A DNA stretch of 64,000 nt, taken from Alteromonas sp. RKMC-009. Its GTDB lineage: Bacteria; Pseudomonadota; Gammaproteobacteria; Enterobacterales; Alteromonadaceae. Where the stretch lies: positions 3,720,001 through 3,784,000 of the forward strand of contig NZ_CP031010.1 in assembly GCF_003584565.2 (NCBI RefSeq), read 5' to 3'. The position numbers were made by a program, and so were the translations under genes. The notes under the pieces were generated by a model, which searched no databases, had not been told where the DNA came from, and saw only the letters and a program-made list of their open reading frames with translations. Positions 1-64,000 of the stretch are shown in pieces. Every line of letters starts with the position of its first letter. The first letter of the stretch is position 1.

Positions 1-1153
1 CAGAAGGTATTGATGCAAAGGGCACATCTTCATCGGGATCAAACATGCCGAGTTTAAAGCGGGTTTTAAATAGCCTGCTTACCGCCTGGTCTATTAACGA
101 CTCATCAATAAAACCTTTCTGTACCGCAAAGATGAGGTTAGCAAAACTGCTTAACCGGCCAGTGCCGCAATTCAAATCGGTTCCGCTGGTTACTGCCCAG
201 GCAGCTGCAGCTGCAGGAGATGCAGTGACGTTGTGTGCCTTAGGATCGTAAAAATCAGCTATAGCACCGCAGTCTGACATTACATGACCATCGAATCCGT
301 ATTTACCTCTCAGAATTTCTTTCAGAAGCATATCGGAACCACAAGCAGGCGCATCATTTACACGATTGTAAGCGCACATAACTGCTTCTACATTTGCTTC
401 TGTAACAGCCTTTTCAAAAGCTGGCAGGTAAGTCTCGTAAAGGTCTTTATCTGAAACAACATAATTGTCAGAATGGCGGGAAATCTCAGGGCCGTTGTGA
501 ACAGCAAAGTGTTTAGCTGTTGCTGCAGTTTTTAAATACTTATCATCATTGCCTTGCAGACCGGTGATAAAAGAAACCCCAAGTTCTCCTGTAAGATAGG
601 GATCTTCGCCGTAGGTCTCCTGACCTCTACCCCACCGCGGATCGCGAAAAATATTTATATTCGGGGACCAGTAAGTCAGACCGGTGTAACGGTAACTAAG
701 TCCGTCCTGTTTAAATTCGTGGTGCTTCGCTCTACCTTCGTCGGAAATCACCGTAGCGACCTGATTCAAAAACGCCCTGTCCCACATCGCCGCCAACCCG
801 ATTGCCTGTGGAAACACTGTCGCTTCTCCGGCTCTGGCAACACCATGTAACGCTTCATTCCAATAGTCATACGCCGGTACTCCCAGCCGCGTGATGGCGG
901 GGGCATCGTTGTACATCTGTGCAACTTTTTCCTCCAGCGTCATACTTTCTACCAGTGCATTAACCCGGCTATCAAGTGGAAGTGCCGTATTCAGATAATC
1001 CGGCTGATTGTGACCCGTTGACTCAGCACGCACAACTTGCTGAGAGTGAACTTTAGTGCAGGATGCCAATGTTAAGGCAAGGGGAATTATTGCCAGTGCA
1101 AATCGCTTTTTAAAAGAACTGACAGCAGGTTTGACGTCTTCCATGTAACTCAT
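1..1153 (-). CDS. GH3 beta-xylosidase/beta-glucosidase-like lipoprotein (C-terminus outside window)
   Basis: The frame is open from an ATG at 1153 to the window edge, giving 384 residues of the N-terminal catalytic barrel. The N-terminus carries a lipoprotein signal ending in LASC, so the enzyme is probably anchored in an outer or inner membrane facing the periplasm. The motifs YDYWNEALHGVAR, KHFAVHNGPE and VMSDCGA are those of glycoside hydrolase family 3; Asp294 in SDC is the expected nucleophile. The WNEALHG and SDC forms are typical of the beta-xylosidase branch rather than the SDW beta-glucosidases, but substrate is inferred. It lies downstream of manD and the GH67 gene on the same strand, which fits removal of xylose from xylo-oligosaccharides. 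An in-frame ATG at 1144 is a possible alternative start that would leave the signal intact. Confidence 0.9.
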   Translation of the reverse strand, partial: MSYMEDVKPAVSSFKKRFALAIIPLALTLASCTKVHSQQVVRAESTGHNQPDYLNTALPLDSRVNALVESMTLEEKVAQMYNDAPAITRLGVPAYDYWNEALHGVARAGEATVFPQAIGLAAMWDRAFLNQVATVISDEGRAKHHEFKQDGLSYRYTGLTYWSPNINIFRDPRWGRGQETYGEDPYLTGELGVSFITGLQGNDDKYLKTAATAKHFAVHNGPEISRHSDNYVVSDKDLYETYLPAFEKAVTEANVEAVMCAYNRVNDAPACGSDMLLKEILRGKYGFDGHVMSDCGAIADFYDPKAHNVTASPAAAAAWAVTSGTDLNCGTGRLSSFANLIFAVQKGFIDESLIDQAVSRLFKTRFKLGMFDPDEDVPFASIPS

Positions 1154-1297
1154 GATTATCTCACATTTGTAAACAATGAGAACACGATACCCCAACACTA
1201 TTCGTGAACAAGCGGGCCACTTCAAAACGTAAATAAGATGTAAAAAAACGCCATCAGAACACAAATAAAATTGAGATGAAGTCCCGCTGAAGGATTT

Positions 1298-2506
1298 CTA
1301 CCAGTTCCACAACGTGCCATCCTCCAAACGATTCACAGGCAGCATTGCCCGCTTATAGGGATATTTTTTCGCAAGCGATTCATCAATATCCACACCATGA
1401 CCCGCTGACTCTCCGGGAGTGAAAAAACCCCTTTCAAATTTATAATCGAAAGAGAATACTGACTCCATCTCTCGCGTATATGGCATATGCTCCTGAATAC
1501 CAAAATTTGGTACCCAGTAATCAAAATGCATTGCCGCGCCCATACACACAGGCGACAAATCCGTTGCCCCATGAAACCCTGTTTTAACGTGATACAGACT
1601 CGCAAAGTCGGCTAATCTTCGCATTTGAGTAATGCCACCCGCATGCACCAGCGTCGAACGGATATAATCGATATATTGCTCTTGTATTAAAGAGCGGCAA
1701 TCGTGAATAGAATTAAATACCTCTCCTACTGCCAGAGGTGTAGTCGTATGTTCACGAATTAAGCGAAAGCTCTCCTGATTTTCTGCAACAACGGCATCTT
1801 CCATCCAGAACAGATGGTACGGTTCCAGTTCCTTACCAAGCCGCGCCGCTTCAATAGGCGTTAAGCGGTGATGTACATCATGTAACAAGTGAATGTCGTC
1901 ACCATACTGGCTGCGGACGGCGTCGAAAAGTTTAGGCATAAAGTTCAGATACTTATGCGTACTCCATACACTTTCTGATGGAAGGTCAGCGTCTGCCGGT
2001 TCATATTTTCTGCCATCTTTGGCAACACCGTAAGTACTTGCCAGACCCGGGATCCCTGACTGCACCCGTACTGCCTGATACCCTGCGTCAATGGCTTTAC
2101 CAACGGCATCCAGGGTCGACTCGATACATACGCCGTCAGCATGGGTATAAGTCATGATCCTGTCGCGACTACGCCCGCCCAATAATTGATAGAGAGGCAG
2201 GTTGGCTATTTTTGCCTTAATGTCCCATAACGCAATGTCGACGGCAGCAAGGGCAGTCATTCCCACGGGGCCACGCCGCCAGTAAGCGCCGCGATACAAA
2301 AACTGCCAGATATCTTCTATACGTTGCGGATCTTTTCCGATAAGAACAGGAATAATATGATCTTCAAGATAGCTGACTACGGACAATTCTCTACCGTTAA
2401 GTGTTGCGTCTCCGACGCCATACACCCCCTCATCAGTCATCACTTTCAACGTTACAAAATTGCGGCCGGGCGAACACACAATGACCTTAGCGTCGATAAT
2501 TTTCAT
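1298..2506 (-). CDS. manD: D-mannonate dehydratase, enolase superfamily (ManD/RspA type)
   Basis: Converts D-mannonate to 2-keto-3-deoxygluconate in the cytoplasm, a step of glucuronate catabolism. The 402-residue length and active-site positions match the characterised ManD enzymes: metal ligands Asp210 (HDVHH), Glu236 (WMED) and Glu262 (VGEV), with His212 and Tyr159 at the catalytic positions. This exact spacing separates true mannonate dehydratases from low-activity relatives sharing the fold, although some family members act on gluconate. It sits 50 bases after the GH67 alpha-glucuronidase, so its substrate probably derives from the (4-O-methyl)glucuronic acid released there. Uronate isomerase and mannonate reductase genes are not in the window and must lie elsewhere. 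Confidence 0.92.
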
Positions 2507-2556
2507 CGACTGACTCCTTAAAAAAATAATATACAGTGAACATTATTGAGACCATG

Positions 2557-4713
2557 TCAGCCCTGACCCGGAGCATGGGGAAAAGATCTTGCTTTCAGTT
2601 CGGCAAGTGAGTGTTTTGGTGTAAACCACTTTGCCGGTATGGGACGCTCAGAAAATTGTTGAAAATACAGCACACACGCATCACGCCACCAAATTGCTTC
2701 TTTCTCCTGAATATCCAGCGCCATCTGTACCTGACGGAATTGCAGAGGGTCAATCTGTCCTTCTAAATCATCCCATTTAGCGGCCATTTCACTAACTTGT
2801 TCTGCGCCCTGAAAATAGCGGTAAACCAACTCATCCCACAATGGACGGCCGCTGGATTCAACCTCAAAATCCCAGGGCAAGTGGTGAAACCAGAGCAGGT
2901 ATTTTTCGGGTGTACTTTGGGGATTTGACCACAGCTCCTTTAAAGGAGAAAAATATTGTTCTGTGGCATTCACGCCTTCGGGTGTACGGTCAAACCCGAT
3001 ACCGTCTTTCGCCGCACGATGATAGTAAGTCGAATTCCAGTCATCCCGTCCGAGACTATCAACCCAGGGACCTGGTCCGTAATGGTGGCCAGCTCCCATG
3101 ATGTGATGTAAGCCTAACGGTGTCATGACATCTACCACGGTTTGATGGCTGGTCATCATCATATTCGTGATAGCTGCCACTGCGCTCTTTTCATTGCTGA
3201 GTGTCATACGCACCCAATCTTCTGCGACCTCTGACGCTTTGCTTTCAGGATCCCAGGCCATGCGACCAAACACATACCAGTTCGACTGCAGTATGATATG
3301 CCCTGTCCAGTTGCGGTCAGTGCCGATATTCGACACGCCCGCCATGCCGCTAATCCGATGGTCAAACAGTTCACCATCGATAACTTTAGCAACCGTACTC
3401 CCTTCACCCTTTGCATATGTATCAGACTGCAGAACCTCCTCATACATTGGGCCCAGATAAACAAAATGTGTACTGAATCCCAAATATTCCATAGTAATTT
3501 GGAACTCCATCATCAGTGGTGTTTCTGGCATAGCACCGAATAAAGGACTAAAAGGTTCCCTCGGTTGAAAATCAATCGGGCCGTTTTTTACCTGAACCAG
3601 TACGTTTTCATCAAACTTTCCGTCAAGAGGTGTAAACTCTGAATACGCTTGTTTGGAACGCTCTTCGCCTTTCTCATTGGCGTAAACAAAAGCTCGCCAC
3701 ATAACATTTCCACCAAACGGAGCAAGTGCCTTCGCAAGCATATTCGCACCTTGTGCATGAGTACGGCCAAAATCCCCCGGCCCGGGTTGTCCCTCAGAAT
3801 TCGCCTTTACCAGGAATCCGCCGAAATCGGGTATATCTGCATAAATCTCTGCCACTTTATCCTTCCACCACTGCTGAACTTCGGGATCTATTGGATCTGA
3901 TGTGGACAAATTACCAATGAGTTGCGGCGAACTGAATTTCACAGATAGATAAACCCTAATTCCATAAGGTCTGAACAGATCAGCCAGTACTTTCACCTTC
4001 TCAAGATAATGGGGAGTCAATATGAGAGGGTCCGCATTGACATTATTAAGTACTGTGCCGTTGATACCAACTGACGCGTTGGCTCTGGCATAATCAACAT
4101 ACCGCTGATACCGGTATTCAGGTAATTTGTGCCAATCCCAAATAGACTGCCCCGCATATCCACGCTCTACATGGCGATCAAGATCATCCCAATGATTGAG
4201 CACTCTTAAGGAAATTTTTGGGGCCGATATGATATTAAGTGCATGCAAAGGCTTGTGTAACTGTACCTCTTTCAGAAGTCTGAATACCCCGTAAAGCGCC
4301 CCGGCATCAGTGTTAGCCAGCACCACTATTTTTGTTTCATTGTTATTCGTAACTTGTTTAACAATGTAACCTTCCCCTTCTGCCCGGCCAATATTGACGG
4401 AATACCGCTCAGCGAGTTGAGTTGCATTTTCACCACTGGCCACGAGTAAAGTGGCCTCGTCCGCACCCACATGGCGGGAACGATTTATCATATTACCAAG
4501 AGCGAATTGTAGTTCTTCTCTGGCGACCTGCATGGTGTCTGAATCACCGTAGACATGGTAATTTCCTAGCAATTCAGTATAACTTTTTAACAGCTCAGAT
4601 TGCTGTATAGCATCGTATTTGAGCCAGAGACGGTATCCATCTTCTCCGTGGAACAAATTTGAAGCAAATCCGCATTGTGACACTAGCAGGAAAAAAACGA
4701 TCAGATACTTCAT
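2557..4713 (-). CDS. aguA: GH67 alpha-glucuronidase
   Basis: Releases 4-O-methyl-D-glucuronic acid from the terminal xylose of glucuronoxylo-oligosaccharides. The 718-residue protein has the full family 67 layout: N-terminal domain, (beta/alpha)8 barrel from about residue 170 and a helical C-terminal domain. Expected catalytic acid Glu307 lies in ANSEGQPGP; the paired base carboxylates are Asp381 (GPIDFQPREP) and Glu403 (MMEFQI). I chose the ATG at 4713 because it follows AAGGACG and opens a signal peptide (MKYLIVFFLL), so the enzyme is probably periplasmic; the frame stays open 35 codons further upstream without such support. It is the first gene of a likely operon with manD and the GH3 gene. 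Confidence 0.94.
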   Translation of the reverse strand: MKYLIVFFLLVSQCGFASNLFHGEDGYRLWLKYDAIQQSELLKSYTELLGNYHVYGDSDTMQVAREELQFALGNMINRSRHVGADEATLLVASGENATQLAERYSVNIGRAEGEGYIVKQVTNNNETKIVVLANTDAGALYGVFRLLKEVQLHKPLHALNIISAPKISLRVLNHWDDLDRHVERGYAGQSIWDWHKLPEYRYQRYVDYARANASVGINGTVLNNVNADPLILTPHYLEKVKVLADLFRPYGIRVYLSVKFSSPQLIGNLSTSDPIDPEVQQWWKDKVAEIYADIPDFGGFLVKANSEGQPGPGDFGRTHAQGANMLAKALAPFGGNVMWRAFVYANEKGEERSKQAYSEFTPLDGKFDENVLVQVKNGPIDFQPREPFSPLFGAMPETPLMMEFQITMEYLGFSTHFVYLGPMYEEVLQSDTYAKGEGSTVAKVIDGELFDHRISGMAGVSNIGTDRNWTGHIILQSNWYVFGRMAWDPESKASEVAEDWVRMTLSNEKSAVAAITNMMMTSHQTVVDVMTPLGLHHIMGAGHHYGPGPWVDSLGRDDWNSTYYHRAAKDGIGFDRTPEGVNATEQYFSPLKELWSNPQSTPEKYLLWFHHLPWDFEVESSGRPLWDELVYRYFQGAEQVSEMAAKWDDLEGQIDPLQFRQVQMALDIQEKEAIWWRDACVLYFQQFSERPIPAKWFTPKHSLAELKARSFPHAPGQG

Positions 4714-4938
4714 AACGTCCTTAAAATATTTTACGCGTATATTAATCCGGCAAAAATAAGGCATCCTGAGCAGCAGTATAACTAACCTTATTTCATGAAA
4801 ACCAAGAGTTAACCTCATATAAATTCATTGTTAATAATAAGGTAACTACCTCATACTTTTTTTATGAAAAATGTTTATTGCCTTTGTGTTTTTTTGAGTT
4901 ATCTCACTCACATTGCTTCAGAAGTCTGAATCTTTATC

Positions 4939-4965
4939 AAAAAAAAGCCAGCGACATGCGCTGGC
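4939..4965 (-). terminator. Rho-independent terminator after the sugar porter gene
   Basis: Perfect 7-bp stem GCCAGCG/CGCTGGC (4947-4953 with 4959-4965) and loop acatg. On the minus strand it is followed by eight T residues. It ends the GH43-porter transcript before the GH67 promoter. Confidence 0.85.
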
Positions 4966-5007
4966 AAAATGGGAACTTGCATTCAATGGTTTATCCGAAG
5001 AAACAGA

Positions 5008-6438
5008 TTACCCCTCCATATTTTCGAGCTCTCTGCCCTTCGTCTCGTGTATGAAACGAATAACAAATATGACTGAAAGCAATGCGAAAAATGTATACAG
5101 CCCGTATGCGCCTGCCAGGCCGGTCCCTGCCAACAATACTGGAAAGGAAATAGTAATCATAAAGTTACACGTCCATTGCACAAGACCGCTGACAGCCAGG
5201 CCGGAACCTCGTATCTGATTCGGAAACATTTCACCCAGCATAACCCACATAACCGGTCCCCAGGACATATTAAAGAAGAAGACATACAGGTTCGCAGAAA
5301 CCAGGGCTAATGTACCCCACTCTCCCAGTATGAGTTTGCCGCCGGCCCCCTGAGAGGCATTCATAAAAGCGACTACCAGCACACCGAGAGTCAGAGTCAT
5401 GCCTATCGATCCCCACTTCAGCAAGGGTTTACGTCCAATTTTATCAATGACGAGGAGGGTCAACACACAAGCTGAAATACTGATAGCTCCGCTTAGAACG
5501 TTGATAAGTAACGCGTCAGACTCAGAAAAGCCAACGGCCTGCCATAGCACTGCTCCGTAGTAAAAAACTACGTTAATACCCACAAGTTGCTGGAATGCAG
5601 CCAGACCCAGACCCACCCACACAACCGGGCGCACTCTGCCGGCTGTTTTATCAAACAGATCCTTTAGTCGTGGACGATGGTCGTGAGAAAGTGATTTTTT
5701 TATTTCAATGAACTTTTCTTGTGCAGCATCTTCGCCAAGCAGCTTCCTGAGCACTTTTCGGGCGCGTTCTGGCTGATTACCCGAAACGAGAAACCTTGGA
5801 CTCTCAGGAATAAACCATAGCATCACGAAAAACAAAGTAGCCGGAATCAGCTCTATCCAGAACATCCAACGCCATGCTTCAAAATTTAACCACAATTTAT
5901 TTGTCGAGCCTGCCGCTTCGCCGGCAAGAATGTAGTTACTTAAAAATGCTGAGAACAAACCACTCAGAATAGCAATTTGCTGAATACTCGTCAGCATTCC
6001 CCGGTACCGGGCAGGAGAGACCTCCGAGATATAAGCTGGTGCCATTACAGAAGCAGCCCCGACAGCAAGGCCGCCTGCTACACGATAAATTACAAACTCA
6101 AAAGAGGATGTAGCAACACCTGAGCCCCAGGCACTCACAATGAACAATACCGAAGAGACAATCAGTAAAGTTCTGCGGCCATATTTGTCAGCAAAACGAC
6201 CAGCAAAGAAAGCGCCGGCTGCGCATCCTAGTAACATGCTGGATACATTAAACCCGGTTCCGGCGCTTTGTGAGTTAAATGCCTTTTGCAGCCCGTCAAC
6301 TGTGCCATTAATGACACCACTGTCAAATCCGAAGAGAAAACCACCGATGGTTGCAACAATACTAATAAACACAACAAAACTAATATTGTCTTCCGTGGCT
6401 TTATCCATACTTGCCGTCTGAGCAGTTGATTCCAACAT
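5008..6438 (-). CDS. MFS sugar porter (xylose or xylo-oligosaccharide/H+ symporter type)
   Basis: A twelve-helix inner-membrane transporter of the sugar porter family. Family signatures are visible: GGFLFGFDSG in helix 1, DKYGRR in the first cytoplasmic loop, PESPRFL after helix 6, DKIGRKP in the second half and the final ETKGRELE. Length is 476 residues. The ATG at 6438 overlaps the TGA of the GH43 gene by one base (TGATG), implying translational coupling; the frame extends one GTG codon upstream. Pairing with a GH43 lipoprotein and nearby GH67/GH3 genes makes xylose or a pentose the likely substrate, but the porter family also moves glucose, galactose and arabinose. Confidence 0.9.
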   Translation of the reverse strand: MLESTAQTASMDKATEDNISFVVFISIVATIGGFLFGFDSGVINGTVDGLQKAFNSQSAGTGFNVSSMLLGCAAGAFFAGRFADKYGRRTLLIVSSVLFIVSAWGSGVATSSFEFVIYRVAGGLAVGAASVMAPAYISEVSPARYRGMLTSIQQIAILSGLFSAFLSNYILAGEAAGSTNKLWLNFEAWRWMFWIELIPATLFFVMLWFIPESPRFLVSGNQPERARKVLRKLLGEDAAQEKFIEIKKSLSHDHRPRLKDLFDKTAGRVRPVVWVGLGLAAFQQLVGINVVFYYGAVLWQAVGFSESDALLINVLSGAISISACVLTLLVIDKIGRKPLLKWGSIGMTLTLGVLVVAFMNASQGAGGKLILGEWGTLALVSANLYVFFFNMSWGPVMWVMLGEMFPNQIRGSGLAVSGLVQWTCNFMITISFPVLLAGTGLAGAYGLYTFFALLSVIFVIRFIHETKGRELENMEG

Positions 6439-7559
6439 CACTTCTGCCCTAAGTAAGGATCAATGGTTACGATAGAGCCGTCCGGATTATAGGTAAGCTC
6501 TGTCATTTTCACACTTCGCAGGTGAGTTTGACCATCTGATAATGAGCTATCGTGATAGAACAGGTACCACTTTCCTTTGAACTCAGCGATTGAATGATGA
6601 TTGGTCCATCCTATAACTGGCTGCAGAATCACCCCCTGATAAGTAAACGGGCCATACGGATTGTCACCCGTCGCATAAACAATTTTATGTGTATCACCTG
6701 TAGAGTAAGAGAGATAATATTTACCCTTATATTTGTGCATCCAGGCTGCTTCAAAGAAACGGCGATCGTTATCTCCTTGCAAAATTGGGTTACCTTCTTT
6801 ATCCAGCAACTCAATTTCTTTAGGTGTTTCTGCGTAGGACAGCATATCAGCGGCCATTTTCGCAATACGAGGTTTTACCGCTGGTGCATTATCTGCGGGA
6901 TAGACATCTTCAGCATTATAGGAACCACCTTCATAGCGTTGTAGTTGTCCTCCCCATATGCCTCCGAAGTACATGTAATAAGCCCCGTCATCGTCTTTAA
7001 ATACGGCAGGGTCCATGCTGTAGCTTCCCTCAATGGGTTCAGCCTCTGGCACGAAGGGGCCTTCAGGTTTGTCACTTGTGGCAGCACCGATATGAAAAAC
7101 ATCGTTTTTGTCTTTCAGGGGAAAGTAGAGGTAATAAGTCCCGTCCTTATAAGCTGCATCCGGAGCCCACAACTGTCGGCCGGCCCAGGGAATATCCTTC
7201 ACAGATAAAGCCACACCGTGATCTGTCACTTCACCGCCGACCTCATCCATACTGAGTATATGATAATCACGCATGTCAAAATGATCGCCATTGTCATTTT
7301 GGGGAATCCCTGATTCCACATCGTGTGACGGGTAAATGTACAGGCGTCCGTTGAAAACATGTGCAGAAGGATCTGCGGTATAAATATGTTCAACAAGAGG
7401 ATCGCTTAATCCACTTTTTACTGAGTTTTTATCTCCGGAATGTTTTTGAACCGGAATATCTTTGTCTTCAACATCTTGTTGTTGTGGCTGACACGCTGTC
7501 AGAACGAGTGCAGACAGGATCGCTGAAAAGGTTAAAGAGAGTTTAGGTTGAAACGTCAT
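6438..7559 (-). CDS. GH43 glycoside hydrolase lipoprotein (beta-xylosidase/arabinofuranosidase)
   Basis: A five-bladed beta-propeller hydrolase of family 43, 373 residues, with a lipoprotein signal ending LVLTAC (Cys23) followed by a short charged linker. The three family carboxylates can be placed: base Asp63 in TADPSAHVF, Asp183 in SMDPAVF and acid Glu270 in FFEAAWMH. The family acts on xylose or arabinose side chains and ends of xylan or arabinan. It is translationally coupled to the sugar porter, so the released pentose would be taken up at once. Subfamily, and therefore arabinosidase versus xylosidase activity, cannot be decided by eye. Confidence 0.88.
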   Translation of the reverse strand: MTFQPKLSLTFSAILSALVLTACQPQQQDVEDKDIPVQKHSGDKNSVKSGLSDPLVEHIYTADPSAHVFNGRLYIYPSHDVESGIPQNDNGDHFDMRDYHILSMDEVGGEVTDHGVALSVKDIPWAGRQLWAPDAAYKDGTYYLYFPLKDKNDVFHIGAATSDKPEGPFVPEAEPIEGSYSMDPAVFKDDDGAYYMYFGGIWGGQLQRYEGGSYNAEDVYPADNAPAVKPRIAKMAADMLSYAETPKEIELLDKEGNPILQGDNDRRFFEAAWMHKYKGKYYLSYSTGDTHKIVYATGDNPYGPFTYQGVILQPVIGWTNHHSIAEFKGKWYLFYHDSSLSDGQTHLRSVKMTELTYNPDGSIVTIDPYLGQK

Positions 7560-7992
7560 ATTACGCTCCCTGTTATTGATGAAAAATGCATAGCCCGATA
7601 ATGCAGGGAGAGTAAATTAACGGCAATATCAACGGCTGCGAAAACGATAAAAAGACAACGAGGTAATGAATAACATAAACTTCACAACACTATTTTTCCT
7701 ATCACAGCCATCACCACTATAAATTATCTATTTGAACCAAATGGTTGCAAGAACAGAATTTTGTAAGAACGCGTTATCCAGAAGGTGATGTTACCTTAAT
7801 GTTAAACTCACTTAATTTACCTTAGCGGGATTTCAAAATCTGGCGCTACAATGACATAAGCCCCTCAATGCAGATTCTGAAATAATTGCTTTTTCTTTTA
7901 TTTGTATTTAAAGGGATAATGACGTTCGCGATGTTCGTCTGAAGTTTGGACGTGTTACCCGCCATCACTAAAGGAAAGGAAGAGGTGCAATA
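7560..7992. promoter_or_regulatory. Divergent intergenic region with TTACCTTA repeats
   Basis: This 433-base AT-rich gap separates the GH43 gene (minus) from the histidine kinase (plus) and shows no convincing coding frame. TTACCTTA occurs twice, at 7791-7798 and 7817-7824, 26 bases apart, and its complement TAAGGTAA at 4838-4845 lies upstream of the GH67 gene. This could be a direct-repeat activator site shared by the two xylan operons, but the element is short. The kinase start is preceded by a purine-rich ribosome site (GGAAGAGG). Confidence 0.35.
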
Positions 7993-9891
7993 ATGTCTGA
8001 TACTGAGTCCCTGTTAGATTCCCTCAATACGCTTGTCTGTAAAGCGAACAAGGACGGGTATTACACCTATGTGAATAACTATTGGGTCGTCAGTTTAGGC
8101 TGGAGCCTCGATGCACTGAAGAGTCAGCCCTTTTTATCTTACGTTCACCCTGAAGATCGGGATGTCACCAGCGCCACGTTGGCTGCACTTTTCAATAGTA
8201 AATGCACGGTTGAGGGATTTCGGAACCGTTACAAAACTATCTCAGGGGAGTATGTCTGGCTTGAGTGGTTTGCAAAAACCGCCTCAGATTCCGAAATAGT
8301 TGCATCAGCGACTATTATCACCGCGAAGGTGGCATTAGAAGAAGCAGACAGAAAACAAAAAGCATTGTTGCAACAAGCAGAATTGATTGCTTCCTTAGGA
8401 CACTGGAGTGTTGACGTTGTAAATGAAAAGGTATTTTGGTCCGATGAGATATACCGCATTCACGGCGTGAGCAAAAGTGATTATGAACCAACGCTGCAAT
8501 CTGCCATCGATTTTTACCATCCGGACGATATTTCTATTGTTCAGAATTACATTAATGAGGCAATCAAAAAAGGAGAAGGTTGGGAAGTAAAGTTAAGAAT
8601 TGTCCGTCCGTCCGGTGAAGTACGACATGTGCATAGTAAGGGAATGGTAGAACATGACGCGACAGGAAGTATTAGTACTATTTTCGGTACATTTCAGGAT
8701 GTAACTGAACGGGTTAAAAAATCTCTGGAGCTGGAAGCAGCAAAAAGTAAGGCCGAAGTTGCGAATATTGCCAAAAGTCGCTTTCTAGCCACAATGAGCC
8801 ATGAAATTCGTACGCCTATGAATGGTATTTTGGGCACCCTTCAGTTACTTGATGACGAATTGACTAAGTCTTCTGACAGAAAACTCTTAAGCAATGCGCT
8901 TACTTCGTCTTACTACCTGCTTAAGATAGTTAATGACATCCTGGATTTCTCAAAAATTGAGGCAGAGATGTTATCCCTTGAAAAAATAGCATTTTCTATC
9001 AGACAACTGTTAAACGAGGTCGCCTCCAATTTTGTTCCCCGTGCAAAGGCAAAGAACATTGTATTCCGAAGCTCTCTGCAAAAGAATCTACACGATGTTT
9101 GGTTGGGAGACCCGGTAAGAGTAAAGCAAATTATCACGAACCTCATTTCTAACGCAGTAAAGTTCACAGATACCGGTAGCGTCACAGTTGCAATGTACTC
9201 TGAGCAAACCACGGCCTCGTCGGCGTTGACGATTCAGGTTATCGACACAGGTATTGGTATGGAACAAAAAGTAATAGACGGATTATTTGAGAGGTTTACA
9301 CAAGCAGATACATCAACCACCCGCAAATATGGCGGTACCGGCTTGGGAATGGCCATAACAAAAAGCCTGGTAGAACTGATGAATGGCACACTGACGGTGA
9401 CCAGTCAGAAGGATAAAGGGACTACCTTTTCCGTTACTTTACCTCTGGGAAAAGGCGAAAAGGCAGAGCCAATAAAAATATCAAACGCCAGAGCCCCTGA
9501 TCTCACCGGTAAAAAAATTCTCGTTGCCGAAGATAATGATATTAATCAGGTTATCATTACATCAATGCTGGAGAAAACCAATGCCGAAGTCAGGGTAGCG
9601 GAGAATGGACATGAGGCCGTTGAATTAACTCAAATATTTAAACCTGATTTAATTTTGATGGACATTCAGATGCCTCAATTAGACGGCCTTGAAGCCTGTA
9701 AACAGATTCGCCGCGATAACAGCACAATTCCCATACTCGCACTTACTGCTAACGTGATGCCAGAGGACATCAAAACATACCTTGACGGAGGTTTTAATGA
9801 ACATCTCGCTAAACCCGTTGAGGCCGGTAAGCTATACAGTAGACTGGACTTATATTTGCGGAAGAAAACCGCTGATTACCGGCTACGCTAA
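7993..9891 (+). CDS. Hybrid sensor histidine kinase, PAS-PAS-HisKA-HATPase-REC
   Basis: A soluble 632-residue kinase with no membrane segment, so the signal is probably cytoplasmic. Order: PAS (about 5-110), PAS with PAC end (about 130-240, ending FGTFQDVTER), coiled coil, dimerisation domain with phospho-acceptor His270 in TMSHEIRTPMNG, ATPase (N box around 383, DTGIG near 418, GGTGLGM near 447) and a receiver domain with phospho-acceptor Asp557 in LMDIQMPQ and the later Lys in LAKP. There is no Hpt domain or separate response regulator beside it, so the output partner is unknown. It is transcribed away from the GH43 operon; a regulatory link to xylan use is possible but not shown. Confidence 0.93.
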   Translation: MSDTESLLDSLNTLVCKANKDGYYTYVNNYWVVSLGWSLDALKSQPFLSYVHPEDRDVTSATLAALFNSKCTVEGFRNRYKTISGEYVWLEWFAKTASDSEIVASATIITAKVALEEADRKQKALLQQAELIASLGHWSVDVVNEKVFWSDEIYRIHGVSKSDYEPTLQSAIDFYHPDDISIVQNYINEAIKKGEGWEVKLRIVRPSGEVRHVHSKGMVEHDATGSISTIFGTFQDVTERVKKSLELEAAKSKAEVANIAKSRFLATMSHEIRTPMNGILGTLQLLDDELTKSSDRKLLSNALTSSYYLLKIVNDILDFSKIEAEMLSLEKIAFSIRQLLNEVASNFVPRAKAKNIVFRSSLQKNLHDVWLGDPVRVKQIITNLISNAVKFTDTGSVTVAMYSEQTTASSALTIQVIDTGIGMEQKVIDGLFERFTQADTSTTRKYGGTGLGMAITKSLVELMNGTLTVTSQKDKGTTFSVTLPLGKGEKAEPIKISNARAPDLTGKKILVAEDNDINQVIITSMLEKTNAEVRVAENGHEAVELTQIFKPDLILMDIQMPQLDGLEACKQIRRDNSTIPILALTANVMPEDIKTYLDGGFNEHLAKPVEAGKLYSRLDLYLRKKTADYRLR

Positions 9892-9923
9892 ATTATTCAC
9901 CACTCCCATCAACCGGCAAATCG

Positions 9924-11555
9924 TCAGCTCTGCAGGTCAACCTGGTTAGTAAATGCCAAAGCCAGCGCCTCTGCCACGCGGATGCCGTCAATGCCCGCAG
10001 ACCAGATCCCGCCGGCATAGCCTGCGCCCTCTCCTGCCGGGTACAAACCTTTCACGTTCACGCTCTGGTAATCTTTGCCGCGCTTAATACAAACCGGTGA
10101 CGAGGTACGGGTTTCCACACCAGTCAGCGTCCCGTCAGCTTTGGCAAAGCCTTTGATTTGGCGGTCAAACGCAGGAATGGCTTCGCGGATAGCGTCAGTG
10201 ACATAGTCCGGTACCACTTTGCTTAAATCTGTCAATGTAACGCCCGGCGTATAGGACGGTGTGACGTCTCCCAATTCTGCGCTTGGCTTACCGGCAAGAA
10301 AGTCACCGATAAGCTGGCCCGGTGCATGGTAGTTTTCGCCACCGGCTTTAAAGGCCATTTCTTCCAGCCTGCGCTGCAATTCAATACCCGCCAGCGGGTG
10401 ACCGGGATAATCTTCTTCCGGCGTGATGCCTACCACAATGGCACTGTTCGCATTGCGTTCATGGCGCGAGTACTGGCTCATGCCGTTGGTGACCACACGA
10501 CCCGGCTCAGAGGCCGCCGCGACCACGGTACCGCCCGGACACATACAGAAACTGTACACCGTACGGCCATTTTTACAATGATGCACCAGTTTGTAATCGG
10601 CGGCACCCAGGATGGGGTTTCCGGCGTTATCACCGAAACGGCATTTATCAATCATGCTCTGTTCGTGTTCAATGCGAAAACCGATAGAGAAAGGTTTTGC
10701 TTCAATATATACGCCCTGGTCGTACAGGTTCTGGAAGGTGTCGCGGGCACTGTGACCTAATGCCAGGATCACCTGCTTACAGGCCAGATAGCCGCCGTCA
10801 GACAAATGCAGGCCTTTCACCGCATATTCGCCGCCTTTTTCATCCATATCGAGCTTTTCTACCCGTGTGGAGAAACGGATTTCACCGCCAAGGTCGATAA
10901 TTTGCTGACGCATTTTCTCAACCATGCTCACCAGCTTGAACGTACCGATGTGGGGCTTACTCACATAAAGAATTTCTTCCGGCGCACCGGCTTCCACAAA
11001 CTCATGAAGCACTTTACGTCCGTAGTGTTTGCGGTCTTTTACCTGACTGTACAGCTTGCCGTCTGAGAATGTGCCGGCACCGCCTTCCCCGAACTGCACA
11101 TTGGATTCGGGATTTAAGGGCTGTTTGCGCCAGAAACCGAAAGTGTCTTTGGTACGTTCCCGCACCGCCTTACCGCGCTCAAGCACAATGGGTTTAAAGC
11201 CCATCTGGGCGAGGATTAACGCGGCGAAAATACCGCATGGGCCGAGACCCACCACCACCGGGCGGTTATTCAGATTTTCCGGTGCCTGCGCAACAAACTT
11301 ATACGACATATCCGGCGTAACTCTGACCTGCTGATCAGAGGCAAATTTTTCCAGTAATTTTTCCTCGTTGTTTACCGATACATCCACCGTGTAAATCAGC
11401 TGAATGTCTTTATTGTTGCGGGCGTCATAACCGCGCTTAAACACACTGGTTTCAAGCAAATCACTGGCAGCAATACCAAGCTTACTTATGATGGCCTGCG
11501 GCAATGCATCGTCGTTATGATCAAGGGGAAGTTTTATATCGGTTAAACGCAACAT
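9924..11555 (-). CDS. FAD-dependent dehydrogenase of the COG2509 family
   Basis: A 543-residue flavoprotein of a widespread but functionally undefined family. An N-terminal domain of about 90 residues with a conserved RGYDAR stretch precedes the FAD-binding Rossmann motif GLGPCG (103-108) and ERGKAVRERTKD. Further family marks are FGEGGAGTFSDGKL and the C-terminal YPAGEGAGYAGGI, which closes the FAD site. I placed the start at 11555, after AGGAAA, rather than at the more upstream in-frame codon, because the family begins MLRLTDIKL. No partner enzyme is next to it and the substrate is unknown. Confidence 0.88.
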   Translation of the reverse strand: MLRLTDIKLPLDHNDDALPQAIISKLGIAASDLLETSVFKRGYDARNNKDIQLIYTVDVSVNNEEKLLEKFASDQQVRVTPDMSYKFVAQAPENLNNRPVVVGLGPCGIFAALILAQMGFKPIVLERGKAVRERTKDTFGFWRKQPLNPESNVQFGEGGAGTFSDGKLYSQVKDRKHYGRKVLHEFVEAGAPEEILYVSKPHIGTFKLVSMVEKMRQQIIDLGGEIRFSTRVEKLDMDEKGGEYAVKGLHLSDGGYLACKQVILALGHSARDTFQNLYDQGVYIEAKPFSIGFRIEHEQSMIDKCRFGDNAGNPILGAADYKLVHHCKNGRTVYSFCMCPGGTVVAAASEPGRVVTNGMSQYSRHERNANSAIVVGITPEEDYPGHPLAGIELQRRLEEMAFKAGGENYHAPGQLIGDFLAGKPSAELGDVTPSYTPGVTLTDLSKVVPDYVTDAIREAIPAFDRQIKGFAKADGTLTGVETRTSSPVCIKRGKDYQSVNVKGLYPAGEGAGYAGGIWSAGIDGIRVAEALALAFTNQVDLQS

Positions 11556-11711
11556 GAGGGATTTCCTGGTTCGCCGGACAGCCTGTCTGTCAGAGCCAGC
11601 ATAGTGTAATGCAGATATTGACGATCCGGTAGACATTCACCGGCATTTGTCTTTTGATCCCTCTGCTTTACACTTATAATCCGCCCACATTTTCAGACAT
11701 GCGGATAAACC

Positions 11712-12035
11712 ATGACATTTGTAGTAACCGACAACTGCGTGAAGTGCAAATACACCGACTGCGTCGCCGTGTGTCCGGTGGATGCATTTTTTGAAGGTCC
11801 GAACTTTCTGGCTATCGATCCGGCTATTTGTATTGATTGTGCTTTATGTGTGCCGGAATGCCCTGCCGAAGCGATTATTCAGGATACCCATTTGACGGAA
11901 GAGCAAAAGCCCTGGCAGGAAATCAATGCGGAACTGAGTCAGCAATGGCCGAATATTACAGAGGTAATTGCGCCGCCGGAGGATGCCGACAGCTGGAACG
12001 GTGTGCCGGACAAACTGCCGCTGCTGGAACGCTGA
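11712..12035 (+). CDS. fdxA: 7Fe-8S ferredoxin
   Basis: A 107-residue seven-iron ferredoxin of the Azotobacter FdI type, a cytoplasmic low-potential electron carrier. Cys9, Cys17 and Cys50 fit the 3Fe-4S cluster, Cys21, Cys40, Cys43 and Cys46 the 4Fe-4S cluster, and Cys12 the free cysteine. Length and the acidic C-terminal tail are standard. It is a single gene, divergent from the FAD dehydrogenase and convergent with rlmE; divergence invites the guess that it could donate electrons to that flavoprotein, but nothing in sequence proves it. Confidence 0.95.
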
Positions 12036-12061
12036 GCAGCGACAAACAGCCTTAGCATGCA

Positions 12062-12097
12062 GTATGCGCCGCCGCTGGCGCTGGCGCTGGCGCATAC
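12062..12097. terminator. Long hairpin with GCTGGC triplet between fdxA and rlmE
   Basis: Nine-base perfect arms GTATGCGCC (12062-12070) and GGCGCATAC (12089-12097) enclose a loop containing GCTGGC repeated three times. It lies between convergent stop codons and could stop both transcripts, though no T-tract follows. Confidence 0.45.
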
Positions 12098-12105
12098 AAG
12101 CCGGT

Positions 12106-12726
12106 TCAGCCCTTGAATCCGGTAGCAACCAGATACACTTCCCGGGAACGCGGACGGGACGCCGCAGGTTTTCTTACCACCACTTTTGAAAATGACGTTC
12201 GTACATCTTTCACGTACTCATCGTAGCCTACGCCCTGAAACACTTTAGCACAGAAGCTGCCACCCGGTTGTAATACGTTTCTGGCCATGTCCAGTGCCAG
12301 CTCAACCAGATACATAGACGCATACTGATCGGTGGTATTCACACCACTCATGTTCGGCGCCATATCAGACACCACCACATCCACGCTGTCATCCCCGAGG
12401 GTATTCAGGATCTGGTTATAAACTGCTTCATCAGTGAAATCGCCCTGAATAAAATCCACGCCGATAATACTGTCCATGGGCAGAATATCTGACGCAATCA
12501 CCCGCCCGTTGTCACCAACGATGGGCGCCACAATTTGCGACCAGCCACCGGGTGCAGAACCCAGATCCATGACCACGCTGCCGGGACGGAACAATTTGTC
12601 TTTTTCATTGATTTCGAGAAGCTTGTAACTTGCCCGTGAACGGTAACCGTCAGCCTGCGCTTTTTTAACGTAGGGATCGTTAACGTGTTCTTCCATCCAT
12701 TTTTTGCTGGTTTTTGAGCGGGCCAT
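12106..12726 (-). CDS. rlmE: 23S rRNA U2552 2'-O-methyltransferase RlmE
   Basis: Methylates U2552 of 23S rRNA in the A-loop during late 50S assembly. The 206-residue protein has the K-D-K-E catalytic tetrad at Lys35, Asp121, Lys161 and Glu196, each three residues earlier than in E. coli RlmE, and the SAM motif [10 protein letters not shown] chose ATG 12726 because the homologous N-terminus begins there; the frame is open 16 codons upstream, but the ribosome site is weak for either. In enterobacteria this gene precedes ftsH; here ftsH is not adjacent. Confidence 0.94.
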
Positions 12727-12902
12727 AGTCAGTTCTGCAGTAGCTAAAGGGAAAACGGCGTTCATTGTAATCACGCACAGCAGTTTTGCAAATGCAGCGA
12801 ACCAACAAACTTCACAGCCTGCCTGACTTCCCTGCGGTTACAGGCTACAATGCGCAGCTTATTACCGCTTTTTGCAACACTGTTTCCGGAACTTACCTGC
12901 AC

Positions 12903-13649
12903 ATGAAATTAGACGACGTAAAAAAACTGCACCAGAAGAAATACCGTTCGCAGTTTGGCTTTTATCTTGTTGAAGGTGAGCATTTAATTCAGGAACTGCA
13001 ACGCTCGCCATTGATGGCGCAAACTGTCACGTTGTACGCAACAGAAAGCTGGCTTTCCCGTGGCATTGAGCTGGACACACGTTTTGATGTGGTTACCCTC
13101 ACCGACCGGCAAATGGCTTCACTCAGCGATACCAAAACTCCGCAGGGCGTGATTGCCAGAGTGCCGCTGGCAGCCCATGCTGTGGCACCTGAGAATAAGA
13201 CCGCCGGTGAGCGGAGTATTTATTTATATGAAATTCAGGATCCCGGAAACCTGGGCACCATTTTACGTTCTCTGGCCTGGTTCGGAGGCTTCCGGTTATT
13301 ACTGAGCCCCAACAGCGTTGACCCGTTTAATTCTAAAGCAGTACGTGCGAGTATGGGTGCGATTTTTCATCTGCCGGTGGAAACCGACGTTACACTGGAT
13401 AATTGTCAGCAACGCTTTACCCGCTTTGCCTGCCTCGATCTTAAAGGTAAAGCCATCAGCGACCCGCAGTTCAACGATTTTACCTGCTATCTGTTTGGCA
13501 ACGAAGCCCGCGGTATACCGGAAGACGCACTGGCCCGGGCCGGCGCTGAGGCCTTCACCATTCCCGGCAACGGCCAGATTGAATCACTGAATCTGGCCAG
13601 TGCGGTAGGCATGTGCGTGTATCAGCTGTCGCTGAGCAACAGCTTATAA
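12903..13649 (+). CDS. SpoU-family (TrmH-like) RNA 2'-O-methyltransferase
   Basis: A 248-residue SPOUT methyltransferase with an N-terminal substrate-binding domain (L30e/L7Ae-like, about 1-95) and the knotted C-terminal domain. The three SpoU motifs are present: DPGNLGTILRS, FGNEARGI and IPGNGQIESLNLASAV. The target is probably a ribose in 23S rRNA or tRNA; the exact nucleotide cannot be told. The start at 12903 (MKLDDVKKLHQKK) fits the family; the frame runs open 39 codons further upstream into the gap shared with rlmE. It is divergent from rlmE, another RNA ribose methylase. Confidence 0.88.
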   Translation: MKLDDVKKLHQKKYRSQFGFYLVEGEHLIQELQRSPLMAQTVTLYATESWLSRGIELDTRFDVVTLTDRQMASLSDTKTPQGVIARVPLAAHAVAPENKTAGERSIYLYEIQDPGNLGTILRSLAWFGGFRLLLSPNSVDPFNSKAVRASMGAIFHLPVETDVTLDNCQQRFTRFACLDLKGKAISDPQFNDFTCYLFGNEARGIPEDALARAGAEAFTIPGNGQIESLNLASAVGMCVYQLSLSNSL

Positions 13650-13676
13650 CCACAGGGCATGCCTGAGTACTGATTT

Positions 13677-14501
13677 CTACTTCAGCGCGCCCAGATGCGT
13701 GGCCCAGTTCACCTTGTCATTATGTGAATGGGTAAAGCCGATTTGGCGTTCAAATTCCACACAGGCTTTGCTTCTGAAAGCCGTAATGTAGGTGCGCCGC
13801 CAGCTGGTTTCCGAGCGGTTCCCACCAGAGCCGTGCAGGATGAGCTCATTGTGCACAGTAATGTCGCCCTTGTTGAGCGGCAATTCCACCAGCGTTTCCC
13901 CGTCCAGCAGTGCTACACCCAGAATGTGCGAACTTTCCCTGTCTTTACCGTGCACCGGTTTATGCACCCGCAATCCCTGCTGATGTGAACCCGGGATCAC
14001 ATACAAGCAGCCGTTTTCAGAATTTGCATCATCAACGGCCAGTGAGCAGGTCGCTGTAATGGTGTCCGGTGTACCGGTGGGCCAGTAACCGAGATCCTGA
14101 TGCAGAGTAAATTTGGCATCGGGACGGGCGGGTCGTTTTGCCAGAAACTGATCGTAATCCAGCGTGGCATCGTCGCCAATTAACTGCTTTGCGATGGAAG
14201 CGCTGAGCTTCTCGTAAATATTCCCCTGCAATGCAGGTTCATATTTTGTTGGCAGCATGGCATTCACCAGCGCGAAATCTTCAAATTTACGATCGTAAGG
14301 ACCGCTCATATCGCAGAAGTCACGTCCCATATCCGGCACGCTTCCACTAATAAAGTGGTCAAATTCCTGTTCGATGTCATTCAGTTCTTCGCCGGTAAGT
14401 ACATTGCGCAGAGTGATGTAACCGTGCTCCTGATAAAGCGCCTTTTGTTCCGGTGACACAATATAGTCGTCGCCCTGACGGCCATAGTCCGTTTGATTCA
14501 T
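13677..14501 (-). CDS. Phytanoyl-CoA dioxygenase (PhyH) family protein
   Basis: A 274-residue Fe(II)/2-oxoglutarate dioxygenase. The metal facial triad is His134 and Asp136 (LHQDLGYW) with distal His223 (LHGSGGN), and Arg235 or Arg236 is placed to bind 2-oxoglutarate. The family hydroxylates a wide range of small molecules; ectoine hydroxylase is a member, but no ectoine genes are near and the substrate is unknown. The start at 14501 gives the usual N-terminus. It follows the AraC regulator and the propeller gene on the same strand, so the AraC protein probably controls it. Confidence 0.85.
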   Translation of the reverse strand: MNQTDYGRQGDDYIVSPEQKALYQEHGYITLRNVLTGEELNDIEQEFDHFISGSVPDMGRDFCDMSGPYDRKFEDFALVNAMLPTKYEPALQGNIYEKLSASIAKQLIGDDATLDYDQFLAKRPARPDAKFTLHQDLGYWPTGTPDTITATCSLAVDDANSENGCLYVIPGSHQQGLRVHKPVHGKDRESSHILGVALLDGETLVELPLNKGDITVHNELILHGSGGNRSETSWRRTYITAFRSKACVEFERQIGFTHSHNDKVNWATHLGALK

Positions 14502-14603
14502 GGTGATTGTCCTGATGATTAACAGAAACACCAATTTACAAACATGCTACAAAACTAAATACAAGGATTTTACCTTTTGCATAGCAGTTTTTTGCACTCA
14601 ATT

Positions 14604-15497
14604 TTATTGCAAATGGGCCCGGTAGGCGGCGGGCGTCATGCCCTTGATGTCTTTAAACTGACTGATGAAATGAGATGTGTGCTGATAACCGCAATTCAGG
14701 GCGATGGTGGTAACGGGCAGCGATGATCCCGCCAGCATTTTGCAGGCTTCGTTAATTCTGATGAGTTTCACCATGGCAGAGAACGTGCGGCCGGTGGCGG
14801 ACTTATAAAAACGACTGAACGCGGTGGGTGTCATACCCGACAAGGCAGCCACTTCGCTTTGTGACAGCGACGAAGCAAAATGGGTTTTGATATACTGATG
14901 AACTTTGTTCAGTGTATTTACCGACGCCTGACTCACTGTGTTGTACTGGAAAAAATCGGCTGTCACCAGGGTGCGGGCTTTCAGGCCACTCAGTGACGAC
15001 AGTAACGTTAGCAACCGGGTGTATCTGGCCAATCCGGTTTCAGTTGCCAATCCGTTGAGTTGCGAAAATATCTCAGCCGGCACGCCGGTAAACTGCAAGC
15101 CGAATGCAGACTGACGAAGCATGCCGGCGATATCCTGAAACTCTGCCATATCTTCCATGCCTGCAGGCAGCAAACTGATGTCAAACTGAATGGTGAACCA
15201 TTCGGCGGCGTCTGTTTGCGCGTTTTCCTGACTCTCACCGTGTTGAGCATGGCTGACTGTATTATTCTGCCAGCAATGGGGTAAATCAGGCCCGCACAAC
15301 ACTAAATCGTTCGGCTGATAATATTCCACGCTGTCACCCACGTAACGCAGACCGGCACTGTTGATGATCCAGGTTAATTCGTACTGGGGATGAAAATGCA
15401 GCTGGTGATCGTCCCGGAAATTGGTTGCTCGCCGCCTCATCAGCTGAAATGAGCTGCCAGTGTTGTAACTGACCAGTTCGAGTTGTGGCTGTTGCAT
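14604..15497 (-). CDS. AraC-family transcriptional regulator
   Basis: A 297-residue regulator with an N-terminal cupin sensing domain (about 15-100, with HFHPQYELTWI) and a C-terminal pair of helix-turn-helix motifs ending in the signature CGYQHTSHFISQFKDIKGMTPAAYR. The cupin type suggests a small-molecule ligand, often a sugar or its metabolite. The start at 15497 has GGAGTAA upstream, a site that overlaps the stop of the propeller gene ten bases away, so the two are probably translationally linked. The PhyH dioxygenase is the next gene and the likely target. Confidence 0.88.
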   Translation of the reverse strand: MQQPQLELVSYNTGSSFQLMRRRATNFRDDHQLHFHPQYELTWIINSAGLRYVGDSVEYYQPNDLVLCGPDLPHCWQNNTVSHAQHGESQENAQTDAAEWFTIQFDISLLPAGMEDMAEFQDIAGMLRQSAFGLQFTGVPAEIFSQLNGLATETGLARYTRLLTLLSSLSGLKARTLVTADFFQYNTVSQASVNTLNKVHQYIKTHFASSLSQSEVAALSGMTPTAFSRFYKSATGRTFSAMVKLIRINEACKMLAGSSLPVTTIALNCGYQHTSHFISQFKDIKGMTPAAYRAHLQ

Positions 15498-15507
15498 AAC
15501 GCTGCAG

Positions 15508-16533
15508 TTACTCCGGATAAATCTCAATAATGCCGTTTTTACCAACGCCAATGCAGCCTTTTCCGGTCTGGCAGGCAAGGCTCCAGATGTTACTGAGACT
15601 GATGATCTCCCAGTTACCTGCCCCGGAGTTCAGCATAGCCACACCTTCAGGGTTGCTGATCCAGTAACTGTGATCTTCACCAGCGGGTAATAATGCCGAG
15701 CCATACACAGCGCCATGTAAGGGTAACCCGGGCAATGCTGTCCATCGTTCCGCGTTGAGGTCGTAAATCATGGCCGTGGCAGATGACGCGGCGTCCATAA
15801 GGCTGCCACCGGCGGCGTACACGTGTTGTCCGGTCAGTTGCAAAGAAAATATGCCGGATGCATCCCCGCCTTTGAACGGACTCCCGATACTCTGCCAGTT
15901 GCCATCTCTTAGCAGCAAAATGCGGGGCGCTGCACTGTTTCCGGTGCCAGCAACGATAGTACTACCTTGCCCGTTTATACATGTGCCGCTTGAGGCAAAG
16001 CCGCCCTCCCCTTTCTCTGCAGTAAACGGCATTGGTGTTCGCTGCCACGTCGTGCCACCGTCTGTGGTGTTTAGTATAAACAACCCTTTTTCATCAGAAT
16101 CGCCGTACAACCAGCCGTGTTGACTGCCGGCCATATAAAAACAGTCAAAAAATGCTTCCGGGGTATCGCCCTCAGCGACCTGCTGCCAGCCAGGTTCAGA
16201 AGAACCAGCGGTAGAAATGGTGTCAGAGAGAAAAACGCCGGAGTCTGCACCTTCACCGGCACTCATCACCAGTAACCGGCCATCCGGTAATGACTGGTTG
16301 TCACGGAATTGCCGGTTATCCGTCCCGGCCGGCGGAGTAATTTTCTGCCAGTGAGCGCCGTTATCCTCTGACACGTAAATACCGCCCTGTGTACCCGTTG
16401 CCACAACGCGGCTGCCATGCCAGCTTACGGCCTGAAAAGACACATTTTCGTCAAACTGATGCCTGACGACCCCGGCATCCACCCGCAATGAGCTTAAGCA
16501 AAGGAGTAAAGCGGTCAGCAGGGAGGGTTTCAT
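15508..16533 (-). CDS. Exported beta-propeller protein with Asp-box (BNR/YCF48-like) repeats
   Basis: A 341-residue secreted or periplasmic protein with a Sec signal peptide (about 1-20). It is built from repeated strands with Asp-box motifs such as SEDNGAHWQ and TTDGGTTWQR, the pattern of sialidase-like and photosystem-assembly-factor-like propellers. No sialidase active-site arginine triad or FRIP motif is visible, so a binding role is as likely as an enzymatic one. Several cysteine pairs may form disulfides. It heads the propeller-AraC-PhyH string; the ATG at 16533 follows AGGAATG. Confidence 0.7.
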   Translation of the reverse strand: MKPSLLTALLLCLSSLRVDAGVVRHQFDENVSFQAVSWHGSRVVATGTQGGIYVSEDNGAHWQKITPPAGTDNRQFRDNQSLPDGRLLVMSAGEGADSGVFLSDTISTAGSSEPGWQQVAEGDTPEAFFDCFYMAGSQHGWLYGDSDEKGLFILNTTDGGTTWQRTPMPFTAEKGEGGFASSGTCINGQGSTIVAGTGNSAAPRILLLRDGNWQSIGSPFKGGDASGIFSLQLTGQHVYAAGGSLMDAASSATAMIYDLNAERWTALPGLPLHGAVYGSALLPAGEDHSYWISNPEGVAMLNSGAGNWEIISLSNIWSLACQTGKGCIGVGKNGIIEIYPE

Positions 16534-16767
16534 TGTCAGACATTCCTTTTTAAGACGTTTTCTAAGAGTGTCATCTTCACACAAAACCTGTGAAACCAAC
16601 AACTGCCTGATAATTTATGGCAGTGACTCCGGACTATGAATTAAATACATTGACCTGCGACTACCGGCGGGACGGTTTCACACGTACAATCAATCACTAC
16701 CAGACAGATTAACCACACCGGTCAGATCAAACACATCAGATAGTCACCGGCATTAAACAGGAGCCCT

Positions 16768-17646
16768 ATGAACCTGTCGCAGATTGAAGCTTTCTGTGCC
16801 ATCGCCGAAACAGGCTCGGTATCGGAAGCTGCCCGTCAGCTGGAATGTAACCGCAGCAAACTGAGCATGGCCATTAAAGTGCTGGAAAGTGAGCTGGGTG
16901 TGGATTTATTTGTACGTACAGGCAATAAAATTGAGCTGTCGGAAGTGGGTAAAGCCATTTATAAAGACTGCGAAAGTATGCTCATCACCGCCACCCGTAT
17001 TCGCGGCACTTGCGCGCAGGTAACCGGTGAATTTGCCGCTGAAGTATGGATTGCACCGGACGATTCATTACCAGACCCTGTCTGGCAGGGCTTTATCCAC
17101 TCGCTGAATAAACTGTTTCCGAATACGTCCTTCAACCTCGTGCTGGCGTCCAGCGGTGACCTTGCCAATCTGGTTGCTACCCAGCAGGTGGATTATGCTT
17201 TTGGCGTAGATTACGAGCGTTTCGATGATGCCAGAATAAGCTATAAGCCGCTGGGCAAAATTCGTATGATGTCGGTGTGCAGTGCTTCCCACCCTCTGAC
17301 CCGCCTGAAACGGGTAACCGATGAAGATCTCCGCAATGCTATGCAGGCGGCGATGGTGTATCTGAACGAGCAGAATAACTCCAGTCTTGAACCCTTCTCC
17401 CGCCACTACATCGGGTTCTCCAGTTTTGAATTTATGCTGAATACCATTCTGACTGAAAGTGCCTGGGGTGTGCTGCCTGAACCACTCATCCGCCATCATT
17501 TGCGTGAGCAGCGCCTGTCGGTTATCCGCCATACCTATGGCCTTACTCAGGAAGATTATTGCATGGTCAGCCTCAACGGCAGTGCTGAAAACCCGGCCAT
17601 GGCCTGGCTTGCCGATAAGCTGAGTGACTACCTTTTTGACTTCTGA
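16768..17646 (+). CDS. LysR-family transcriptional regulator
   Basis: A 292-residue LysR regulator. The winged helix-turn-helix is at about 1-60 (LSQIEAFCAIAETGSVSEAAR), followed by the linker helix and a periplasmic-binding-like effector domain. A good ribosome site (AGGAG) precedes the ATG. It is divergent from the propeller gene, with 234 bases between starts, so that gene is the first candidate target; the CDF transporter follows it after a hairpin. Confidence 0.9.
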   Translation: MNLSQIEAFCAIAETGSVSEAARQLECNRSKLSMAIKVLESELGVDLFVRTGNKIELSEVGKAIYKDCESMLITATRIRGTCAQVTGEFAAEVWIAPDDSLPDPVWQGFIHSLNKLFPNTSFNLVLASSGDLANLVATQQVDYAFGVDYERFDDARISYKPLGKIRMMSVCSASHPLTRLKRVTDEDLRNAMQAAMVYLNEQNNSSLEPFSRHYIGFSSFEFMLNTILTESAWGVLPEPLIRHHLREQRLSVIRHTYGLTQEDYCMVSLNGSAENPAMAWLADKLSDYLFDF

Positions 17647-17662
17647 TGTAAAAGTACGCGGC

Positions 17663-17685
17663 TGCTGTCAAAATTATTGACAGCA
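17663..17685 (+). terminator. Hairpin after the LysR gene
   Basis: Perfect nine-base arms TGCTGTCAA (17663-17671) and TTGACAGCA (17677-17685) with loop aatta, 16 bases after the LysR stop. The T-tract is broken, so it is a probable but not certain terminator. Confidence 0.6.
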
Positions 17686-17826
17686 AGTTTAATCTTTATC
17701 TCATTGTTTTAAATAGACATTGTCAAAAACACCTCTGTCACCCCACCATCACACGACCAAATCGTCATTGTAAATTACCGCCACCGGGCGAAAATTAGCG
17801 CAGATTTTTCAGAGGTTATCTTTCCC

Positions 17827-18723
17827 ATGTGTGCCCTTACCCGTAATAACGAAAAGCAAACACTGACACTTTCAGCCCTTTTTGCCGGCCTTTTTGCCGT
17901 TGCTGGCCTGATGGTCGGACTGTTTGTTGACTCAATGGTTATTGTTTTCGACGGCGTGTATTCACTGGTAAGCCTGCTGTTAACTTTATTGTCGCTGGCA
18001 GCTTCCCGGTTCATTATGCGCCCGTCCTGTGACCGCTTCACCTTTGGCCGTGCCATTTTTGAACCGGCCGTCATAGCTGTAAAAGGTGCGGTGATCCTGC
18101 TGGTTGTCGGTTATTCCCTATACTCCGCCATTGTTTCACTGCTGACAGGGGGCCATGAAGTCGATGCGTCAGTCGCTACCGTATTCGGTGTGGTTAACGT
18201 GATTGGTTGTGCTTTTGTGTGGTGGTACGTGGCTGCGAAGAACAAACGTGTGTCATCCGGCCTGATTGAAGCTGAAGCCAGTCAGTGGCAGATGGACACA
18301 TTATTGAGTGTAGCGGTGACAGCAGGATTTGTGATTGCCTGGTTGTTATCACTCAGTCCCCTTGCCTCTTTCGCGGTGTATGCGGACCCGGTGATGATGT
18401 TAGCGATATCAGCGTTCTTCATCAAAGTGCCTTTTACGATGCTGATGTCAGCAATGCGTGAGCTGTTCTTAATGGCGCCTGCAGAAGAGCTTCGTCAAAC
18501 CATTGATGAAAGCGTGGCCGCTGCGGTTGAAGAATCAGATCAGGAAATTGAATTATCCGGTGTAGCAAAAGTCGGTCGCGAGTTGTGGGTAGATGTCGAT
18601 TTTTATCCTGATAACAGTGATGTTATCCGCGTAAAAGATATCGAGCAAACCCGCGAAACCATCCGCGAAAAGCTGTCTGACTTGCCCCTTAAACTGCAAA
18701 TCACAGTGAATATCGCCGGCTAA
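17827..18723 (+). CDS. Cation diffusion facilitator (CDF) family transporter with altered metal site
   Basis: A 298-residue protein with about six transmembrane helices and a cytoplasmic C-terminal ferredoxin-like domain (about 215-298), the CDF plan. In FieF-type zinc/iron exporters the transport site is two Asp in helix 2 and His153 plus Asp157 in helix 5. Here the aligned positions are Asp42, Ser46, Gln153 and Asp157, so two of four ligands are missing. The usual histidine-rich loop is replaced by RFTFGRAIFEP. It is therefore a divergent CDF branch of unknown cation. Its stop is followed by inverted repeats and the RND efflux operon. Confidence 0.83.
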   Translation: MCALTRNNEKQTLTLSALFAGLFAVAGLMVGLFVDSMVIVFDGVYSLVSLLLTLLSLAASRFIMRPSCDRFTFGRAIFEPAVIAVKGAVILLVVGYSLYSAIVSLLTGGHEVDASVATVFGVVNVIGCAFVWWYVAAKNKRVSSGLIEAEASQWQMDTLLSVAVTAGFVIAWLLSLSPLASFAVYADPVMMLAISAFFIKVPFTMLMSAMRELFLMAPAEELRQTIDESVAAAVEESDQEIELSGVAKVGRELWVDVDFYPDNSDVIRVKDIEQTRETIREKLSDLPLKLQITVNIAG

Positions 18724-18747
18724 GTTGCCGGCGGTTGTCTGACTGAC

Positions 18748-18813
18748 TGAGCCATGCCGGAGATGGCTCAATCCCGCCAGCTTGTTTACCTGCCAGCATT
18801 TTAACAAGCTGGC
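18748..18813. repeat. Two adjacent inverted repeats between the CDF gene and small ORF
   Basis: First, TGAGCCAT (18748-18755) pairs with ATGGCTCA (18763-18770). Second, GCCAGCTTGTT (18776-18786) pairs with AACAAGCTGGC (18803-18813), eleven perfect bases around a 16-base loop. The first may end the CDF transcript; neither has a clear T-tract. The second could structure the leader of the next transcript. Confidence 0.5.
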
Positions 18814-18958
18814 AGCGTTACATTTACAACTCCCGTTAATCTTTTCCTCCTGCGATAAAGTAACCCTCAAAATCCTCAGGTTATCTCACATCTGCTTGTC
18901 AGCCAGTACAGCAATGCGTAGGATTTGCGGCGCTTTTTTTAGTGGTAACCTACTCAAC

Positions 18959-19288
18959 ATGTTAAATTTTCAGCAATTTCGCGAACAATTTATCCGGCAA
19001 AAGCTTCCCGCTTTACTGCTGCTGGTGTTCTGCGCATTTCTGATTGAAAACAAACAGGTTTACCTCACCACCGTCACGACATCCCATGTGGATGCCTCTA
19101 TGTGTACGCTGGGTTTTGAAGTCGATAATACAGATGAAGAGCAACCGGACCCGTCTCCGCCGGTCACAGAAGTTCTCACTGTTTCTGCCTGCGCTCCGGC
19201 GCTTGTCTCCGTCAGGCCCTCTCACTTCACCACCCCGTCCACCTACCGCTACAAGTTACCTCCGCCCCGGGCGCCGCCCTACGCGTAA
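18959..19288 (+). CDS. Small unrecognised protein with one N-terminal hydrophobic segment
   Basis: A 109-residue frame with one hydrophobic helix (LPALLLLVFCAFLI, about 18-31) and a proline-rich C-terminus ending LPPPRAPPYA. I do not recognise a family. Small proteins with an N-terminal anchor and an arginine-proline-proline end are common just upstream of RND-type pumps in marine gammaproteobacteria, from memory; this is why I list it. The ribosome site is weak (GTGGTAA) and an upstream in-frame ATG at 18782 exists. It lies 201 bases before the efflux operon and may be co-transcribed. Confidence 0.5.
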   Translation: MLNFQQFREQFIRQKLPALLLLVFCAFLIENKQVYLTTVTTSHVDASMCTLGFEVDNTDEEQPDPSPPVTEVLTVSACAPALVSVRPSHFTTPSTYRYKLPPPRAPPYA

Positions 19289-19406
19289 TCATTCCGGAAT
19301 TGTGCCTGCGCACTGCTCCGGGGACACTTCAACAATATTTTTCTCACAGGCAAGTCCGGACAGATCCCATTTCTGACCGGATGGATTTCTGCGGCCTTTT
19401 CTTCGC

Positions 19407-19464
19407 CACACACTCTGAGTGTGTGACGGGGCCGCGTCGTGCCTGCGCATGTCCCTGCGCAGGC
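19407..19464 (+). promoter_or_regulatory. Palindrome and GC-rich hairpin in the RND operon leader
   Basis: CACACACTC (19407-19415) and GAGTGTGTG (19417-19425) form a perfect nine-base dyad about one base, a likely repressor operator. Downstream, GCCTGCGCA (19441-19449) and TGCGCAGGC (19456-19464) form a nine-base hairpin ending 25 bases before the adaptor ATG. GTGCCTGCGCA occurs earlier too, at 19302-19312. Confidence 0.55.
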
Positions 19465-19489
19465 GCAATAACCATAAAAATAGTGATCT

Positions 19490-20575
19490 ATGAAAACGAG
19501 AACAATCCTGACTTTAAGTGTAGTGACGGCGCTGCTTGGCGGTTGCGGTCACGATGAAACCGCTGGCCATGAACAAACTGTAGAGTTTGATGTCACCCAT
19601 CCTCTGCGTCAGAACAACACAACAGTGAAAGAGTATGTCAGTCAAATCCGGGCCATTCAGCACATCGAAGTCCGTGCCATGGAAAAAGGCTATCTGCAAA
19701 ACACCTTTGTGGATGAAGGGCAAACGGTAAAAGCCGGTCAGCCTATGTTCAAAATTATGCCGGCAGTCTATGAAGCCGAGCTACACAAGGCACAGGCAGA
19801 GGCGGAAGCCGCCAGAGTGGAATACGAAAATACCCGTTCGCTGCAATCGCAGGATATTGTGTCTGATACTGAACTGGCAGTCGTCAAAGCCGGGTATGAC
19901 AAAGCCCTTGCAGAGGTAGCGCTGGCACAAACCCACCTGGATTTTACCGATATCCGCGCGCCGTTCACCGGCAAAATGGACCACCTTGAAGCCCGTACCG
20001 GCAGCCTGCTGGATGAAGGTGAATTGCTCACCACCTTATCTGATCTCAGCACCATGTGGGTGTATTTCAATATGCCGGAATCTCAGTATCTGGATTATGT
20101 TCAGCGCGGTCAGGATATCACTGAAACCACTGTGCGGCTGAAACTGGCTAACGGCTCGGTGTACGAACAACCCGGCCATATCGATACCATTGAAGCAGAC
20201 TTTGACAACACCACAGGTACCATAGAAATGCGGGCTTCGTTCCCGAATCCCGATGGCCTGCTGCGTCACGGACAAACAGGTAACGTACTGATGGACGTTG
20301 ACTATCCTGACAGCGTGCTGATCCCGCAAAAAGCCACTTTCGACATACTCGATCAGACCTATGTTTACGTCGTTGACGACAATAATACTCTGCACACCAG
20401 ACACATTCAGATTGCCGCAGAACTTCCCCATGTATTCATTGTGGCAAGCGGACTGGAAGAGAGTGACACCGTGCTTATCGACGGATTACGCCGCGTAAGG
20501 GACGGTCAGCAAATCGAAGCAGACATGGTGTCTCCTGAAGAAGTCTTCGACAGCCTTGAGCTGGCAGCAGAGTAA
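19490..20575 (+). CDS. RND efflux periplasmic adaptor (membrane fusion) lipoprotein
   Basis: A 361-residue AcrA/HlyD-type adaptor that bridges pump and outer-membrane channel. The signal ends LLGGC, so it is lipid-anchored. The order is typical: barrel-sandwich strands (VRAMEKGYLQ near 55-65), a short coiled-coil hairpin (about 90-150), return lipoyl half (FTDIRAPFTGKM), beta-barrel and membrane-proximal domain. It is 11 bases before the pump gene. No strong ribosome site precedes the ATG; a GC-rich hairpin just upstream may control its translation. Confidence 0.92.
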   Translation: MKTRTILTLSVVTALLGGCGHDETAGHEQTVEFDVTHPLRQNNTTVKEYVSQIRAIQHIEVRAMEKGYLQNTFVDEGQTVKAGQPMFKIMPAVYEAELHKAQAEAEAARVEYENTRSLQSQDIVSDTELAVVKAGYDKALAEVALAQTHLDFTDIRAPFTGKMDHLEARTGSLLDEGELLTTLSDLSTMWVYFNMPESQYLDYVQRGQDITETTVRLKLANGSVYEQPGHIDTIEADFDNTTGTIEMRASFPNPDGLLRHGQTGNVLMDVDYPDSVLIPQKATFDILDQTYVYVVDDNNTLHTRHIQIAAELPHVFIVASGLEESDTVLIDGLRRVRDGQQIEADMVSPEEVFDSLELAAE

Positions 20576-20586
20576 AGGTCGCGATT

Positions 20587-23500
20587 ATGTTTGGAGTTTT
20601 TATAAAGCGGCCTGTCATGGCCATTATGCTGTCGCTCATGATTGTGTTTCTGGGCGTATTGTCGATTTTTTCTTTACCTACATCCCAGTATCCGGATATT
20701 GCCCCGCCACGGGTGCTGATCTCTCTGGCATACCCGGGTTCCAATGCTGATGTGCTGGTAAAGTCCTCTCTGGTTACTATTGAGCGATCCATTAACGGTG
20801 TGCCGGGCATGAAGTACATTGTGTCTGACGCCACCAGCGCCGGTGAAGCCACAATTCAGGTTATTTTCGAGCTGGGTGTAGATCCTAATCAGGCACTGAT
20901 GAACGTGAAGAACCGGCTTGATCAGATCAAAAACCGTCTGCCGCAACTCGTTCAGCTTGAAGGGGTGGTGGTAAACCGCGTGCAACCCAGCATGCTGATG
21001 TATATCAACGTGTTCAGCACGGATAAAGATGCGGATGAAAAGTTTCTCTATAACTATTCCAACATCAATATCATTCCTGAAATTCAGCGTGTGAACGGTA
21101 TCGCCAGCGCTAAAATTCTGGGTAGCCGTCAGTACGCCATGCGTGTGTGGCTGAAACCTGACCGCATGCGGGCCTACAATATTTCCACCGAGGAAATTAT
21201 GGAGGCCATGGACGAGCAGAGCCTGATAGGACGGCCGGGCCGTCTGGGACGGAGCTCAGGGTTAAGTGCCCAGTCCAAGGAATATGTACTGGTGTATGAA
21301 GGCCGGTACAACAAACCGGAAGAATACAAGAATATCATTATCCGCGCAGACTCCGACGGTAAATTGCTGAAACTGGGTGATGTAGCCGACGTGGAACTGG
21401 GCAGTGAATTCTTTGATATTTACTCCAACAAAGACGGCTATCCCTCAGCAGCCATTGTGCTTAAACAAAGTTACGGCAGCAGCGCCAGTGATGTGATTGA
21501 GCAGGTGAAAGCCAAAATGGAAGAGCTGCAGGATACCTTCCCGCCGGGCATGGAATACGAAATCAACTACGATGTATCCAAATTCCTTGATGCGTCTGTT
21601 GAGCAGGTACTGCATACGCTGGCCGAAGCATTTGTGCTGGTATCTCTGGTGGTGTTTATTTTCCTCGGAGACTGGCGCTCTACCCTCATTCCCATCATCG
21701 CCGTACCGGTATCGCTGATTGGTACCTTTTTCTGTATGCAGGCCTTCGACGTCAACATCAACCTTATCACCCTGTTTGCGATGGTTCTGGCTATCGGGAT
21801 TGTGGTGGATAACGCCATTGTGGTGGTGGAAGCCGTGCATGCCAAGATGGAAGATGATGCAGCCATCACGCCCTACAACGCCACCCGGCAGGTACTGGGC
21901 GAAATGGGCGGTGCAATTATTGCTATTACCCTGGTGATGGTGGCGGTGTTTATTCCGCTTATCTTTATGACCGGTCCGGTGGGCGTATTCTACCGTCAGT
22001 TCTCCATTACCATGGCATCTGCCATTATCATTTCCTGTATTGTGGCGCTGTCACTGACCCCGGTATTGTGCGCCATGTTGCTGAAGAATCATCATGGTCA
22101 GCCACAGAAACGCACGCCGGTAAGTATGTTCATTAACAGCTTTAACCGCGTGTTTGATAAAGTTACCGGTCGCTACACGAGTCTGGTACGGGCTGTGGTT
22201 ACCCGCCGCACGGTAACCGCCGTTTTACTGGTAGCCTTTGTTGCCGGTACCGTGGGAGTAAACGCTAACTTACCGGCAGGTTTTATTCCCGGTGAAGATC
22301 AGGGACAAATCTACGCCATTATCCAGACGCCCCCCGGCAGTACACTGGAAGCAACCAATAAAGTTGCCAGAGAATTGCAGGAAATGGCGCTGGAAATTGA
22401 AGGCGTGTCTTCGGTATCTTCGCTGGCAGGCTATGAAATCCTGACAGAAGGACGGGGTTCCAACGCCGGTACCTGTCTGATTAACCTTAAGGACTGGGCA
22501 GACCGTGAGCAGACTATTCCGGAAATCATTGAGGAACTGGAAGAGAAGGCCCACCACCTCGGTGCGGTCATTGAGTATTTCGAACCTCCTGTTGTGCCGG
22601 GTTACGGTGCCTCATCCGGCCTGTCGTTCCGTCTGCTGGATAAGACCAACACCACGGATTACCATGAATTCGATGACATCAACAAAGACTTCATGGCTGA
22701 ACTGGGTAAGCGCAAAGAGCTCAAAGGGCTGTTTACCTTCTATGCCGCTGATTATCCCCAGTACAAAATAGAAATCGACAACCAGGCCGCCATGCAAAAA
22801 GGTGTTTCAATTAAAGCGGCAATGGAAAACCTCGATATCCTGATCGGCAGTACTTATGAGCAGGGTTTCACCCGCTTCAATAACTTCTTCAAAGTGTACA
22901 CTCAGGCAGCTCCTGAATACCGCCGTTATCCCAGCGATCTGCTGGATTACTATGTGCGAAATGAAGAAGGGGAAATGGTGCCCTACTCTGCGTTTATGAA
23001 ATTAATCAAAACCGAAGGTCCTAACGAGATCACCCGCTACAACCTGTATACCTCATCGGCCATCCGTGCTGAACCGGCTGCCGGTTACACCTCTGCAGAT
23101 GCCATTAAGGCTGTGGAAGAAGTGGCAGCGGAAACGCTACCACGGGGCTACGACATTGGCTGGGAAGGTTTGTCATTTGATGAAGCCAGACGGGGCAATG
23201 AAGCGGTGGTGATTTTCGTGGTGGTACTGCTGTTTGTGTACATTGTACTGGCAGCGCAATACGAGAGTCTGCTGTTACCCTTTGCCGTTATTCTTGCCTT
23301 GCCAACCGGTATTTTCGGCTCGCTGGCCATGCTTAAAATGATGGGACTGGCAAACGATGTTTATGCCCAGCTCGGTCTTGTTATGCTGGTAGGTCTGCTG
23401 GGTAAAAACGCCGTACTGATTGTGGAATACGCCGTGCAGAAAAAAGAACAGGGCTTGTCTATTAAAGAGGCGGCAGTGGAAGCGGCAACCGCCCGGTTCC

Positions 23501-23769
23501 GGCCAATTCTGATGACCTCCTTCGCCTTTGTTGCCGGCCTGATCCCGCTGGTTATCGCTACCGGTGCCGGTGCAGTGGGCAACCGTACAATCGGTTCATC
23601 TGCTCTGGGCGGCATGGTAACAGGTACGGTCTTCGGCGTGCTGGTGATCCCCGGCCTTTACTATTTATTCGCCAAACTGGGCGACGGCAAATCCCTCATC
23701 AAAAATGAAGACCAGCTGCCCTTCACCGAAACTTACCACTACAACGATAAGGAAAGTGACAATGACTAA
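20587..23769 (+). CDS. RND multidrug efflux pump, HAE1 (AcrB) family
   Basis: A 1060-residue inner-membrane proton antiporter of the AcrB class. Helix 1 (FIKRPVMAIMLSLM), the two large periplasmic loops and helix 4 with the proton-relay pair in GIVVDNAIVVVEAV are all present, as are the second-half repeats ending GMVTGTVFGVLVIPG. Together with its adaptor and channel it forms a complete tripartite exporter. Which compounds it exports cannot be read from the sequence; a cluster-specific role for the neighbouring polyene is unlikely because a strong terminator and opposite orientation separate them. Confidence 0.95.
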   Translation: MFGVFIKRPVMAIMLSLMIVFLGVLSIFSLPTSQYPDIAPPRVLISLAYPGSNADVLVKSSLVTIERSINGVPGMKYIVSDATSAGEATIQVIFELGVDPNQALMNVKNRLDQIKNRLPQLVQLEGVVVNRVQPSMLMYINVFSTDKDADEKFLYNYSNINIIPEIQRVNGIASAKILGSRQYAMRVWLKPDRMRAYNISTEEIMEAMDEQSLIGRPGRLGRSSGLSAQSKEYVLVYEGRYNKPEEYKNIIIRADSDGKLLKLGDVADVELGSEFFDIYSNKDGYPSAAIVLKQSYGSSASDVIEQVKAKMEELQDTFPPGMEYEINYDVSKFLDASVEQVLHTLAEAFVLVSLVVFIFLGDWRSTLIPIIAVPVSLIGTFFCMQAFDVNINLITLFAMVLAIGIVVDNAIVVVEAVHAKMEDDAAITPYNATRQVLGEMGGAIIAITLVMVAVFIPLIFMTGPVGVFYRQFSITMASAIIISCIVALSLTPVLCAMLLKNHHGQPQKRTPVSMFINSFNRVFDKVTGRYTSLVRAVVTRRTVTAVLLVAFVAGTVGVNANLPAGFIPGEDQGQIYAIIQTPPGSTLEATNKVARELQEMALEIEGVSSVSSLAGYEILTEGRGSNAGTCLINLKDWADREQTIPEIIEELEEKAHHLGAVIEYFEPPVVPGYGASSGLSFRLLDKTNTTDYHEFDDINKDFMAELGKRKELKGLFTFYAADYPQYKIEIDNQAAMQKGVSIKAAMENLDILIGSTYEQGFTRFNNFFKVYTQAAPEYRRYPSDLLDYYVRNEEGEMVPYSAFMKLIKTEGPNEITRYNLYTSSAIRAEPAAGYTSADAIKAVEEVAAETLPRGYDIGWEGLSFDEARRGNEAVVIFVVVLLFVYIVLAAQYESLLLPFAVILALPTGIFGSLAMLKMMGLANDVYAQLGLVMLVGLLGKNAVLIVEYAVQKKEQGLSIKEAAVEAATARFRPILMTSFAFVAGLIPLVIATGAGAVGNRTIGSSALGGMVTGTVFGVLVIPGLYYLFAKLGDGKSLIKNEDQLPFTETYHYNDKESDND

Positions 23770-25210
23770 ATCACGCTGTTTTACCCTTAGTCTGAAACCG
23801 CTTGTTGTCGCGGTAAGTGCGGCTTTACTGCTGCAGGGTTGTGCCATACCTGACATCGAAACCCGTGACGCCAGTGTGGCGATGCCGGAACAATTCACTC
23901 CTGAAACGACAGAGACGCCGGTGAATATAAACTGGGAAGACTGGTTTAATGACCCGGATCTCATTGCGCTGGTAGACACTGCGCTGGCAAATAATCAGGA
24001 AGTCGCCATGATGCTGCAGCGTATTAATATGGCGGCCAATGAGGTCTATGCCAGAGAAGGGGAATACCTGCCTCAGGTGTCTGCCGGTGCTGAAGCCGGC
24101 GTGGAAAAAGCCGGTGAATATACCCGTGACGGCGCAGTGGAAAAACAGCTGGCTATACGCGAAGAGAGGGAATTTCCTGATCCGCTGGCGAATCTGCGCC
24201 TTGGCCTCAATGCTTCCTGGGAGCTGGATGTCTGGCATAAACTCCGTGACGCCTCTAAGGTGGCGTCACTGGAATATCTCGCCAGTATTGAAAGCCGCAA
24301 GTTCTTTGTCACTGAAATGGTGGCGGAAGTGGCCCGCACTTACTACGAGTTGCTGGCGCTGGATAACCATCTTGCGAATCTGGATGCCAATATCGATATT
24401 CAGCAACATGTGCTCAATACCCTTGAGCAACTTAAGCACTATGGCCGCTCTTCGTCTTTACCACTCACCCGCTTTGCGGCAGAAGTGAATAAGAATAAGA
24501 GCGAGCGGTATCAGGTCAGGCAGGAAATTGCTGCCACTGAGAACAAGCTTAATTTGCTGCTGGGTCGGCCTCCCCAGCCCATTGCGCGTAACGCTGAACG
24601 TCTGATGACAGCATCACTGACAAAGCCCTCTGCCGGCGTGCCGTCAGAACTGCTTGCCAACCGCAGCGATATTCGTGAGGCTGAGCTGACACTGCAGGCG
24701 GCGAAGCTGAATATCGACGTTGCCCGCGCCAACTTCTATCCGTCTTTCGCGCTGAAAGCCGGTGTGGGGCTGGAGTCCTTTGATACCCGGTATCTTCTGG
24801 ACACACCGGAGTCTGTTGCCTGGTCACTGTCCGGCGATATTTTTGCGCCGCTGATCAACCGCCGTGCAATTGAAGCTGAGTATAAGAATGCCAGTGCTGA
24901 GCAAATTCAGGCTGCCTACGAATACGAGTACACCGTTGTCAGGGCAGTCTCTGAGGTTTCCACCCGCTTGTCTGCTCTGGATAACCTGAGCAACAGCTAT
25001 GCAGCAAAACAAGCCCAGATCGAACAGTTGGAAGCGTCGGTGAATATTGCCAACAAACTGTTCGCCTCTGCCCGTGGTGAATACCTGGAAGTGTTGCTGG
25101 CACGCCGGGAGTCACTGGAAGCGAAAAGTGAACTGATTGATACCCGCAAAGAGCAGTTCACTGCACTGGTGGAGCTGTATCAGTCGCTGGGCGGCGGCTG
25201 GCGCAGCTAA
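23762..25210 (+). CDS. RND efflux outer-membrane channel lipoprotein (NodT/OprM family)
   Basis: A 482-residue TolC-like factor with a lipoprotein signal ending LLLQGC and two repeated outer membrane efflux domains (about 60-260 and 285-480). Marks include ASWELDVWHKLRD and the second-repeat NRSDIREAELTLQAA. The ATG at 23762 lies inside the last codons of the pump gene (eight-base overlap) with AAGGAAAG upstream, so translation is coupled. It is the last gene of the efflux operon. Confidence 0.93.
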   Translation: MTKSRCFTLSLKPLVVAVSAALLLQGCAIPDIETRDASVAMPEQFTPETTETPVNINWEDWFNDPDLIALVDTALANNQEVAMMLQRINMAANEVYAREGEYLPQVSAGAEAGVEKAGEYTRDGAVEKQLAIREEREFPDPLANLRLGLNASWELDVWHKLRDASKVASLEYLASIESRKFFVTEMVAEVARTYYELLALDNHLANLDANIDIQQHVLNTLEQLKHYGRSSSLPLTRFAAEVNKNKSERYQVRQEIAATENKLNLLLGRPPQPIARNAERLMTASLTKPSAGVPSELLANRSDIREAELTLQAAKLNIDVARANFYPSFALKAGVGLESFDTRYLLDTPESVAWSLSGDIFAPLINRRAIEAEYKNASAEQIQAAYEYEYTVVRAVSEVSTRLSALDNLSNSYAAKQAQIEQLEASVNIANKLFASARGEYLEVLLARRESLEAKSELIDTRKEQFTALVELYQSLGGGWRS

Positions 25211-25235
25211 GGCTTAGCCAAACCTTACCGGAAAC

Positions 25236-25267
25236 AAAAAAGCGGACAATTTGTTGTCCGCTTTTTT
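25236..25267. terminator. Bidirectional rho-independent terminator
   Basis: AGCGGACAA (25241-25249) and TTGTCCGCT (25254-25262) with loop tttg, flanked by A5 on the left and T5 on the right. It ends the RND operon on plus and the polyene operon on minus. Confidence 0.93.
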
Positions 25268-25281
25268 CAGGCTGTATTTCC

Positions 25282-26109
25282 TCAGAATGCATAGTCCGGC
25301 AGAGGAATATCAATCATGCCTTTGCGGTACTGTTCTGTTGTTTCTTCACTGAGTTCATCACGGTTCGACTCTGCATAGCGGCGCAGCTTTCTGATTTCGC
25401 TGTGCTCTTCCACTTCCCGCAATGCATCGCGGTAGCGCGCCATTCCGCTGCGGCCGATAGCATTGGTCAGCCAGGCAAAAGTATCCGCCTGATTTTTCTG
25501 AGCTGTGGCATAGTTTCTCAGTAATATCTCCGCGGCTAAATCACACAGGGCCTCGCTGCGAAGTTCCTTTGATGACATTTCCTGTGCCGCCCGTTTCAGA
25601 CTGGCAAGGTCGCCGGCCAGCATCATCTCTTTAAGACGACTGACTACATCTGCGTCGGCTTCTTTGCTGTAAAGATCTTCCGGTAACGTGTACATGCCAG
25701 CCACAAACTGCTCTCCCTCTGCACCCGGCAACTCGTCGAGAGCGGTGTCAGCATGGCGTTCCAGCTTATCTATCTGTGTGTTTTCCACCACTTCAGACAA
25801 CACGCCGTAGTAGCGGCCATTTTCAGATGCACCAATGGCACGTGCCAGCCACGCCAGGGAGTCCACATCACTGCGCACCGCATGGGGATATTTCTTCAGC
25901 AGAATAGCCGCAGCAATATCCAGTAATTCAGGATCAGCCATTTTAGTACTGAATATACGTTTTGACGCCGTTTTTAACTGAACCATATCGCCGGAAAGCA
26001 TCATGTCCGCCAGCTTCTGTTCCTCAGGGCCTAATTCCGCCATTGCACTGAAAGACAAGGCGCTCACCGATAATCCGATTGCCATCACGGCTGTTGTTAT
26101 ATATCTCAT
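25282..26109 (-). CDS. Unrecognised exported protein made of two copies of one helical domain
   Basis: A 275-residue protein with a Sec signal peptide (about 1-24, ending AMA) and no family I recognise. Two repeats of about 113 residues, offset by 126, fill the mature part: residues 31-143 and 157-269. Shared positions include MMLxGD, LKxA, DxAAxILLxxY, DxxAWLxxAIGxS, RYxxxLxEVxE, KLxRxA and DEL. The pattern predicts amphipathic helices, perhaps HEAT- or TPR-like. It is the last gene of the lower polyene operon, 37 bases after the FabG-like reductase and before the terminator, so a periplasmic role linked to that pathway is inferred. I chose ATG 26109 because GGAG is well spaced from it; ATG 26112 is adjacent. 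Confidence 0.8.
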   Translation of the reverse strand: MRYITTAVMAIGLSVSALSFSAMAELGPEEQKLADMMLSGDMVQLKTASKRIFSTKMADPELLDIAAAILLKKYPHAVRSDVDSLAWLARAIGASENGRYYGVLSEVVENTQIDKLERHADTALDELPGAEGEQFVAGMYTLPEDLYSKEADADVVSRLKEMMLAGDLASLKRAAQEMSSKELRSEALCDLAAEILLRNYATAQKNQADTFAWLTNAIGRSGMARYRDALREVEEHSEIRKLRRYAESNRDELSEETTEQYRKGMIDIPLPDYAF

Positions 26110-26146
26110 CATTACTCCATTTCGTTGAGATGACTTCACTTCAAAA

Positions 26147-26878
26147 TCAGTACATACCGCCATTGACGCTGATCACCTGGCGGGAAATATAGCGGGCTTC
26201 ATCTGACATCAGAAAGCCGATGGTATTGGCCACATCATCCACATGACCGAAGGTGCCCAGGGGAATCATTTTCTTCGCTTCGTCTGCCACCGCCCCTTCA
26301 ATCATACCGGTTTCAATGACGCCCGGTGCAACACAGTTTACTGTGATCTTTCTTTTACCCAGCTCAATAGCCAGCGCTTTAGTGGCACCGATAATGCCGG
26401 CTTTAGACGCGCTGTAATTCGTTTGCCCGCGGTTGCCCATCAGGCCGGAAACCGAGGACAGTGTGACAATACGTCCGCCCTGACGCAACCTGATCATAGG
26501 CATGATTACCGGATGCAGCACATTGTAGAAACCATCCAGATTGGTGTGTACCACGCCATCCCACTCTTCGCCGGTCATGGCAGGAAAGGCAGTATCGCGG
26601 GTAACACCGGCATTGCAGACCACACCGTAATAAGCGCCGTTTTGTTCAATATCGGCTTCAATAGCGGTACGTGTGCCGTCTCTGTCGGCAATATCAAATT
26701 GCAGGGCCACGGCACTGCCGCCGCCGGCAATAATATCCTCAACCACTTTGGCAGCAGCGTCTTTACCGCTGCGGTAATGTACCGCTACGGCAAACCCCTG
26801 CGCAGCCATTTTGTAGGCAGTGGCTTTTCCGATACCGCTGCTTGCTCCTGTGACGAGGATTCTTTTTTGTTCAGACAT
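26147..26878 (-). CDS. FabG-like 3-ketoacyl-ACP reductase of the aryl polyene cluster (ApeQ type)
   Basis: A 243-residue short-chain dehydrogenase. It has the NADP-binding TGASSGIGKA, the NAG motif (VCNAGVTRD), catalytic Ser in TLSSVSG, YSASK and NCVAPG, all FabG-like. In aryl polyene synthesis such a reductase reduces the 3-keto group after each elongation. The start at 26878 lies eight bases inside the end of the exporter gene with AGGAT upstream, showing coupling. A second role in general fatty acid synthesis is possible but the operon position argues for the polyene. Confidence 0.9.
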   Translation of the reverse strand: MSEQKRILVTGASSGIGKATAYKMAAQGFAVAVHYRSGKDAAAKVVEDIIAGGGSAVALQFDIADRDGTRTAIEADIEQNGAYYGVVCNAGVTRDTAFPAMTGEEWDGVVHTNLDGFYNVLHPVIMPMIRLRQGGRIVTLSSVSGLMGNRGQTNYSASKAGIIGATKALAIELGKRKITVNCVAPGVIETGMIEGAVADEAKKMIPLGTFGHVDDVANTIGFLMSDEARYISRQVISVNGGMY

Positions 26879-29216
26879 GAGATCCTTTTTCCTTCTTGTC
26901 AGGCTCACCGTTAAACAGGCTTATTGCCGCAATAAAATTAATCGTATTTCCAATCAGAATAATGCTGCCGAAAGCCTGAACCACAGGCATATCGCTGAAT
27001 GCCAGCAAGCCGAAAGACAGCAGGCTGGTTACTGCAGACAGCAAAATTGCTTGTTGGGTAGTGTCCGGTTTGTCCGCCATTTCACGGGCAAAGATGATGT
27101 AATCCATGCCAAGTCCCAGCACCAGAAACAGTGCCATGACATGAAACACATTGAGAGCCTGACCGCACAGAAGCACCAGCGCCACGGCAATCAGGCTGGC
27201 TGATGCAGGAATGAGCAGAAGACGGATGACCCCGGCGCTGCGGTACCAGAGCGCCAGCAGCAGTCCGACCAGACCGTAGGCAATGACCAGCAGAATGGCA
27301 CCGGTTTCCCGCTGGGACTTCAGTGCCAGAGTGGCATTGCCCAGGGTATTCACATAGTCAATTTCAGGAATGGCAGCCGCCGCTTTTTCTATGGCAGCTA
27401 AATCGCTGTTTTTACGGATAAGCGCAAAACTGATTATTTCATTGTTGTCAGCGGCCCCGCTTCCTGCCGACCAGAGCGGCGGTAGGCCATCAACTCGTTC
27501 AGACAAACCGGTAAAATCCAGTACCTTGCCGGCACCGTCAACGTAAGCCGCTTTTACCGGTGCAACAGACTCTGCCGGTAGACCCAGCGCGCGGGCAAAT
27601 ACATCAAGCACACCGCCATCACTGTAAAGTTTTGCCTGCAATGCATAATCCGCCTTTTGCGCTTCAGGTGAAGGCAACCAGTCAGCGATGCTGCTCACTG
27701 AATCGCGGGGCACACTTTCTGAGCTCAGCAAACGGTCCAGTGCATCAAAAATCTGTTGTGGCTGTTGCCCGCGGATAAGCAGATAACGACCGGGCTCGTA
27801 TACCTGGGTCAGCGCCGATACAGCCTGCTCCTGCTCAAGTAAGGCAGGAGAAACATGGAAAAAGCGTCTGGGATCGTCATTCACCTGTAATCCGCCGGCG
27901 TACAGGTACAAGGCACTCATCACCGCCATAGCGAGTCCGGCAATAGCCAGAGCGCGGGGACGTCGGGCGGTCACATGTTGACAGGAACGGATCACAGCTT
28001 TCAGCAACGGCTGTCTGGCTTCGATGGGACGGCGAACTACTAACGGCCCCAGCAGCATGACGCTCAGCCAGGCCATGGCCAGCCCGGCACAGGAAAACAG
28101 AGCAATTTTTTTCAGAATGGTAAGTTCAGCCAGGCTCAGGGCACCATAACCCACCAGCGATGTAATCACACTCAGCACCATGGCGCGGTACAACACGGTA
28201 TCATGACCGCCGGCACGGGCTTTCTCATTTGCTGGCTGCGCCGGAGACTGTGCTGCTGATAAGAAGTGATAGAAATAGTGCAGTGAATAATCCACCACAA
28301 TACCAATCAGACTGGCACCGAAAACAATGGTCAGCACATGCACAGAACCGTATACCCATACGCTGGCGAGAATACCGGCCCCAACACCGGCGGCAATGGA
28401 ACCAAGGGCCAGGCTTAAGGGTAATAACGAACGGAAAACCAGCAACATCAGCACCAGTACGCCGGCTATTGAGCCTGCAGCAATAAGCTGAATATCCGCT
28501 TTGGCTGACTGCGCTGAATCCACAGCAAAAAAGAACATCCCGGAATGCAGCACGGACACATCAAACTCTTCACTGACGGCCTGCTCTGCGGCTTTGATTT
28601 GTTCGTAAACAGCATACTGCTGTGCCATACCGGCGGGAAAATCAGTGAAACTCACGCTGAATGACGTAACGGCTGCGGTGCGCTTTTCAACCACCACGGA
28701 CGGATCGAGACGTGCCGACATCCCGATAAGGTAATCTGAAAACCAGCCGAGGGGATCCTGTTCAAAGGGAACCAGTCTGACGCCCTCTCCCAACTGATAA
28801 AGCTTTCGCTGCGCCGCTGCGGCCAGTTGTTCAGGAGTTTTGTCGGTGAGGGCTTCCCGTTGAGAAGCACTGAGGAAATTAAACCTGAAGGGCGTAATAG
28901 CAGGCAAATATGCGGTCTGCATTTCATTATCAAGGGCAACGTGCAGGCCAGGCACGACATTCAGGGCCGTTTGCAATGAACGGGCAGCTTGTTCAGTGCG
29001 CTTATCGTCGTCGCTCTGCACAACCACCATAAAACGCTGGCTGATGTCATCAGTTAACGCGTCCAGCGCATGTTGCAGGGCGGGGTCGCGTACTTTATCC
29101 GGATTTAAGTCGTTGAGATTCGTATCAATCTGCACTGCCTGCGGATTGATAACAACAAACAGCACGCCGGCCAGTAGGATAGCGATGAAGCACAGCCGGA
29201 GAAAAAACGACATCAT
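26871..29216 (-). CDS. MMPL/RND-type exporter of the aryl polyene cluster
   Basis: A 781-residue inner-membrane protein with about twelve helices in two repeated halves, each a helix, a large periplasmic loop and five helices, as in MMPL lipid exporters. FGASLIGIVVDYSLHYFYH and VLGLGMDYIIFAREM carry the paired Asp-Tyr residues of the proton path in each half. Aryl polyene clusters carry one such exporter, thought to move the polyene lipid outward together with a LolA-like protein, which is the gene just upstream. ATG codons at 29216 and 29213 are both possible starts. Confidence 0.9.
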   Translation of the reverse strand: MMSFFLRLCFIAILLAGVLFVVINPQAVQIDTNLNDLNPDKVRDPALQHALDALTDDISQRFMVVVQSDDDKRTEQAARSLQTALNVVPGLHVALDNEMQTAYLPAITPFRFNFLSASQREALTDKTPEQLAAAAQRKLYQLGEGVRLVPFEQDPLGWFSDYLIGMSARLDPSVVVEKRTAAVTSFSVSFTDFPAGMAQQYAVYEQIKAAEQAVSEEFDVSVLHSGMFFFAVDSAQSAKADIQLIAAGSIAGVLVLMLLVFRSLLPLSLALGSIAAGVGAGILASVWVYGSVHVLTIVFGASLIGIVVDYSLHYFYHFLSAAQSPAQPANEKARAGGHDTVLYRAMVLSVITSLVGYGALSLAELTILKKIALFSCAGLAMAWLSVMLLGPLVVRRPIEARQPLLKAVIRSCQHVTARRPRALAIAGLAMAVMSALYLYAGGLQVNDDPRRFFHVSPALLEQEQAVSALTQVYEPGRYLLIRGQQPQQIFDALDRLLSSESVPRDSVSSIADWLPSPEAQKADYALQAKLYSDGGVLDVFARALGLPAESVAPVKAAYVDGAGKVLDFTGLSERVDGLPPLWSAGSGAADNNEIISFALIRKNSDLAAIEKAAAAIPEIDYVNTLGNATLALKSQRETGAILLVIAYGLVGLLLALWYRSAGVIRLLLIPASASLIAVALVLLCGQALNVFHVMALFLVLGLGMDYIIFAREMADKPDTTQQAILLSAVTSLLSFGLLAFSDMPVVQAFGSIILIGNTINFIAAISLFNGEPDKKEKGSHV

Positions 29217-29222
29217 CGTTGA

Positions 29223-29945
29223 TCAGAATGCGTCGAAGCGGGCGGGTGAAAGCAGAACGCGACACCAGTTTGTTTTACCGGAATACAGTGTTTCGCATTG
29301 TTCCCAGGCTTTCCGCTTGCCCTCGAAACTGTATTCCTCAATCTGATCAATAAGCACCTGCGTATTCTGCCCGGTTGCGTCTGTGACTTTAATCGTTACG
29401 GCAGGTTGCGGGGCATCTCCGTCTCCGGTCGCGGATTTGGCGATACGGATAGCTTCCAGTCCTTTTCTCATCATTTCGATTTCAGGGATGAGTAACAATG
29501 TGTCGTCCGGTTCCTGAGTGACCGCGAATTCGTCAGTAAAATAGCTGGTGTCGCCTTTCAGCAAACGAACGAAAATGTTGGACATAATATAACGGGCAAC
29601 GCCGCTGAGAGGCGTTAATGTGCCATCGTCTTCAGCCCGAAAATTGTTGGTGCTGTTCACATACAATATGGCTTCACTGAAGGGCTCGCTGGTATGCCAT
29701 ACCAGTCCTAAATCGCAGGAATAATAAAAATCACCGGCAGATTTAAGCGGTACAGGCAGGCCCTGCATTGATTTTTGCTGGCTGAAGTGACCGGAAAAGT
29801 GACAGCCGGAAGGAAACATGGAAGAGAGTAACTGCTCTTCGGTGGCCTTGTCTTCAACTTCCCGGGAAGGATCTGCATCTGCCATAGCCGGCCACACTGC
29901 CAACAGTCCTGTCAGCAAACTAATGAGCGCGGGGCGGCGGCTCAT
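29223..29945 (-). CDS. LolA-like periplasmic carrier protein of the aryl polyene cluster
   Basis: A 240-residue protein with a Sec signal peptide (about 1-23) and a LolA-like half-barrel (FSGHFSQQKSMQG, SAGDFYYSCDLGLVWHTSEPF, with later TLLLIPE). LolA proteins carry lipid-modified cargo across the periplasm; in aryl polyene loci a LolA-like protein accompanies the MMPL exporter and probably carries the polyene lipid. Its ATG overlaps the thioesterase stop by four bases. Several Cys residues (Cys48, Cys77 and two near the end) may form disulfides. Confidence 0.82.
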   Translation of the reverse strand: MSRRPALISLLTGLLAVWPAMADADPSREVEDKATEEQLLSSMFPSGCHFSGHFSQQKSMQGLPVPLKSAGDFYYSCDLGLVWHTSEPFSEAILYVNSTNNFRAEDDGTLTPLSGVARYIMSNIFVRLLKGDTSYFTDEFAVTQEPDDTLLLIPEIEMMRKGLEAIRIAKSATGDGDAPQPAVTIKVTDATGQNTQVLIDQIEEYSFEGKRKAWEQCETLYSGKTNWCRVLLSPARFDAF

Positions 29946-30358
29946 GATTTATTTATCCATGTAGTGACGGCGTCAGTAAGAAATGCCGGAGACTCGTACT
30001 GGGTGATCTGCTCAGGCATGGCCACCGCAAACTGGGTTGTCTTGCCTTTAGTGAACACCTCTCCGGTATCACGATCTTTAATGGCATAGCTGATTTTCAG
30101 GCGGTTTTCCCATTCAGTCAGCCAGGATTCCACCACGACTTTTTGCTCAAACAGCAGAGGCTTGATGTACTTCACCTGAATATCAACGATGGGGAAAAAG
30201 AACCCCTGCTCTTCCATCACACTGTACGGGCAGCCTATTTCAGACAACAACGCACAGCGGGCCATTTCCATGTATTTAGGATAGTTACCATGCCAAACTA
30301 CGCGGTACGCATCCACATCGAAAAAAGGAATGTCGATATTCAGGCGATTTTTTTTCAT
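29942..30358 (-). CDS. Hotdog thioesterase (4HBT family) of the aryl polyene cluster
   Basis: A 138-residue single-hotdog acyl-thioesterase. The catalytic Asp is in FFDVDAYRVVWHGNYPKYME, the classic 4-hydroxybenzoyl-CoA thioesterase/YbgC pattern. It could release the polyene or edit stalled chains on the carrier proteins. The start at 30358 (MKKNRLNIDIP) follows the acyl carrier protein stop by four bases; the frame stays open 13 codons upstream inside that gene. Confidence 0.87.
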   Translation of the reverse strand: MKKNRLNIDIPFFDVDAYRVVWHGNYPKYMEMARCALLSEIGCPYSVMEEQGFFFPIVDIQVKYIKPLLFEQKVVVESWLTEWENRLKISYAIKDRDTGEVFTKGKTTQFAVAMPEQITQYESPAFLTDAVTTWINKS

Positions 30359-30362
30359 CGGT

Positions 30363-30617
30363 TTACGCTTTCGCCGGCAACTCAGCCAGTACGTCAACGA
30401 CGTCCTGTATGGTTCTCACCTGCTTGAACTGAGACGGAGAGATTTCTACGTTAATGGTCTTTTTCAGGTCAACCAGTAAATCTACGGCATCAATGCTGTC
30501 GATATCCAGGTCTTCATAAAGACGGGCTTCAGGCACGATTTCCGCCGGTTCCAGCTCGAAAAGGTCTACTAAGGTGTCTCTGACCTGTGCCAGGATATTT
30601 TCTTTTTCCGCATTCAT
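30363..30617 (-). CDS. Acyl carrier protein (second carrier of the cluster)
   Basis: An 84-residue acidic carrier protein; Ser41 in DIDSIDAVDL is the phosphopantetheine site. It overlaps the acyltransferase gene by four bases. Aryl polyene clusters characteristically hold two carriers; this one, the ApeF-like position, is beside the thioesterase and acyltransferase, so it may serve starter loading or transfer rather than elongation. That split of labour is inference. Confidence 0.92.
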   Translation of the reverse strand: MNAEKENILAQVRDTLVDLFELEPAEIVPEARLYEDLDIDSIDAVDLLVDLKKTINVEISPSQFKQVRTIQDVVDVLAELPAKA

Positions 30618-31435
30618 AACGCATTCCCTCTTTGATTTTCCAGCTGTTCCGGCGTGGCCGTTGTCTCTGTAGACAGCTGTTTGTTGTAATAGTTTTCCAG
30701 AAACTGAGTCAGATGTCTGTACTGCTTAGGTCGCGGTAACGAAGTGTCTATGCAGTCATCCAGTGCCAGTAATTCACCTGAACGCAGTGTAAATGCCGGG
30801 CCGCCTTCCGGGATATCATACCATTTATCGCCCTTTTTCAGCGCCCGGGGGTAGCACTCTATCATCACAGGCATGATGGAGGCATTAACGGCCACCGCCA
30901 TATTGGCAGCTCCCCTTTTAAAGCGCAAAACGTTATCTTCTTTGGTCCGCGTGCCTTCAGGAAAAATCAGAATATTCTCCCCGGCTTCCAGTTTGGCCGC
31001 CGCCATAGGTAATACCTGCTCAGCATTGTTTGGTATAAACCCGGCCTGGCGCACCACCGCACCGGTAAAAAAGTTATCCCAAATGGCGCTTTTCACGAAA
31101 CAACACATCTGCTTATTCACGGCAAGCAGCAGCACCACATCAATCAGTGACGGATGATTCGCTATAACAATGTGCCCCGGGCGGGCTTTGTGCATAGAGT
31201 CCACATCGAACGAATACCGGATAAGGCCGAAAAATCGCATGATACGAATAAATGTCAGACACCCTTTATGAATACACCAACGGATCATGCGTTGCTTTTT
31301 AGCCGGCGAAATAATGGTGACAGGACTCATCAGCCGGAAGAAAACACCGACCAGCAACGCCCCTGCACCAAACAGCGAATAACTCACACCGGCGCTGAGG
31401 ATTTGCCAGCTTTTGCGCAGTTTAGCTAACAGCAT
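30614..31435 (-). CDS. PlsC-like lysophospholipid acyltransferase of the aryl polyene cluster
   Basis: A 273-residue membrane-associated acyltransferase with an N-terminal hydrophobic segment and the PlsC motifs: NHPSLID (HX4D) and FPEGTRT. It probably transfers the polyene or a fatty acyl chain onto a glycerol-like or sugar acceptor, the step thought to make aryl polyene lipids. I chose ATG 31435 (MLLAKLRKSW), with GGAGCG upstream; the frame continues open through the end of the chorismatase gene, but a start there would mean a long overlap. Confidence 0.87.
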   Translation of the reverse strand: MLLAKLRKSWQILSAGVSYSLFGAGALLVGVFFRLMSPVTIISPAKKQRMIRWCIHKGCLTFIRIMRFFGLIRYSFDVDSMHKARPGHIVIANHPSLIDVVLLLAVNKQMCCFVKSAIWDNFFTGAVVRQAGFIPNNAEQVLPMAAAKLEAGENILIFPEGTRTKEDNVLRFKRGAANMAVAVNASIMPVMIECYPRALKKGDKWYDIPEGGPAFTLRSGELLALDDCIDTSLPRPKQYRHLTQFLENYYNKQLSTETTATPEQLENQRGNAL

Positions 31436-31487
31436 ACCGGCGCTCCGGTGCGGCAACCGCCAGGCTGTTTCAGAGGCAGGTACCGGC

Positions 31488-32426
31488 TCAGGCACAGAAA
31501 CATTCGATTTCAACCAGCAAGTCTTTACGACAGATATCGGCCAGGGTGTACACCGCTTCAACGTCAGGGTAATGGCTGCTCAGCCAGTCTCGGATATAGG
31601 CGACATCCTTTTCGTGACGGACATAGACTTTAAAGGCTGACAACGGGCACTGCTCCGGATTCGCTGTATCAAGCAAATGGCGGATATTTCCCATGGTCAC
31701 AGTGAGCTGCTTTTCAATATCTCCCTCTCCCAGGGTCTGATGGCCTGTAATGCTGGCCGTTCCTGAGATAAACAAAAAGTGAGAGTCATTCAGTGTCAAT
31801 GCTGTAGCACGGGCAAATGAGGGACTGGAAATACCATACTGGCGGGGGTATTCGTAGGCGTTTACCTGATGGTGATTATTGTAGTGCCGCGGCTTAATCC
31901 GGCTGGCGAAAACATAAAATACAGCTCCATCGTTATGATGTCCCAACGCTGATGCAGCGGGGAAAGCCTGAGGGGAAATACCGGCTTCTTCAAATGCTTT
32001 CAGACGACCGGTACAAAACTTTTTATACACCTCATGGTCGCCGTCACCGGCATTTATCGCCGGCAGATAATTCCAGAAGCGGAACGGATGCGCGAATCCT
32101 TTCTCATCCAGCACCCCCAGAATTGCCCCGTAGGCGGTTTTCGTGTGTTGCTCAATATCGCCGCATTCATCTTTTGTCAGCCAGTGTGCAACGCAAATTA
32201 CATCGTCCGTTTCAGACCAGTAACAACGTCCGGTCTGGCCACGGGTCACTTTGCCCTTTACCGTCCACACTTCATTGACTGCTTCAGAGCCCGCTTCTTC
32301 AAGCCCTGTTGCAATCAGGCCATTCCCGAAAGGTTCACACTGGTTGATAAGAGGCATTACCGCAAGAACATCCTCACGGGATTGCAGAGCTTTGGCGGGG
32401 GTGGAACAAAAATGCTGTTTTAACAT
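31488..32426 (-). CDS. Chorismatase of the FkbO/Hyg5/XanB2 family
   Basis: A 312-residue protein with the chorismatase signatures: FRFWNYLPAIN, YKKFCTGRLKAF, AASALG, VNAYEYPRQYG, SPSFARA, LFISGTASITGHQT and a C-terminal VEIE. The family cleaves chorismate to pyruvate plus 3-hydroxybenzoate, 4-hydroxybenzoate or a dihydrodiol; the Xanthomonas member XanB2 makes 3- and 4-hydroxybenzoate, the former feeding xanthomonadin pigments. Here it heads the lower polyene operon, facing the AMP-ligase gene, so it most likely makes the aryl starter. Which of the three product types applies cannot be decided by eye. No tyrosine ammonia-lyase, the alternative starter enzyme, is present. Confidence 0.87.
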   Translation of the reverse strand: MLKQHFCSTPAKALQSREDVLAVMPLINQCEPFGNGLIATGLEEAGSEAVNEVWTVKGKVTRGQTGRCYWSETDDVICVAHWLTKDECGDIEQHTKTAYGAILGVLDEKGFAHPFRFWNYLPAINAGDGDHEVYKKFCTGRLKAFEEAGISPQAFPAASALGHHNDGAVFYVFASRIKPRHYNNHHQVNAYEYPRQYGISSPSFARATALTLNDSHFLFISGTASITGHQTLGEGDIEKQLTVTMGNIRHLLDTANPEQCPLSAFKVYVRHEKDVAYIRDWLSSHYPDVEAVYTLADICRKDLLVEIECFCA

Positions 32427-32598
32427 GAGACAACTGGATGTGGTGTAATTTCAAACAGGAATGAGGCAGCCATTCACATGGCAAAAATATCAGCAAACCG
32501 GCGGTAATACACAAGGCCATGCCTGTCTGCGCGCCCTGCCGCTAATCGCCGCTTCAGGTAATCATTCCGTGACACAAAATTAGTTTTTAATCTGGCGG

Positions 32599-32610
32599 TA
32601 GTTTAAACTA
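32599..32610. promoter_or_regulatory. Palindromic operator candidate in the chorismatase/AMP-ligase divergent promoter
   Basis: TAGTTTAAACTA, a perfect 12-base palindrome, followed by GCG. The same word, with GCG on the other side, lies at 42520-42531 in the other divergent promoter of the cluster. The rest of the gap 32427-32691 shows no coding frame. Confidence 0.6.
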
Positions 32611-32691
32611 GCGAAAATTGAAAATAAAGCGAATGGACTCACCCTTTACCATGGCTGTTAACATTCGTGAACACCAGTAAATAACTCTTTC

Positions 32692-34059
32692 ATGCCTGAT
32701 ATTTTTCCCCTTTTTACCCGTGAAGCAGAAGACACAATTGCTTATCTGACCCGGCCTGTCGATGCTGCGGCTCTCAATACCGGGCCGGTTACTGCCTCCC
32801 GCTTTCTTTCTCATGTGAAGCAGGTCGCAGAAGCTCTGACCTGTCAGGGTCATGCGATTAACCTGTGTGAGAACCGTTACCTGTTTCTGGTGGGACTGTG
32901 TGCCGCTGTTCTACGGGGCACGACAACCTTGTTACCGCCGGATAAAAATATCGCCACCCAGGAGCAGATGAACGGGGACTACGGGGATTGTTTTATCATT
33001 CACGACGGGAGTGAAATCAGTGCCGCTATCCCTGCATTTAATATTCTGTCGGTGAAATGCCCGCAGACTGACAGCAACGACTTTTCTGTACCCGTCATTG
33101 CGGATGATTTTCTGGCCTGCATCAGTTTCACTTCCGGCTCTACCGGAAAATCAAAGCCTAATCTCAAATACTGGCGCACCTTGCACCGCAGCAGCCTGAT
33201 CAACTACACTTTCATGATCCCGGATTGTGAAGAGACCTTGTATCAATTGGCCACCATGCCGGCGCAACACATGTGGGGTTTTGAAACTTCCGCGTTGCTG
33301 CCGTTATTCAGCAAAGTGTGCATGAGTGATGCAAAACCCCTGTTCCCGCAGGACATTCTGGACACCTTTGCAGCTCTGCCGGAACCCAAACAACTGGTTT
33401 CCACCCCTGTACATCTGCGGGCGCTGTGTGCCGGCATGACCTCTGAAGTCCGCGCCCATTCCGTACTGTGCGCCACCTCCCCGCTGACCACTGAACTGGC
33501 CACCGAAGTGGAGCAGAAATTCAACGCGCCGTTAAGAGAAGTCTACGGTTGCAGTGAAGTGGGTTCGATGGCGGTACGACGTTCTGCCAAAGAACAAGCC
33601 TGGTTCAAATTTGAAGGCATTGATTTTGCGCAGGACGACGGTACCACCACGGTGCGCGCTGAACATTTGCCCTCAGATACCGTACTGCAAGATTTCATTG
33701 AATTTAAAGATGACAATCACTTTGTGTTGTCTGGCCGTGCAAGCGACTTGATAAAGATTGCCGGTAAACGGGGTTCACTGTTTACCATTAATCAAACGCT
33801 GCTGACGTTTAAGGGCCTGGAAGATGGTATTGTGATTCATCCTGAATCAGCCGGACCGGTTACCCGCCTTGTCGCCATTGTGTCGCTGAAGCCCGGCGTG
33901 GAGAAAGCGGAGTTAGTGCGCTTTTTACAAGCCCGTGTAGACAGTGCTTTTGTGCCGCGACCTGTGTACGTGGTAGATGCGTTGCCCCGTGAACCCAACG
34001 GTAAGCTGCTCCGCAAAAACATTGATGCGCTTCATGCTTCACTGAAAAAGAAAAGATAA
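32692..34059 (+). CDS. AMP-ligase (acyl-ACP/CoA synthetase) of the aryl polyene cluster (ApeH/XanA2 type)
   Basis: A 455-residue adenylating enzyme. The P-loop-like SFTSGSTGKSKPN, the YGCSEVGSMA core, the VLSGRASDLIKIAGKRG hinge and the C-terminal catalytic Lys in NGKLLRK place it in the ANL family; it is shorter than typical acyl-CoA synthetases, as aryl polyene ligases are. It should activate the hydroxybenzoate starter and load it on a carrier protein. It is the only cluster gene on plus between the two minus operons and is divergent from the chorismatase that probably makes its substrate. Confidence 0.88.
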   Translation: MPDIFPLFTREAEDTIAYLTRPVDAAALNTGPVTASRFLSHVKQVAEALTCQGHAINLCENRYLFLVGLCAAVLRGTTTLLPPDKNIATQEQMNGDYGDCFIIHDGSEISAAIPAFNILSVKCPQTDSNDFSVPVIADDFLACISFTSGSTGKSKPNLKYWRTLHRSSLINYTFMIPDCEETLYQLATMPAQHMWGFETSALLPLFSKVCMSDAKPLFPQDILDTFAALPEPKQLVSTPVHLRALCAGMTSEVRAHSVLCATSPLTTELATEVEQKFNAPLREVYGCSEVGSMAVRRSAKEQAWFKFEGIDFAQDDGTTTVRAEHLPSDTVLQDFIEFKDDNHFVLSGRASDLIKIAGKRGSLFTINQTLLTFKGLEDGIVIHPESAGPVTRLVAIVSLKPGVEKAELVRFLQARVDSAFVPRPVYVVDALPREPNGKLLRKNIDALHASLKKKR

Positions 34060-34080
34060 TCAAAGTACCGGCAGCTAAAT

Positions 34081-34120
34081 AAAAAAAGGGCGTCCCGAAA
34101 AATTCGTGACGCCCTTTTTG
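34081..34120. terminator. Bidirectional terminator between AMP-ligase and ketosynthase genes
   Basis: GGGCGTC (34088-34094) pairs with GACGCCC (34108-34114), with an inner CGAA/TTCG stem. It is flanked by A7 on the left and T5 on the right, so it serves both convergent transcripts. Confidence 0.92.
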
Positions 34121-34156
34121 TTTGTTTTTCACGGCTCTGCCGGCAATGTTTTGCGT

Positions 34157-35392
34157 TTAAACCCGCTTTATAATCAACGAGGTATTGATACCGCCAAAGG
34201 CAAGGTTATTACTCATAAAGCAATCGGTTTTGATTTCGCGGCATTCCTGGCGGATGTAATCCAACGGCGCACACTCTGGATCAACGTTATCCAGATTCAA
34301 TGTGGGTGCAAACCAGTTTTCTTTCATCATATTAACGGTCGCCCACACTTCAAATGAGCCGCAAGCACCCAACGTATGGCCGGTATAGCTTTTCAGTGAA
34401 CTGACTGGCTTAGCACCCACAACCTGATAGGTGGCGTGGCTTTCCACAATATCACCATGCTGCGTTGCCGTACCGTGTGCCGATACATAACCAATGTCAT
34501 CAGCGGTTACACCGGCATCTTTCATGGCTGAGGCCATGACACGTTGCACCGTTTCCGGATTAGGTTTAACCAGATAAGCGCCGTCGGTATTGGTGGCGTA
34601 ACCCGAGACTTCTGCGAGGATGTTCGCACCACGGGCTTTGGCATGTTCGTAAGATTCAAGAATAAGGGTACACGCCCCCTCACCCAGTACCAGACCATCA
34701 CGATCGCGATCGTAAGGCCGGGGCGTGGCTTCCGGAGTATCATTTTTGGTGCTGGCCGCGAACAAGGTGTCAAATACCGCTGCCTGGGAGGGACACAATT
34801 CCTCTGCGCCACCGGCAATCATTACATCCTGCTGACCAAACTTAATGGCTTCATACGCATAGCCAATCGCCTGGCTACCCGCCGTACAGGCACTCGAAGT
34901 GGTGTACATGCGACCCTGAGTACCAAAATACACACTGATGTTAACAGCAGCGGTGTGGTTCATCATGCGCAGATAGGTGCTGCTGTTGATGCGGGAAGTC
35001 GAAAAGTTCTCCAGCATAGGGGCAAATTCCAGTGCTGCTTCACTGCTGCCTGTGGCGGAACCGTAAGCCACCCCCGTCGCAGAAGAGCGGATCACCGGCT
35101 CATCTGTCAGGCCGGCATCAGTCAGCGCCCGCTCAGTCGCCAGCACACCCATTTGGGCAACACGGCCCATACTGCGTTTTTTCTTTTTGGTGTAGTGGTC
35201 AGGCAAGGCAAAGTCATGGACGGGGGCCGCCAGATAGGTGCCAAGACCGTCATACTTTTTCCAGTCTTCCATATAGCATACTGCTGACTTCATCGACTGA
35301 AGCGCAGATTTTACCTGCGACCAGTCATCACCCAGTGCAGACACTACACCGGCTCCGGTAATCACAACCCGTCTGTCATTATTGTTATTCAA
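34157..35392 (-). CDS. Beta-ketoacyl-ACP synthase, FabF-like (ApeR/ApeO type)
   Basis: A 411-residue ketosynthase with an intact catalytic triad: Cys169 in SSACTAGSQ, His306 in SAHGTAT and His339 in YTGHTLGACGS. It elongates a carrier-bound acyl chain with malonyl-ACP. It ends the upper polyene operon, 15 bases after the dehydratase gene. Two active ketosynthases occur in the cluster; the other sits beside the chain-length-factor-like gene, so this one is more likely the stand-alone ApeR-type enzyme, possibly for priming or for the lipid part. Confidence 0.92.
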   Translation of the reverse strand: MNNNNDRRVVITGAGVVSALGDDWSQVKSALQSMKSAVCYMEDWKKYDGLGTYLAAPVHDFALPDHYTKKKKRSMGRVAQMGVLATERALTDAGLTDEPVIRSSATGVAYGSATGSSEAALEFAPMLENFSTSRINSSTYLRMMNHTAAVNISVYFGTQGRMYTTSSACTAGSQAIGYAYEAIKFGQQDVMIAGGAEELCPSQAAVFDTLFAASTKNDTPEATPRPYDRDRDGLVLGEGACTLILESYEHAKARGANILAEVSGYATNTDGAYLVKPNPETVQRVMASAMKDAGVTADDIGYVSAHGTATQHGDIVESHATYQVVGAKPVSSLKSYTGHTLGACGSFEVWATVNMMKENWFAPTLNLDNVDPECAPLDYIRQECREIKTDCFMSNNLAFGGINTSLIIKRV

Positions 35393-35407
35393 ACTACATC
35401 CTTTTCT

Positions 35408-35863
35408 TTAAACAGGCCGGCGGAATACCGACAAACTCGCCGTAGCCAGACACTGCACTTCGCTACCGTCTTGCGGCTCATTTTCAATGAAGCAATCGAA
35501 CGTTGCAAGCCCGTCACCCACCAGCGCTTTTTCTTCACAGCGCACCGTGTACTTACCCGGCGCGAAGTAATCGCAATGGGTTTTAAATGAGCGCGTTCCG
35601 AGCAGAAACCCCAGGTGCGGCGTAACTTTCCCCAGCGCGAGCTGATGACCGGCAATGAGTGCGGCAGTCTGGCCCATGTATTCCAGACCAATCCAGGCAG
35701 GTACGCCCTTACCGGCTTCAAAAAACGGACTTTCGTCATCTACGTACGTGCGCGATGCCGATGAGGTTTCGGTGACATCCAGTACTTCGTTAATCAGTAA
35801 CATGGGCGGACGGTGAGGAATTAACTCAAACAACCGGCTGTCGAAACGGGTTTCCTGCGACAT
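35408..35863 (-). CDS. Hotdog 3-hydroxyacyl-ACP dehydratase (ApeP type)
   Basis: A 151-residue FabA/FabZ-like dehydratase with His17 in LIPHRPPMLL and Glu61 in WIGLEYMGQTAA at the catalytic positions. Aryl polyene synthases use a heterodimer of two hotdog dehydratases; the second candidate is at 37618. It forms the trans double bonds after ketoreduction. The ATG shares one base with the preceding acyltransferase stop (TAATG), so translation is coupled. Confidence 0.88.
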   Translation of the reverse strand: MSQETRFDSRLFELIPHRPPMLLINEVLDVTETSSASRTYVDDESPFFEAGKGVPAWIGLEYMGQTAALIAGHQLALGKVTPHLGFLLGTRSFKTHCDYFAPGKYTVRCEEKALVGDGLATFDCFIENEPQDGSEVQCLATASLSVFRRPV

Positions 35864-36864
35864 TACTTCCCTTCCTCTGTGGTAACCGCTGTTAATAACG
35901 TGGTGTCGCCGGGCTGCCAGAAATCATAAAAATTAAACCATTGATACGGTGCGTTCAGGCAATGCTCTTCCAGTTTAGACGCAAACTGTTGCGCATAATG
36001 CTGTAAGTCCTGCTGGCGGGTCTTGCGGTTGATTTGCAATTTGTCACACAAAGGTGCCACATCAAACAACACCTTATTGTCTGACGCTTCACAGCGATAA
36101 GCAAACATCAGCTTAACCGGACACGCCAGCGCTTTTGCAAGCATGTAGGGACCGATGGGCAGTGGCGCATGTTCACCCAGAAACTGAACATCAACGGTGC
36201 GTTCCAGGCCACTCAGGGGAACACGGTCGCCGGCAATGAACACCCACTCGCCGGCATCAATTTTTTCCTTCAGCATCATGATGGTGGTGACATCAAACTC
36301 ATCAACCTGAAAGACATTAAGACGGGATTCGTTATTTTCGTCCTGCATCATTTTAACGAAGTTGCCGGCGTGCTTGTCGTAAACCAATATGTTGATGACC
36401 TTGCTGCGGTAACGGTGCATAAAGCCCCGGCAAAACTCCAGGTTACCGAAATGAGAACCGATTATAAGCTGCCCTCTGTCATCGTTGTGCAGGGCTTCGA
36501 TATTCTCCGGCGAGCTGAGTACAAAGTCTTTTTCTGAGATTTCATCCAGCCAGCCCAGCATCTTATCCAGAATCACTTCAGCAAAGGTTTTGAAATGCAG
36601 CAGCACATGACGGTAACCCGGCTTACTTTGCCAGATCTCAGGCTTAAACCGGTAATGAGCGGTCAGGTATTGCAGCGATGCCTCACGCTGCTCCTTACGA
36701 CACAGCACAAAATACAGCGCCACCGGATACATGATGATTGAAAACACTTTGCGGCCGCACAGCCGGTAAATAAAAAACACCAGTCGCATGGCTGCCATGG
36801 TGCCGGCTTCACGGGTTTGCGACCAGTGCGCCTGCTGTTCTGAAGTTTTATCTGACGTAGTCAT
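35863..36864 (-). CDS. LpxL/HtrB-like acyltransferase of the aryl polyene cluster
   Basis: A 333-residue membrane-bound acyltransferase of the lipid A biosynthesis acyltransferase superfamily, with the catalytic HX4E in GSHFGNLE and a hydrophobic N-terminal region (about 15-40). In aryl polyene loci such enzymes are proposed to attach the polyene to a glycolipid-like head. It follows the glycosyltransferase by ten bases with AGAGGAAG before the chosen ATG at 36864; the upstream in-frame start at 36894 would overlap that gene. Confidence 0.86.
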   Translation of the reverse strand: MTTSDKTSEQQAHWSQTREAGTMAAMRLVFFIYRLCGRKVFSIIMYPVALYFVLCRKEQREASLQYLTAHYRFKPEIWQSKPGYRHVLLHFKTFAEVILDKMLGWLDEISEKDFVLSSPENIEALHNDDRGQLIIGSHFGNLEFCRGFMHRYRSKVINILVYDKHAGNFVKMMQDENNESRLNVFQVDEFDVTTIMMLKEKIDAGEWVFIAGDRVPLSGLERTVDVQFLGEHAPLPIGPYMLAKALACPVKLMFAYRCEASDNKVLFDVAPLCDKLQINRKTRQQDLQHYAQQFASKLEEHCLNAPYQWFNFYDFWQPGDTTLLTAVTTEEGK

Positions 36865-36874
36865 CGCTTCCTCT

Positions 36875-37621
36875 TTACTTACCCAACAAGGCACGAACGC
36901 GGGTGACTACCAGTTTTGGCAAGCGAATAAGCATGCCAAACATCAACCGTACATGCAGCCGGATCAGCATGAGGTTATCTTTCAGATAATGAAAATGGGA
37001 TACGGTGTTTTCGTGATAAATCACCTTAGTAGGAATGAAGTGCAAATCGATGCCTGCCCATACCGCTTTCACCAGCAATTCCGGGTCGAAATCCATGCGT
37101 GGGCCAAGGTAGTAATTATCGAAAACCCGCTCAATTTGTTTGATGGGATACACCCTGAAGCCGCACAGGCCGTCTTTAATTTGCAAAGACAGTGTTTCCA
37201 GCGCTACCCAGAAATCGGTAATTTTACGGCCGTATTTTCTGGCGAATGGCGCGGTTTTATCAAAATAAGGCTGACCGGAAATAAAGGAATCAGGGTGTGA
37301 GCGACTGTAATCCAGCAGTTTTTGCGCGTCATCGATGTTGTGCTGGCCATCGGCATCCAGTTGCAACACGTGGCTAAAGCCCAGGGCACTGGCGTGATAG
37401 CAGCCGGTGATCACCGAAGCCCCTTTACCACGGTTCGTCTGGTGTCTGACAAGATGAAAATCCGGGTAAGGTTTAAGTAGTGCTTCCACCTTCGCCACGC
37501 TTTCTTCACCACTGCCATCATCTACCACAATGCAGGGTAAATTCAGTGATGCCAGCGCCGGCAGAAACTTTTCAAACAGCACTTCGTGTTTGTAATGAGG
37601 AACAATAATGCAATATTTCAT
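36875..37621 (-). CDS. Family 2 glycosyltransferase of the aryl polyene cluster
   Basis: A 248-residue GT-A glycosyltransferase with VVDDGSG (about 32-38), LDADGQH for metal and sugar nucleotide and a C-terminal amphipathic, basic stretch (RLPKLVVTRVR) that could lie on the membrane. It may build the sugar or lipid head to which the polyene is attached. It overlaps the hotdog dehydratase gene by four bases (ATGA). Confidence 0.87.
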   Translation of the reverse strand: MKYCIIVPHYKHEVLFEKFLPALASLNLPCIVVDDGSGEESVAKVEALLKPYPDFHLVRHQTNRGKGASVITGCYHASALGFSHVLQLDADGQHNIDDAQKLLDYSRSHPDSFISGQPYFDKTAPFARKYGRKITDFWVALETLSLQIKDGLCGFRVYPIKQIERVFDNYYLGPRMDFDPELLVKAVWAGIDLHFIPTKVIYHENTVSHFHYLKDNLMLIRLHVRLMFGMLIRLPKLVVTRVRALLGK

Positions 37622-38001
37622 GATGCGGAAAACTTAAAACTGCCCGTGGAGAATGAGTCCGTTTCGTTGGAGAAGTGAAACGACACACTGCCTTTAGCTG
37701 CATTGTGATTGAGCGTGAGCTGCATCTTTGCACCCGGCATGACCATGGTTTTGAATTTGATGTTGGTGAGTTGATGAAAACGGCTATCGCTGACAAACAA
37801 CGCTTTTGCCAGCTTTCCCGCCCAGTCTATCTGCACCACACCGGGCAGCACTTTATGATCAGGAAAGTGACCGTCGAACCAGGCAAGATCTTCGCTTACC
37901 TTAAGCGTAATCTCAGCAGACGCTTCACCCATATTTACGGCCGTAATATCCGGCCCTTCCTGCGCGTTAAACAGTGCTTTCAACGCATGTATATCAGTCA
38001 T
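37618..38001 (-). CDS. Hotdog dehydratase (ApeI type)
   Basis: A 127-residue FabA/FabZ-like hotdog protein with FDGHFPDHKVLPGVVQIDW; His45 is the catalytic histidine and Asp59 lies at the second acidic position. It is the probable partner of the 35408 dehydratase. The chosen ATG at 38001 overlaps the upstream membrane-protein gene by eight bases, and the upstream frame extension has no support. Confidence 0.83.
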   Translation of the reverse strand: MTDIHALKALFNAQEGPDITAVNMGEASAEITLKVSEDLAWFDGHFPDHKVLPGVVQIDWAGKLAKALFVSDSRFHQLTNIKFKTMVMPGAKMQLTLNHNAAKGSVSFHFSNETDSFSTGSFKFSAS

Positions 38002-38587
38002 CAACAATCTTATGCTTCTTTTTGTAGTGGCGCCGGAAAAGTAATTCAGCAACCACAAATACGGCAAAAATCAGGTAGGACAGTAAACCGTTGTAGAGTG
38101 TCCATACTGCTAAACTGCTAAACCAGGCTGTCCAGGCGGCCACCGCTGCATTGAGCAACAACAACAGCCCCCACGCCAGGCTCAGCGCCCTGAGATATCC
38201 TTTCGCCTGTGCCGGCGGATTGTGCCCACCAGCCCGGGCGAAGCGCTCTATCAGGGTGTGCTCATCAAGCAACGAAATCAGGAACAGCAGTCCCATTCCG
38301 GCGCTCATGATCACAGGGTAACATTTCAGCAGTATTTCACTGTTCAGAAATATAACCCCGGCGCAATATAACGCAATCACGGCAGTCATCAACCAGTCAC
38401 TGGTTTTACGACTCCTTCCTGCAACCACCAGCCTGAAGATGGACACTAACAGTAACACCGCACCGAACCAGCGGGGGTCTATCGTGTCGATGTTAAGCCA
38501 CACCACAAAGGGGTAAGCCACAGACACGAGTACAAAGAGCAGCGGAATTAAGTCCTTCGGGCCTCGCTGCCGCGGTGATGCACTCAC
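37994..38587 (-). CDS. COG4648-type integral membrane protein of the aryl polyene cluster
   Basis: A 197-residue protein of about six hydrophobic helices and a basic C-terminal tail (RRHYKKKHK). It belongs to a predicted membrane protein family seen almost only in aryl polyene clusters; function is unknown. It starts with GTG at 38587, overlapping the flavoprotein stop by four bases (GTGA). A scaffold or transport role at the inner membrane is conceivable. Confidence 0.8.
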   Translation of the reverse strand: MSASPRQRGPKDLIPLLFVLVSVAYPFVVWLNIDTIDPRWFGAVLLLVSIFRLVVAGRSRKTSDWLMTAVIALYCAGVIFLNSEILLKCYPVIMSAGMGLLFLISLLDEHTLIERFARAGGHNPPAQAKGYLRALSLAWGLLLLLNAAVAAWTAWFSSLAVWTLYNGLLSYLIFAVFVVAELLFRRHYKKKHKIVDD

Positions 38588-40158
38588 GCCAGCACGCTTT
38601 GCCTGTAATTGCCCAGCACCGCCCGTTCTTCATCATCAATCTGCGTGGTCGCTTCGTCGCTCAGCATATCTTCAAAGTACGGGACAATTTTCTGCATAAT
38701 GGCAATGTTCTTCTCCAGTGCCATTTCCACATCAATATCCGGGTTTTTCAATACGTCGTTGAGCTCGCCCAGACAAGGCACCAGGAATTGATCCATAAAG
38801 CTGCCTTTGGCGGGTAAAACCAAACGCTTCTGTGCTCTTTCAGCCAGCAACATCTGCATTTTCTTATTCAGCTTCTGGGTTTTCAGCAGGTTCGGGGTAA
38901 TTTTACGCATGGTGTCTAAGTCGCCGATAGCGTCGGTGAAAAACAGCAAGGCAAACACACCCCAGTAATAGGTGTAATCCCAGACCAGCTTTATCGACAT
39001 CATCTTACGATCGCCAAAACCGCCATACTGATCTTTGTAAATTGATAGAGTGTTCTCAAAGAACGAGTCGTAAAACTTGTGGAACAAGGCCGCTTCAAAA
39101 CGAATGTCCTGCCCTTTCCTGTCACGCTCGATAAGATGGGTAACAAAGGTGTTATTCAGTGCGATGAAATCGCTGCCCGGTGAATAGAAAGGGTCAGCAA
39201 AGGCGCCGGCTTCACCTGTCATGGCCCAGCCAGAGTCTGAGAACATTTGCTTGCAGCCGTAGGAATAGCCTTGCATGACTTTAAAGTCGAGCAGTTCCGC
39301 CCCTTCAATGGCCTCTGCGCACAGTGGATGTTCTTGTTGTAACCATGCCATGGTGTCTTCAAAGGTGCTGATTTTGCTGTCGGCCAGCGCTTTATCGTCC
39401 ATGACGATACCAAAGCTGGTGGCGCCGGATGCAAGGGGAATAATCCACACCCAGTAACCCGGGCCCATCAGATGATTGGTGCTTAACCAGCGTTTGCCCG
39501 GTTCGAGGACACGATTTTGCCAGGCTTCATTATCAGACCATTCATCGATAATGACTCGCTTATTGATGCGGAAGAAAACCGCGTTGCCCTGATGGCCGGT
39601 TTCAGTCTGCAAGTTCAGCTTATTTCGTAGTAACGCCTGACGGCCCGCTGCGTCGACTAACCAACGCCCCTGAACGGTAATCGTGTCGTCACCGCGACGG
39701 CAAACCACAGTGTGATTTTTATCGCCCAGTTCAATGTCTTCTGGCACTGCGCCATCAAGAAATACCACGCCTTTTTCTTTCAGCATGGTGTAGAGGTAGT
39801 TTTCCAGCGTGCCACGTTCAATTTGATAAGCCGGAATACCGAAAAGCTCGCTTACGCCCAGTTCATCATAATCGCTGTAGTCGTTTTGCACTTTTCCGAA
39901 GAACAGCCTGAGGCCGTACTTACGCAGATGCTTTTCCTTGAAATGGTCTTTCAAGCCAAGTACATCGGTAAAGTAGTGCGCACCAATTTCAACCGTAGAC
40001 TCCCCCACTTTTGCCGTGGTGTCGTGTACCGGAAAGGTGTTCTTCTCAATAATAGTTATGGCGTAAGTGTCGTCGCGGTTAAGCAGTTGCAGCGCCAGGC
40101 TCATGCCTGCCAGCCCGCCACCGGCGATGATAATGTCCGTATTCGTCTGATCCATCAT
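38584..40158 (-). CDS. Flavin-dependent halogenase-like oxidoreductase
   Basis: A 524-residue FAD protein of the tryptophan-halogenase fold. It has the FAD motif GGGLAG (13-18), KVGEST, and WVWIIP at 236-241, which fits the halogenase signature WxWxIP. A lysine falls at residue 80 (79 from the second Met), the place of the catalytic Lys79 of PrnA and RebH, in RKYGLRLFF. Xanthomonadins are brominated and flexirubins can be chlorinated, and their clusters carry such proteins, so a role in halogenating the aryl head is plausible. Some family members with this motif are monooxygenases, so activity is unproven. It lies directly between the chain-length-factor-like gene and the membrane-protein gene. 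Confidence 0.82.
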   Translation of the reverse strand: MMDQTNTDIIIAGGGLAGMSLALQLLNRDDTYAITIIEKNTFPVHDTTAKVGESTVEIGAHYFTDVLGLKDHFKEKHLRKYGLRLFFGKVQNDYSDYDELGVSELFGIPAYQIERGTLENYLYTMLKEKGVVFLDGAVPEDIELGDKNHTVVCRRGDDTITVQGRWLVDAAGRQALLRNKLNLQTETGHQGNAVFFRINKRVIIDEWSDNEAWQNRVLEPGKRWLSTNHLMGPGYWVWIIPLASGATSFGIVMDDKALADSKISTFEDTMAWLQQEHPLCAEAIEGAELLDFKVMQGYSYGCKQMFSDSGWAMTGEAGAFADPFYSPGSDFIALNNTFVTHLIERDRKGQDIRFEAALFHKFYDSFFENTLSIYKDQYGGFGDRKMMSIKLVWDYTYYWGVFALLFFTDAIGDLDTMRKITPNLLKTQKLNKKMQMLLAERAQKRLVLPAKGSFMDQFLVPCLGELNDVLKNPDIDVEMALEKNIAIMQKIVPYFEDMLSDEATTQIDDEERAVLGNYRQSVLA

Positions 40159-40968
40159 TTACCTTTCACAAGCTAAAGTGAGACTGGTTCCACTGCTTAG
40201 CGGAATGGTGATCTGCCCGTCAGGTTGATTCAACAGCTCAGCAACACACAATACCTTTGCCGCCGGGTTCTGAGCGTACATCTCTGTGAGATACGTACTG
40301 CCGGCATTGAGTGCCGGCCAGCTTGCATCTTCCTGCTGATTTACCATTGCTGTAAGCACTTTGCCTTCCACGTCGGCATCGTGTGGATAAATCACCAGTG
40401 AAAACGCAAAGGTTTCCTGATTAGGCAACACAGGCGTCAGAATATCTGCCACCGGCGCGTCATAAAACGTGAGCAGCATGGGCACGTTTTCAGTTTCGCA
40501 CTGAATCATGGCCTCAAGAATGGTTAGCGACACCGACTTTTCATATCCGGCAACAGAATTGGCCGCGCTCATGGTGCCCGTACTGATAGTCCAGTAGCCG
40601 GCCGGCGCGTTGTGTACCGAGTTATGGAACTTGGTCGGAGACAGTTCTTTATGTTCAGACGCCAATGTTTTGCACATATAGTCGGTCAGGTCGGTATCGC
40701 CCAGGCCAGAGACAAACACGCAGGTAAGCGTATTGGGCTCAACACCGGCATCTTGCGTCGCCTGCCATGAACTCTCAACCGCCAACTTAACCGGCAACGG
40801 GGCACGGCGTCTTTCATTGGCGGGAATAATACCGGGTTTCGGGCTTTTCAGCTTTGCTTCGGGCAAGTCTGCGCCACCGAGCAGCGCTTGAAGTGCAGAC
40901 CAGTTTTCAAAGTAGCTGCCCCAGGCACCGGTGCCTGCAATTTTACATTTCAGTGCTTTTGTCTGCAT
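40159..40968 (-). CDS. Chain-length-factor-like ketosynthase N-terminal-domain protein (ApeC type)
   Basis: A 269-residue protein resembling the N-terminal half of ketosynthases (NSVHNAPAGYW, SVSLTILEAM) but without the active-site cysteine or the C-terminal histidines. In aryl polyene synthases such a protein (ApeC) pairs with an active ketosynthase as a chain-length factor. It follows the 40970 ketosynthase by one base, supporting that partnership. The start at 40968 has GAG seven bases ahead. Confidence 0.85.
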   Translation of the reverse strand: MQTKALKCKIAGTGAWGSYFENWSALQALLGGADLPEAKLKSPKPGIIPANERRRAPLPVKLAVESSWQATQDAGVEPNTLTCVFVSGLGDTDLTDYMCKTLASEHKELSPTKFHNSVHNAPAGYWTISTGTMSAANSVAGYEKSVSLTILEAMIQCETENVPMLLTFYDAPVADILTPVLPNQETFAFSLVIYPHDADVEGKVLTAMVNQQEDASWPALNAGSTYLTEMYAQNPAAKVLCVAELLNQPDGQITIPLSSGTSLTLACER

Positions 40969-40969
40969 A

Positions 40970-42148
40970 TTACTCTGCCCTGCTAAACAAAAGTGTACAG
41001 TTATTACCACCGAAGCCGAATGAATTGGTCATCACGTGCTGACACACTTTCTCTTCGTCTGTGGCTTTAATGGATAAATCCAGTGCCTCATCCAGCGTTT
41101 CCAGGTTCTTCGAACCCGGGATCACGTTGGTGTGCAAGGTGTCCATGGCAATAATGGCTTCGGTAATACCGGCTGCGCCCAGGGTATGTCCCATCCAGGC
41201 TTTGGTCGATGAACAACGTACAGACGCAGGGAACAATTCGGAAATCAGCTTTCCTTCAATTAAATCGTTAGCCCGGCTGGATGTGCCGTGAAGGTTAATG
41301 TAGTCCACCGACTCAGGAGACAATGCCGCCCGTTTCAGCGCCTGTGTCATCGACAATCTGGCGCCTAATCCATCAGGATGCGGGTGCGACATATGGTGTG
41401 CATCTGAGCTTTCGCCATAACCGGCCAGCGTAATGCCCCGGCCGTTGTCATTTTCACCCGCGCGCTGGAGTACGGCAAAACCGGATGCTTCACCCAGGTT
41501 AATCCCATCGCGGTGCTGATCGAAAGGCTTGCACGGGTTCGGCGACAGTAGCTGCAGCGAATTAAAACCGTGCAGCACACTCAGACACAGCGTATCCACG
41601 CCGCCTACCAGCACCGCATCAACAATACCGGTTTCCAGCCAGCGGGCGCCGGTGGCAAACACTTTGGCGGAAGAAGAGCACGCGGTGTTAATCGTGAGTG
41701 AAGGGCCTTTGATGCCGGAAAGGTGAGCAGCAAACAAGGCAGGTGCATGAGGATTATGCACAAACGGCTGCCTGAAAGCTTCGGTTAACTCATTGTCGCT
41801 GTTGAGTTTGGTATAGGCTTCTTCAGTACGGTCGATACTGGATGTACTCGATCCCATAACTAAACCAATGCGGGCAGCGCCGTATTTGCTGATTAACGCT
41901 GAAACCGTATGGCGAATCGTGCCCTGTTCATAACCTAATGCAGCCAGGGCATTGTTCCGGCTTTGCCATTGACCCAGGTCGTCCACCCCGTTGATTTGCT
42001 CAACAATGCCAATCCAGGTGTCCAGATCTGAACCTGGCAGGTTGTTCTTAATCAGGCCGCTTTTGTGCTGTTTGAGCGAAGTCCGTAAGGCGCTGAGATT
42101 AACCCCGGCCGCCGAACAGGATTCGTAATCGATGATATCTATTTTCAT
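40970..42148 (-). CDS. Beta-ketoacyl-ACP synthase, partner of the chain-length-factor-like protein (ApeO type)
   Basis: A 392-residue ketosynthase with the full triad: Cys157 in NTACSSSAK, His287 in NLHGTSSR and His321 in WMGHTLGAAG. Its closeness to the ApeC-like gene suggests it is the ketosynthase that builds the polyene by repeated malonyl condensation. It is the second gene of the upper operon after the carrier protein. I chose ATG 42148 over an in-frame TTG seven codons earlier. Confidence 0.9.
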   Translation of the reverse strand: MKIDIIDYESCSAAGVNLSALRTSLKQHKSGLIKNNLPGSDLDTWIGIVEQINGVDDLGQWQSRNNALAALGYEQGTIRHTVSALISKYGAARIGLVMGSSTSSIDRTEEAYTKLNSDNELTEAFRQPFVHNPHAPALFAAHLSGIKGPSLTINTACSSSAKVFATGARWLETGIVDAVLVGGVDTLCLSVLHGFNSLQLLSPNPCKPFDQHRDGINLGEASGFAVLQRAGENDNGRGITLAGYGESSDAHHMSHPHPDGLGARLSMTQALKRAALSPESVDYINLHGTSSRANDLIEGKLISELFPASVRCSSTKAWMGHTLGAAGITEAIIAMDTLHTNVIPGSKNLETLDEALDLSIKATDEEKVCQHVMTNSFGFGGNNCTLLFSRAE

Positions 42149-42210
42149 GTCGTCAAAGATAACCCTCAAATAGCTTTATTTACCGCCGATCCGAGGGTAA
42201 CCGCCCGATT

Positions 42211-42474
42211 TTATTTATTCTTTTCAACAAATGCGGTTAAGCTGCGTAAGGTCTCGAACGCTTCGCGTGTACCTTCGTCTTCAGCTTTAATTTGCACGCC
42301 GTATTCTTTTGATATCGCTAATGAAATTTCCAGCGCATCAATAGAATCGAGTCCCAGACCGTCACCGAATAATTGATCTTCCGGATCAATTTCTTCCGCT
42401 TCCATGTCTTCAAGGTTGAGTGCTTCAACCAAAAGCTGAGCCATTTTTAATTCGGATTCTGTTTGTGTAGCCAT
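42211..42474 (-). CDS. Acyl carrier protein (first carrier of the cluster)
   Basis: An 87-residue acidic carrier protein; Ser44 in LGLDSIDALEIS is the phosphopantetheine site. It heads the upper polyene operon, 62 bases before the ketosynthase, and faces the phosphopantetheinyl transferase gene that probably activates it. AAGGACAG precedes the ATG. This ApeE-like position is usual for the carrier used in chain elongation. Confidence 0.93.
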   Translation of the reverse strand: MATQTESELKMAQLLVEALNLEDMEAEEIDPEDQLFGDGLGLDSIDALEISLAISKEYGVQIKAEDEGTREAFETLRSLTAFVEKNK

Positions 42475-42519
42475 AGTTGATACTGTCCTTACTATGTACG
42501 CTTCTCTCTGAAAGGGCGC

Positions 42520-42531
42520 TAGTTTAAACTA
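42520..42531. promoter_or_regulatory. Second copy of the polyene-cluster palindrome
   Basis: TAGTTTAAACTA, identical to 32599-32610, centred between the carrier protein (minus) and the phosphopantetheinyl transferase (plus). Read on minus it continues TAGTTTAAACTAGCG, the same 15 bases as the first copy on plus. Confidence 0.6.
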
Positions 42532-42564
42532 ATGTTACAATAAAAACTATTTCTGCAAACCGGC

Positions 42565-43323
42565 ATGTTTTCCGATTTTACCCCTTCAAAACCGGCAAAA
42601 TTCATCAGTGATCAGGAGGTACACCTCTGGCTCGTTGATGTTGCTGATACACATGAAAAAAATGTCATGTCTCAATTGCAGTCGTATTTGTCTGAAGATG
42701 AAAAGCTGCGCATGGCAGGTTTTCGCAAGCAGGAAAGCCAGCACCGCTTTCTGGCAGCACGCGGTGCGCTCAGGCTCATTCTGGCCGGATTACAGAAAGC
42801 CGGCGATCCGGCTGACATGCGGTTCAGTGTCAACGGCCACGGCAAACCATTTCTCACAACAAACCCGGAAGATCTGCACTTTAATCTTTCCCATTCCGGT
42901 GACTTGATCTTAATTGCTATTACCCGTGGACGTGAGTGCGGTGTCGACATTGAACGGAGGAACAGCGCCCGCAATTTTAATGAACTGGCGGATTTTTACT
43001 TTCACCCGTGTGAACGTGATGTAATCTCAGCGGCAAAGGGCGATGCAGACATCATGTATCGCTTCTATACACTCTGGTCTTTAAAGGAAGCTTTCATCAA
43101 AGCGGAGGGTAAAGGTATGGCCATTGCCGGAGACAGCTTTTACTTTTCCGGTATTGATTCTTTGCAGCCTGAGGTAGTGACAACTGCGGGTTCTCAGACC
43201 AGCGGCCGGCACTGGCTATTCAGTTGTGAGTTTTACAGGCAGGATTACAGCATGGCCCTTGCCGTTGAAAAAATAAATGAAAGGGATATCACGGTTAAAC
43301 GGCAACGCCTGGTCTTCGATTGA
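42565..43323 (+). CDS. Sfp-type 4'-phosphopantetheinyl transferase
   Basis: A 252-residue pseudo-dimeric transferase that adds phosphopantetheine from CoA to carrier-protein serines. Metal ligands Asp128 and Glu130 (GVDIE) and the WSLKEAFIKAEGKG motif (Lys174, Glu175) are present, as is NLSHSGD near 107-113. Its divergent position beside the first carrier protein and the shared palindrome mark it as the cluster's own activating enzyme. The ribosome site is weak. Confidence 0.9.
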   Translation: MFSDFTPSKPAKFISDQEVHLWLVDVADTHEKNVMSQLQSYLSEDEKLRMAGFRKQESQHRFLAARGALRLILAGLQKAGDPADMRFSVNGHGKPFLTTNPEDLHFNLSHSGDLILIAITRGRECGVDIERRNSARNFNELADFYFHPCERDVISAAKGDADIMYRFYTLWSLKEAFIKAEGKGMAIAGDSFYFSGIDSLQPEVVTTAGSQTSGRHWLFSCEFYRQDYSMALAVEKINERDITVKRQRLVFD

Positions 43324-43416
43324 TTTGGCAGCCAGTGATTATCCCGTGCCACGGCGGTAAAATTGCGTTAACGTAGCGCCGGCGTAAAGAAAACACTGTT
43401 GATAAAGGAGTTCGCA

Positions 43417-44352
43417 GTGCAGCATGTTAAACAGGCTCTGAAAGCGGCCTTCAAAAAAGCCGACAAGCCTCTGTTGGACCGGTGTATCACGGAGCAGCGT
43501 TCACCCGGGTTGCCAGACATCCGTCGAATTCAGCATTTTCCTGCCCGGCGGGTCATCCGTGCATCCCGGGCCTTTAACCGCCTTCATCACTGGCAATACG
43601 ATACCCTGCATCCCTGCTTTCCTCTCTTTTTGGGGTTGTCACTGCACATCGACGTACTTACCGCTAACGCGTCGCCTTTTCCGCTGATGGGGCTGGTGCA
43701 TACAGAAAATACCATAAATCAACTTTTGCCGCTGAATGCAGAAGACATGGAGATTACTTGTCATTTCAGTGATGTACGTCTTCATCCGCGGGGCATTGCC
43801 ATTGACGTGATGCTGACAGTGACCCAGCAGGATATTGTGCGTCAGCAAATTACCAGTACGTATCTATACAGGGGCGCTTCCGGCGTGCTGAAACAGACCC
43901 CGGAAAGTGACGGTGCATATGTCTCAGGGCCTGAAAAAACCTTTACAGCCACCTCTGTAATGAACTTTGACGCCGCTGCAGGACGCCGGTACGCCCGTAT
44001 CAGCGGCGACTATAACCCTATTCATCTTTACCGCTGGTGTGCCAGGCTGTTTGGCTTTAAACACGCCATTGCCCATGGCACTCATGTGCTTGCACGATGC
44101 ATCTCAACGCTGAGCGATGCAACAGCGACGGGGCAGCATGCTTTTTCTGTTACCAATGCGTTCAGGTATCCCGTGCTGTTGCCGTCTGAAATGCGGCTTA
44201 ACAGCAACGGGGAAGAAAGTATCGAAGGCAGTGAAGTGTCTGAAGTGTCTTTCGAACTGCGGGACAAGCAGGCAGTTCGCAGGAAGCAGGTAGTGCTGTG
44301 CGGACGCATCGGCGCACCGTTACAACACATACCGGCTAACCCGCGAAATTAA
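43417..44352 (+). CDS. MaoC-like double-hotdog dehydratase
   Basis: A 311-residue protein whose C-terminal part has the MaoC/(R)-hydratase motif YARISGDYNPIHLYRWCARLFGFKHAIAHGTHVLA, with Asp and His in hydratase positions; the N-terminal half is a diverged hotdog. Such enzymes hydrate or dehydrate acyl chains bound to CoA or carrier protein. It follows the phosphopantetheinyl transferase by 93 bases and could belong to the polyene regulon, but aryl polyene clusters do not usually need it, so a separate lipid role is possible. I chose GTG 43417, seven bases after GGAG, over the upstream TTG at 43399. Confidence 0.78.
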   Translation: MQHVKQALKAAFKKADKPLLDRCITEQRSPGLPDIRRIQHFPARRVIRASRAFNRLHHWQYDTLHPCFPLFLGLSLHIDVLTANASPFPLMGLVHTENTINQLLPLNAEDMEITCHFSDVRLHPRGIAIDVMLTVTQQDIVRQQITSTYLYRGASGVLKQTPESDGAYVSGPEKTFTATSVMNFDAAAGRRYARISGDYNPIHLYRWCARLFGFKHAIAHGTHVLARCISTLSDATATGQHAFSVTNAFRYPVLLPSEMRLNSNGEESIEGSEVSEVSFELRDKQAVRRKQVVLCGRIGAPLQHIPANPRN

Positions 44353-46421
44353 CTGGCCTGCGCCAGTTTTTTAAGTAGTAAGGTTTTGAGTTCGTCTGCC
44401 GGCAGGGCTTTGCTGTAATAATAGCCCTGATATTCCTGCCCGTTCAGTGAACGGATAAATTCCAGCTGTTCTTCGGTTTCAATACCTTCGGTAGTCACTT
44501 TCAGGTTCAGTATTTTTGCCAGCGCAATGACCGATTTCACGATAGCTGCATCCTGATCATTAAATACCGCTTCCGACATAAAGCTCTTATCAATCTTCAG
44601 GCGGTCGATAGGGAACCGGCGTAGCTGGGCCAGATTGGAATAACCTGTTCCGAAATCGTCGATGGATAACGACACCCCGGCATCCCGTAAGGCCGACATA
44701 ACGCCCTGCGCGTATTTGGGATCCTTCACCAGGGTGCTCTCCGTCAGCTCAAGTTCAAGACGGTTCGCTGCCAGACCGGTTTCCTCTAAAATTAATTTTA
44801 CTGATTCCACAAAACCTCTGTGACTCAGTTGCAGCGCTGAAATATTCACTGCAATAGGCAGCGCCACACCAAACTCCTTTTCCCAGTTTGCTGAAAACTG
44901 ACACGCTTTTCTGAGTACCCACTCACCCAACGGCAAGATAAGATTCGAATCTTCAGCAAACGGGATCAGTTCATCCGGCGTAACCGTTCCCAGTACGTCA
45001 TCCTGCCAGCGGACCAGTGCTTCCACACCGGTGACTTTGCCTGTGCTTACCTCCACTTTAGGCTGGTACGCCAGACTCAGGCCGTCGTTTAATAAAGCCA
45101 GTCTTAGACGTTCATCCATTTTGCTCCGGCGCTCTGTACCGCTGGTCATATTTTCCTGATAAAACACATAATTGTTTCTGCCAGACTTTTTCGCCGCATA
45201 CATGGCAGCATCGGCGTAAATCATCAGTTCATGTTTCTGTGCAGCGTGATCAGGATACATGCTCACGCCCACGCTGCTGGATACGTGAACCAGCATGTCT
45301 TCAATCTGAAATGGTTGCTGCAGAGACTCAACAATGCGAAACGCCAGACTTTCCGCCACTTTACGGGACGGATTGCCCTGAATGAGCACCATAAACTCAT
45401 CGCCGCCAACCCTGGCAACCAGATCCGTTTCCCTGACCGCTGCACGTAACCGGTCTGCCGATTGCCTGATCAATAAGTCACCCACATGATGGCCCAGCGA
45501 GTCATTCACATTCTTGAAATGGTCCAGGTCGACGAAAAACACGCTGAAGGAGTCACTGCCCTGTTGCAGTAATTCCTCGATTTTTTCTTCAAAGTGCAAC
45601 CGGTTAGGGAGCGTAGTCAGCGAATCACGGTAGACCATGCTTTTCAGTTCACGGTTTGCATCACTCAGCGACGCCGCCAGTTGGGCGTTTTTCGATGTCA
45701 GGTGAGTATCGTAGATAGACAGCACCAGAGCACTCAGCATAATGCTCACCGATACCGAGGCCACTGACACAGCCAGCCTGCCGGGAGACAAGCCATCCAC
45801 CGGCATCATATGCATGCCTTCAGGATAAATGGTTGCCGCCATACCGGTGTAGTGCATACCGGCAATCCCCACAGCCATCACCATACCGGCAGCTACCCGA
45901 AACCAGAAGGAAGGACGTTGATTAGCGACCGGGTTCAGGCTGAACACTAACCAGAGTGCAGCAGCAGACGCGCCTACAGCGATGAGCACCGAGCAGGCAA
46001 AAATTAGCGGGTCATAACTCAGTTCACCATGCATTTGCATGGCTTCCATTCCCACATAATGCATGATGCACACGCCGGCTCCCATCAGCAGAGCACCAGC
46101 CGCCAGCCGTCCGGCTGTCGGGCTACCGTTACGAACCACCGCCAGCGCCAGGCCTGAAGTGAGAATGGCTGCCAGAAAAGATACCAGGGTAAGGGGAATG
46201 TCGTACATCACATGCGTGGACATATCCATTGCCAGCATGCCGATAAAATGCATCGACCAGATCCCGACGCCCATGGAAAACGCGCCACCGGTCAGCCATA
46301 AATGTGAGGCGATGCCTTTAGTCGCACGCAGGCGTCCCGCCATATCCAGCGCCGTCAGGGAAGCAATGAATGCGACACCAAGTGAGAGCGCAACAAGTCC
46401 GGGGTGATATTGTGCATCCAT
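44349..46421 (-). CDS. MHYT-GGDEF-EAL cyclic-di-GMP enzyme
   Basis: A 690-residue inner-membrane protein. The N-terminal MHYT sensor (about 1-225, seven helices with repeated MHFIGM, MHYVGM, MHYTGM) is thought to bind a metal such as copper and sense a gas or redox signal. GGDEF is intact at 339-343 with the inhibitory site RETD five residues before it, and the EAL domain is intact too (Glu467 in EALVRW, ELTEST, DDFGTGYS, KIDKSF). Both making and cleaving c-di-GMP are possible. It ends four bases into the convergent MaoC gene. AGGAAAG precedes the ATG. Confidence 0.95.
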   Translation of the reverse strand: MDAQYHPGLVALSLGVAFIASLTALDMAGRLRATKGIASHLWLTGGAFSMGVGIWSMHFIGMLAMDMSTHVMYDIPLTLVSFLAAILTSGLALAVVRNGSPTAGRLAAGALLMGAGVCIMHYVGMEAMQMHGELSYDPLIFACSVLIAVGASAAALWLVFSLNPVANQRPSFWFRVAAGMVMAVGIAGMHYTGMAATIYPEGMHMMPVDGLSPGRLAVSVASVSVSIMLSALVLSIYDTHLTSKNAQLAASLSDANRELKSMVYRDSLTTLPNRLHFEEKIEELLQQGSDSFSVFFVDLDHFKNVNDSLGHHVGDLLIRQSADRLRAAVRETDLVARVGGDEFMVLIQGNPSRKVAESLAFRIVESLQQPFQIEDMLVHVSSSVGVSMYPDHAAQKHELMIYADAAMYAAKKSGRNNYVFYQENMTSGTERRSKMDERLRLALLNDGLSLAYQPKVEVSTGKVTGVEALVRWQDDVLGTVTPDELIPFAEDSNLILPLGEWVLRKACQFSANWEKEFGVALPIAVNISALQLSHRGFVESVKLILEETGLAANRLELELTESTLVKDPKYAQGVMSALRDAGVSLSIDDFGTGYSNLAQLRRFPIDRLKIDKSFMSEAVFNDQDAAIVKSVIALAKILNLKVTTEGIETEEQLEFIRSLNGQEYQGYYYSKALPADELKTLLLKKLAQAS

Positions 46422-46477
46422 GTTCTTTCCTTTTTTTAACCGGCGGGTCAGTTGTCCGGTGGACACAACACCGGAAA

Positions 46478-46493
46478 TTAGACTTAAGTCTAA
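46478..46493. promoter_or_regulatory. Perfect 16-base palindrome upstream of the MHYT-GGDEF-EAL gene
   Basis: TTAGACTTAAGTCTAA, 57 bases before the start codon at 46421, is a likely operator. A second dyad, TCCGGTG (46455-46461) with CACCGGA (46469-46475), lies between it and the gene. Confidence 0.5.
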
Positions 46494-46592
46494 TAAGCTA
46501 TGCGGGAAGGAAAAATGCCCGGTGATCAACATGGATATGTGGTTTCATACGTTTCCATCATACAAGCCTGCCCGGCCGGCCTGTGACGAGCG

Positions 46593-47168
46593 TCAGGCAA
46601 GGATCGCTGCAACCTTCTCTCTGAGTAAAGGCAGCACCCTGTTTTCAAACCAGGGATGCCTCGCCAGCCACCGGTTATTCCGGCCTGACGGATGGGGCAG
46701 CACCACAGCATCCGAACCTGATGAAGCTGTTTGTTCTACTGCATCAGTTAAGGTTTTGTACTCAGGAAAATAATATTGCTGTGAGTAGCGCCCGATATGG
46801 ATCATGAGTTCAGGTGACAACTGATCGAGAACCGGTTTGTGCCAGGTGGCAGAACAGATTTTAGGCGGTGGTGCATCTGCACCATTCTTGTAGCCCGGAA
46901 AGCAAAATGCCATGGGCAGGTGAGTAAATAAAGACGAATAAAATGCTGACCGGTTCACCCCGAGCCAGAGGCGAAGTTTATCGCCACTGGCGTCATTCCA
47001 GGGTTGGTGGCTTTCGTGAGCTTTGATGCCGGGTGCCTGTCCGACAATCACAATTTTCGCTTCAGCATGCAGTTGCACTACCGGTCGGGGAGCATGGGGT
47101 AATAACCCTGAACACAGCGTGCAACGGTGTATGTCACTGAATAATTTGGCCGGTTCCGTTTCAGTCAT
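46593..47168 (-). CDS. Uracil-DNA glycosylase superfamily protein
   Basis: A 191-residue protein with a short cysteine-bearing N-terminus (CTLCSGLLPHAPRP), the active-site-like VGQAPGIKAHE and the C-terminal PHPSGRN. These match the family 4/5-like glycosylase group, in which many members have not been tested. It may remove uracil or another damaged base from DNA. It is a single gene, divergent from the DUF3237 gene. Confidence 0.82.
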   Translation of the reverse strand: MTETEPAKLFSDIHRCTLCSGLLPHAPRPVVQLHAEAKIVIVGQAPGIKAHESHQPWNDASGDKLRLWLGVNRSAFYSSLFTHLPMAFCFPGYKNGADAPPPKICSATWHKPVLDQLSPELMIHIGRYSQQYYFPEYKTLTDAVEQTASSGSDAVVLPHPSGRNNRWLARHPWFENRVLPLLREKVAAILA

Positions 47169-47249
47169 AGATCCACACTGATTGCATAAACTTCAAACTC
47201 TGGCACTATGAACCTGCCTGAAAAACCATCAAATAATAAGGACATATCC

Positions 47250-47810
47250 ATGACTTCGCTACTCAAGAAATACTTGTCAGCCGCCATCATAACATTCTCG
47301 TTGTTTCCTCTGGCAGCCAATGCAAAAGATTCACATCAGTATGCTGACATTCCGGCTCCGGAGTTTGAGTTTCTTTTTGAAGCCGTTGTAACACTTGATC
47401 CGCCCCTTGAAGTCGGTGAGACACGATACGGTAAACGCCGGATTATCGGCATTAATGGCGGTGAATTTCGCGGCCCCGAACTCAACGGAAAGGTGTTGGG
47501 AGGCGGCGCCGACTGGCAGACAGTGAGAAAGGACGGAACCGCAGATCTGGTGGCGGATTACAGCCTGCAAACCGACTCCGGCGAGATCATCTATGTGCAT
47601 AATGAAGGGATCCGCACCGCTTCACCGGAAGTGCTGGCCAGACTGGCTAAAGGAGAAGACATGCCAGCAGCGTCTTACTATATGCGTACTGCCGCAAAGC
47701 TGGAAGTCGCTTCGGACAGTCCCTACGCCTGGCTGAATAAGTCAGTTATCGTGTCCACCGGTATGCGAAAAGCCAACAGCGTCGTCCTGCATTTCTACCG
47801 CGTTAAGTAA
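47250..47810 (+). CDS. Exported DUF3237 family protein
   Basis: A 186-residue protein with a Sec signal peptide (about 1-25, ending ANA) and the DUF3237 core (LFEAVVTLDPPLEVG, RRIIGINGGEFRGPELNGKVLGGGADW, TVRKDGTADLVADYSL). The family is a beta-barrel of unknown function; most members are cytoplasmic, so export is notable. The chosen ATG 47250 follows AAGGAC; the frame is open 14 codons earlier. Confidence 0.85.
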   Translation: MTSLLKKYLSAAIITFSLFPLAANAKDSHQYADIPAPEFEFLFEAVVTLDPPLEVGETRYGKRRIIGINGGEFRGPELNGKVLGGGADWQTVRKDGTADLVADYSLQTDSGEIIYVHNEGIRTASPEVLARLAKGEDMPAASYYMRTAAKLEVASDSPYAWLNKSVIVSTGMRKANSVVLHFYRVK

Positions 47811-47828
47811 CCACCATCCTCAAGCTGA

Positions 47829-47849
47829 GCGCAGAGAATCCCTCTGCGC
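47829..47849. terminator. Hairpin between convergent DUF3237 and acyltransferase genes
   Basis: GCGCAGAG (47829-47836) pairs with CTCTGCGC (47842-47849), loop aatcc. The T-tract on either side is poor. Confidence 0.55.
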
Positions 47850-47865
47850 CTCCTAATCAACCTTA

Positions 47866-48957
47866 TTATTTTGCTGTGACTTTCCGTTTGCTGATTTTAA
47901 GCAGGTGGTCTGCGGTCCGGTCAATGGCCGCCTTCAACGGCTTTTTCTTCAGCTCAGTGAACGATGCCAGCACCCGGCAGGCGACCAATGCGAAGACGAC
48001 AGCAAGAATGTAGCTGGTCCAGCTGGCTGCATCATGGAAAAACGGCACCAGAGATAACAGTAGAAATAGCGGAGTGTGGTACAGATAAATACTGAAGGAG
48101 AAACAAGCCAGCGCTTTCACAGCTTTGGTTGCCAGCTCACCAATCCTGATACGCAGATGGTATGCACTGTAAAAATTCACGACTGCCAGCAGAGCCAGAA
48201 AATAATCCCCCAGAAACTGCTTGGCAGGAATAAATTTAGGCGGCGAGCCGAGTACATAATGATTAAATTCATCCAGCACAGAATCAAAAGCAGTTACCTT
48301 TGTTGCAATAAATCCGAGTAAAGTTGCAGCAAACAGGAATAACGCCGTGCCCCGGCCCGGCGTGTATTTATCTTTGCACACATACAGCAATGCGCCCATT
48401 CCCCACAACGGCAGAAACAGCGCAATATACGGTCCCATGATCAAAACTACTGCGAAAATGAGTAACCAGCGGTAGCGGTTTGCATAAAGCACCACGGCAA
48501 TAAATACGTAATACCAGACTTCATAACTTAGCGACCAGTACGGGAAGTTTCCGGCGGGGAACAGGAATCCCAGCCACGACTGGGAATAAAAAGTCAGAAA
48601 AATAGGATAGTACAACCAGGCTTTGTTGATGGTGTAGTCTACCGGTTCGCCCTGAACAGATGTATGAATAAGGCTGGCAATGATTCCCAGCAGCAGACCG
48701 GGCACAGCCACAGAGTAAATCCGCGCCATCCGGTTGGTGGCGAAGGAATACAGGTTTTTATCTTTCTCTTTCCCGCACCAGGTTATAACAAACCCGCTGA
48801 GCACGAAAAACAATACCACGCCATCTCTGCCCAGGCGGGCTTCTCCGAGAATATCCTGAAGCCATAATGGCCCGAAGTGACCGGCGTGAGACAGCAGTAC
48901 CAGAAAGGTGGCAACTACCCTGACCATCTCAAGGTATACAGACAATCCTTTGTTCAT
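47866..48957 (-). CDS. Acyltransferase family 3 membrane protein
   Basis: A 363-residue protein with about ten helices of the acyltransferase 3 (OafA/NodX-like) family. The N-terminal LLSHAGHFGPLWLQDI supplies the conserved His, followed by RDGVVLFFVLSGFVITW with the family Arg-Phe/Ser pattern. These proteins O-acylate extracellular or envelope carbohydrates such as O-antigen or exopolysaccharide. No polysaccharide gene is adjacent, so the acceptor is unknown. AGGAAC precedes the start. Confidence 0.87.
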   Translation of the reverse strand: MNKGLSVYLEMVRVVATFLVLLSHAGHFGPLWLQDILGEARLGRDGVVLFFVLSGFVITWCGKEKDKNLYSFATNRMARIYSVAVPGLLLGIIASLIHTSVQGEPVDYTINKAWLYYPIFLTFYSQSWLGFLFPAGNFPYWSLSYEVWYYVFIAVVLYANRYRWLLIFAVVLIMGPYIALFLPLWGMGALLYVCKDKYTPGRGTALFLFAATLLGFIATKVTAFDSVLDEFNHYVLGSPPKFIPAKQFLGDYFLALLAVVNFYSAYHLRIRIGELATKAVKALACFSFSIYLYHTPLFLLLSLVPFFHDAASWTSYILAVVFALVACRVLASFTELKKKPLKAAIDRTADHLLKISKRKVTAK

Positions 48958-49028
48958 TAGTTGTTCCTGAACATTGTTACTATTCTGAACGCAGAGTAAA
49001 CCGTGACTTTACCATATACAACCTCTTG

Positions 49029-50840
49029 TCACTCCACCGTGCGCTTGAGCGGATCCCACCAGAATATTTTTAGCCACGCTGTGCACAGGGCTATCACTGA
49101 CAGGCTGACAACAAAGGGTTCCCAGGCTTTAATGACCATAAAGATTGGTGCTGCGGTTAATGCTGTATGCCAGACAACACCCACCACCACATTAGCGGCA
49201 TCTTTTTTAAACTGGTTGTTCGCAGTTATTGCGACGCCATCTTCCTGCAGTGCCCGCACGACCGGCTGCCACCAGCCCCAGGGACGGGTTTTCTGATAGA
49301 ACGCCTTCAGCACTCCTATATCATCCGGTCGGGTGAGCAGGCTGACGCCAATGCACACCAGCAAGCAGAAACCGAATAAAAACGGGAACGCATACAACGG
49401 CTGGATATCGGTGAACATAAGAAAGACCGACAGAATAATTCCCGCCGTCATGCCGCAAAAGAAAGCCATGCCATTGAAACGCCACCAGTACCACTTCAGT
49501 ACATTCGCTGCCGTATAACCACCGTATAACGCAGACACCAGCCACATCACCATGCTGTTCAGTGACGGTACAAACAACCCGAGTAACGAACCGCAGACGA
49601 TGAAAAGAACAGACACCAGATAGCTGAGTTTCAACGCCTTTCTTTCCGGTATATCAGGATTGATGTAGCGTTTATAAATATCGTTGACCACGTAGGCCGG
49701 TGCGGCGTTTGATGTGGCAGCAAAGGTAGACATGAAAGTTGCCAGCAGCCCTGCAATAATGAGCCCCAGCAGACCGGACGGAATAAAATTGGCCAGGGTC
49801 AGCGGTAATATTTGCTCGAAATCTGCAGCGCTGTCCATTTGATTTAAAGCCGGCGTGAGATAAACCAGCGCCAGTACGGTGAGCCCGGTGACCATCATGT
49901 AGCGGGGAAATAACAGTACAATACTGACAAAACCGCTCATCTTAGCCGCCTCTGACGGTGTGCGCGCAGCAAGAATACGCTGCATATCAAAGTTAGGCGC
50001 CGGCCCGGCCAGACTTTGCAAAATGCCTTTGAAAAGCCCCAGCATAATGAAAAGCGAAAACAGTGAATAACCGTCACCGGCAATCCGTTCATTAGCCTCA
50101 GGCAACAACGTTTGCCAGTCCAAATCCAGTTGCCAGCCAAACGACAGTGATGTCCATCCCTCAGGCACCACCGCAGCCAGCATATCCGGAGAAACCTGCA
50201 TCATTGCAATCACACCGATGGCAATGCAGGCCGCTGTCATGACTAAAAACTGTAACACCTCGGTGTAGACCACACTCACCATGCCACCGCGCACAACATA
50301 AAGCGCGGTAAACCCGGTGATCAAAGCGCCGTAAAGCACTTCGTTAAGCCTGACATCTGCACTTAACTGCCAGGGCAGGAAGGCCGCAGCGAATTTGCCG
50401 ATACCGGTGAATCCGTAAGCGAGAAGCCCCAGCACACTGATCAACGCAAATACAACAACAATGATATGGCTCAGCGTGGCACCCCGCCCTTCGCCAAACC
50501 GGAACCGTATCCATTCTGCGCCCGTCATCACACCCGATCTGCGCAGCCAGATGGAAAGGAAAATCATAAGAAAAATTTGGTTAAAACTGGGCCAGAGCCA
50601 TGGAATGAATACGCTTTTCAAACCATAGATAAAAAGCAGGTACACCATCCACATGGTGCCACTGATATCGAACATGCCTGAGGCATTGGACAGCCCGAGG
50701 AACGGCCAGGGGATTTTATTCTGGCCGAGAAAATAATCTGTTGTGTTTTTTTTGTTAAATCTGGCTATTCCCATTCCAAGCAGAATGACAACACAGAGAT
50801 AGCCAGCAATGACGAGAACGTCAAAAGACGACAACTTCAT
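49029..50840 (-). CDS. Sodium:solute symporter (SSS family)
   Basis: A 603-residue inner-membrane transporter with about fourteen helices, of the SSS family (SglT/PutP fold). Marks include AEWIRFRFGEGRGA, YGFTGIGKFAAAF, GLIIAGLLATFMSTFAATSNAAPAYVVNDIY and a long C-terminal region with extra helices. Substrate is likely a sugar or sugar derivative given the neighbours. I chose the ATG at 50840 (MKLSSFD), six bases after GGAAC; ATG 50852 is in frame. A CCGG-centred LacI-type site lies 49-62 bases upstream. Confidence 0.88.
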   Translation of the reverse strand: MKLSSFDVLVIAGYLCVVILLGMGIARFNKKNTTDYFLGQNKIPWPFLGLSNASGMFDISGTMWMVYLLFIYGLKSVFIPWLWPSFNQIFLMIFLSIWLRRSGVMTGAEWIRFRFGEGRGATLSHIIVVVFALISVLGLLAYGFTGIGKFAAAFLPWQLSADVRLNEVLYGALITGFTALYVVRGGMVSVVYTEVLQFLVMTAACIAIGVIAMMQVSPDMLAAVVPEGWTSLSFGWQLDLDWQTLLPEANERIAGDGYSLFSLFIMLGLFKGILQSLAGPAPNFDMQRILAARTPSEAAKMSGFVSIVLLFPRYMMVTGLTVLALVYLTPALNQMDSAADFEQILPLTLANFIPSGLLGLIIAGLLATFMSTFAATSNAAPAYVVNDIYKRYINPDIPERKALKLSYLVSVLFIVCGSLLGLFVPSLNSMVMWLVSALYGGYTAANVLKWYWWRFNGMAFFCGMTAGIILSVFLMFTDIQPLYAFPFLFGFCLLVCIGVSLLTRPDDIGVLKAFYQKTRPWGWWQPVVRALQEDGVAITANNQFKKDAANVVVGVVWHTALTAAPIFMVIKAWEPFVVSLSVIALCTAWLKIFWWDPLKRTVE

Positions 50841-50888
50841 AGCATGTTCCATTAAGGCCGGTGAGGCTCAGTCACCATTTTACCTTTT

Positions 50889-50902
50889 TGAAACCGGTTG
50901 TC
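50889..50902. promoter_or_regulatory. LacI-type operator candidate before the symporter
   Basis: TGAAACCGGTTGTC, core AAACCGGTT; nearly identical to sites before the TonB-dependent receptor and GMC operon. Confidence 0.5.
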
Positions 50903-50950
50903 GTCAATAAACAATGTATTAACGAATGTAACCCGTCAAACGGTGTGACG

Positions 50951-52873
50951 CTACTGCCCTGCCGTTACAGATGTAGCGGGCCAGTTGTCCGTTCTGAAAG
51001 GTACTGCGGGTAAGCCTTCCCCGTTCACCAGATTCACGACCGGATAATCAGCCCAGGCATAACGCACGGCAACAGGTTTCTTCACATTCGCATTAGTTAA
51101 TATAATCGTCTCACCGTCCAGTTCCGCGTCAGCAAGAAAGAACCGCTTATCTTCACCGGCGATAATAAAGCCTGCAGGTGCGTTACCTTCTGTTGTTGTC
51201 AGGCCCTCAGCATTGCTGAAACGTAACGTCACTTTATCGCCTTCAATATCCATACCTGAAAAGTCCGGCCCTGACGTTACGATATCCTGATGGCCGTAAG
51301 CCTGCCGGGCCGCCTGACGCCATAACCTCTCGCCCACAGGCCGCTTGTTTTTAGGATGAATGTCGTCCGGATTACCCACATCAATAGACACAGCCATGCC
51401 GGTATCCGGCAGAGATAAGGTTTCCTTTTGTGCATCCCGCAGGTAAGCCCATGCACTGTCAGGCTGTAAAGCCTGTGGTTTCAAAAATGCTGAAAGCTGC
51501 ACAAACAGGAATGGAAATGTGTCGTCATCCGCCTTTTTACGCCATGTCCTGATCAGTGTTTTAAATAAGTCTGCGTAGTATTCCTGACGATCGACATTGC
51601 TTTCGCCCTGATACCAGATAACGCCTTTTACCCGGTAAGGTAGCAAGGGGTTTATCATCGCGTTATACAAAAACCCGGGAGTGAAGGTGTAGTTTTCTAC
51701 CTCAGGAACAGGGGGTTCAATGGTATTAGTGCCCCGCCATTGTCCGGATATATCAACTTTCTCAGTGCCGACTTCGCGCCAGATTTGTGCCGGCCGGCCC
51801 ACATAGGCTTTGTTATCCCAGTCGTTCGTCACCCGGATAGCGAATACGTTTTTTCCCCGCCGCAGCCACTTTTCAGGCAGGTGATGCAGTGAATCACCAT
51901 TGCGCCAGTCTTCTTTCGCAATCACGTGACCGTTAATAAACACAAAAGCGTTCTGAACAATGTCACCCACATTAATCGTGACAGGTTTTGACAAATCATC
52001 GTCTGTCAGCGTGAAGGTATGCCGCAACCAGGTAAATTCAGTAAACGGTGTACTGTTCGGCAGAGTGACTTCAGGCCATTGACTGTCATCGAAATCAACC
52101 TCAGCCGCACCGGTAGCCAGTGCTACGGCTTCGCTGTCGATACGACGCCACTTTTCGGTATTTCGCGTGTCGTTATCACGCAGCGTTTTTGCCCAGTCAG
52201 GGTTACCTTTTACTGCTTCAGCCTGTTCCCGGTAGCCGGGCACAGTTTCAACCGTCGCCAAATCAATCCAGGCTTCTGCCGGTGTGCCGCCCCAGTTGCT
52301 TTCAATAATGCCCACCATTACATCTTCTTCTGATGAGACTTTTTCAGCAAAAAACCAGGCCACGGCAGAGGATGCACCGGCAGTGCTGGCATTGGCGACC
52401 AGCCACTTGCTGTCAGGCAATGTGGTCTGCACTTCCGGCGACAGGGTATTTGGCACGTCATAAAGGCGAATGCGTGCATTACCGGCTTCAGCCAGTGCTT
52501 TTTCATTACCCGTGACGTGGTCTTTTAAGTCCCATTCCATGTTGGATTGCCCGGCGGCGATCCACACATCGCCGTACCACACATCATCAAATGACAAGGT
52601 ATTATCGCCCTGCACAGAAAGAGTATAAGGGCCGCCTTTTGCTTGTGCCGGTAACGAAAGGGTCCAGTTCCCGGAAGCTGTTACCGTTGTGGTTTGTTCC
52701 ACGTTATTTATCACAACACGGACAGTTTCGCCGGGCGCACCTGTGCCCCACACATTGACCGGTTTGTCACGCTGTAACACCATGTGATCAGTAAATAACG
52801 TCGCTATTTCTGCTGCAGATGCGTGCACTGACATGACAAGGGATAGTGTCATGCACAAAAGGCTTTTTTTCAT
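50951..52873 (-). CDS. SGNH acetylesterase (sialate O-acetylesterase family)
   Basis: A 640-residue exported esterase with a signal peptide (about 1-20). The catalytic Ser is in AAGQSNMEWDL, GVIWYQGESN gives the oxyanion residues and DIHPKNK the Asp-His pair; a galactose-binding-like insertion lies in the middle. The family is named for sialic acid, but in plant-polysaccharide loci its members remove acetyl groups from xylan and other glycans. No sialic acid catabolism gene is near, so a plant or algal polysaccharide substrate is more likely. It is probably co-transcribed with LacI or the symporter. Confidence 0.87.
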   Translation of the reverse strand: MKKSLLCMTLSLVMSVHASAAEIATLFTDHMVLQRDKPVNVWGTGAPGETVRVVINNVEQTTTVTASGNWTLSLPAQAKGGPYTLSVQGDNTLSFDDVWYGDVWIAAGQSNMEWDLKDHVTGNEKALAEAGNARIRLYDVPNTLSPEVQTTLPDSKWLVANASTAGASSAVAWFFAEKVSSEEDVMVGIIESNWGGTPAEAWIDLATVETVPGYREQAEAVKGNPDWAKTLRDNDTRNTEKWRRIDSEAVALATGAAEVDFDDSQWPEVTLPNSTPFTEFTWLRHTFTLTDDDLSKPVTINVGDIVQNAFVFINGHVIAKEDWRNGDSLHHLPEKWLRRGKNVFAIRVTNDWDNKAYVGRPAQIWREVGTEKVDISGQWRGTNTIEPPVPEVENYTFTPGFLYNAMINPLLPYRVKGVIWYQGESNVDRQEYYADLFKTLIRTWRKKADDDTFPFLFVQLSAFLKPQALQPDSAWAYLRDAQKETLSLPDTGMAVSIDVGNPDDIHPKNKRPVGERLWRQAARQAYGHQDIVTSGPDFSGMDIEGDKVTLRFSNAEGLTTTEGNAPAGFIIAGEDKRFFLADAELDGETIILTNANVKKPVAVRYAWADYPVVNLVNGEGLPAVPFRTDNWPATSVTAGQ

Positions 52874-52918
52874 TTTAATTTCCTGAGGTTAACCGGCGTG
52901 CACGCAGCAAGAAGAGTG

Positions 52919-53908
52919 CTATTTAACAGCCCGCGTGCTTTCCCGGATAATGATTTCAAACGGTAAAATGTATTCGGTAAGTTTCGGCTGTTCACCTTCA
53001 ATTATGCGGAACAGCAATTCGGCAGCTTCTTCCCCCATTCTCACAGCAGGTTGCCTGATGGTGGTCAATGGAGGATCGCAGTAATTGGCCATATCCAGAT
53101 CGTCAAATCCGGTGACAGAAATGTCATCCGGCACTTTCAGACCTTTCTCTTTCAAGCCCTTAAGTGCACCGATTGCCATTTCATCGTTAGCACAGAAAAG
53201 CGCCGTAGGCCGCTCGTCCATATTGACGAAATGCTTCACTGCATTAAATCCGGACCAGAAGGAAAAGTCGCCTTCAACCACCAGCTCTTCATCAAAGGCA
53301 ATGCCGGCATTCTCCAGCGCCTGTTTGTAACCATCCTGCCTGGCCATGGAGTGAAGGTTGTCTTTCAGGCCGGAAATCATACCGATGCGGCGGTGGCCCT
53401 GACTGACCAGATACGTCACCATTTTGGCAGCGGCTTCTTCATTGTCGATGCGAACAGAATAGTAAGGGGTACCGGCACAGCCGGCCGCATTCACGGCTTT
53501 TACATCTTTAATAGGCAAAACAGCTTTGTCATTGTGGGGAGTCAGCTGAATTAATCCGTCCGCCTGACGGGTTTCCACCAGTTGAATAAATTCCTGCTCC
53601 CGGCTGGCACTGTCACGGGTATCACCGAGCAACACATTAAAACCATGTTTTGCAGCCGTATCTTCAACGCCACTGATTAACTGGGCGAAGAACAGGTTTG
53701 CAATGTTAGGTACCAGCACCACAATGGTGTTAGTGCGCTGTAAGCGAAATTTTTGAGAGGTGAGATTTGGCCGGTACTGCAATTTCTCTATCGCCTGATT
53801 CACACGGCGGAGACTTTGCTTTGAGACCATTTCAGGGTTACTGATAGCTCTTGAAACGGTGGCTATTGATAAGCCTGACTCTCTGGAAACATCACGGATA
53901 GTGGCCAT
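52919..53908 (-). CDS. LacI-family transcriptional regulator
   Basis: A 329-residue repressor with a LacI helix-turn-helix (TIRDVSRESGLSIATVSRAI) and a hinge helix (LQYRPN), followed by a periplasmic-binding-like sugar-sensing core. The family usually binds CG- or CCGG-centred operators; such sites precede the TonB-dependent receptor, the GMC operon and the symporter, making these likely targets. The effector is probably a sugar derived from the imported glycan. A hairpin separates it from the receptor gene. Confidence 0.93.
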   Translation of the reverse strand: MATIRDVSRESGLSIATVSRAISNPEMVSKQSLRRVNQAIEKLQYRPNLTSQKFRLQRTNTIVVLVPNIANLFFAQLISGVEDTAAKHGFNVLLGDTRDSASREQEFIQLVETRQADGLIQLTPHNDKAVLPIKDVKAVNAAGCAGTPYYSVRIDNEEAAAKMVTYLVSQGHRRIGMISGLKDNLHSMARQDGYKQALENAGIAFDEELVVEGDFSFWSGFNAVKHFVNMDERPTALFCANDEMAIGALKGLKEKGLKVPDDISVTGFDDLDMANYCDPPLTTIRQPAVRMGEEAAELLFRIIEGEQPKLTEYILPFEIIIRESTRAVK

Positions 53909-53993
53909 AGTCGATACTTTCTACGCTGGAAGGGTAAGGGAATTCAACAAACTCCCTTCACGCTTTTTTAATAATTCATGCAGTGTAAAACAT

Positions 53994-54016
53994 CGGGGGT
54001 ACTAATCGTACCCCCG
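53994..54016 (-). terminator. Terminator after the TonB-dependent receptor
   Basis: CGGGGGTAC (53994-54002) and GTACCCCCG (54008-54016) with loop TAATC. On minus it is followed by ATGTTTTAC, a modest T-tract. Confidence 0.72.
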
Positions 54017-54038
54017 CTTCACGACTTTCTGCTTACGC

Positions 54039-57000
54039 TCAGAACTTCGCTCTTACGCCCACGATGTAGCGGGTTTCATAGTAGTTCTGGAAGGCGTACT
54101 GATCTTCCCATTGCAGGTAATAATCTTCGTACTCGCCAGTGATGTTCGAGCCCTGCGCATACACAGAAAAGTTCTCGTCAATGTCGTAGCTGGCAGAAAT
54201 GTCCACATAAGATGTCGGCGCCTGATAAAGGTTCAGTGCTCCCCAACCCCCCTGACCGGCTAAGCGTTCGCTACGGTAGTTGTAAGCAATACGAGCTTCA
54301 AAACGGTCGCCCTGATACCAGCCGATAACGTTAAACTGGCGCTCAGAGTTGTCGTTAAACATATTCTCTTCGCCGTAAATGTCAGTACCGGAACCTTCAC
54401 TGGGTGAATAAGTGAAGTTAGTATCCATACCGAAGCTGGCTAACAGAGAGTCACCTTCAATGAAATCACTGAACGCGATTTTCGCACCGATTTCGAAACC
54501 TTCCAGTGTACCACCGTCACCCTGAACCAGCGTAGTGATTGGTACGCTGCGACGCACGATACCGTCCGCATCAGGCATTTCCATGTCTACCGTCTGGTTC
54601 ACAGTGAAGCTGTCAATTTCAACACGGAATAGTGCAGCAGATACCATACTGGCCTGACCGGGATACCATTCTAACGACACGTCGTAGTTAGTCGAGCGCC
54701 ATGGATCAAGCTGCGGGTTACCCGCCAGGCTACCACCGGTCACAATGAACTGACCTTGTGTCGGGCTGCCTTCTACTGAATCTAACGCATTACTTAACGT
54801 TAAACCTTCACCGTACTGATTCAGGTTAAGCGGTGTCATGTTTTCTGAATAGGCAAAACGTGCAATTACGTTGTCCGTTATGCTGTAAGACAGGTTCAGT
54901 GTTGGTAACACATCAGTATAGTCACGGCTTGAAACCACATCGCCTGTATCAATAGCGGTACCACTGTAAGGCAGGTTGTCACCGGCAATGTTCTGCTTCA
55001 CTGTAAGGTCAGTTTCAATAACACGAATACCCACGTTACCAGTCAGTAAACCGTCCATACCTTCGAAGTTTGCCTGCAGGAAGTAGCTTAACTCAGCTAC
55101 ATCAGCGCTGAAGCTGGAACCGGGAACGATTTGTTTTACCGACTCACCGAATACGCGGTTATGGAAGGCTTCAGGATCATCGTAATCTGCAGGATCAACC
55201 GCCCAGATTGCAGGAATACCGGAGACAGGGCCGAAGTCTGTGACCTGTACCACGTTGTTGTACTGATCAAGAGGAATGCTTTCCAGAGCGGCATAAGGCA
55301 TGAATTCGCCGTTTACCATCTCGCCGTCTGAACACGCTGGTGCATCAGCATTCAGCAGTACGTCTGTCGCTTTCCACTGTGCCATACAGCCGGCGGTTTG
55401 TACCGGTGAAAACAGGTGATAACGCCCGTAGTCTGCGCTGCGTTTACCATAGCGGATACCGCCTTCGATGCTGGTCACGTAACCGCTGTCGAACAAATAT
55501 TTGCCTTTCATGCTAAAGGCGTTGATGTCGCCTTCTGAGTTTTCATTGTTCTCAGAGCTGAACGCGCCGATGTTGTAGCTGGACAAATTGCCCATGTAAT
55601 CGGCAATAGTCGCGCCGTCGCCAAGGCCGCCGGCCAGTGAACGGTCAAAGCCACTCCACACAGGGTGCTCACCGGTAGTGTCATAAGTCAGATGCGGATT
55701 TTCGCTGTAGCCCATTGCATTGATAGCTTGCAGACAGCCGCCGTCATCGCCCACAACCACATCATCGGGTCCGCACTTGTCAGAAGGAACGAGGTTAGTT
55801 GTACGACCCAGCGTGGTTGACCCGTTGGTCATATCGCCTTCGTTATAACCGTGACGGTGTTCCTGCGAGGCACGCCCGATAATTGCACGGAACTGACCAC
55901 TGAATGCGCCGCCGTTATCGTAATCTAATTGCAGGTTAATGTTGGTAGAACTGTTGTTGTACACATCATTCTGAGTGAATGACTTCAGACGTGACGGGTA
56001 CAGTTCAGCCGTTTGCCAGGAATACATTTCGCCGCCGTCAATCATTGCACCGGTGGCACGTTCCTGCGTTGGCGTAAACCAGCCGCGGGGGCCCCACTTG
56101 TTGGTTGCACTTAAACCGACTTTACGGTTGTATTCTTCCTGCTCGGTGTAGAATACATCTGCGGTGAAAACAAAACCTTCACCCAAATCAACCTGCATGG
56201 ATGTGTTCAGGCCCAGACGCTCACGTTCAGTGCCCTGATTCCAGGCAGAAAAACCTTGTGAACCTAAGATAACGCGGCCATCACGGCCGTCCACGCCAAC
56301 TTCCGCAGCACTGGTGCGGTCGGTCCAGCCGGCATCGCCCGGGCTGCCGGTATTGATACCATTATACGAGTTAGCCAGATTCACATTGGCGTAGGTACCG
56401 GAGATCATGAAACCCACATCGCCGTTCTGCCAGTTATACAATGCAGATAAATTAGGATCGTTCTTTTTAGTTTCATCGCCACGTTGCATTTCTGCTGCAC
56501 CGCTGAAGGTAGAGCCTTCTTCAAAATCAAACGGACGATAAGTTTTTAAGTTAACAGTACCGGTGATACCGGCATTGCCCAGATTGGCTGTGGCATTTTT
56601 AAATACATCAGCACCACGGAACAGAGGTGACGGGATATCGCTGAAGTTAGGTTGAGTGGATACAACAGAGTTTGCACCAAGATACTGTTCACCGTTCAGC
56701 TGAGTGACTACCTGAGGTAATCCCCGGATATTGAGTGAACCACCCTCACCCGCAGTACGGCGAATTTGCACACCGGAAATACGCTGCAAAGAGTCTGAAA
56801 TTGTTACATCCGGCAATTTACCGATATCGGTTGCAGCAATAGAGTCTACAACAGTGGCTGCCGTTCGTTTGTTGAAAATGGAAGCTTCCTGAGAGCCGCG
56901 GATACCGCTGACGTTAATCACTTCGATATCACTTTCGTCAGGTACTTCTGTCTCTTGTGCGAAGGCTGTTACAGGTTGGATGGCCGCTAGTACGCACAAT

Positions 57001-57050
57001 GCCAACACCGAACGTTTCACGCCATGTTTTCCGGCAAATGTCTCTTTCAT
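54039..57050 (-). CDS. TonB-dependent receptor (Caulobacter-type carbohydrate receptor)
   Basis: A 1003-residue outer-membrane receptor with a signal peptide (about 1-31, ending AFAQ), a TonB box region (IEVINVSGIRGSQ), a plug domain (DIGKLPDVTISDSLQRISGVQI, INIRGLP-like) and a large beta-barrel ending in Phe. Length and the ISGVQI/VNLKTYRPF plug motifs match the TonB-receptor group used by marine gammaproteobacteria for oligosaccharide uptake. It has a long, AT-rich promoter with LacI-type sites and lies next to the LacI gene. The glycan imported is not readable from the sequence. Confidence 0.94.
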   Translation of the reverse strand: MKETFAGKHGVKRSVLALCVLAAIQPVTAFAQETEVPDESDIEVINVSGIRGSQEASIFNKRTAATVVDSIAATDIGKLPDVTISDSLQRISGVQIRRTAGEGGSLNIRGLPQVVTQLNGEQYLGANSVVSTQPNFSDIPSPLFRGADVFKNATANLGNAGITGTVNLKTYRPFDFEEGSTFSGAAEMQRGDETKKNDPNLSALYNWQNGDVGFMISGTYANVNLANSYNGINTGSPGDAGWTDRTSAAEVGVDGRDGRVILGSQGFSAWNQGTERERLGLNTSMQVDLGEGFVFTADVFYTEQEEYNRKVGLSATNKWGPRGWFTPTQERATGAMIDGGEMYSWQTAELYPSRLKSFTQNDVYNNSSTNINLQLDYDNGGAFSGQFRAIIGRASQEHRHGYNEGDMTNGSTTLGRTTNLVPSDKCGPDDVVVGDDGGCLQAINAMGYSENPHLTYDTTGEHPVWSGFDRSLAGGLGDGATIADYMGNLSSYNIGAFSSENNENSEGDINAFSMKGKYLFDSGYVTSIEGGIRYGKRSADYGRYHLFSPVQTAGCMAQWKATDVLLNADAPACSDGEMVNGEFMPYAALESIPLDQYNNVVQVTDFGPVSGIPAIWAVDPADYDDPEAFHNRVFGESVKQIVPGSSFSADVAELSYFLQANFEGMDGLLTGNVGIRVIETDLTVKQNIAGDNLPYSGTAIDTGDVVSSRDYTDVLPTLNLSYSITDNVIARFAYSENMTPLNLNQYGEGLTLSNALDSVEGSPTQGQFIVTGGSLAGNPQLDPWRSTNYDVSLEWYPGQASMVSAALFRVEIDSFTVNQTVDMEMPDADGIVRRSVPITTLVQGDGGTLEGFEIGAKIAFSDFIEGDSLLASFGMDTNFTYSPSEGSGTDIYGEENMFNDNSERQFNVIGWYQGDRFEARIAYNYRSERLAGQGGWGALNLYQAPTSYVDISASYDIDENFSVYAQGSNITGEYEDYYLQWEDQYAFQNYYETRYIVGVRAKF

Positions 57051-57594
57051 CTCTGGTCCCTAATTGCGAAAAAATTTTCTTAAAAAGGGTGCAATTTCGT
57101 GTCCTCCCGATACCACACCCGTAATGTAACCGTTTTCAGTCAGAGGCAATCTATTACATTAAAACTTACTTTTCAATAACAGCAATTTTACAGCACAACC
57201 TAAATTTCAGACAGTATACTCACGTAATTAACATAATTTAAAAAACCATATAATTCTTAAACTTAACCTAAAAAACCCTTACTAAAAAGGCGGATTACCA
57301 TACCCTCAAAAGCCAGGTTAAGTCTGAAAAGCCTCACGATGAATGGTTTTATTTTTCAGACGAAATAACGGAACACTATTCAATTTAAGAAACCGTTATC
57401 AGTAACAAAAACCACACCAAACACTAATAAAAAATTTATTATTCAATAAGTTAAAAGTAAATCTAACAACAATACACAGAAATTATTGAAACCGGTTACA
57501 TAAATGCGCTAAGGTACACCGCAAATTGTTAAATCAATTTACACAGCATCACAAAAATAAAACGTTCCGGACACCAGTTGGATTTTCAAGACCC
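57051..57594. promoter_or_regulatory. Divergent regulatory region between receptor and GMC operon
   Basis: This 544-base AT-rich gap has no convincing gene on either strand. TGTAACCGTTTTCA (57125-57138) lies 75-88 bases before the receptor start and TGAAACCGGTTACA (57487-57500) 95-108 bases before the GMC-subunit start; read in the same direction they share TGTAACCG then TTTCA. A weaker relative, AAACCGTTATC, sits near 57390. Confidence 0.55.
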
Positions 57595-58179
57595 ATGATG
57601 AATCGAAGACAACTTCTTAAAACACTTACCGCTGTAGGGGGCATTGGCGCAACATCCCTGTTAAGCGGCAATGCCATCGCTGCCGCTCAGCACTTCAGAG
57701 GCGATGCCACTGCGGCATCACCGGCATTATTGAGCGTCAATGCATTAGAAACCCTGCGCCGGATTTGCGCGCTGACAATTCCTCAAACCAGCACACCTGG
57801 TGCTGCTGAGGTCATGTGTCACCACTTTATCGATCATCAGTTAAGTGTGGTGTACGGCGAAGAGGAACAGCAGTCAGCTATCGCACTGCTTGCCAGCATT
57901 AATAAGAACGCCACATCCTTTGGCGCTAAACAGTTTTCCCTCTTGAACGAAGCGTCCCAATTGCGCTTGTTAACTGCCCTGGAGAAAGCAGAAGCCCCCT
58001 TTTCTGCCGATCAAAAGGGCACGTTCAAGTTCCTTAAAAGCCTGATCGTGTTTGGTTATTACACATCTCAGCCGGGCGCGACAAAAGAACTGACCTACCT
58101 GCCTGTACCCGGCGGATTTAAAGGCTCAGTGCCTCTCGCCTCTGTGGGCAGCGCTTACAGCTCTAAAGCTTATTACTAG
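57595..58179 (+). CDS. Gluconate 2-dehydrogenase subunit 3-like protein with Tat signal
   Basis: A 194-residue small subunit of a membrane-type sugar dehydrogenase. The twin-arginine signal (NRRQLLK, then a hydrophobic run to about 30) lets the folded FAD-bearing GMC partner be exported with it. The mature part (LETLRRICALTIPQT, FIDHQLS) matches the subunit 3 family. It heads a three-gene operon, 14 bases before the GMC gene. I chose ATG 57595; ATG 57598 is adjacent. Confidence 0.88.
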   Translation: MMNRRQLLKTLTAVGGIGATSLLSGNAIAAAQHFRGDATAASPALLSVNALETLRRICALTIPQTSTPGAAEVMCHHFIDHQLSVVYGEEEQQSAIALLASINKNATSFGAKQFSLLNEASQLRLLTALEKAEAPFSADQKGTFKFLKSLIVFGYYTSQPGATKELTYLPVPGGFKGSVPLASVGSAYSSKAYY

Positions 58180-58193
58180 CCGGAAGTACCGAA

Positions 58194-59921
58194 ATGAACA
58201 AAGAAATGTATATAGATGAATCTTCAGAAGTTTATGATGCCATCGTAATTGGTTCAGGCGTTACCGGAGGCTGGGCGGCGAAAGAGCTGACCGAAAAAGG
58301 CATGAAAACGCTTATGATAGAGCGTGGCCGTGTTGTTGAACACCGCAAAGACTATATCTCAGAAGCCGTACCGCCCTGGGAATATGCCAACCGTACAAAG
58401 GTGGCAAAAGAACTTACTGATGAGCAATACAAAATTCAAAAGCAGTGTTACGCCTTCCATGACGGGACAAAACACTTCTTTGGTAACGATAAAGATTATC
58501 CTTACAGTACAGAGGAAGGGACGGATTTCAGCTGGATCAGAGCTAATCAGCTGGGGGGTAAATCGTTACTCTGGCACCGTCAGTCATACCGTATGAGTGC
58601 CTTCGACTTTGAAGCAAATAAGAAAGACGGCCACGGCAATGACTGGCCCATCCGCTACAAAGATTTAGCGCCCTGGTATGAGTATGTAGAAAAGTTCGTG
58701 GGGATCAGCGGGGCTGCGGCCAACCTGCCGCAATTGCCTGACAGCGTATTTTTACCGCCGTTTGAAATGACAAAGCCAGAGCTGGATTTCACCGCAAAAA
58801 TGGCGGAAGCCGAGCCGGATAAACCGGTCATCATCAGCCGCTGCGCCCATTTAACAAAGCCGCAGAAAATCCATCTGGAAATGGGCCGTGCACAGTGCAT
58901 GGCCAGAAACGAATGTCAGAAGGGCTGCTCGCTGGGTGCTTACTTCTCAACACAAAGCGCTACCCTGCCCGCTGCAGCCAAAACAGGTAATCTGTACATT
59001 GCGCCAAACAGCGTGGTGGAAAGCCTCATCTATGATGAGAAAACCAATCGCGTGAAGGGTGTACGTGTTATCGACAACGATACCCTGAAACAGCGGGAAT
59101 ATTACGCCAAAGTAGTGTTCTTATGTGCTTCCACTCTGGGGACCACTCAGATCATGCTGAACAGCACATCGAAACAATTCCCCAACGGTATTGCTAACAG
59201 CTCCGGCGTACTTGGCCATTATCTGATGGACCACAATTACAATGCACTGGTGACCGCCAGCATTGACGGCTATGAGGAAGAATATTATTCCGGCCGCAGA
59301 CCGGCATCGCTGTATATTCCTAACTTCCATTATGAACCCGGCCGCTACCATAAAGACTTCAAACGGGGTTATGCATTAGCCGGCAGTGCATCCCGTGCCG
59401 ACTGGCAGTCGATGGGCAGTATGGATGGCTTTGGGAAGTCGTTTAAATCACTGTTACACAATCCCGGCGGCTGGGGAATTGGCCTGCAGGCGCAAGGAGA
59501 AATGCTTCCCCGTCACGATAATCAGGTGGCGCTGCACAGTACCAAAAAAGACAAATGGGGCATTCCTCAGTTAAATATCAACTGCAAGTGGTCAGATAAC
59601 GAAAACGCCATGATGCAAAGTGCACTGGAAGTGGCCTCTTCGATGATGGAAAAAGCATGCTTCAATAATATTGAACAGCGTATTCTGGGTCAGCCGCCGG
59701 GTCTGGCTATTCACGAAGTGGGAACAGCCAGAATGGGCCGGGATCCGAAAGATTCCATTTTAAACGGCTATAACCAGGCTCATGACGTACCGAATTTATT
59801 TGTGACAGACGGTGCCAGTTTCTGTTCTACTGGCGTGGGAAATCCCTCGTTAACCTTTATGGCAATTACTGCCAGAGCAGTTGATTACGCAGTAAAAGAA
59901 TTCAAATCAGGACGACTATGA
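58194..59921 (+). CDS. GMC-family FAD oxidoreductase, large subunit of a sugar dehydrogenase
   Basis: A 575-residue flavoprotein. The FAD Rossmann motif is GSGVTGG near residue 22, with ANQLGGKSLLWHRQSYR for flavin contact, and the C-terminal HEVGTARMG (His507) and NPSLTFMAITARA of GMC enzymes. It has no signal of its own and probably leaves through Tat with subunit 3. This pair resembles gluconate, sorbitol and glucoside 3-dehydrogenases. No cytochrome c subunit is in the operon, so the electron acceptor is unknown. Confidence 0.9.
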   Translation: MNKEMYIDESSEVYDAIVIGSGVTGGWAAKELTEKGMKTLMIERGRVVEHRKDYISEAVPPWEYANRTKVAKELTDEQYKIQKQCYAFHDGTKHFFGNDKDYPYSTEEGTDFSWIRANQLGGKSLLWHRQSYRMSAFDFEANKKDGHGNDWPIRYKDLAPWYEYVEKFVGISGAAANLPQLPDSVFLPPFEMTKPELDFTAKMAEAEPDKPVIISRCAHLTKPQKIHLEMGRAQCMARNECQKGCSLGAYFSTQSATLPAAAKTGNLYIAPNSVVESLIYDEKTNRVKGVRVIDNDTLKQREYYAKVVFLCASTLGTTQIMLNSTSKQFPNGIANSSGVLGHYLMDHNYNALVTASIDGYEEEYYSGRRPASLYIPNFHYEPGRYHKDFKRGYALAGSASRADWQSMGSMDGFGKSFKSLLHNPGGWGIGLQAQGEMLPRHDNQVALHSTKKDKWGIPQLNINCKWSDNENAMMQSALEVASSMMEKACFNNIEQRILGQPPGLAIHEVGTARMGRDPKDSILNGYNQAHDVPNLFVTDGASFCSTGVGNPSLTFMAITARAVDYAVKEFKSGRL

Positions 59922-60844
59922 TGACTAAAACAATGAAGCGACTCTCTCCAGTAGCACTGGCTATTGGCCTTGGCGCAACAGCATTGCTGGGTGGTTGCAG
60001 TGAACAACCCGCTCAGAACACGCAAACTGCATCTGAACCGGCTGCACAGGTAGCAGCCCCGGAGACAGAACAAGCTTTTGTTGCTCCGCAAATCAGCGTG
60101 CAACTGTGGTCGGTGAAAGACGCATTGAAAGACGACTTTAAAGGAACGCTGGAAAAGCTTGCAGCTCTTGGCTTTGACGGCGTTGAATTCGCCGGCGATT
60201 TCGGCCCCTACGCAGAAGACCCTGCCGGTTTGAAAGCGTATCTGTCTTCCATTGGTTTAACGGCCAGCGGCGCACACGTACAAACTCCGCAGTTAACGGA
60301 TAACCTGGAAGACACCGTTGAGTTTTATCAGGCGCTGGGTATTGATGCTCTGATCATTCCCTGGGATGACCGCGCATTTAACGGTGATGACGTTAAAGCA
60401 TTCGCTGCGGAACTTACTGCTTTATCTGAAGCGCTGGCACCTTATGGCATGCAGGTTGGTTTTCATAACCATGCTCAGGAATGGGCAGATTACGGCGATA
60501 CCAGCTATTTCGACTATATTGCCAGTCATACGCCTGAGTCAGTCATTTTGCAGCAGGATGTGGGCTGGACCGTACACGCTGACAAAGACCCAATTGCTTT
60601 CGTTCGTCGCTATCCCGGCAGAACATTAACCACTCACTTTAAATCTGATGTGCCGGAAGACAGTGACTTACTACCCATTATCGGCAAAGACGATATAAGC
60701 TGGTCTGCGATTTACCGTGCGACAGTTTTAGATGGTGGTGCTGAATGGATTGTCATTGAGCAGGAAGTCTATCCTGACGGACTTTCTCCTATGGACGCTG
60801 TAGCCGCCTCTAAAGCCGGCTTCGACGCTATCATTGCAGAATAA
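59918..60844 (+). CDS. TIM-barrel sugar isomerase/epimerase-like lipoprotein
   Basis: A 308-residue protein with a lipoprotein signal ending ALLGGC, followed by a xylose-isomerase-like TIM barrel (about 55-308). Metal and substrate residues are visible in FDGVEFAGDFG, GFHNHAQEW, LQQDVGWTVHA and the final EQEVYP. Periplasmic, lipid-anchored members of this family are linked with 3-keto-glycoside breakdown. Its ATG overlaps the GMC stop (ATGA), so the three proteins are made together. Confidence 0.88.
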   Translation: MMTKTMKRLSPVALAIGLGATALLGGCSEQPAQNTQTASEPAAQVAAPETEQAFVAPQISVQLWSVKDALKDDFKGTLEKLAALGFDGVEFAGDFGPYAEDPAGLKAYLSSIGLTASGAHVQTPQLTDNLEDTVEFYQALGIDALIIPWDDRAFNGDDVKAFAAELTALSEALAPYGMQVGFHNHAQEWADYGDTSYFDYIASHTPESVILQQDVGWTVHADKDPIAFVRRYPGRTLTTHFKSDVPEDSDLLPIIGKDDISWSAIYRATVLDGGAEWIVIEQEVYPDGLSPMDAVAASKAGFDAIIAE

Positions 60845-60930
60845 TTAAGCGCTGATGCTGTATTCCCTGCACCTGTGCATTGCTGCGCAGGTGCAGAGAG
60901 CCAGCATGATTTTTTACTTAGTATCCATAA

Positions 60931-61584
60931 TCAGGCCGGAACCGACGCGATGGCTTCCCTGACGGGGGTTTCGCCTTCAGTCAGCTCGATAATTTTACGG
61001 CTGATCCCCTCATTTTCGATAATAGCCAGCAGCGTTTCAGCCACATCATCCCTTGAAATATCACCATATTTAATGGCGAGCCCGGCATTTACCTTTCCCG
61101 TTCCCTCTTCCAGCGTAAGCGTGCCCGGCCGGAGGATGACCCAGTCCAGCTTGCTCTGTGCCAGATACACATCTGCCAGACGCTTCACCCGCATGTAGTT
61201 TTCAAAGGTTTCTGATATATGTTTGCCCCGGCCGGCATCCGGGAATGCCGAAACAAGAATGAAACGTTTCACACCGGCAGCCTGCGCGGCGTCTACCGAT
61301 TTTTCCAGTCCCTCACCGTCAACGGCATTCGTTAACTCCACACTGGCACCACCGGCACCGGCGGAGAACACCACGGTATCAGCGCCTTTCATTGCTGTGG
61401 CTAAGCTGTCGACGCTGGCATCTGTGATACTGAGAAGACAGGGTTTCCCTCCCAGCCCGGTCAGGCTGTCGCTTTGTTCCGGCTTCCGGTGCATGGCCGT
61501 GACCTGATGGTCGTTGTCACTTAACCGCTTCACTAAACGCGAACCCACTTTACCTGCGGCACCGACAATAAATACGTTTGCCAT
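60931..61584 (-). CDS. NAD(P)-binding SDR, NmrA/YwnB-like
   Basis: A 217-residue atypical short-chain dehydrogenase with the Rossmann motif VGAAGKVGSRLV (about 6-17), a family with quinone-reductase and NADPH-sensing members. No classic YxxxK active site is evident, as in NmrA-like proteins. Divergent from a hydrolase gene, with paired GTAC repeats between them that resemble redox-regulator operators. Confidence 0.85.
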   Translation of the reverse strand: MANVFIVGAAGKVGSRLVKRLSDNDHQVTAMHRKPEQSDSLTGLGGKPCLLSITDASVDSLATAMKGADTVVFSAGAGGASVELTNAVDGEGLEKSVDAAQAAGVKRFILVSAFPDAGRGKHISETFENYMRVKRLADVYLAQSKLDWVILRPGTLTLEEGTGKVNAGLAIKYGDISRDDVAETLLAIIENEGISRKIIELTEGETPVREAIASVPA

Positions 61585-61666
61585 GTTTTTACTCCTCTTT
61601 CAGATTGTCGCCCGGCGTAATGTCGCTCAGGCTTGCCCGTTTGGAAGAAGGGCAAAAAAATCATAA

Positions 61667-61784
61667 GTACAAGATTGGTACTCAGCGGAGTGAGGCAAGA
61701 TCAACCGGTGCGGTGCAACGTAGATTTTCCGCGGCCCGTCGATATTCTGAATCAGGTTGGCGGGAATAAAGTACAAACTGGTAC
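61667..61784. repeat. Two near-identical GTACAA..TGGTAC dyads
   Basis: GTACAAGATTGGTAC (61667-61681) and GTACAAACTGGTAC (61771-61784), each an imperfect dyad, lie in the 234-base gap between the SDR gene and the hydrolase gene. They look like binding sites of a dimeric regulator. The gap between them also holds an in-frame stretch that faintly resembles the N-terminus of HxlR regulators. Confidence 0.45.
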
Positions 61785-61818
61785 ATACGTCATTTTGATC
61801 CCTTACACGGAGCGGTTT

Positions 61819-62820
61819 ATGCGTCGCACGCTGTTAATATGCTTGCTTTTGTGCATCCATTCATTGTCATATGCGGCTGAATTGCCGTCTTATGACAAAC
61901 GTCTTTCAACACTCTCCTACCCTTTTCCCGTGAACATTTTTTCTTTTGAGTCACAGGGGCAGAAATTAGAAATGGCTTACATGTATTTGCCACCTGATAA
62001 AGAAATGCCAGTGATTACATTGCTTCACGGGAAGAATTTCAACGGCACATACTGGCAGCAAACCGCTGAATTCCTCCATCAGCAAGGCTACGGTGTGTTG
62101 ATCCCCGACCAGGTCGGGTTTGGCAAATCGTCCAAACCCGTTAACTATCAATACAGCTTTGCGGCACTGGCTGCCAACACCCGGGCGCTGATGAGCGCAT
62201 TGAAAATAGACCACAGTATTATCACCGGCCACTCCATGGGCGGTATGCTTGCCTCCCGTTTTGCGTTGCTCTATCCGGATGAGACCAGACAACTGGTGCT
62301 GATTAACCCCATCGGACTGGAAAACTATCTGCTGTATGAGCGTTACACAGATCCCGGCAAGGTGATGGAAAACGAACTGAATAAAACACCGGATATGATA
62401 GTCAGCTATCAGAAGAAACATTATTACGACGGAAAATGGAATGATGAATTCGCCAGTCACGCTGCATTCCTGCAAGGCTGGATCAACGGCCCGGACTGGC
62501 CGCAACTGGCGCAGGTAAGTACACTCACTTACGATATGATTTTTACCCAGCCGGTGATTGAAGAGTTTGACCATTTCAGTATGCCGGTTTCCATGATACT
62601 GGGTACACGGGACAGAACCGCGCCCGGCGCAGCCAATATTCGCCCCGGCGTTGAGCGGCAACTGGGCCGGTATGACAAACTTGGTGACGAGGTAAAAGCC
62701 CGCAATGGCAACATTAATGTCATCGGGTTGTCCGGGCTGGGTCATCTTCCGCACATTGAAGATTTTGACCGCTTCACCACCGCTTTTTCGGCCGCTCTGC
62801 ATCAGAAGACGTCACCTTAA
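61819..62820 (+). CDS. Exported alpha/beta-hydrolase
   Basis: A 333-residue hydrolase with a signal peptide (about 1-19, ending SYA). HGKNFNG gives the oxyanion region, Ser in GHSMGGM is the nucleophile, and Asp (GTRDRTAPG) and His (GLGHLPHIE) complete the triad. Lipase, esterase or haloalkane-like activity cannot be told apart. The chosen ATG at 61819 is seven bases after GGAG; the frame is open 62 codons upstream without support. Confidence 0.88.
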   Translation: MRRTLLICLLLCIHSLSYAAELPSYDKRLSTLSYPFPVNIFSFESQGQKLEMAYMYLPPDKEMPVITLLHGKNFNGTYWQQTAEFLHQQGYGVLIPDQVGFGKSSKPVNYQYSFAALAANTRALMSALKIDHSIITGHSMGGMLASRFALLYPDETRQLVLINPIGLENYLLYERYTDPGKVMENELNKTPDMIVSYQKKHYYDGKWNDEFASHAAFLQGWINGPDWPQLAQVSTLTYDMIFTQPVIEEFDHFSMPVSMILGTRDRTAPGAANIRPGVERQLGRYDKLGDEVKARNGNINVIGLSGLGHLPHIEDFDRFTTAFSAALHQKTSP

Positions 62821-62876
62821 AGAGGGGGTGAAATCGCCTTACAGCTTAGCTTCACAAACCCTTGCCAGCAAAGGCC

Positions 62877-62890
62877 TGAAACCGGTTTTT
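62877..62890. promoter_or_regulatory. CCGG-centred dyad before the CoA-transferase gene
   Basis: TGAAACCGGTTTTT has the perfect core AAACCGGTTT and matches the LacI-type sites at 50889 and 57487. It lies about 170 bases before the start at 63063, so it may be fortuitous. Confidence 0.3.
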
Positions 62891-63062
62891 GTTGGTAAAA
62901 TTGCACCGTATACAACTGACGTCTTATTCCGTTCCCGTTAATTCGATGTAAAGTCATTGCTGTATTTTTTAGCAGCGGGCTTTCTTGTTCAATTGCTGCT
63001 TCCCATCTTCTTTTTACCATCGCATTGGAATCTTTTTTGAAAAGCGATTTATCGGAGTGATC

Positions 63063-64000
63063 ATGTTTTCTGAATCCAGAATTTTGTGTCCGCAATTAAA
63101 AAATAAAGTGATGAGTGCTGAACAGGCTGCTGCATTCATCAATGACGGTGACACAGTAGGTATGAGCGGTTTTACCGGCGCCGGTTACCCCAAAGCCCTG
63201 CCGGGTGCCCTGGCTAAACGTGCAGAAGCACAACGTCAGGCGGGCAATCATTTCCAAATCAATTTGTGGACCGGTGCCTCAACGGCGCCTGAGCTTGATG
63301 GTGCGCTGGCAGCCGTGGACGGAATTAACATGCGCCTGCCTTTCCAGTCCGACCCTGTTTGCCGCAAGCAAATCAATAATGGTCAGATGCATTACATCGA
63401 TATTCACTTATCTGAAGTTTCCCAGTACGCCTGGTCAGGCTTTCTGGGCAAACTGGACATTGCGGTTATTGAAGTGACGGCTATTCATGAGGATGGCCGG
63501 TTAGTGCCTTCATCTTCAATTGGCAACAACAAAACCTGGATTGAACAGGCTGACAAGATCATTCTGGAAGTGAACAGCGGACAAAGCCTTAAACTGGAAG
63601 GCATGCATGATATTTATTACGGCACCGCCCTACCGCCAAACCGTAAGCCTATCATGTTGACTAAAGCCGATGACCGTATCGGTGATGCGTATTTCACTAT
63701 TCCTCCGGAGAAGCTCCTTGCCATCGTAGAAACCTCTGCCCCTGACAGGAACAGTCCGTTTACGCCGCCGGACGCCTGCTCAAGACAGATTGCTGACCAT
63801 ATTCTCGATTTTTTCCGCTTTGAAATTCAGAAAGGCCGCTTACCCAAAGAACTGCTGCCATTGCAATCAGGCGTGGGCAACATTCCCAATGCCGTGCTGG
63901 AAGGCCTGGATACCGGCGGCTATAAAAACCTGACAGCGTACACGGAAGTGATTCAGGACGGCATGCTAAAAATGCTCAAGTCCGGTACGTTATCAGTAGC
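63063..64000 (+). CDS. Acetate/succinate CoA-transferase (AarC/Ach1 family), 3' end outside window
   Basis: The first 312 residues of an acetyl-CoA hydrolase/transferase that moves CoA between succinyl-CoA or propionyl-CoA and acetate or succinate. MSGFTGAGYPKALP and QSGVGNIPNAVLEGL are family marks, and Glu295 in YTEVIQDG aligns with the catalytic Glu294 of AarC. GGAG is six bases before the ATG. The family is about 500 residues long, so roughly a third is missing. Confidence 0.93.
   Translation, partial: MFSESRILCPQLKNKVMSAEQAAAFINDGDTVGMSGFTGAGYPKALPGALAKRAEAQRQAGNHFQINLWTGASTAPELDGALAAVDGINMRLPFQSDPVCRKQINNGQMHYIDIHLSEVSQYAWSGFLGKLDIAVIEVTAIHEDGRLVPSSSIGNNKTWIEQADKIILEVNSGQSLKLEGMHDIYYGTALPPNRKPIMLTKADDRIGDAYFTIPPEKLLAIVETSAPDRNSPFTPPDACSRQIADHILDFFRFEIQKGRLPKELLPLQSGVGNIPNAVLEGLDTGGYKNLTAYTEVIQDGMLKMLKSGTLSV

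Follow-up and report, generated by a model that had tools for sequence, protein, structure and literature searches.

The locus at positions 25282–43323 of the window (the whole 64,000-nucleotide stretch of Alteromonas sp. RKMC-009 DNA analysed here) is an aryl polyene (APE) cluster that carries a chorismatase of the FkbO/Hyg5/XanB2 family. Our data suggest that it probably encodes a chimeric assembly line, with a 3-hydroxybenzoate loading module set on a canonical APE chassis. The genes predicted to make this yellow membrane pigment seem to merge two known pigment systems, the starter part resembling that of Xanthomonas and much of the remainder that of APEs. The head group cannot be read from an automatic 'aryl polyene' label. 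Because the cluster pairs a loader of xanthomonadin type with the ApeR chassis of canonical APEs, it hints at the parts that need to move as a unit and opens starter selection to direct testing.

Gene content of the cluster

Profile matches recovered every gene that an earlier sequence-only reading had named, though the LolA match is weak; its list lacked the halogenase-like gene, the VC0807-like membrane protein and the protein without a family. The features are as follows.

25282..26163, minus: protein without a Pfam or NCBIfam family; predicted all-helical, probably secreted, two repeats
26147..26908, minus: FabG2/ApeQ-type ketoreductase
26871..29216, minus: MMPL/RND exporter (ApeM-like)
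29223..29945, minus: LolA-like periplasmic carrier (21.5 bits, under the Pfam cut-off of 23.6)
29942..30397, minus: 4HBT thioesterase (ApeK-like)
30363..30617, minus: ACP2 (PRK05350), predicted elongation carrier protein
30614..31435, minus: PlsC-like acyltransferase (ORF opens at 31561; start inferred)
31488..32426, minus: FkbO/Hyg5/XanB2-family chorismatase, predicted 3-hydroxybenzoate synthase (A160, G222, C299, E306)
32692..34059, plus: xanthomonadin-type AMP-ligase, transcribed divergently from the chorismatase gene; predicted 3-hydroxybenzoate:ACP ligase
34157..35392, minus: ApeR-like ketosynthase (PRK09116; Y140, F207)
35408..35863, minus: ApeP dehydratase
35863..36894, minus: LpxL-like acyltransferase
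36875..37621, minus: family 2 glycosyltransferase (GT2)
37618..38001, minus: ApeI dehydratase (ORF opens at 38067; start 38001 inferred)
37994..38587, minus: membrane protein (VC0807-family match under cut-off)
38584..40158, minus: flavin-dependent halogenase-like enzyme (WVWIIP, FADPFYSPG)
40159..41010, minus: ApeC-like chain-length factor, a half ketosynthase (Q170)
40970..42169, minus: ApeO-like ketosynthase (PRK09185; active-site NTACSSS)
42211..42474, minus: ACP1 (PRK09184), predicted starter-loading carrier protein
42565..43323, plus: Sfp/HetI-like phosphopantetheinyl transferase
43399..44352, plus: MaoC-like hydratase/dehydratase in the flank, cluster membership uncertain

The canonical APE genes compared are all present here (ApeR, ApeO/ApeC, ApeP, ApeI, ApeQ, two ACPs, ligase, thioesterase, sub-cut-off LolA and MMPL), and the protein at 25282–26163 also adjoins FabG in Alteromonas-type clusters. 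Searches of the cluster proteins for DUF3261/ApeN and for a methyltransferase gave zero matches.

These genes were compared with lyase-type APE loci and with a 'xanthomonadin-type' group, made up of all other chorismatase loci found, minus Streptomyces and plus seven added ones; at some loci of this group the chorismatase is the one cluster gene visible in the available sequence. Pseudoxanthomonas and Aromatoleum served as stand-ins for Xanthomonas and Azoarcus BH72. Identities refer to the best ORF per locus over a gene-specific length, with shorter ORFs dropped, and xanthomonadin-type rows were few for some genes (ApeI 3, membrane protein 3, thioesterase 1, LolA 1). All trees were quick searches except the ligase tree of 33 of 60 rows.

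The chorismatase and its predicted product

The starter enzyme had been read as an FkbO/Hyg5/XanB2-type chorismatase, and matches to PF21168 (E = 1.4e-32) and TIGR04444 (E = 1.4e-61) bear this out; the latter scored 208.5 bits and did not reach the curated cut-off of 325 bits, a threshold that none of the 369 genomes examined from this class exceeds. The only PDB sequences matched were 5ag3 and 5a3k, which we take to be Hyg5 structures, and 4bps (FkbO). The chorismatase tree (71 of 120 rows, with at least three row pairs being one genome met twice) kept the enzyme within the family, in one clade with enzymes of Alteromonas and other Gammaproteobacteria and with locus L031 close by (87), consistent with the chorismate-derived starter and the Alteromonadaceae host proposed earlier. 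Median identity to xanthomonadin-type chorismatases was 36%.

Signature residues were mapped by hand via the PDB-sequence matches. G222, C299 and E306 are present in all 120 chorismatase rows, the window's among them, whereas FkbO has Ala/Ala in place of G222/C299. The first Hyg5 signature Gly is Ala160 in the window, as it is Ala in 59 of 61 xanthomonadin-type rows. Members of the XanB2 subfamily (CH-III) form both 3- and 4-hydroxybenzoate. The window enzyme is predicted to form 3-hydroxybenzoate, and a mixed 3-/4-hydroxybenzoate product is possible given Ala160. E306 occupies the position of the catalytic Glu, E334 in Hyg5, whose role is described in the accessible text of PMC7170507.

A chorismate-derived APE starter is in itself not unusual, since the E. 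coli APE starter is predicted to be 4-hydroxybenzoate, the product of UbiC (PMC8253772, available portion), and XanB2-type enzymes supply xanthomonadin and arcuflavin (PMC3949708). Deletion of the Lysobacter chorismatase gene lowered pigment by ~90%, and 3-hydroxybenzoate brought the pigment back, according to the accessible part of PMC3691225; in Azoarcus, ArcB forms 3-hydroxybenzoate, which is one of several benzoates that ArcT activates (PMC3949708).

Two further observations came from the search. A TIGR04444 match in genome G272 (21 bits) was judged by eye to be a short RidA-like protein and was not counted as a chorismatase. In G020, the third real order-scan match besides G000 and G224, the chorismatase adjoins an ORF that by eye resembles a radical-SAM protein.

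Descent of the loading and chassis genes

The ligase scored nearer the xanthomonadin type than the lyase type (score ratio 0.28 vs 0.11). It grouped with the xanthomonadin type in a tree of 41 of 60 rows plus three outgroups (support 97); long outgroup branches meet in this tree, and the alternative of window with canonical type had an AU p of 0.059. The second ligase tree (33 of 60 rows) placed it inside the xanthomonadin-type set beside L031 (98/97), with an AU p of 0.058 for the alternative in which the xanthomonadin type is one clade. By sequence, then, the ligase groups with the xanthomonadin type in ancestry, its AU alternatives lying just above 0.05, and both score ratios and tree keep it off the E. 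coli ApeH branch. ACP1 is likewise more similar to xanthomonadin-type than to lyase-type counterparts by score ratio.

The reductase and the ApeR-like ketosynthase point the other way. FabG score ratios were 0.62 to the lyase type vs 0.39 to the xanthomonadin type, and a rooted tree (36 of 72 selected rows plus three outgroups) joined it to canonical APE reductases (99) and rejected the xanthomonadin-type grouping (AU p 0.0143); this tree does not unite the window type in a single clade, as L030 falls with E. coli. The ApeR-like ketosynthase shares 54–60% identity with its counterparts in lyase-type clusters, and of 14 genomes whose chorismatase loci are not of the window type, 13 yielded nothing above 39% identity; the set includes two Thioalkalivibrio loci showing the chorismatase only in the available sequence. 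It keeps the two residues to which aryl stacking has been ascribed, Tyr as Y140 and Phe as F207 (mapped by hand), and is, as judged from its sequence relatives, of canonical APE type. For ApeP, relatives turned up in canonical loci only.

For the remaining ketosynthase genes, similarity favours the xanthomonadin type (score ratios 0.40/0.31 for ApeO and 0.21/0.12 for ApeC), and Q170 of the ApeC-like protein is a Gln common to part of that type. This hinted that the KS/CLF pair lies inside a transferred block; the rooted ApeO tree (36 of 58 rows plus four outgroups) does not resolve the point, giving window plus xanthomonadin type only 65 and making the alternative with the canonical group likelier (p 0.77), and we do not claim it.

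The best reading of descent would make chorismatase and ligase xanthomonadin-type, and ApeR and FabG canonical APE. Exchange could also have run in another direction, with the window type as the older form. An unlikely alternative, though the strongest of those weighed here, is a vertical history with no exchange: chorismatase and a loader of xanthomonadin type would both have been present in the ancestral APE cluster and then lost or replaced in the E. coli and lyase branch, the window cluster being an intermediate that keeps them. The ApeO tree, with its slight preference for the canonical group, and the ligase alternatives not rejected at 0.05 are in keeping with such a history. Against it, the ligase lies inside the xanthomonadin-type set beside L031, which is also close in the chorismatase tree, and the FabG of L031 is only 44% identical (L031 being absent from the FabG tree); ApeR was not detected in 20 kb of that locus.

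In line with the sequence-only reading, no ammonia-lyase is linked to the cluster, the genome's only PF00221 match lying ~0.55 Mb away. APE loci were compared in 28 Alteromonadaceae genomes: five have a chorismatase, 21 a linked ammonia-lyase, two neither and none both; across these genomes chorismatase and linked lyase are mutually exclusive as starter genes. The window lacks the canonical starter arrangement (a linked ammonia-lyase, or UbiC without a cluster chorismatase). UbiC is encoded elsewhere in the host genome, as in all nine Alteromonadaceae chorismatase genomes tested vs neither of two Xanthomonadaceae; with UbiC at hand, the chorismatase is probably dedicated to the pigment. That UbiC instead primes a canonical APE with 4-hydroxybenzoate, as in E. 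coli, leaving the chorismatase a second, minor or signalling product, would accord with its presence and with the two clusters that have neither starter gene; we consider this very unlikely, as the chorismatase–ligase pair is kept in opposite orientation across genera and the ligase is not on the ApeH branch.

The tailoring genes bear on whether every gene came from one xanthomonadin lineage. GT2, LpxL and PlsC score nearer the lyase type (their quick trees, like that of ApeC, are unrooted and do not give the root position), and several tailoring genes appear canonical by similarity. Set beside the rejected FabG grouping and the ApeR-like ketosynthase missing from 13 of 14 comparison genomes, they make a plain xanthomonadin cluster less probable still, despite the chorismatase and ligase, the similarity of ACP1 and KS/CLF, Gln170 and the halogenase-like gene. 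The earlier description of the pigment as xanthomonadin-like holds for the starter and loading genes, on the ligase grouping, and not for the cluster as a whole. Finally, a pigment begun on a non-aromatic ring, 3,4-dihydroxy-cyclohexadiene carboxylate from an FkbO-type enzyme, can practically be dismissed: the family is the same, but G222 and C299 match the Hyg5 structures and not the Ala/Ala of FkbO.

Proposed assembly line and related systems

In the chimeric line that we favour, the chorismatase would convert chorismate to 3-hydroxybenzoate, as family, residues and gene context suggest, and the divergently transcribed AMP-ligase, given its xanthomonadin-type ancestry, would put it on ACP1. 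ApeR and the ApeO/ApeC pair would then elongate the chain with malonyl units from ACP2, FabG2 reduction followed by ApeI/ApeP dehydration yielding the conjugated polyene. By analogy with ape work in E. coli, Xenorhabdus and Acinetobacter, the thioesterase, acyltransferases and glycosyltransferase may release the product and join it to a membrane lipid for transport to the outer membrane, which the MMPL and LolA-like proteins may carry out. More speculatively, the meta-hydroxyaryl head may be a substrate of the halogenase-like enzyme. The GxGxxG, WxWxIP and F..P..S.G motifs are all present in that enzyme (their meaning is given in the available text of PMC8407142). Arcuflavin is non-brominated despite a halogenase gene in its cluster (PMC3949708).

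Similar clusters were found in further Gammaproteobacteria, mostly marine. Within Alteromonas, A. confluentis KCTC 42603, A. halophila KCTC 22164 and A. ponticola MYP5 are among the strains that carry this cluster. A broader proposal, possible but doubtful, is that they form a widespread, undescribed and mostly marine APE class, in which a grafted 3-hydroxybenzoate module (chorismatase and its ligase, possibly with the loading ACP and KS/CLF) on a canonical chassis excludes the lyase starter and yields meta-hydroxyaryl polyene lipids brominated by the cluster halogenase in sea water.

Gammaproteobacterium G608, whose chorismatase neighbours the window clade in the tree, likewise has ApeR, FabG, ApeP, MMPL, LolA, thioesterase, GT2, ApeI, ACP2 and PlsC beside it; unlike in the window, these form a single operon in classical order. 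The 12.9 kb available from G608 showed no ApeO/ApeC, ACP1 or ligase, the contig ending ~2 kb beyond the chorismatase. The Hyg5 and XanB2 chorismatases share family, catalytic Glu and the Gly and Cys of 3-hydroxybenzoate formers with the window enzyme, which differs from Hyg5 at the first signature Gly. The xanthomonadin and arcuflavin clusters, for which 3-hydroxybenzoate has been shown as precursor (PMC3949708; PMC3691225, accessible parts), match the window in chorismatase, same-branch AMP-ligase, loading ACP, KS and half-CLF, glycosyltransferase and exporter, and differ in their usual lack of the ApeR-like ketosynthase, a pattern that comes from the present comparison and not from a published definition, and in a FabG of another clade. 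Canonical APE clusters (E. coli CFT073 ape and the Alteromonadaceae lyase type) share ApeR, ApeO/ApeC, ApeP, ApeI, ApeQ-type FabG, two ACPs, thioesterase, LolA, MMPL and acyltransferases with the window; they differ in a ligase of another branch, in having no chorismatase, and in the starter, which in E. coli is predicted to come from UbiC and in the lyase type is presumably supplied by the linked enzyme.

Gene content and starter enzyme

The cluster (25282-43323), whose genes mostly point leftward, contains every component that the sequence-only reading had listed, as family scans of the window's proteins showed, as well as a flavin halogenase-like protein and a membrane protein absent from that list.

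Components of the aryl polyene (APE) cluster, from family scans
Starter: chorismatase (31488-32426, minus strand)
APE-type ketosynthases: ApeR-like (34157-35392); ApeO-like (40970-42169) with an ApeC-like chain-length-factor half (40159-41010)
Reduction and dehydration: FabG2-type reductase (26147-26908); ApeP and ApeI dehydratases
Loading and release: two carrier proteins (ACP1, 42211-42474; ACP2, 30363-30617), AMP-ligase (32692-34059, plus strand), thioesterase, phosphopantetheinyl transferase
Lipid, sugar and export: PlsC-like and LpxL-like acyltransferases, GT2, MMPL, LolA (weak match)
Flavin halogenase-like protein (38584-40158)
Membrane protein (37994-38587)
Protein without assigned family (25282-26163)

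The PDB relatives of ApeR (7f27, 4ewg), ApeO (6qsp, 7f28 chain B) and ApeC (7f28 chain A, E 1.4e-4) agree with these assignments; we take 7f27 to be ApeR, 7f28 to be ApeO/ApeC (chain B/chain A) and 6qsp to be ApeO. 4ewg is an ApeR homologue, and the Tyr135 and Phe202 reported to stack against the aryl group in ApeR (PMC8358021) are kept in the window as Y140 and F207, mapped by hand through the PDB alignment. The protein at 25282-26163 is predicted to be all-helical with two repeats and is probably secreted (AlphaFold2 model, mean pLDDT 87, from 15 sequences); relatives 28-29% identical to it lie near two lyase-type APE loci. An RND efflux operon (19490-25210; HlyD-type, AcrB-type and outer-membrane efflux proteins) sits directly beside the cluster.

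The starter enzyme does belong to the FkbO/Hyg5/XanB2 family, as had been claimed: family profiles match, and Hyg5 and FkbO structures align over residues 46-310. The Hyg5-type signature is Gly-164, Gly-231 and Cys-318, with catalytic Glu-325 (PMC7170507); the corresponding residues here, mapped by hand, are Ala160, Gly222, Cys299 and Glu306. Among 120 aligned rows (27 window-type, window included, 61 xanthomonadin-type, 30 class-scan, 1 Streptomyces and 1 other, a few genomes being present twice), the Gly, Cys and Glu are kept in all 120. The window enzyme, with Gly222 and Cys299, is therefore not FkbO-like, Ala being the FkbO residue at both of these signature positions. The first signature residue, Ala in 26/27 window-type, 59/61 xanthomonadin-type and 28/30 class-scan rows, places the window enzyme nearer xanthomonad-type rows than Hyg5. 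Its predicted product is 3-hydroxybenzoate, possibly with some 4-hydroxybenzoate, though alignment alone does not accurately predict chorismatase products (PMC3949708).

Distribution of starter genes

At a threshold of E 1e-100, 27 of the 118 genomes searched in the family have an ApeR-like ketosynthase. Loci were compared in these 27 and in G224, a genome found through its chorismatase, and all 28 genomes were searched for both starter genes (G313 is only 81% complete). Five carried a chorismatase without a linked lyase (G000, G224, G301, G306, G344), 21 a lyase in the APE locus and no chorismatase (leaving out a 21-bit RidA match in G272), and two congeneric genomes neither (G391, G333; loci L123, L133). 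The two starters are mutually exclusive: chorismatase and linked lyase occurred together in 0/28 APE-bearing genomes. Within the family, ApeR identity is 78-100% inside the chorismatase type and 54-60% between it and the others, so that a recent swap of alleles is not the explanation. G121, from the window's own genus, is of the lyase type. In the G391 and G333 clusters UbiC may supply the starter, which is also the prediction for E. coli.

The chorismatase family profile matched 4/295 genomes of the order, including the G272 match, which we rejected as a RidA-like protein (21 bits), and 73/369 of the class, weak partial matches counted. A protein search scored 7999 records, 6321 of them relatives; among the 120 matches listed, several Alteromonas records already bear the name 'chorismate transformation enzyme, FkbO/Hyg5 family'. 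Of 548 relatives confirmed in named genomes, the 80 best were kept; they included 25 loci (L006-L030) that have, within the stretch compared, much of the window's gene set in two main arrangements, from Alteromonas, Aestuariibacter, Saccharophagus, Cocleimonas and uncultured Gammaproteobacteria; the remaining loci of the 80 were xanthomonadin/arc-like, other, or too bare to judge.

The Alteromonas indica cluster (L008; 8030-8382 and 11774-12049), free of N runs, has neither an ApeR-like ketosynthase nor a recognisable ACP2. A locus of genome G608 (L215, 998-10800) has APE genes in classical order with the chorismatase last; in the chorismatase tree this enzyme is a neighbour of the window clade. 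No ApeO/ApeC, ACP1 or ligase was seen in that stretch. The chorismatase cluster of G557 (L198), possibly a further mixed cluster, has a FabG that shares 56% identity with the window copy, a thioesterase and LolA; ApeR was not seen in it. A Luteibacter MAG (G392) holds a chorismatase locus and an ApeR-like APE locus on different contigs of one bin (L032, L193).

An automatic 'aryl polyene' call has been reported for Alteromonas sp. RKMC-009 (PMC6588371). Judged by titles and abstract openings among the matches listed, with most subscription papers outside the scope, a literature search gave no description of such an Alteromonadaceae cluster, a weak negative. A Pseudoalteromonas study reports aryl polyene and resorcinol genes without mention of a chorismatase (PMC9966250).

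Probable chimeric make-up and likely recombination

We compared window-type clusters (chorismatase loci with much of the window's gene set) with xanthomonadin-type (other chorismatase loci) and lyase-type (canonical APE with linked ammonia-lyase) clusters.

Median score ratios (score / smaller self-score): window-xanthomonadin / window-lyase / lyase-xanthomonadin
Window nearer xanthomonadin type
Ligase: 0.28 / 0.11 / 0.12
ACP1: 0.51 / 0.42 / 0.38
ApeO: 0.40 / 0.31 / 0.32
ApeC: 0.21 / 0.12 / 0.12
Window nearer lyase type
FabG: 0.39 / 0.62 / 0.38
GT2: 0.31 / 0.43 / 0.32
LpxL: 0.19 / 0.28 / 0.20
PlsC: 0.16 / 0.26 / 0.18
ApeI (3 xanthomonadin-type rows only): 0.18 / 0.25 / 0.18
Membrane protein (3 such rows only): 0.10 / 0.22 / 0.13
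ApeR (3 such rows only): 0.22 / 0.57 / 0.22
Window close to neither type
Halogenase-like protein: 0.08 / 0.09 / 0.18

Ratios for MMPL, LolA and thioesterase were uninformative, and no xanthomonadin-type row of ApeP or ACP2 passed the filters, though searches with the window copies could have overlooked them. Score ratios and rooted trees together suggest a chimeric cluster, with a xanthomonadin-type ligase and a canonical APE-type FabG. The expectation of a xanthomonadin-like system stands for the ligase, which groups with the xanthomonadin type (support 97; outgroup branches long), but not for FabG, which groups with canonical APE (support 99). Constraining FabG to the xanthomonadin type was rejected (AU p 0.0143); within the canonical part of the tree, window-type FabGs do not form a single clade, one locus of that type (L030) joining E. 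coli. A further ligase tree put the window type inside the xanthomonadin type, adjoining L031, a chorismatase locus (98/97). The ligase alternatives were not rejected (p 0.059 for the tree with support 97, 0.058 for the 98/97 tree), and the ApeO tree gives the grouping of window and xanthomonadin types a support of only 65 (alternative p 0.77). In the chorismatase tree the window type forms one clade (99), followed by G608 (92) and L031 (87). L031 is thus close to the window type for both enzymes, ligase and chorismatase; its FabG, which the FabG tree did not include, shares only 44% identity with the window copy.

Against A. confluentis (L006/L223), compared in 600-base steps, identity is 87-98% over ~33.1-42.5 kb (33100-42512), from mid-ligase to ACP1. 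Outside, 11 of 14 steps lie at 65-77% and three at 83-87%; flanking DNA at 44.4-46.4 kb is 72% identical. This difference fits a recent recombination inside the cluster, which we consider likely for the tract. A MaoC-like gene (43399-44352) adjoins the phosphopantetheinyl transferase gene; in A. confluentis and Aestuariibacter sp. A3R04, short DNA matches lie where the cluster ends.

The best flavin halogenase match in the PDB of the protein at 38584-40158 is 8zop (E 5.5e-19), and it also matches the flavoprotein/dehydrogenase 3nix (E 3.8e-18). Because WxWxIP and F..P..S.G are kept in all window-type (16/16), xanthomonadin-type (24/24) and lyase-type (19/19) rows, they do not set the window cluster apart; the KVGES/T form occurs in 13/16 window-type rows and 1/24 xanthomonadin-type rows (L054). 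We regard the protein as a putative halogenase, the motifs alone being no proof of activity.

ApeC-like Gln170 is found in 13/13 window-type, 13/22 xanthomonadin-type and 2/2 rows with neither starter, and Lys or Arg in 16/18 lyase-type rows. By position it may correspond to Lysobacter Q166, whose Q166A mutation abolished pigment (PMC3691225). The match is tentative, since that source describes Gln as common to all homologues and the lyase-type rows differ.

Proposed working and ubiquinone supply

Genes, residues, neighbourhoods and trees are the observed part. From these, we propose that the chorismatase would convert chorismate to 3-hydroxybenzoate, which would be ligated to ACP1, elongated by ApeR and ApeO/ApeC, reduced and dehydrated, and finally released, attached to lipid and exported. 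The roles of ApeR, ApeO/ApeC, the carrier proteins and the exporter are taken from PMC8253772 and PMC8358021. ApeO-ApeC is reported to bind holo-ACP1 much more tightly than holo-ACP2 (PMC8358021), making it plausible that loader, ACP1 and ketosynthase/chain-length factor travel together. Deleting apeR left the main APE lipid peak of E. coli in place (PMC8253772).

UbiC was found in 16/26 genomes over the whole set tested, in 9/9 Alteromonadaceae chorismatase genomes and in 0 of 2 Xanthomonadaceae genomes, one of them identified as Pseudoxanthomonas by a protein match of 99%, the other assigned through the family code common to both. In Xanthomonas, ubiquinone depends on XanB2 (PMC3949708), whereas the window's host has its own UbiC gene elsewhere in the genome, outside the cluster, so its ubiquinone need not depend on the window chorismatase.
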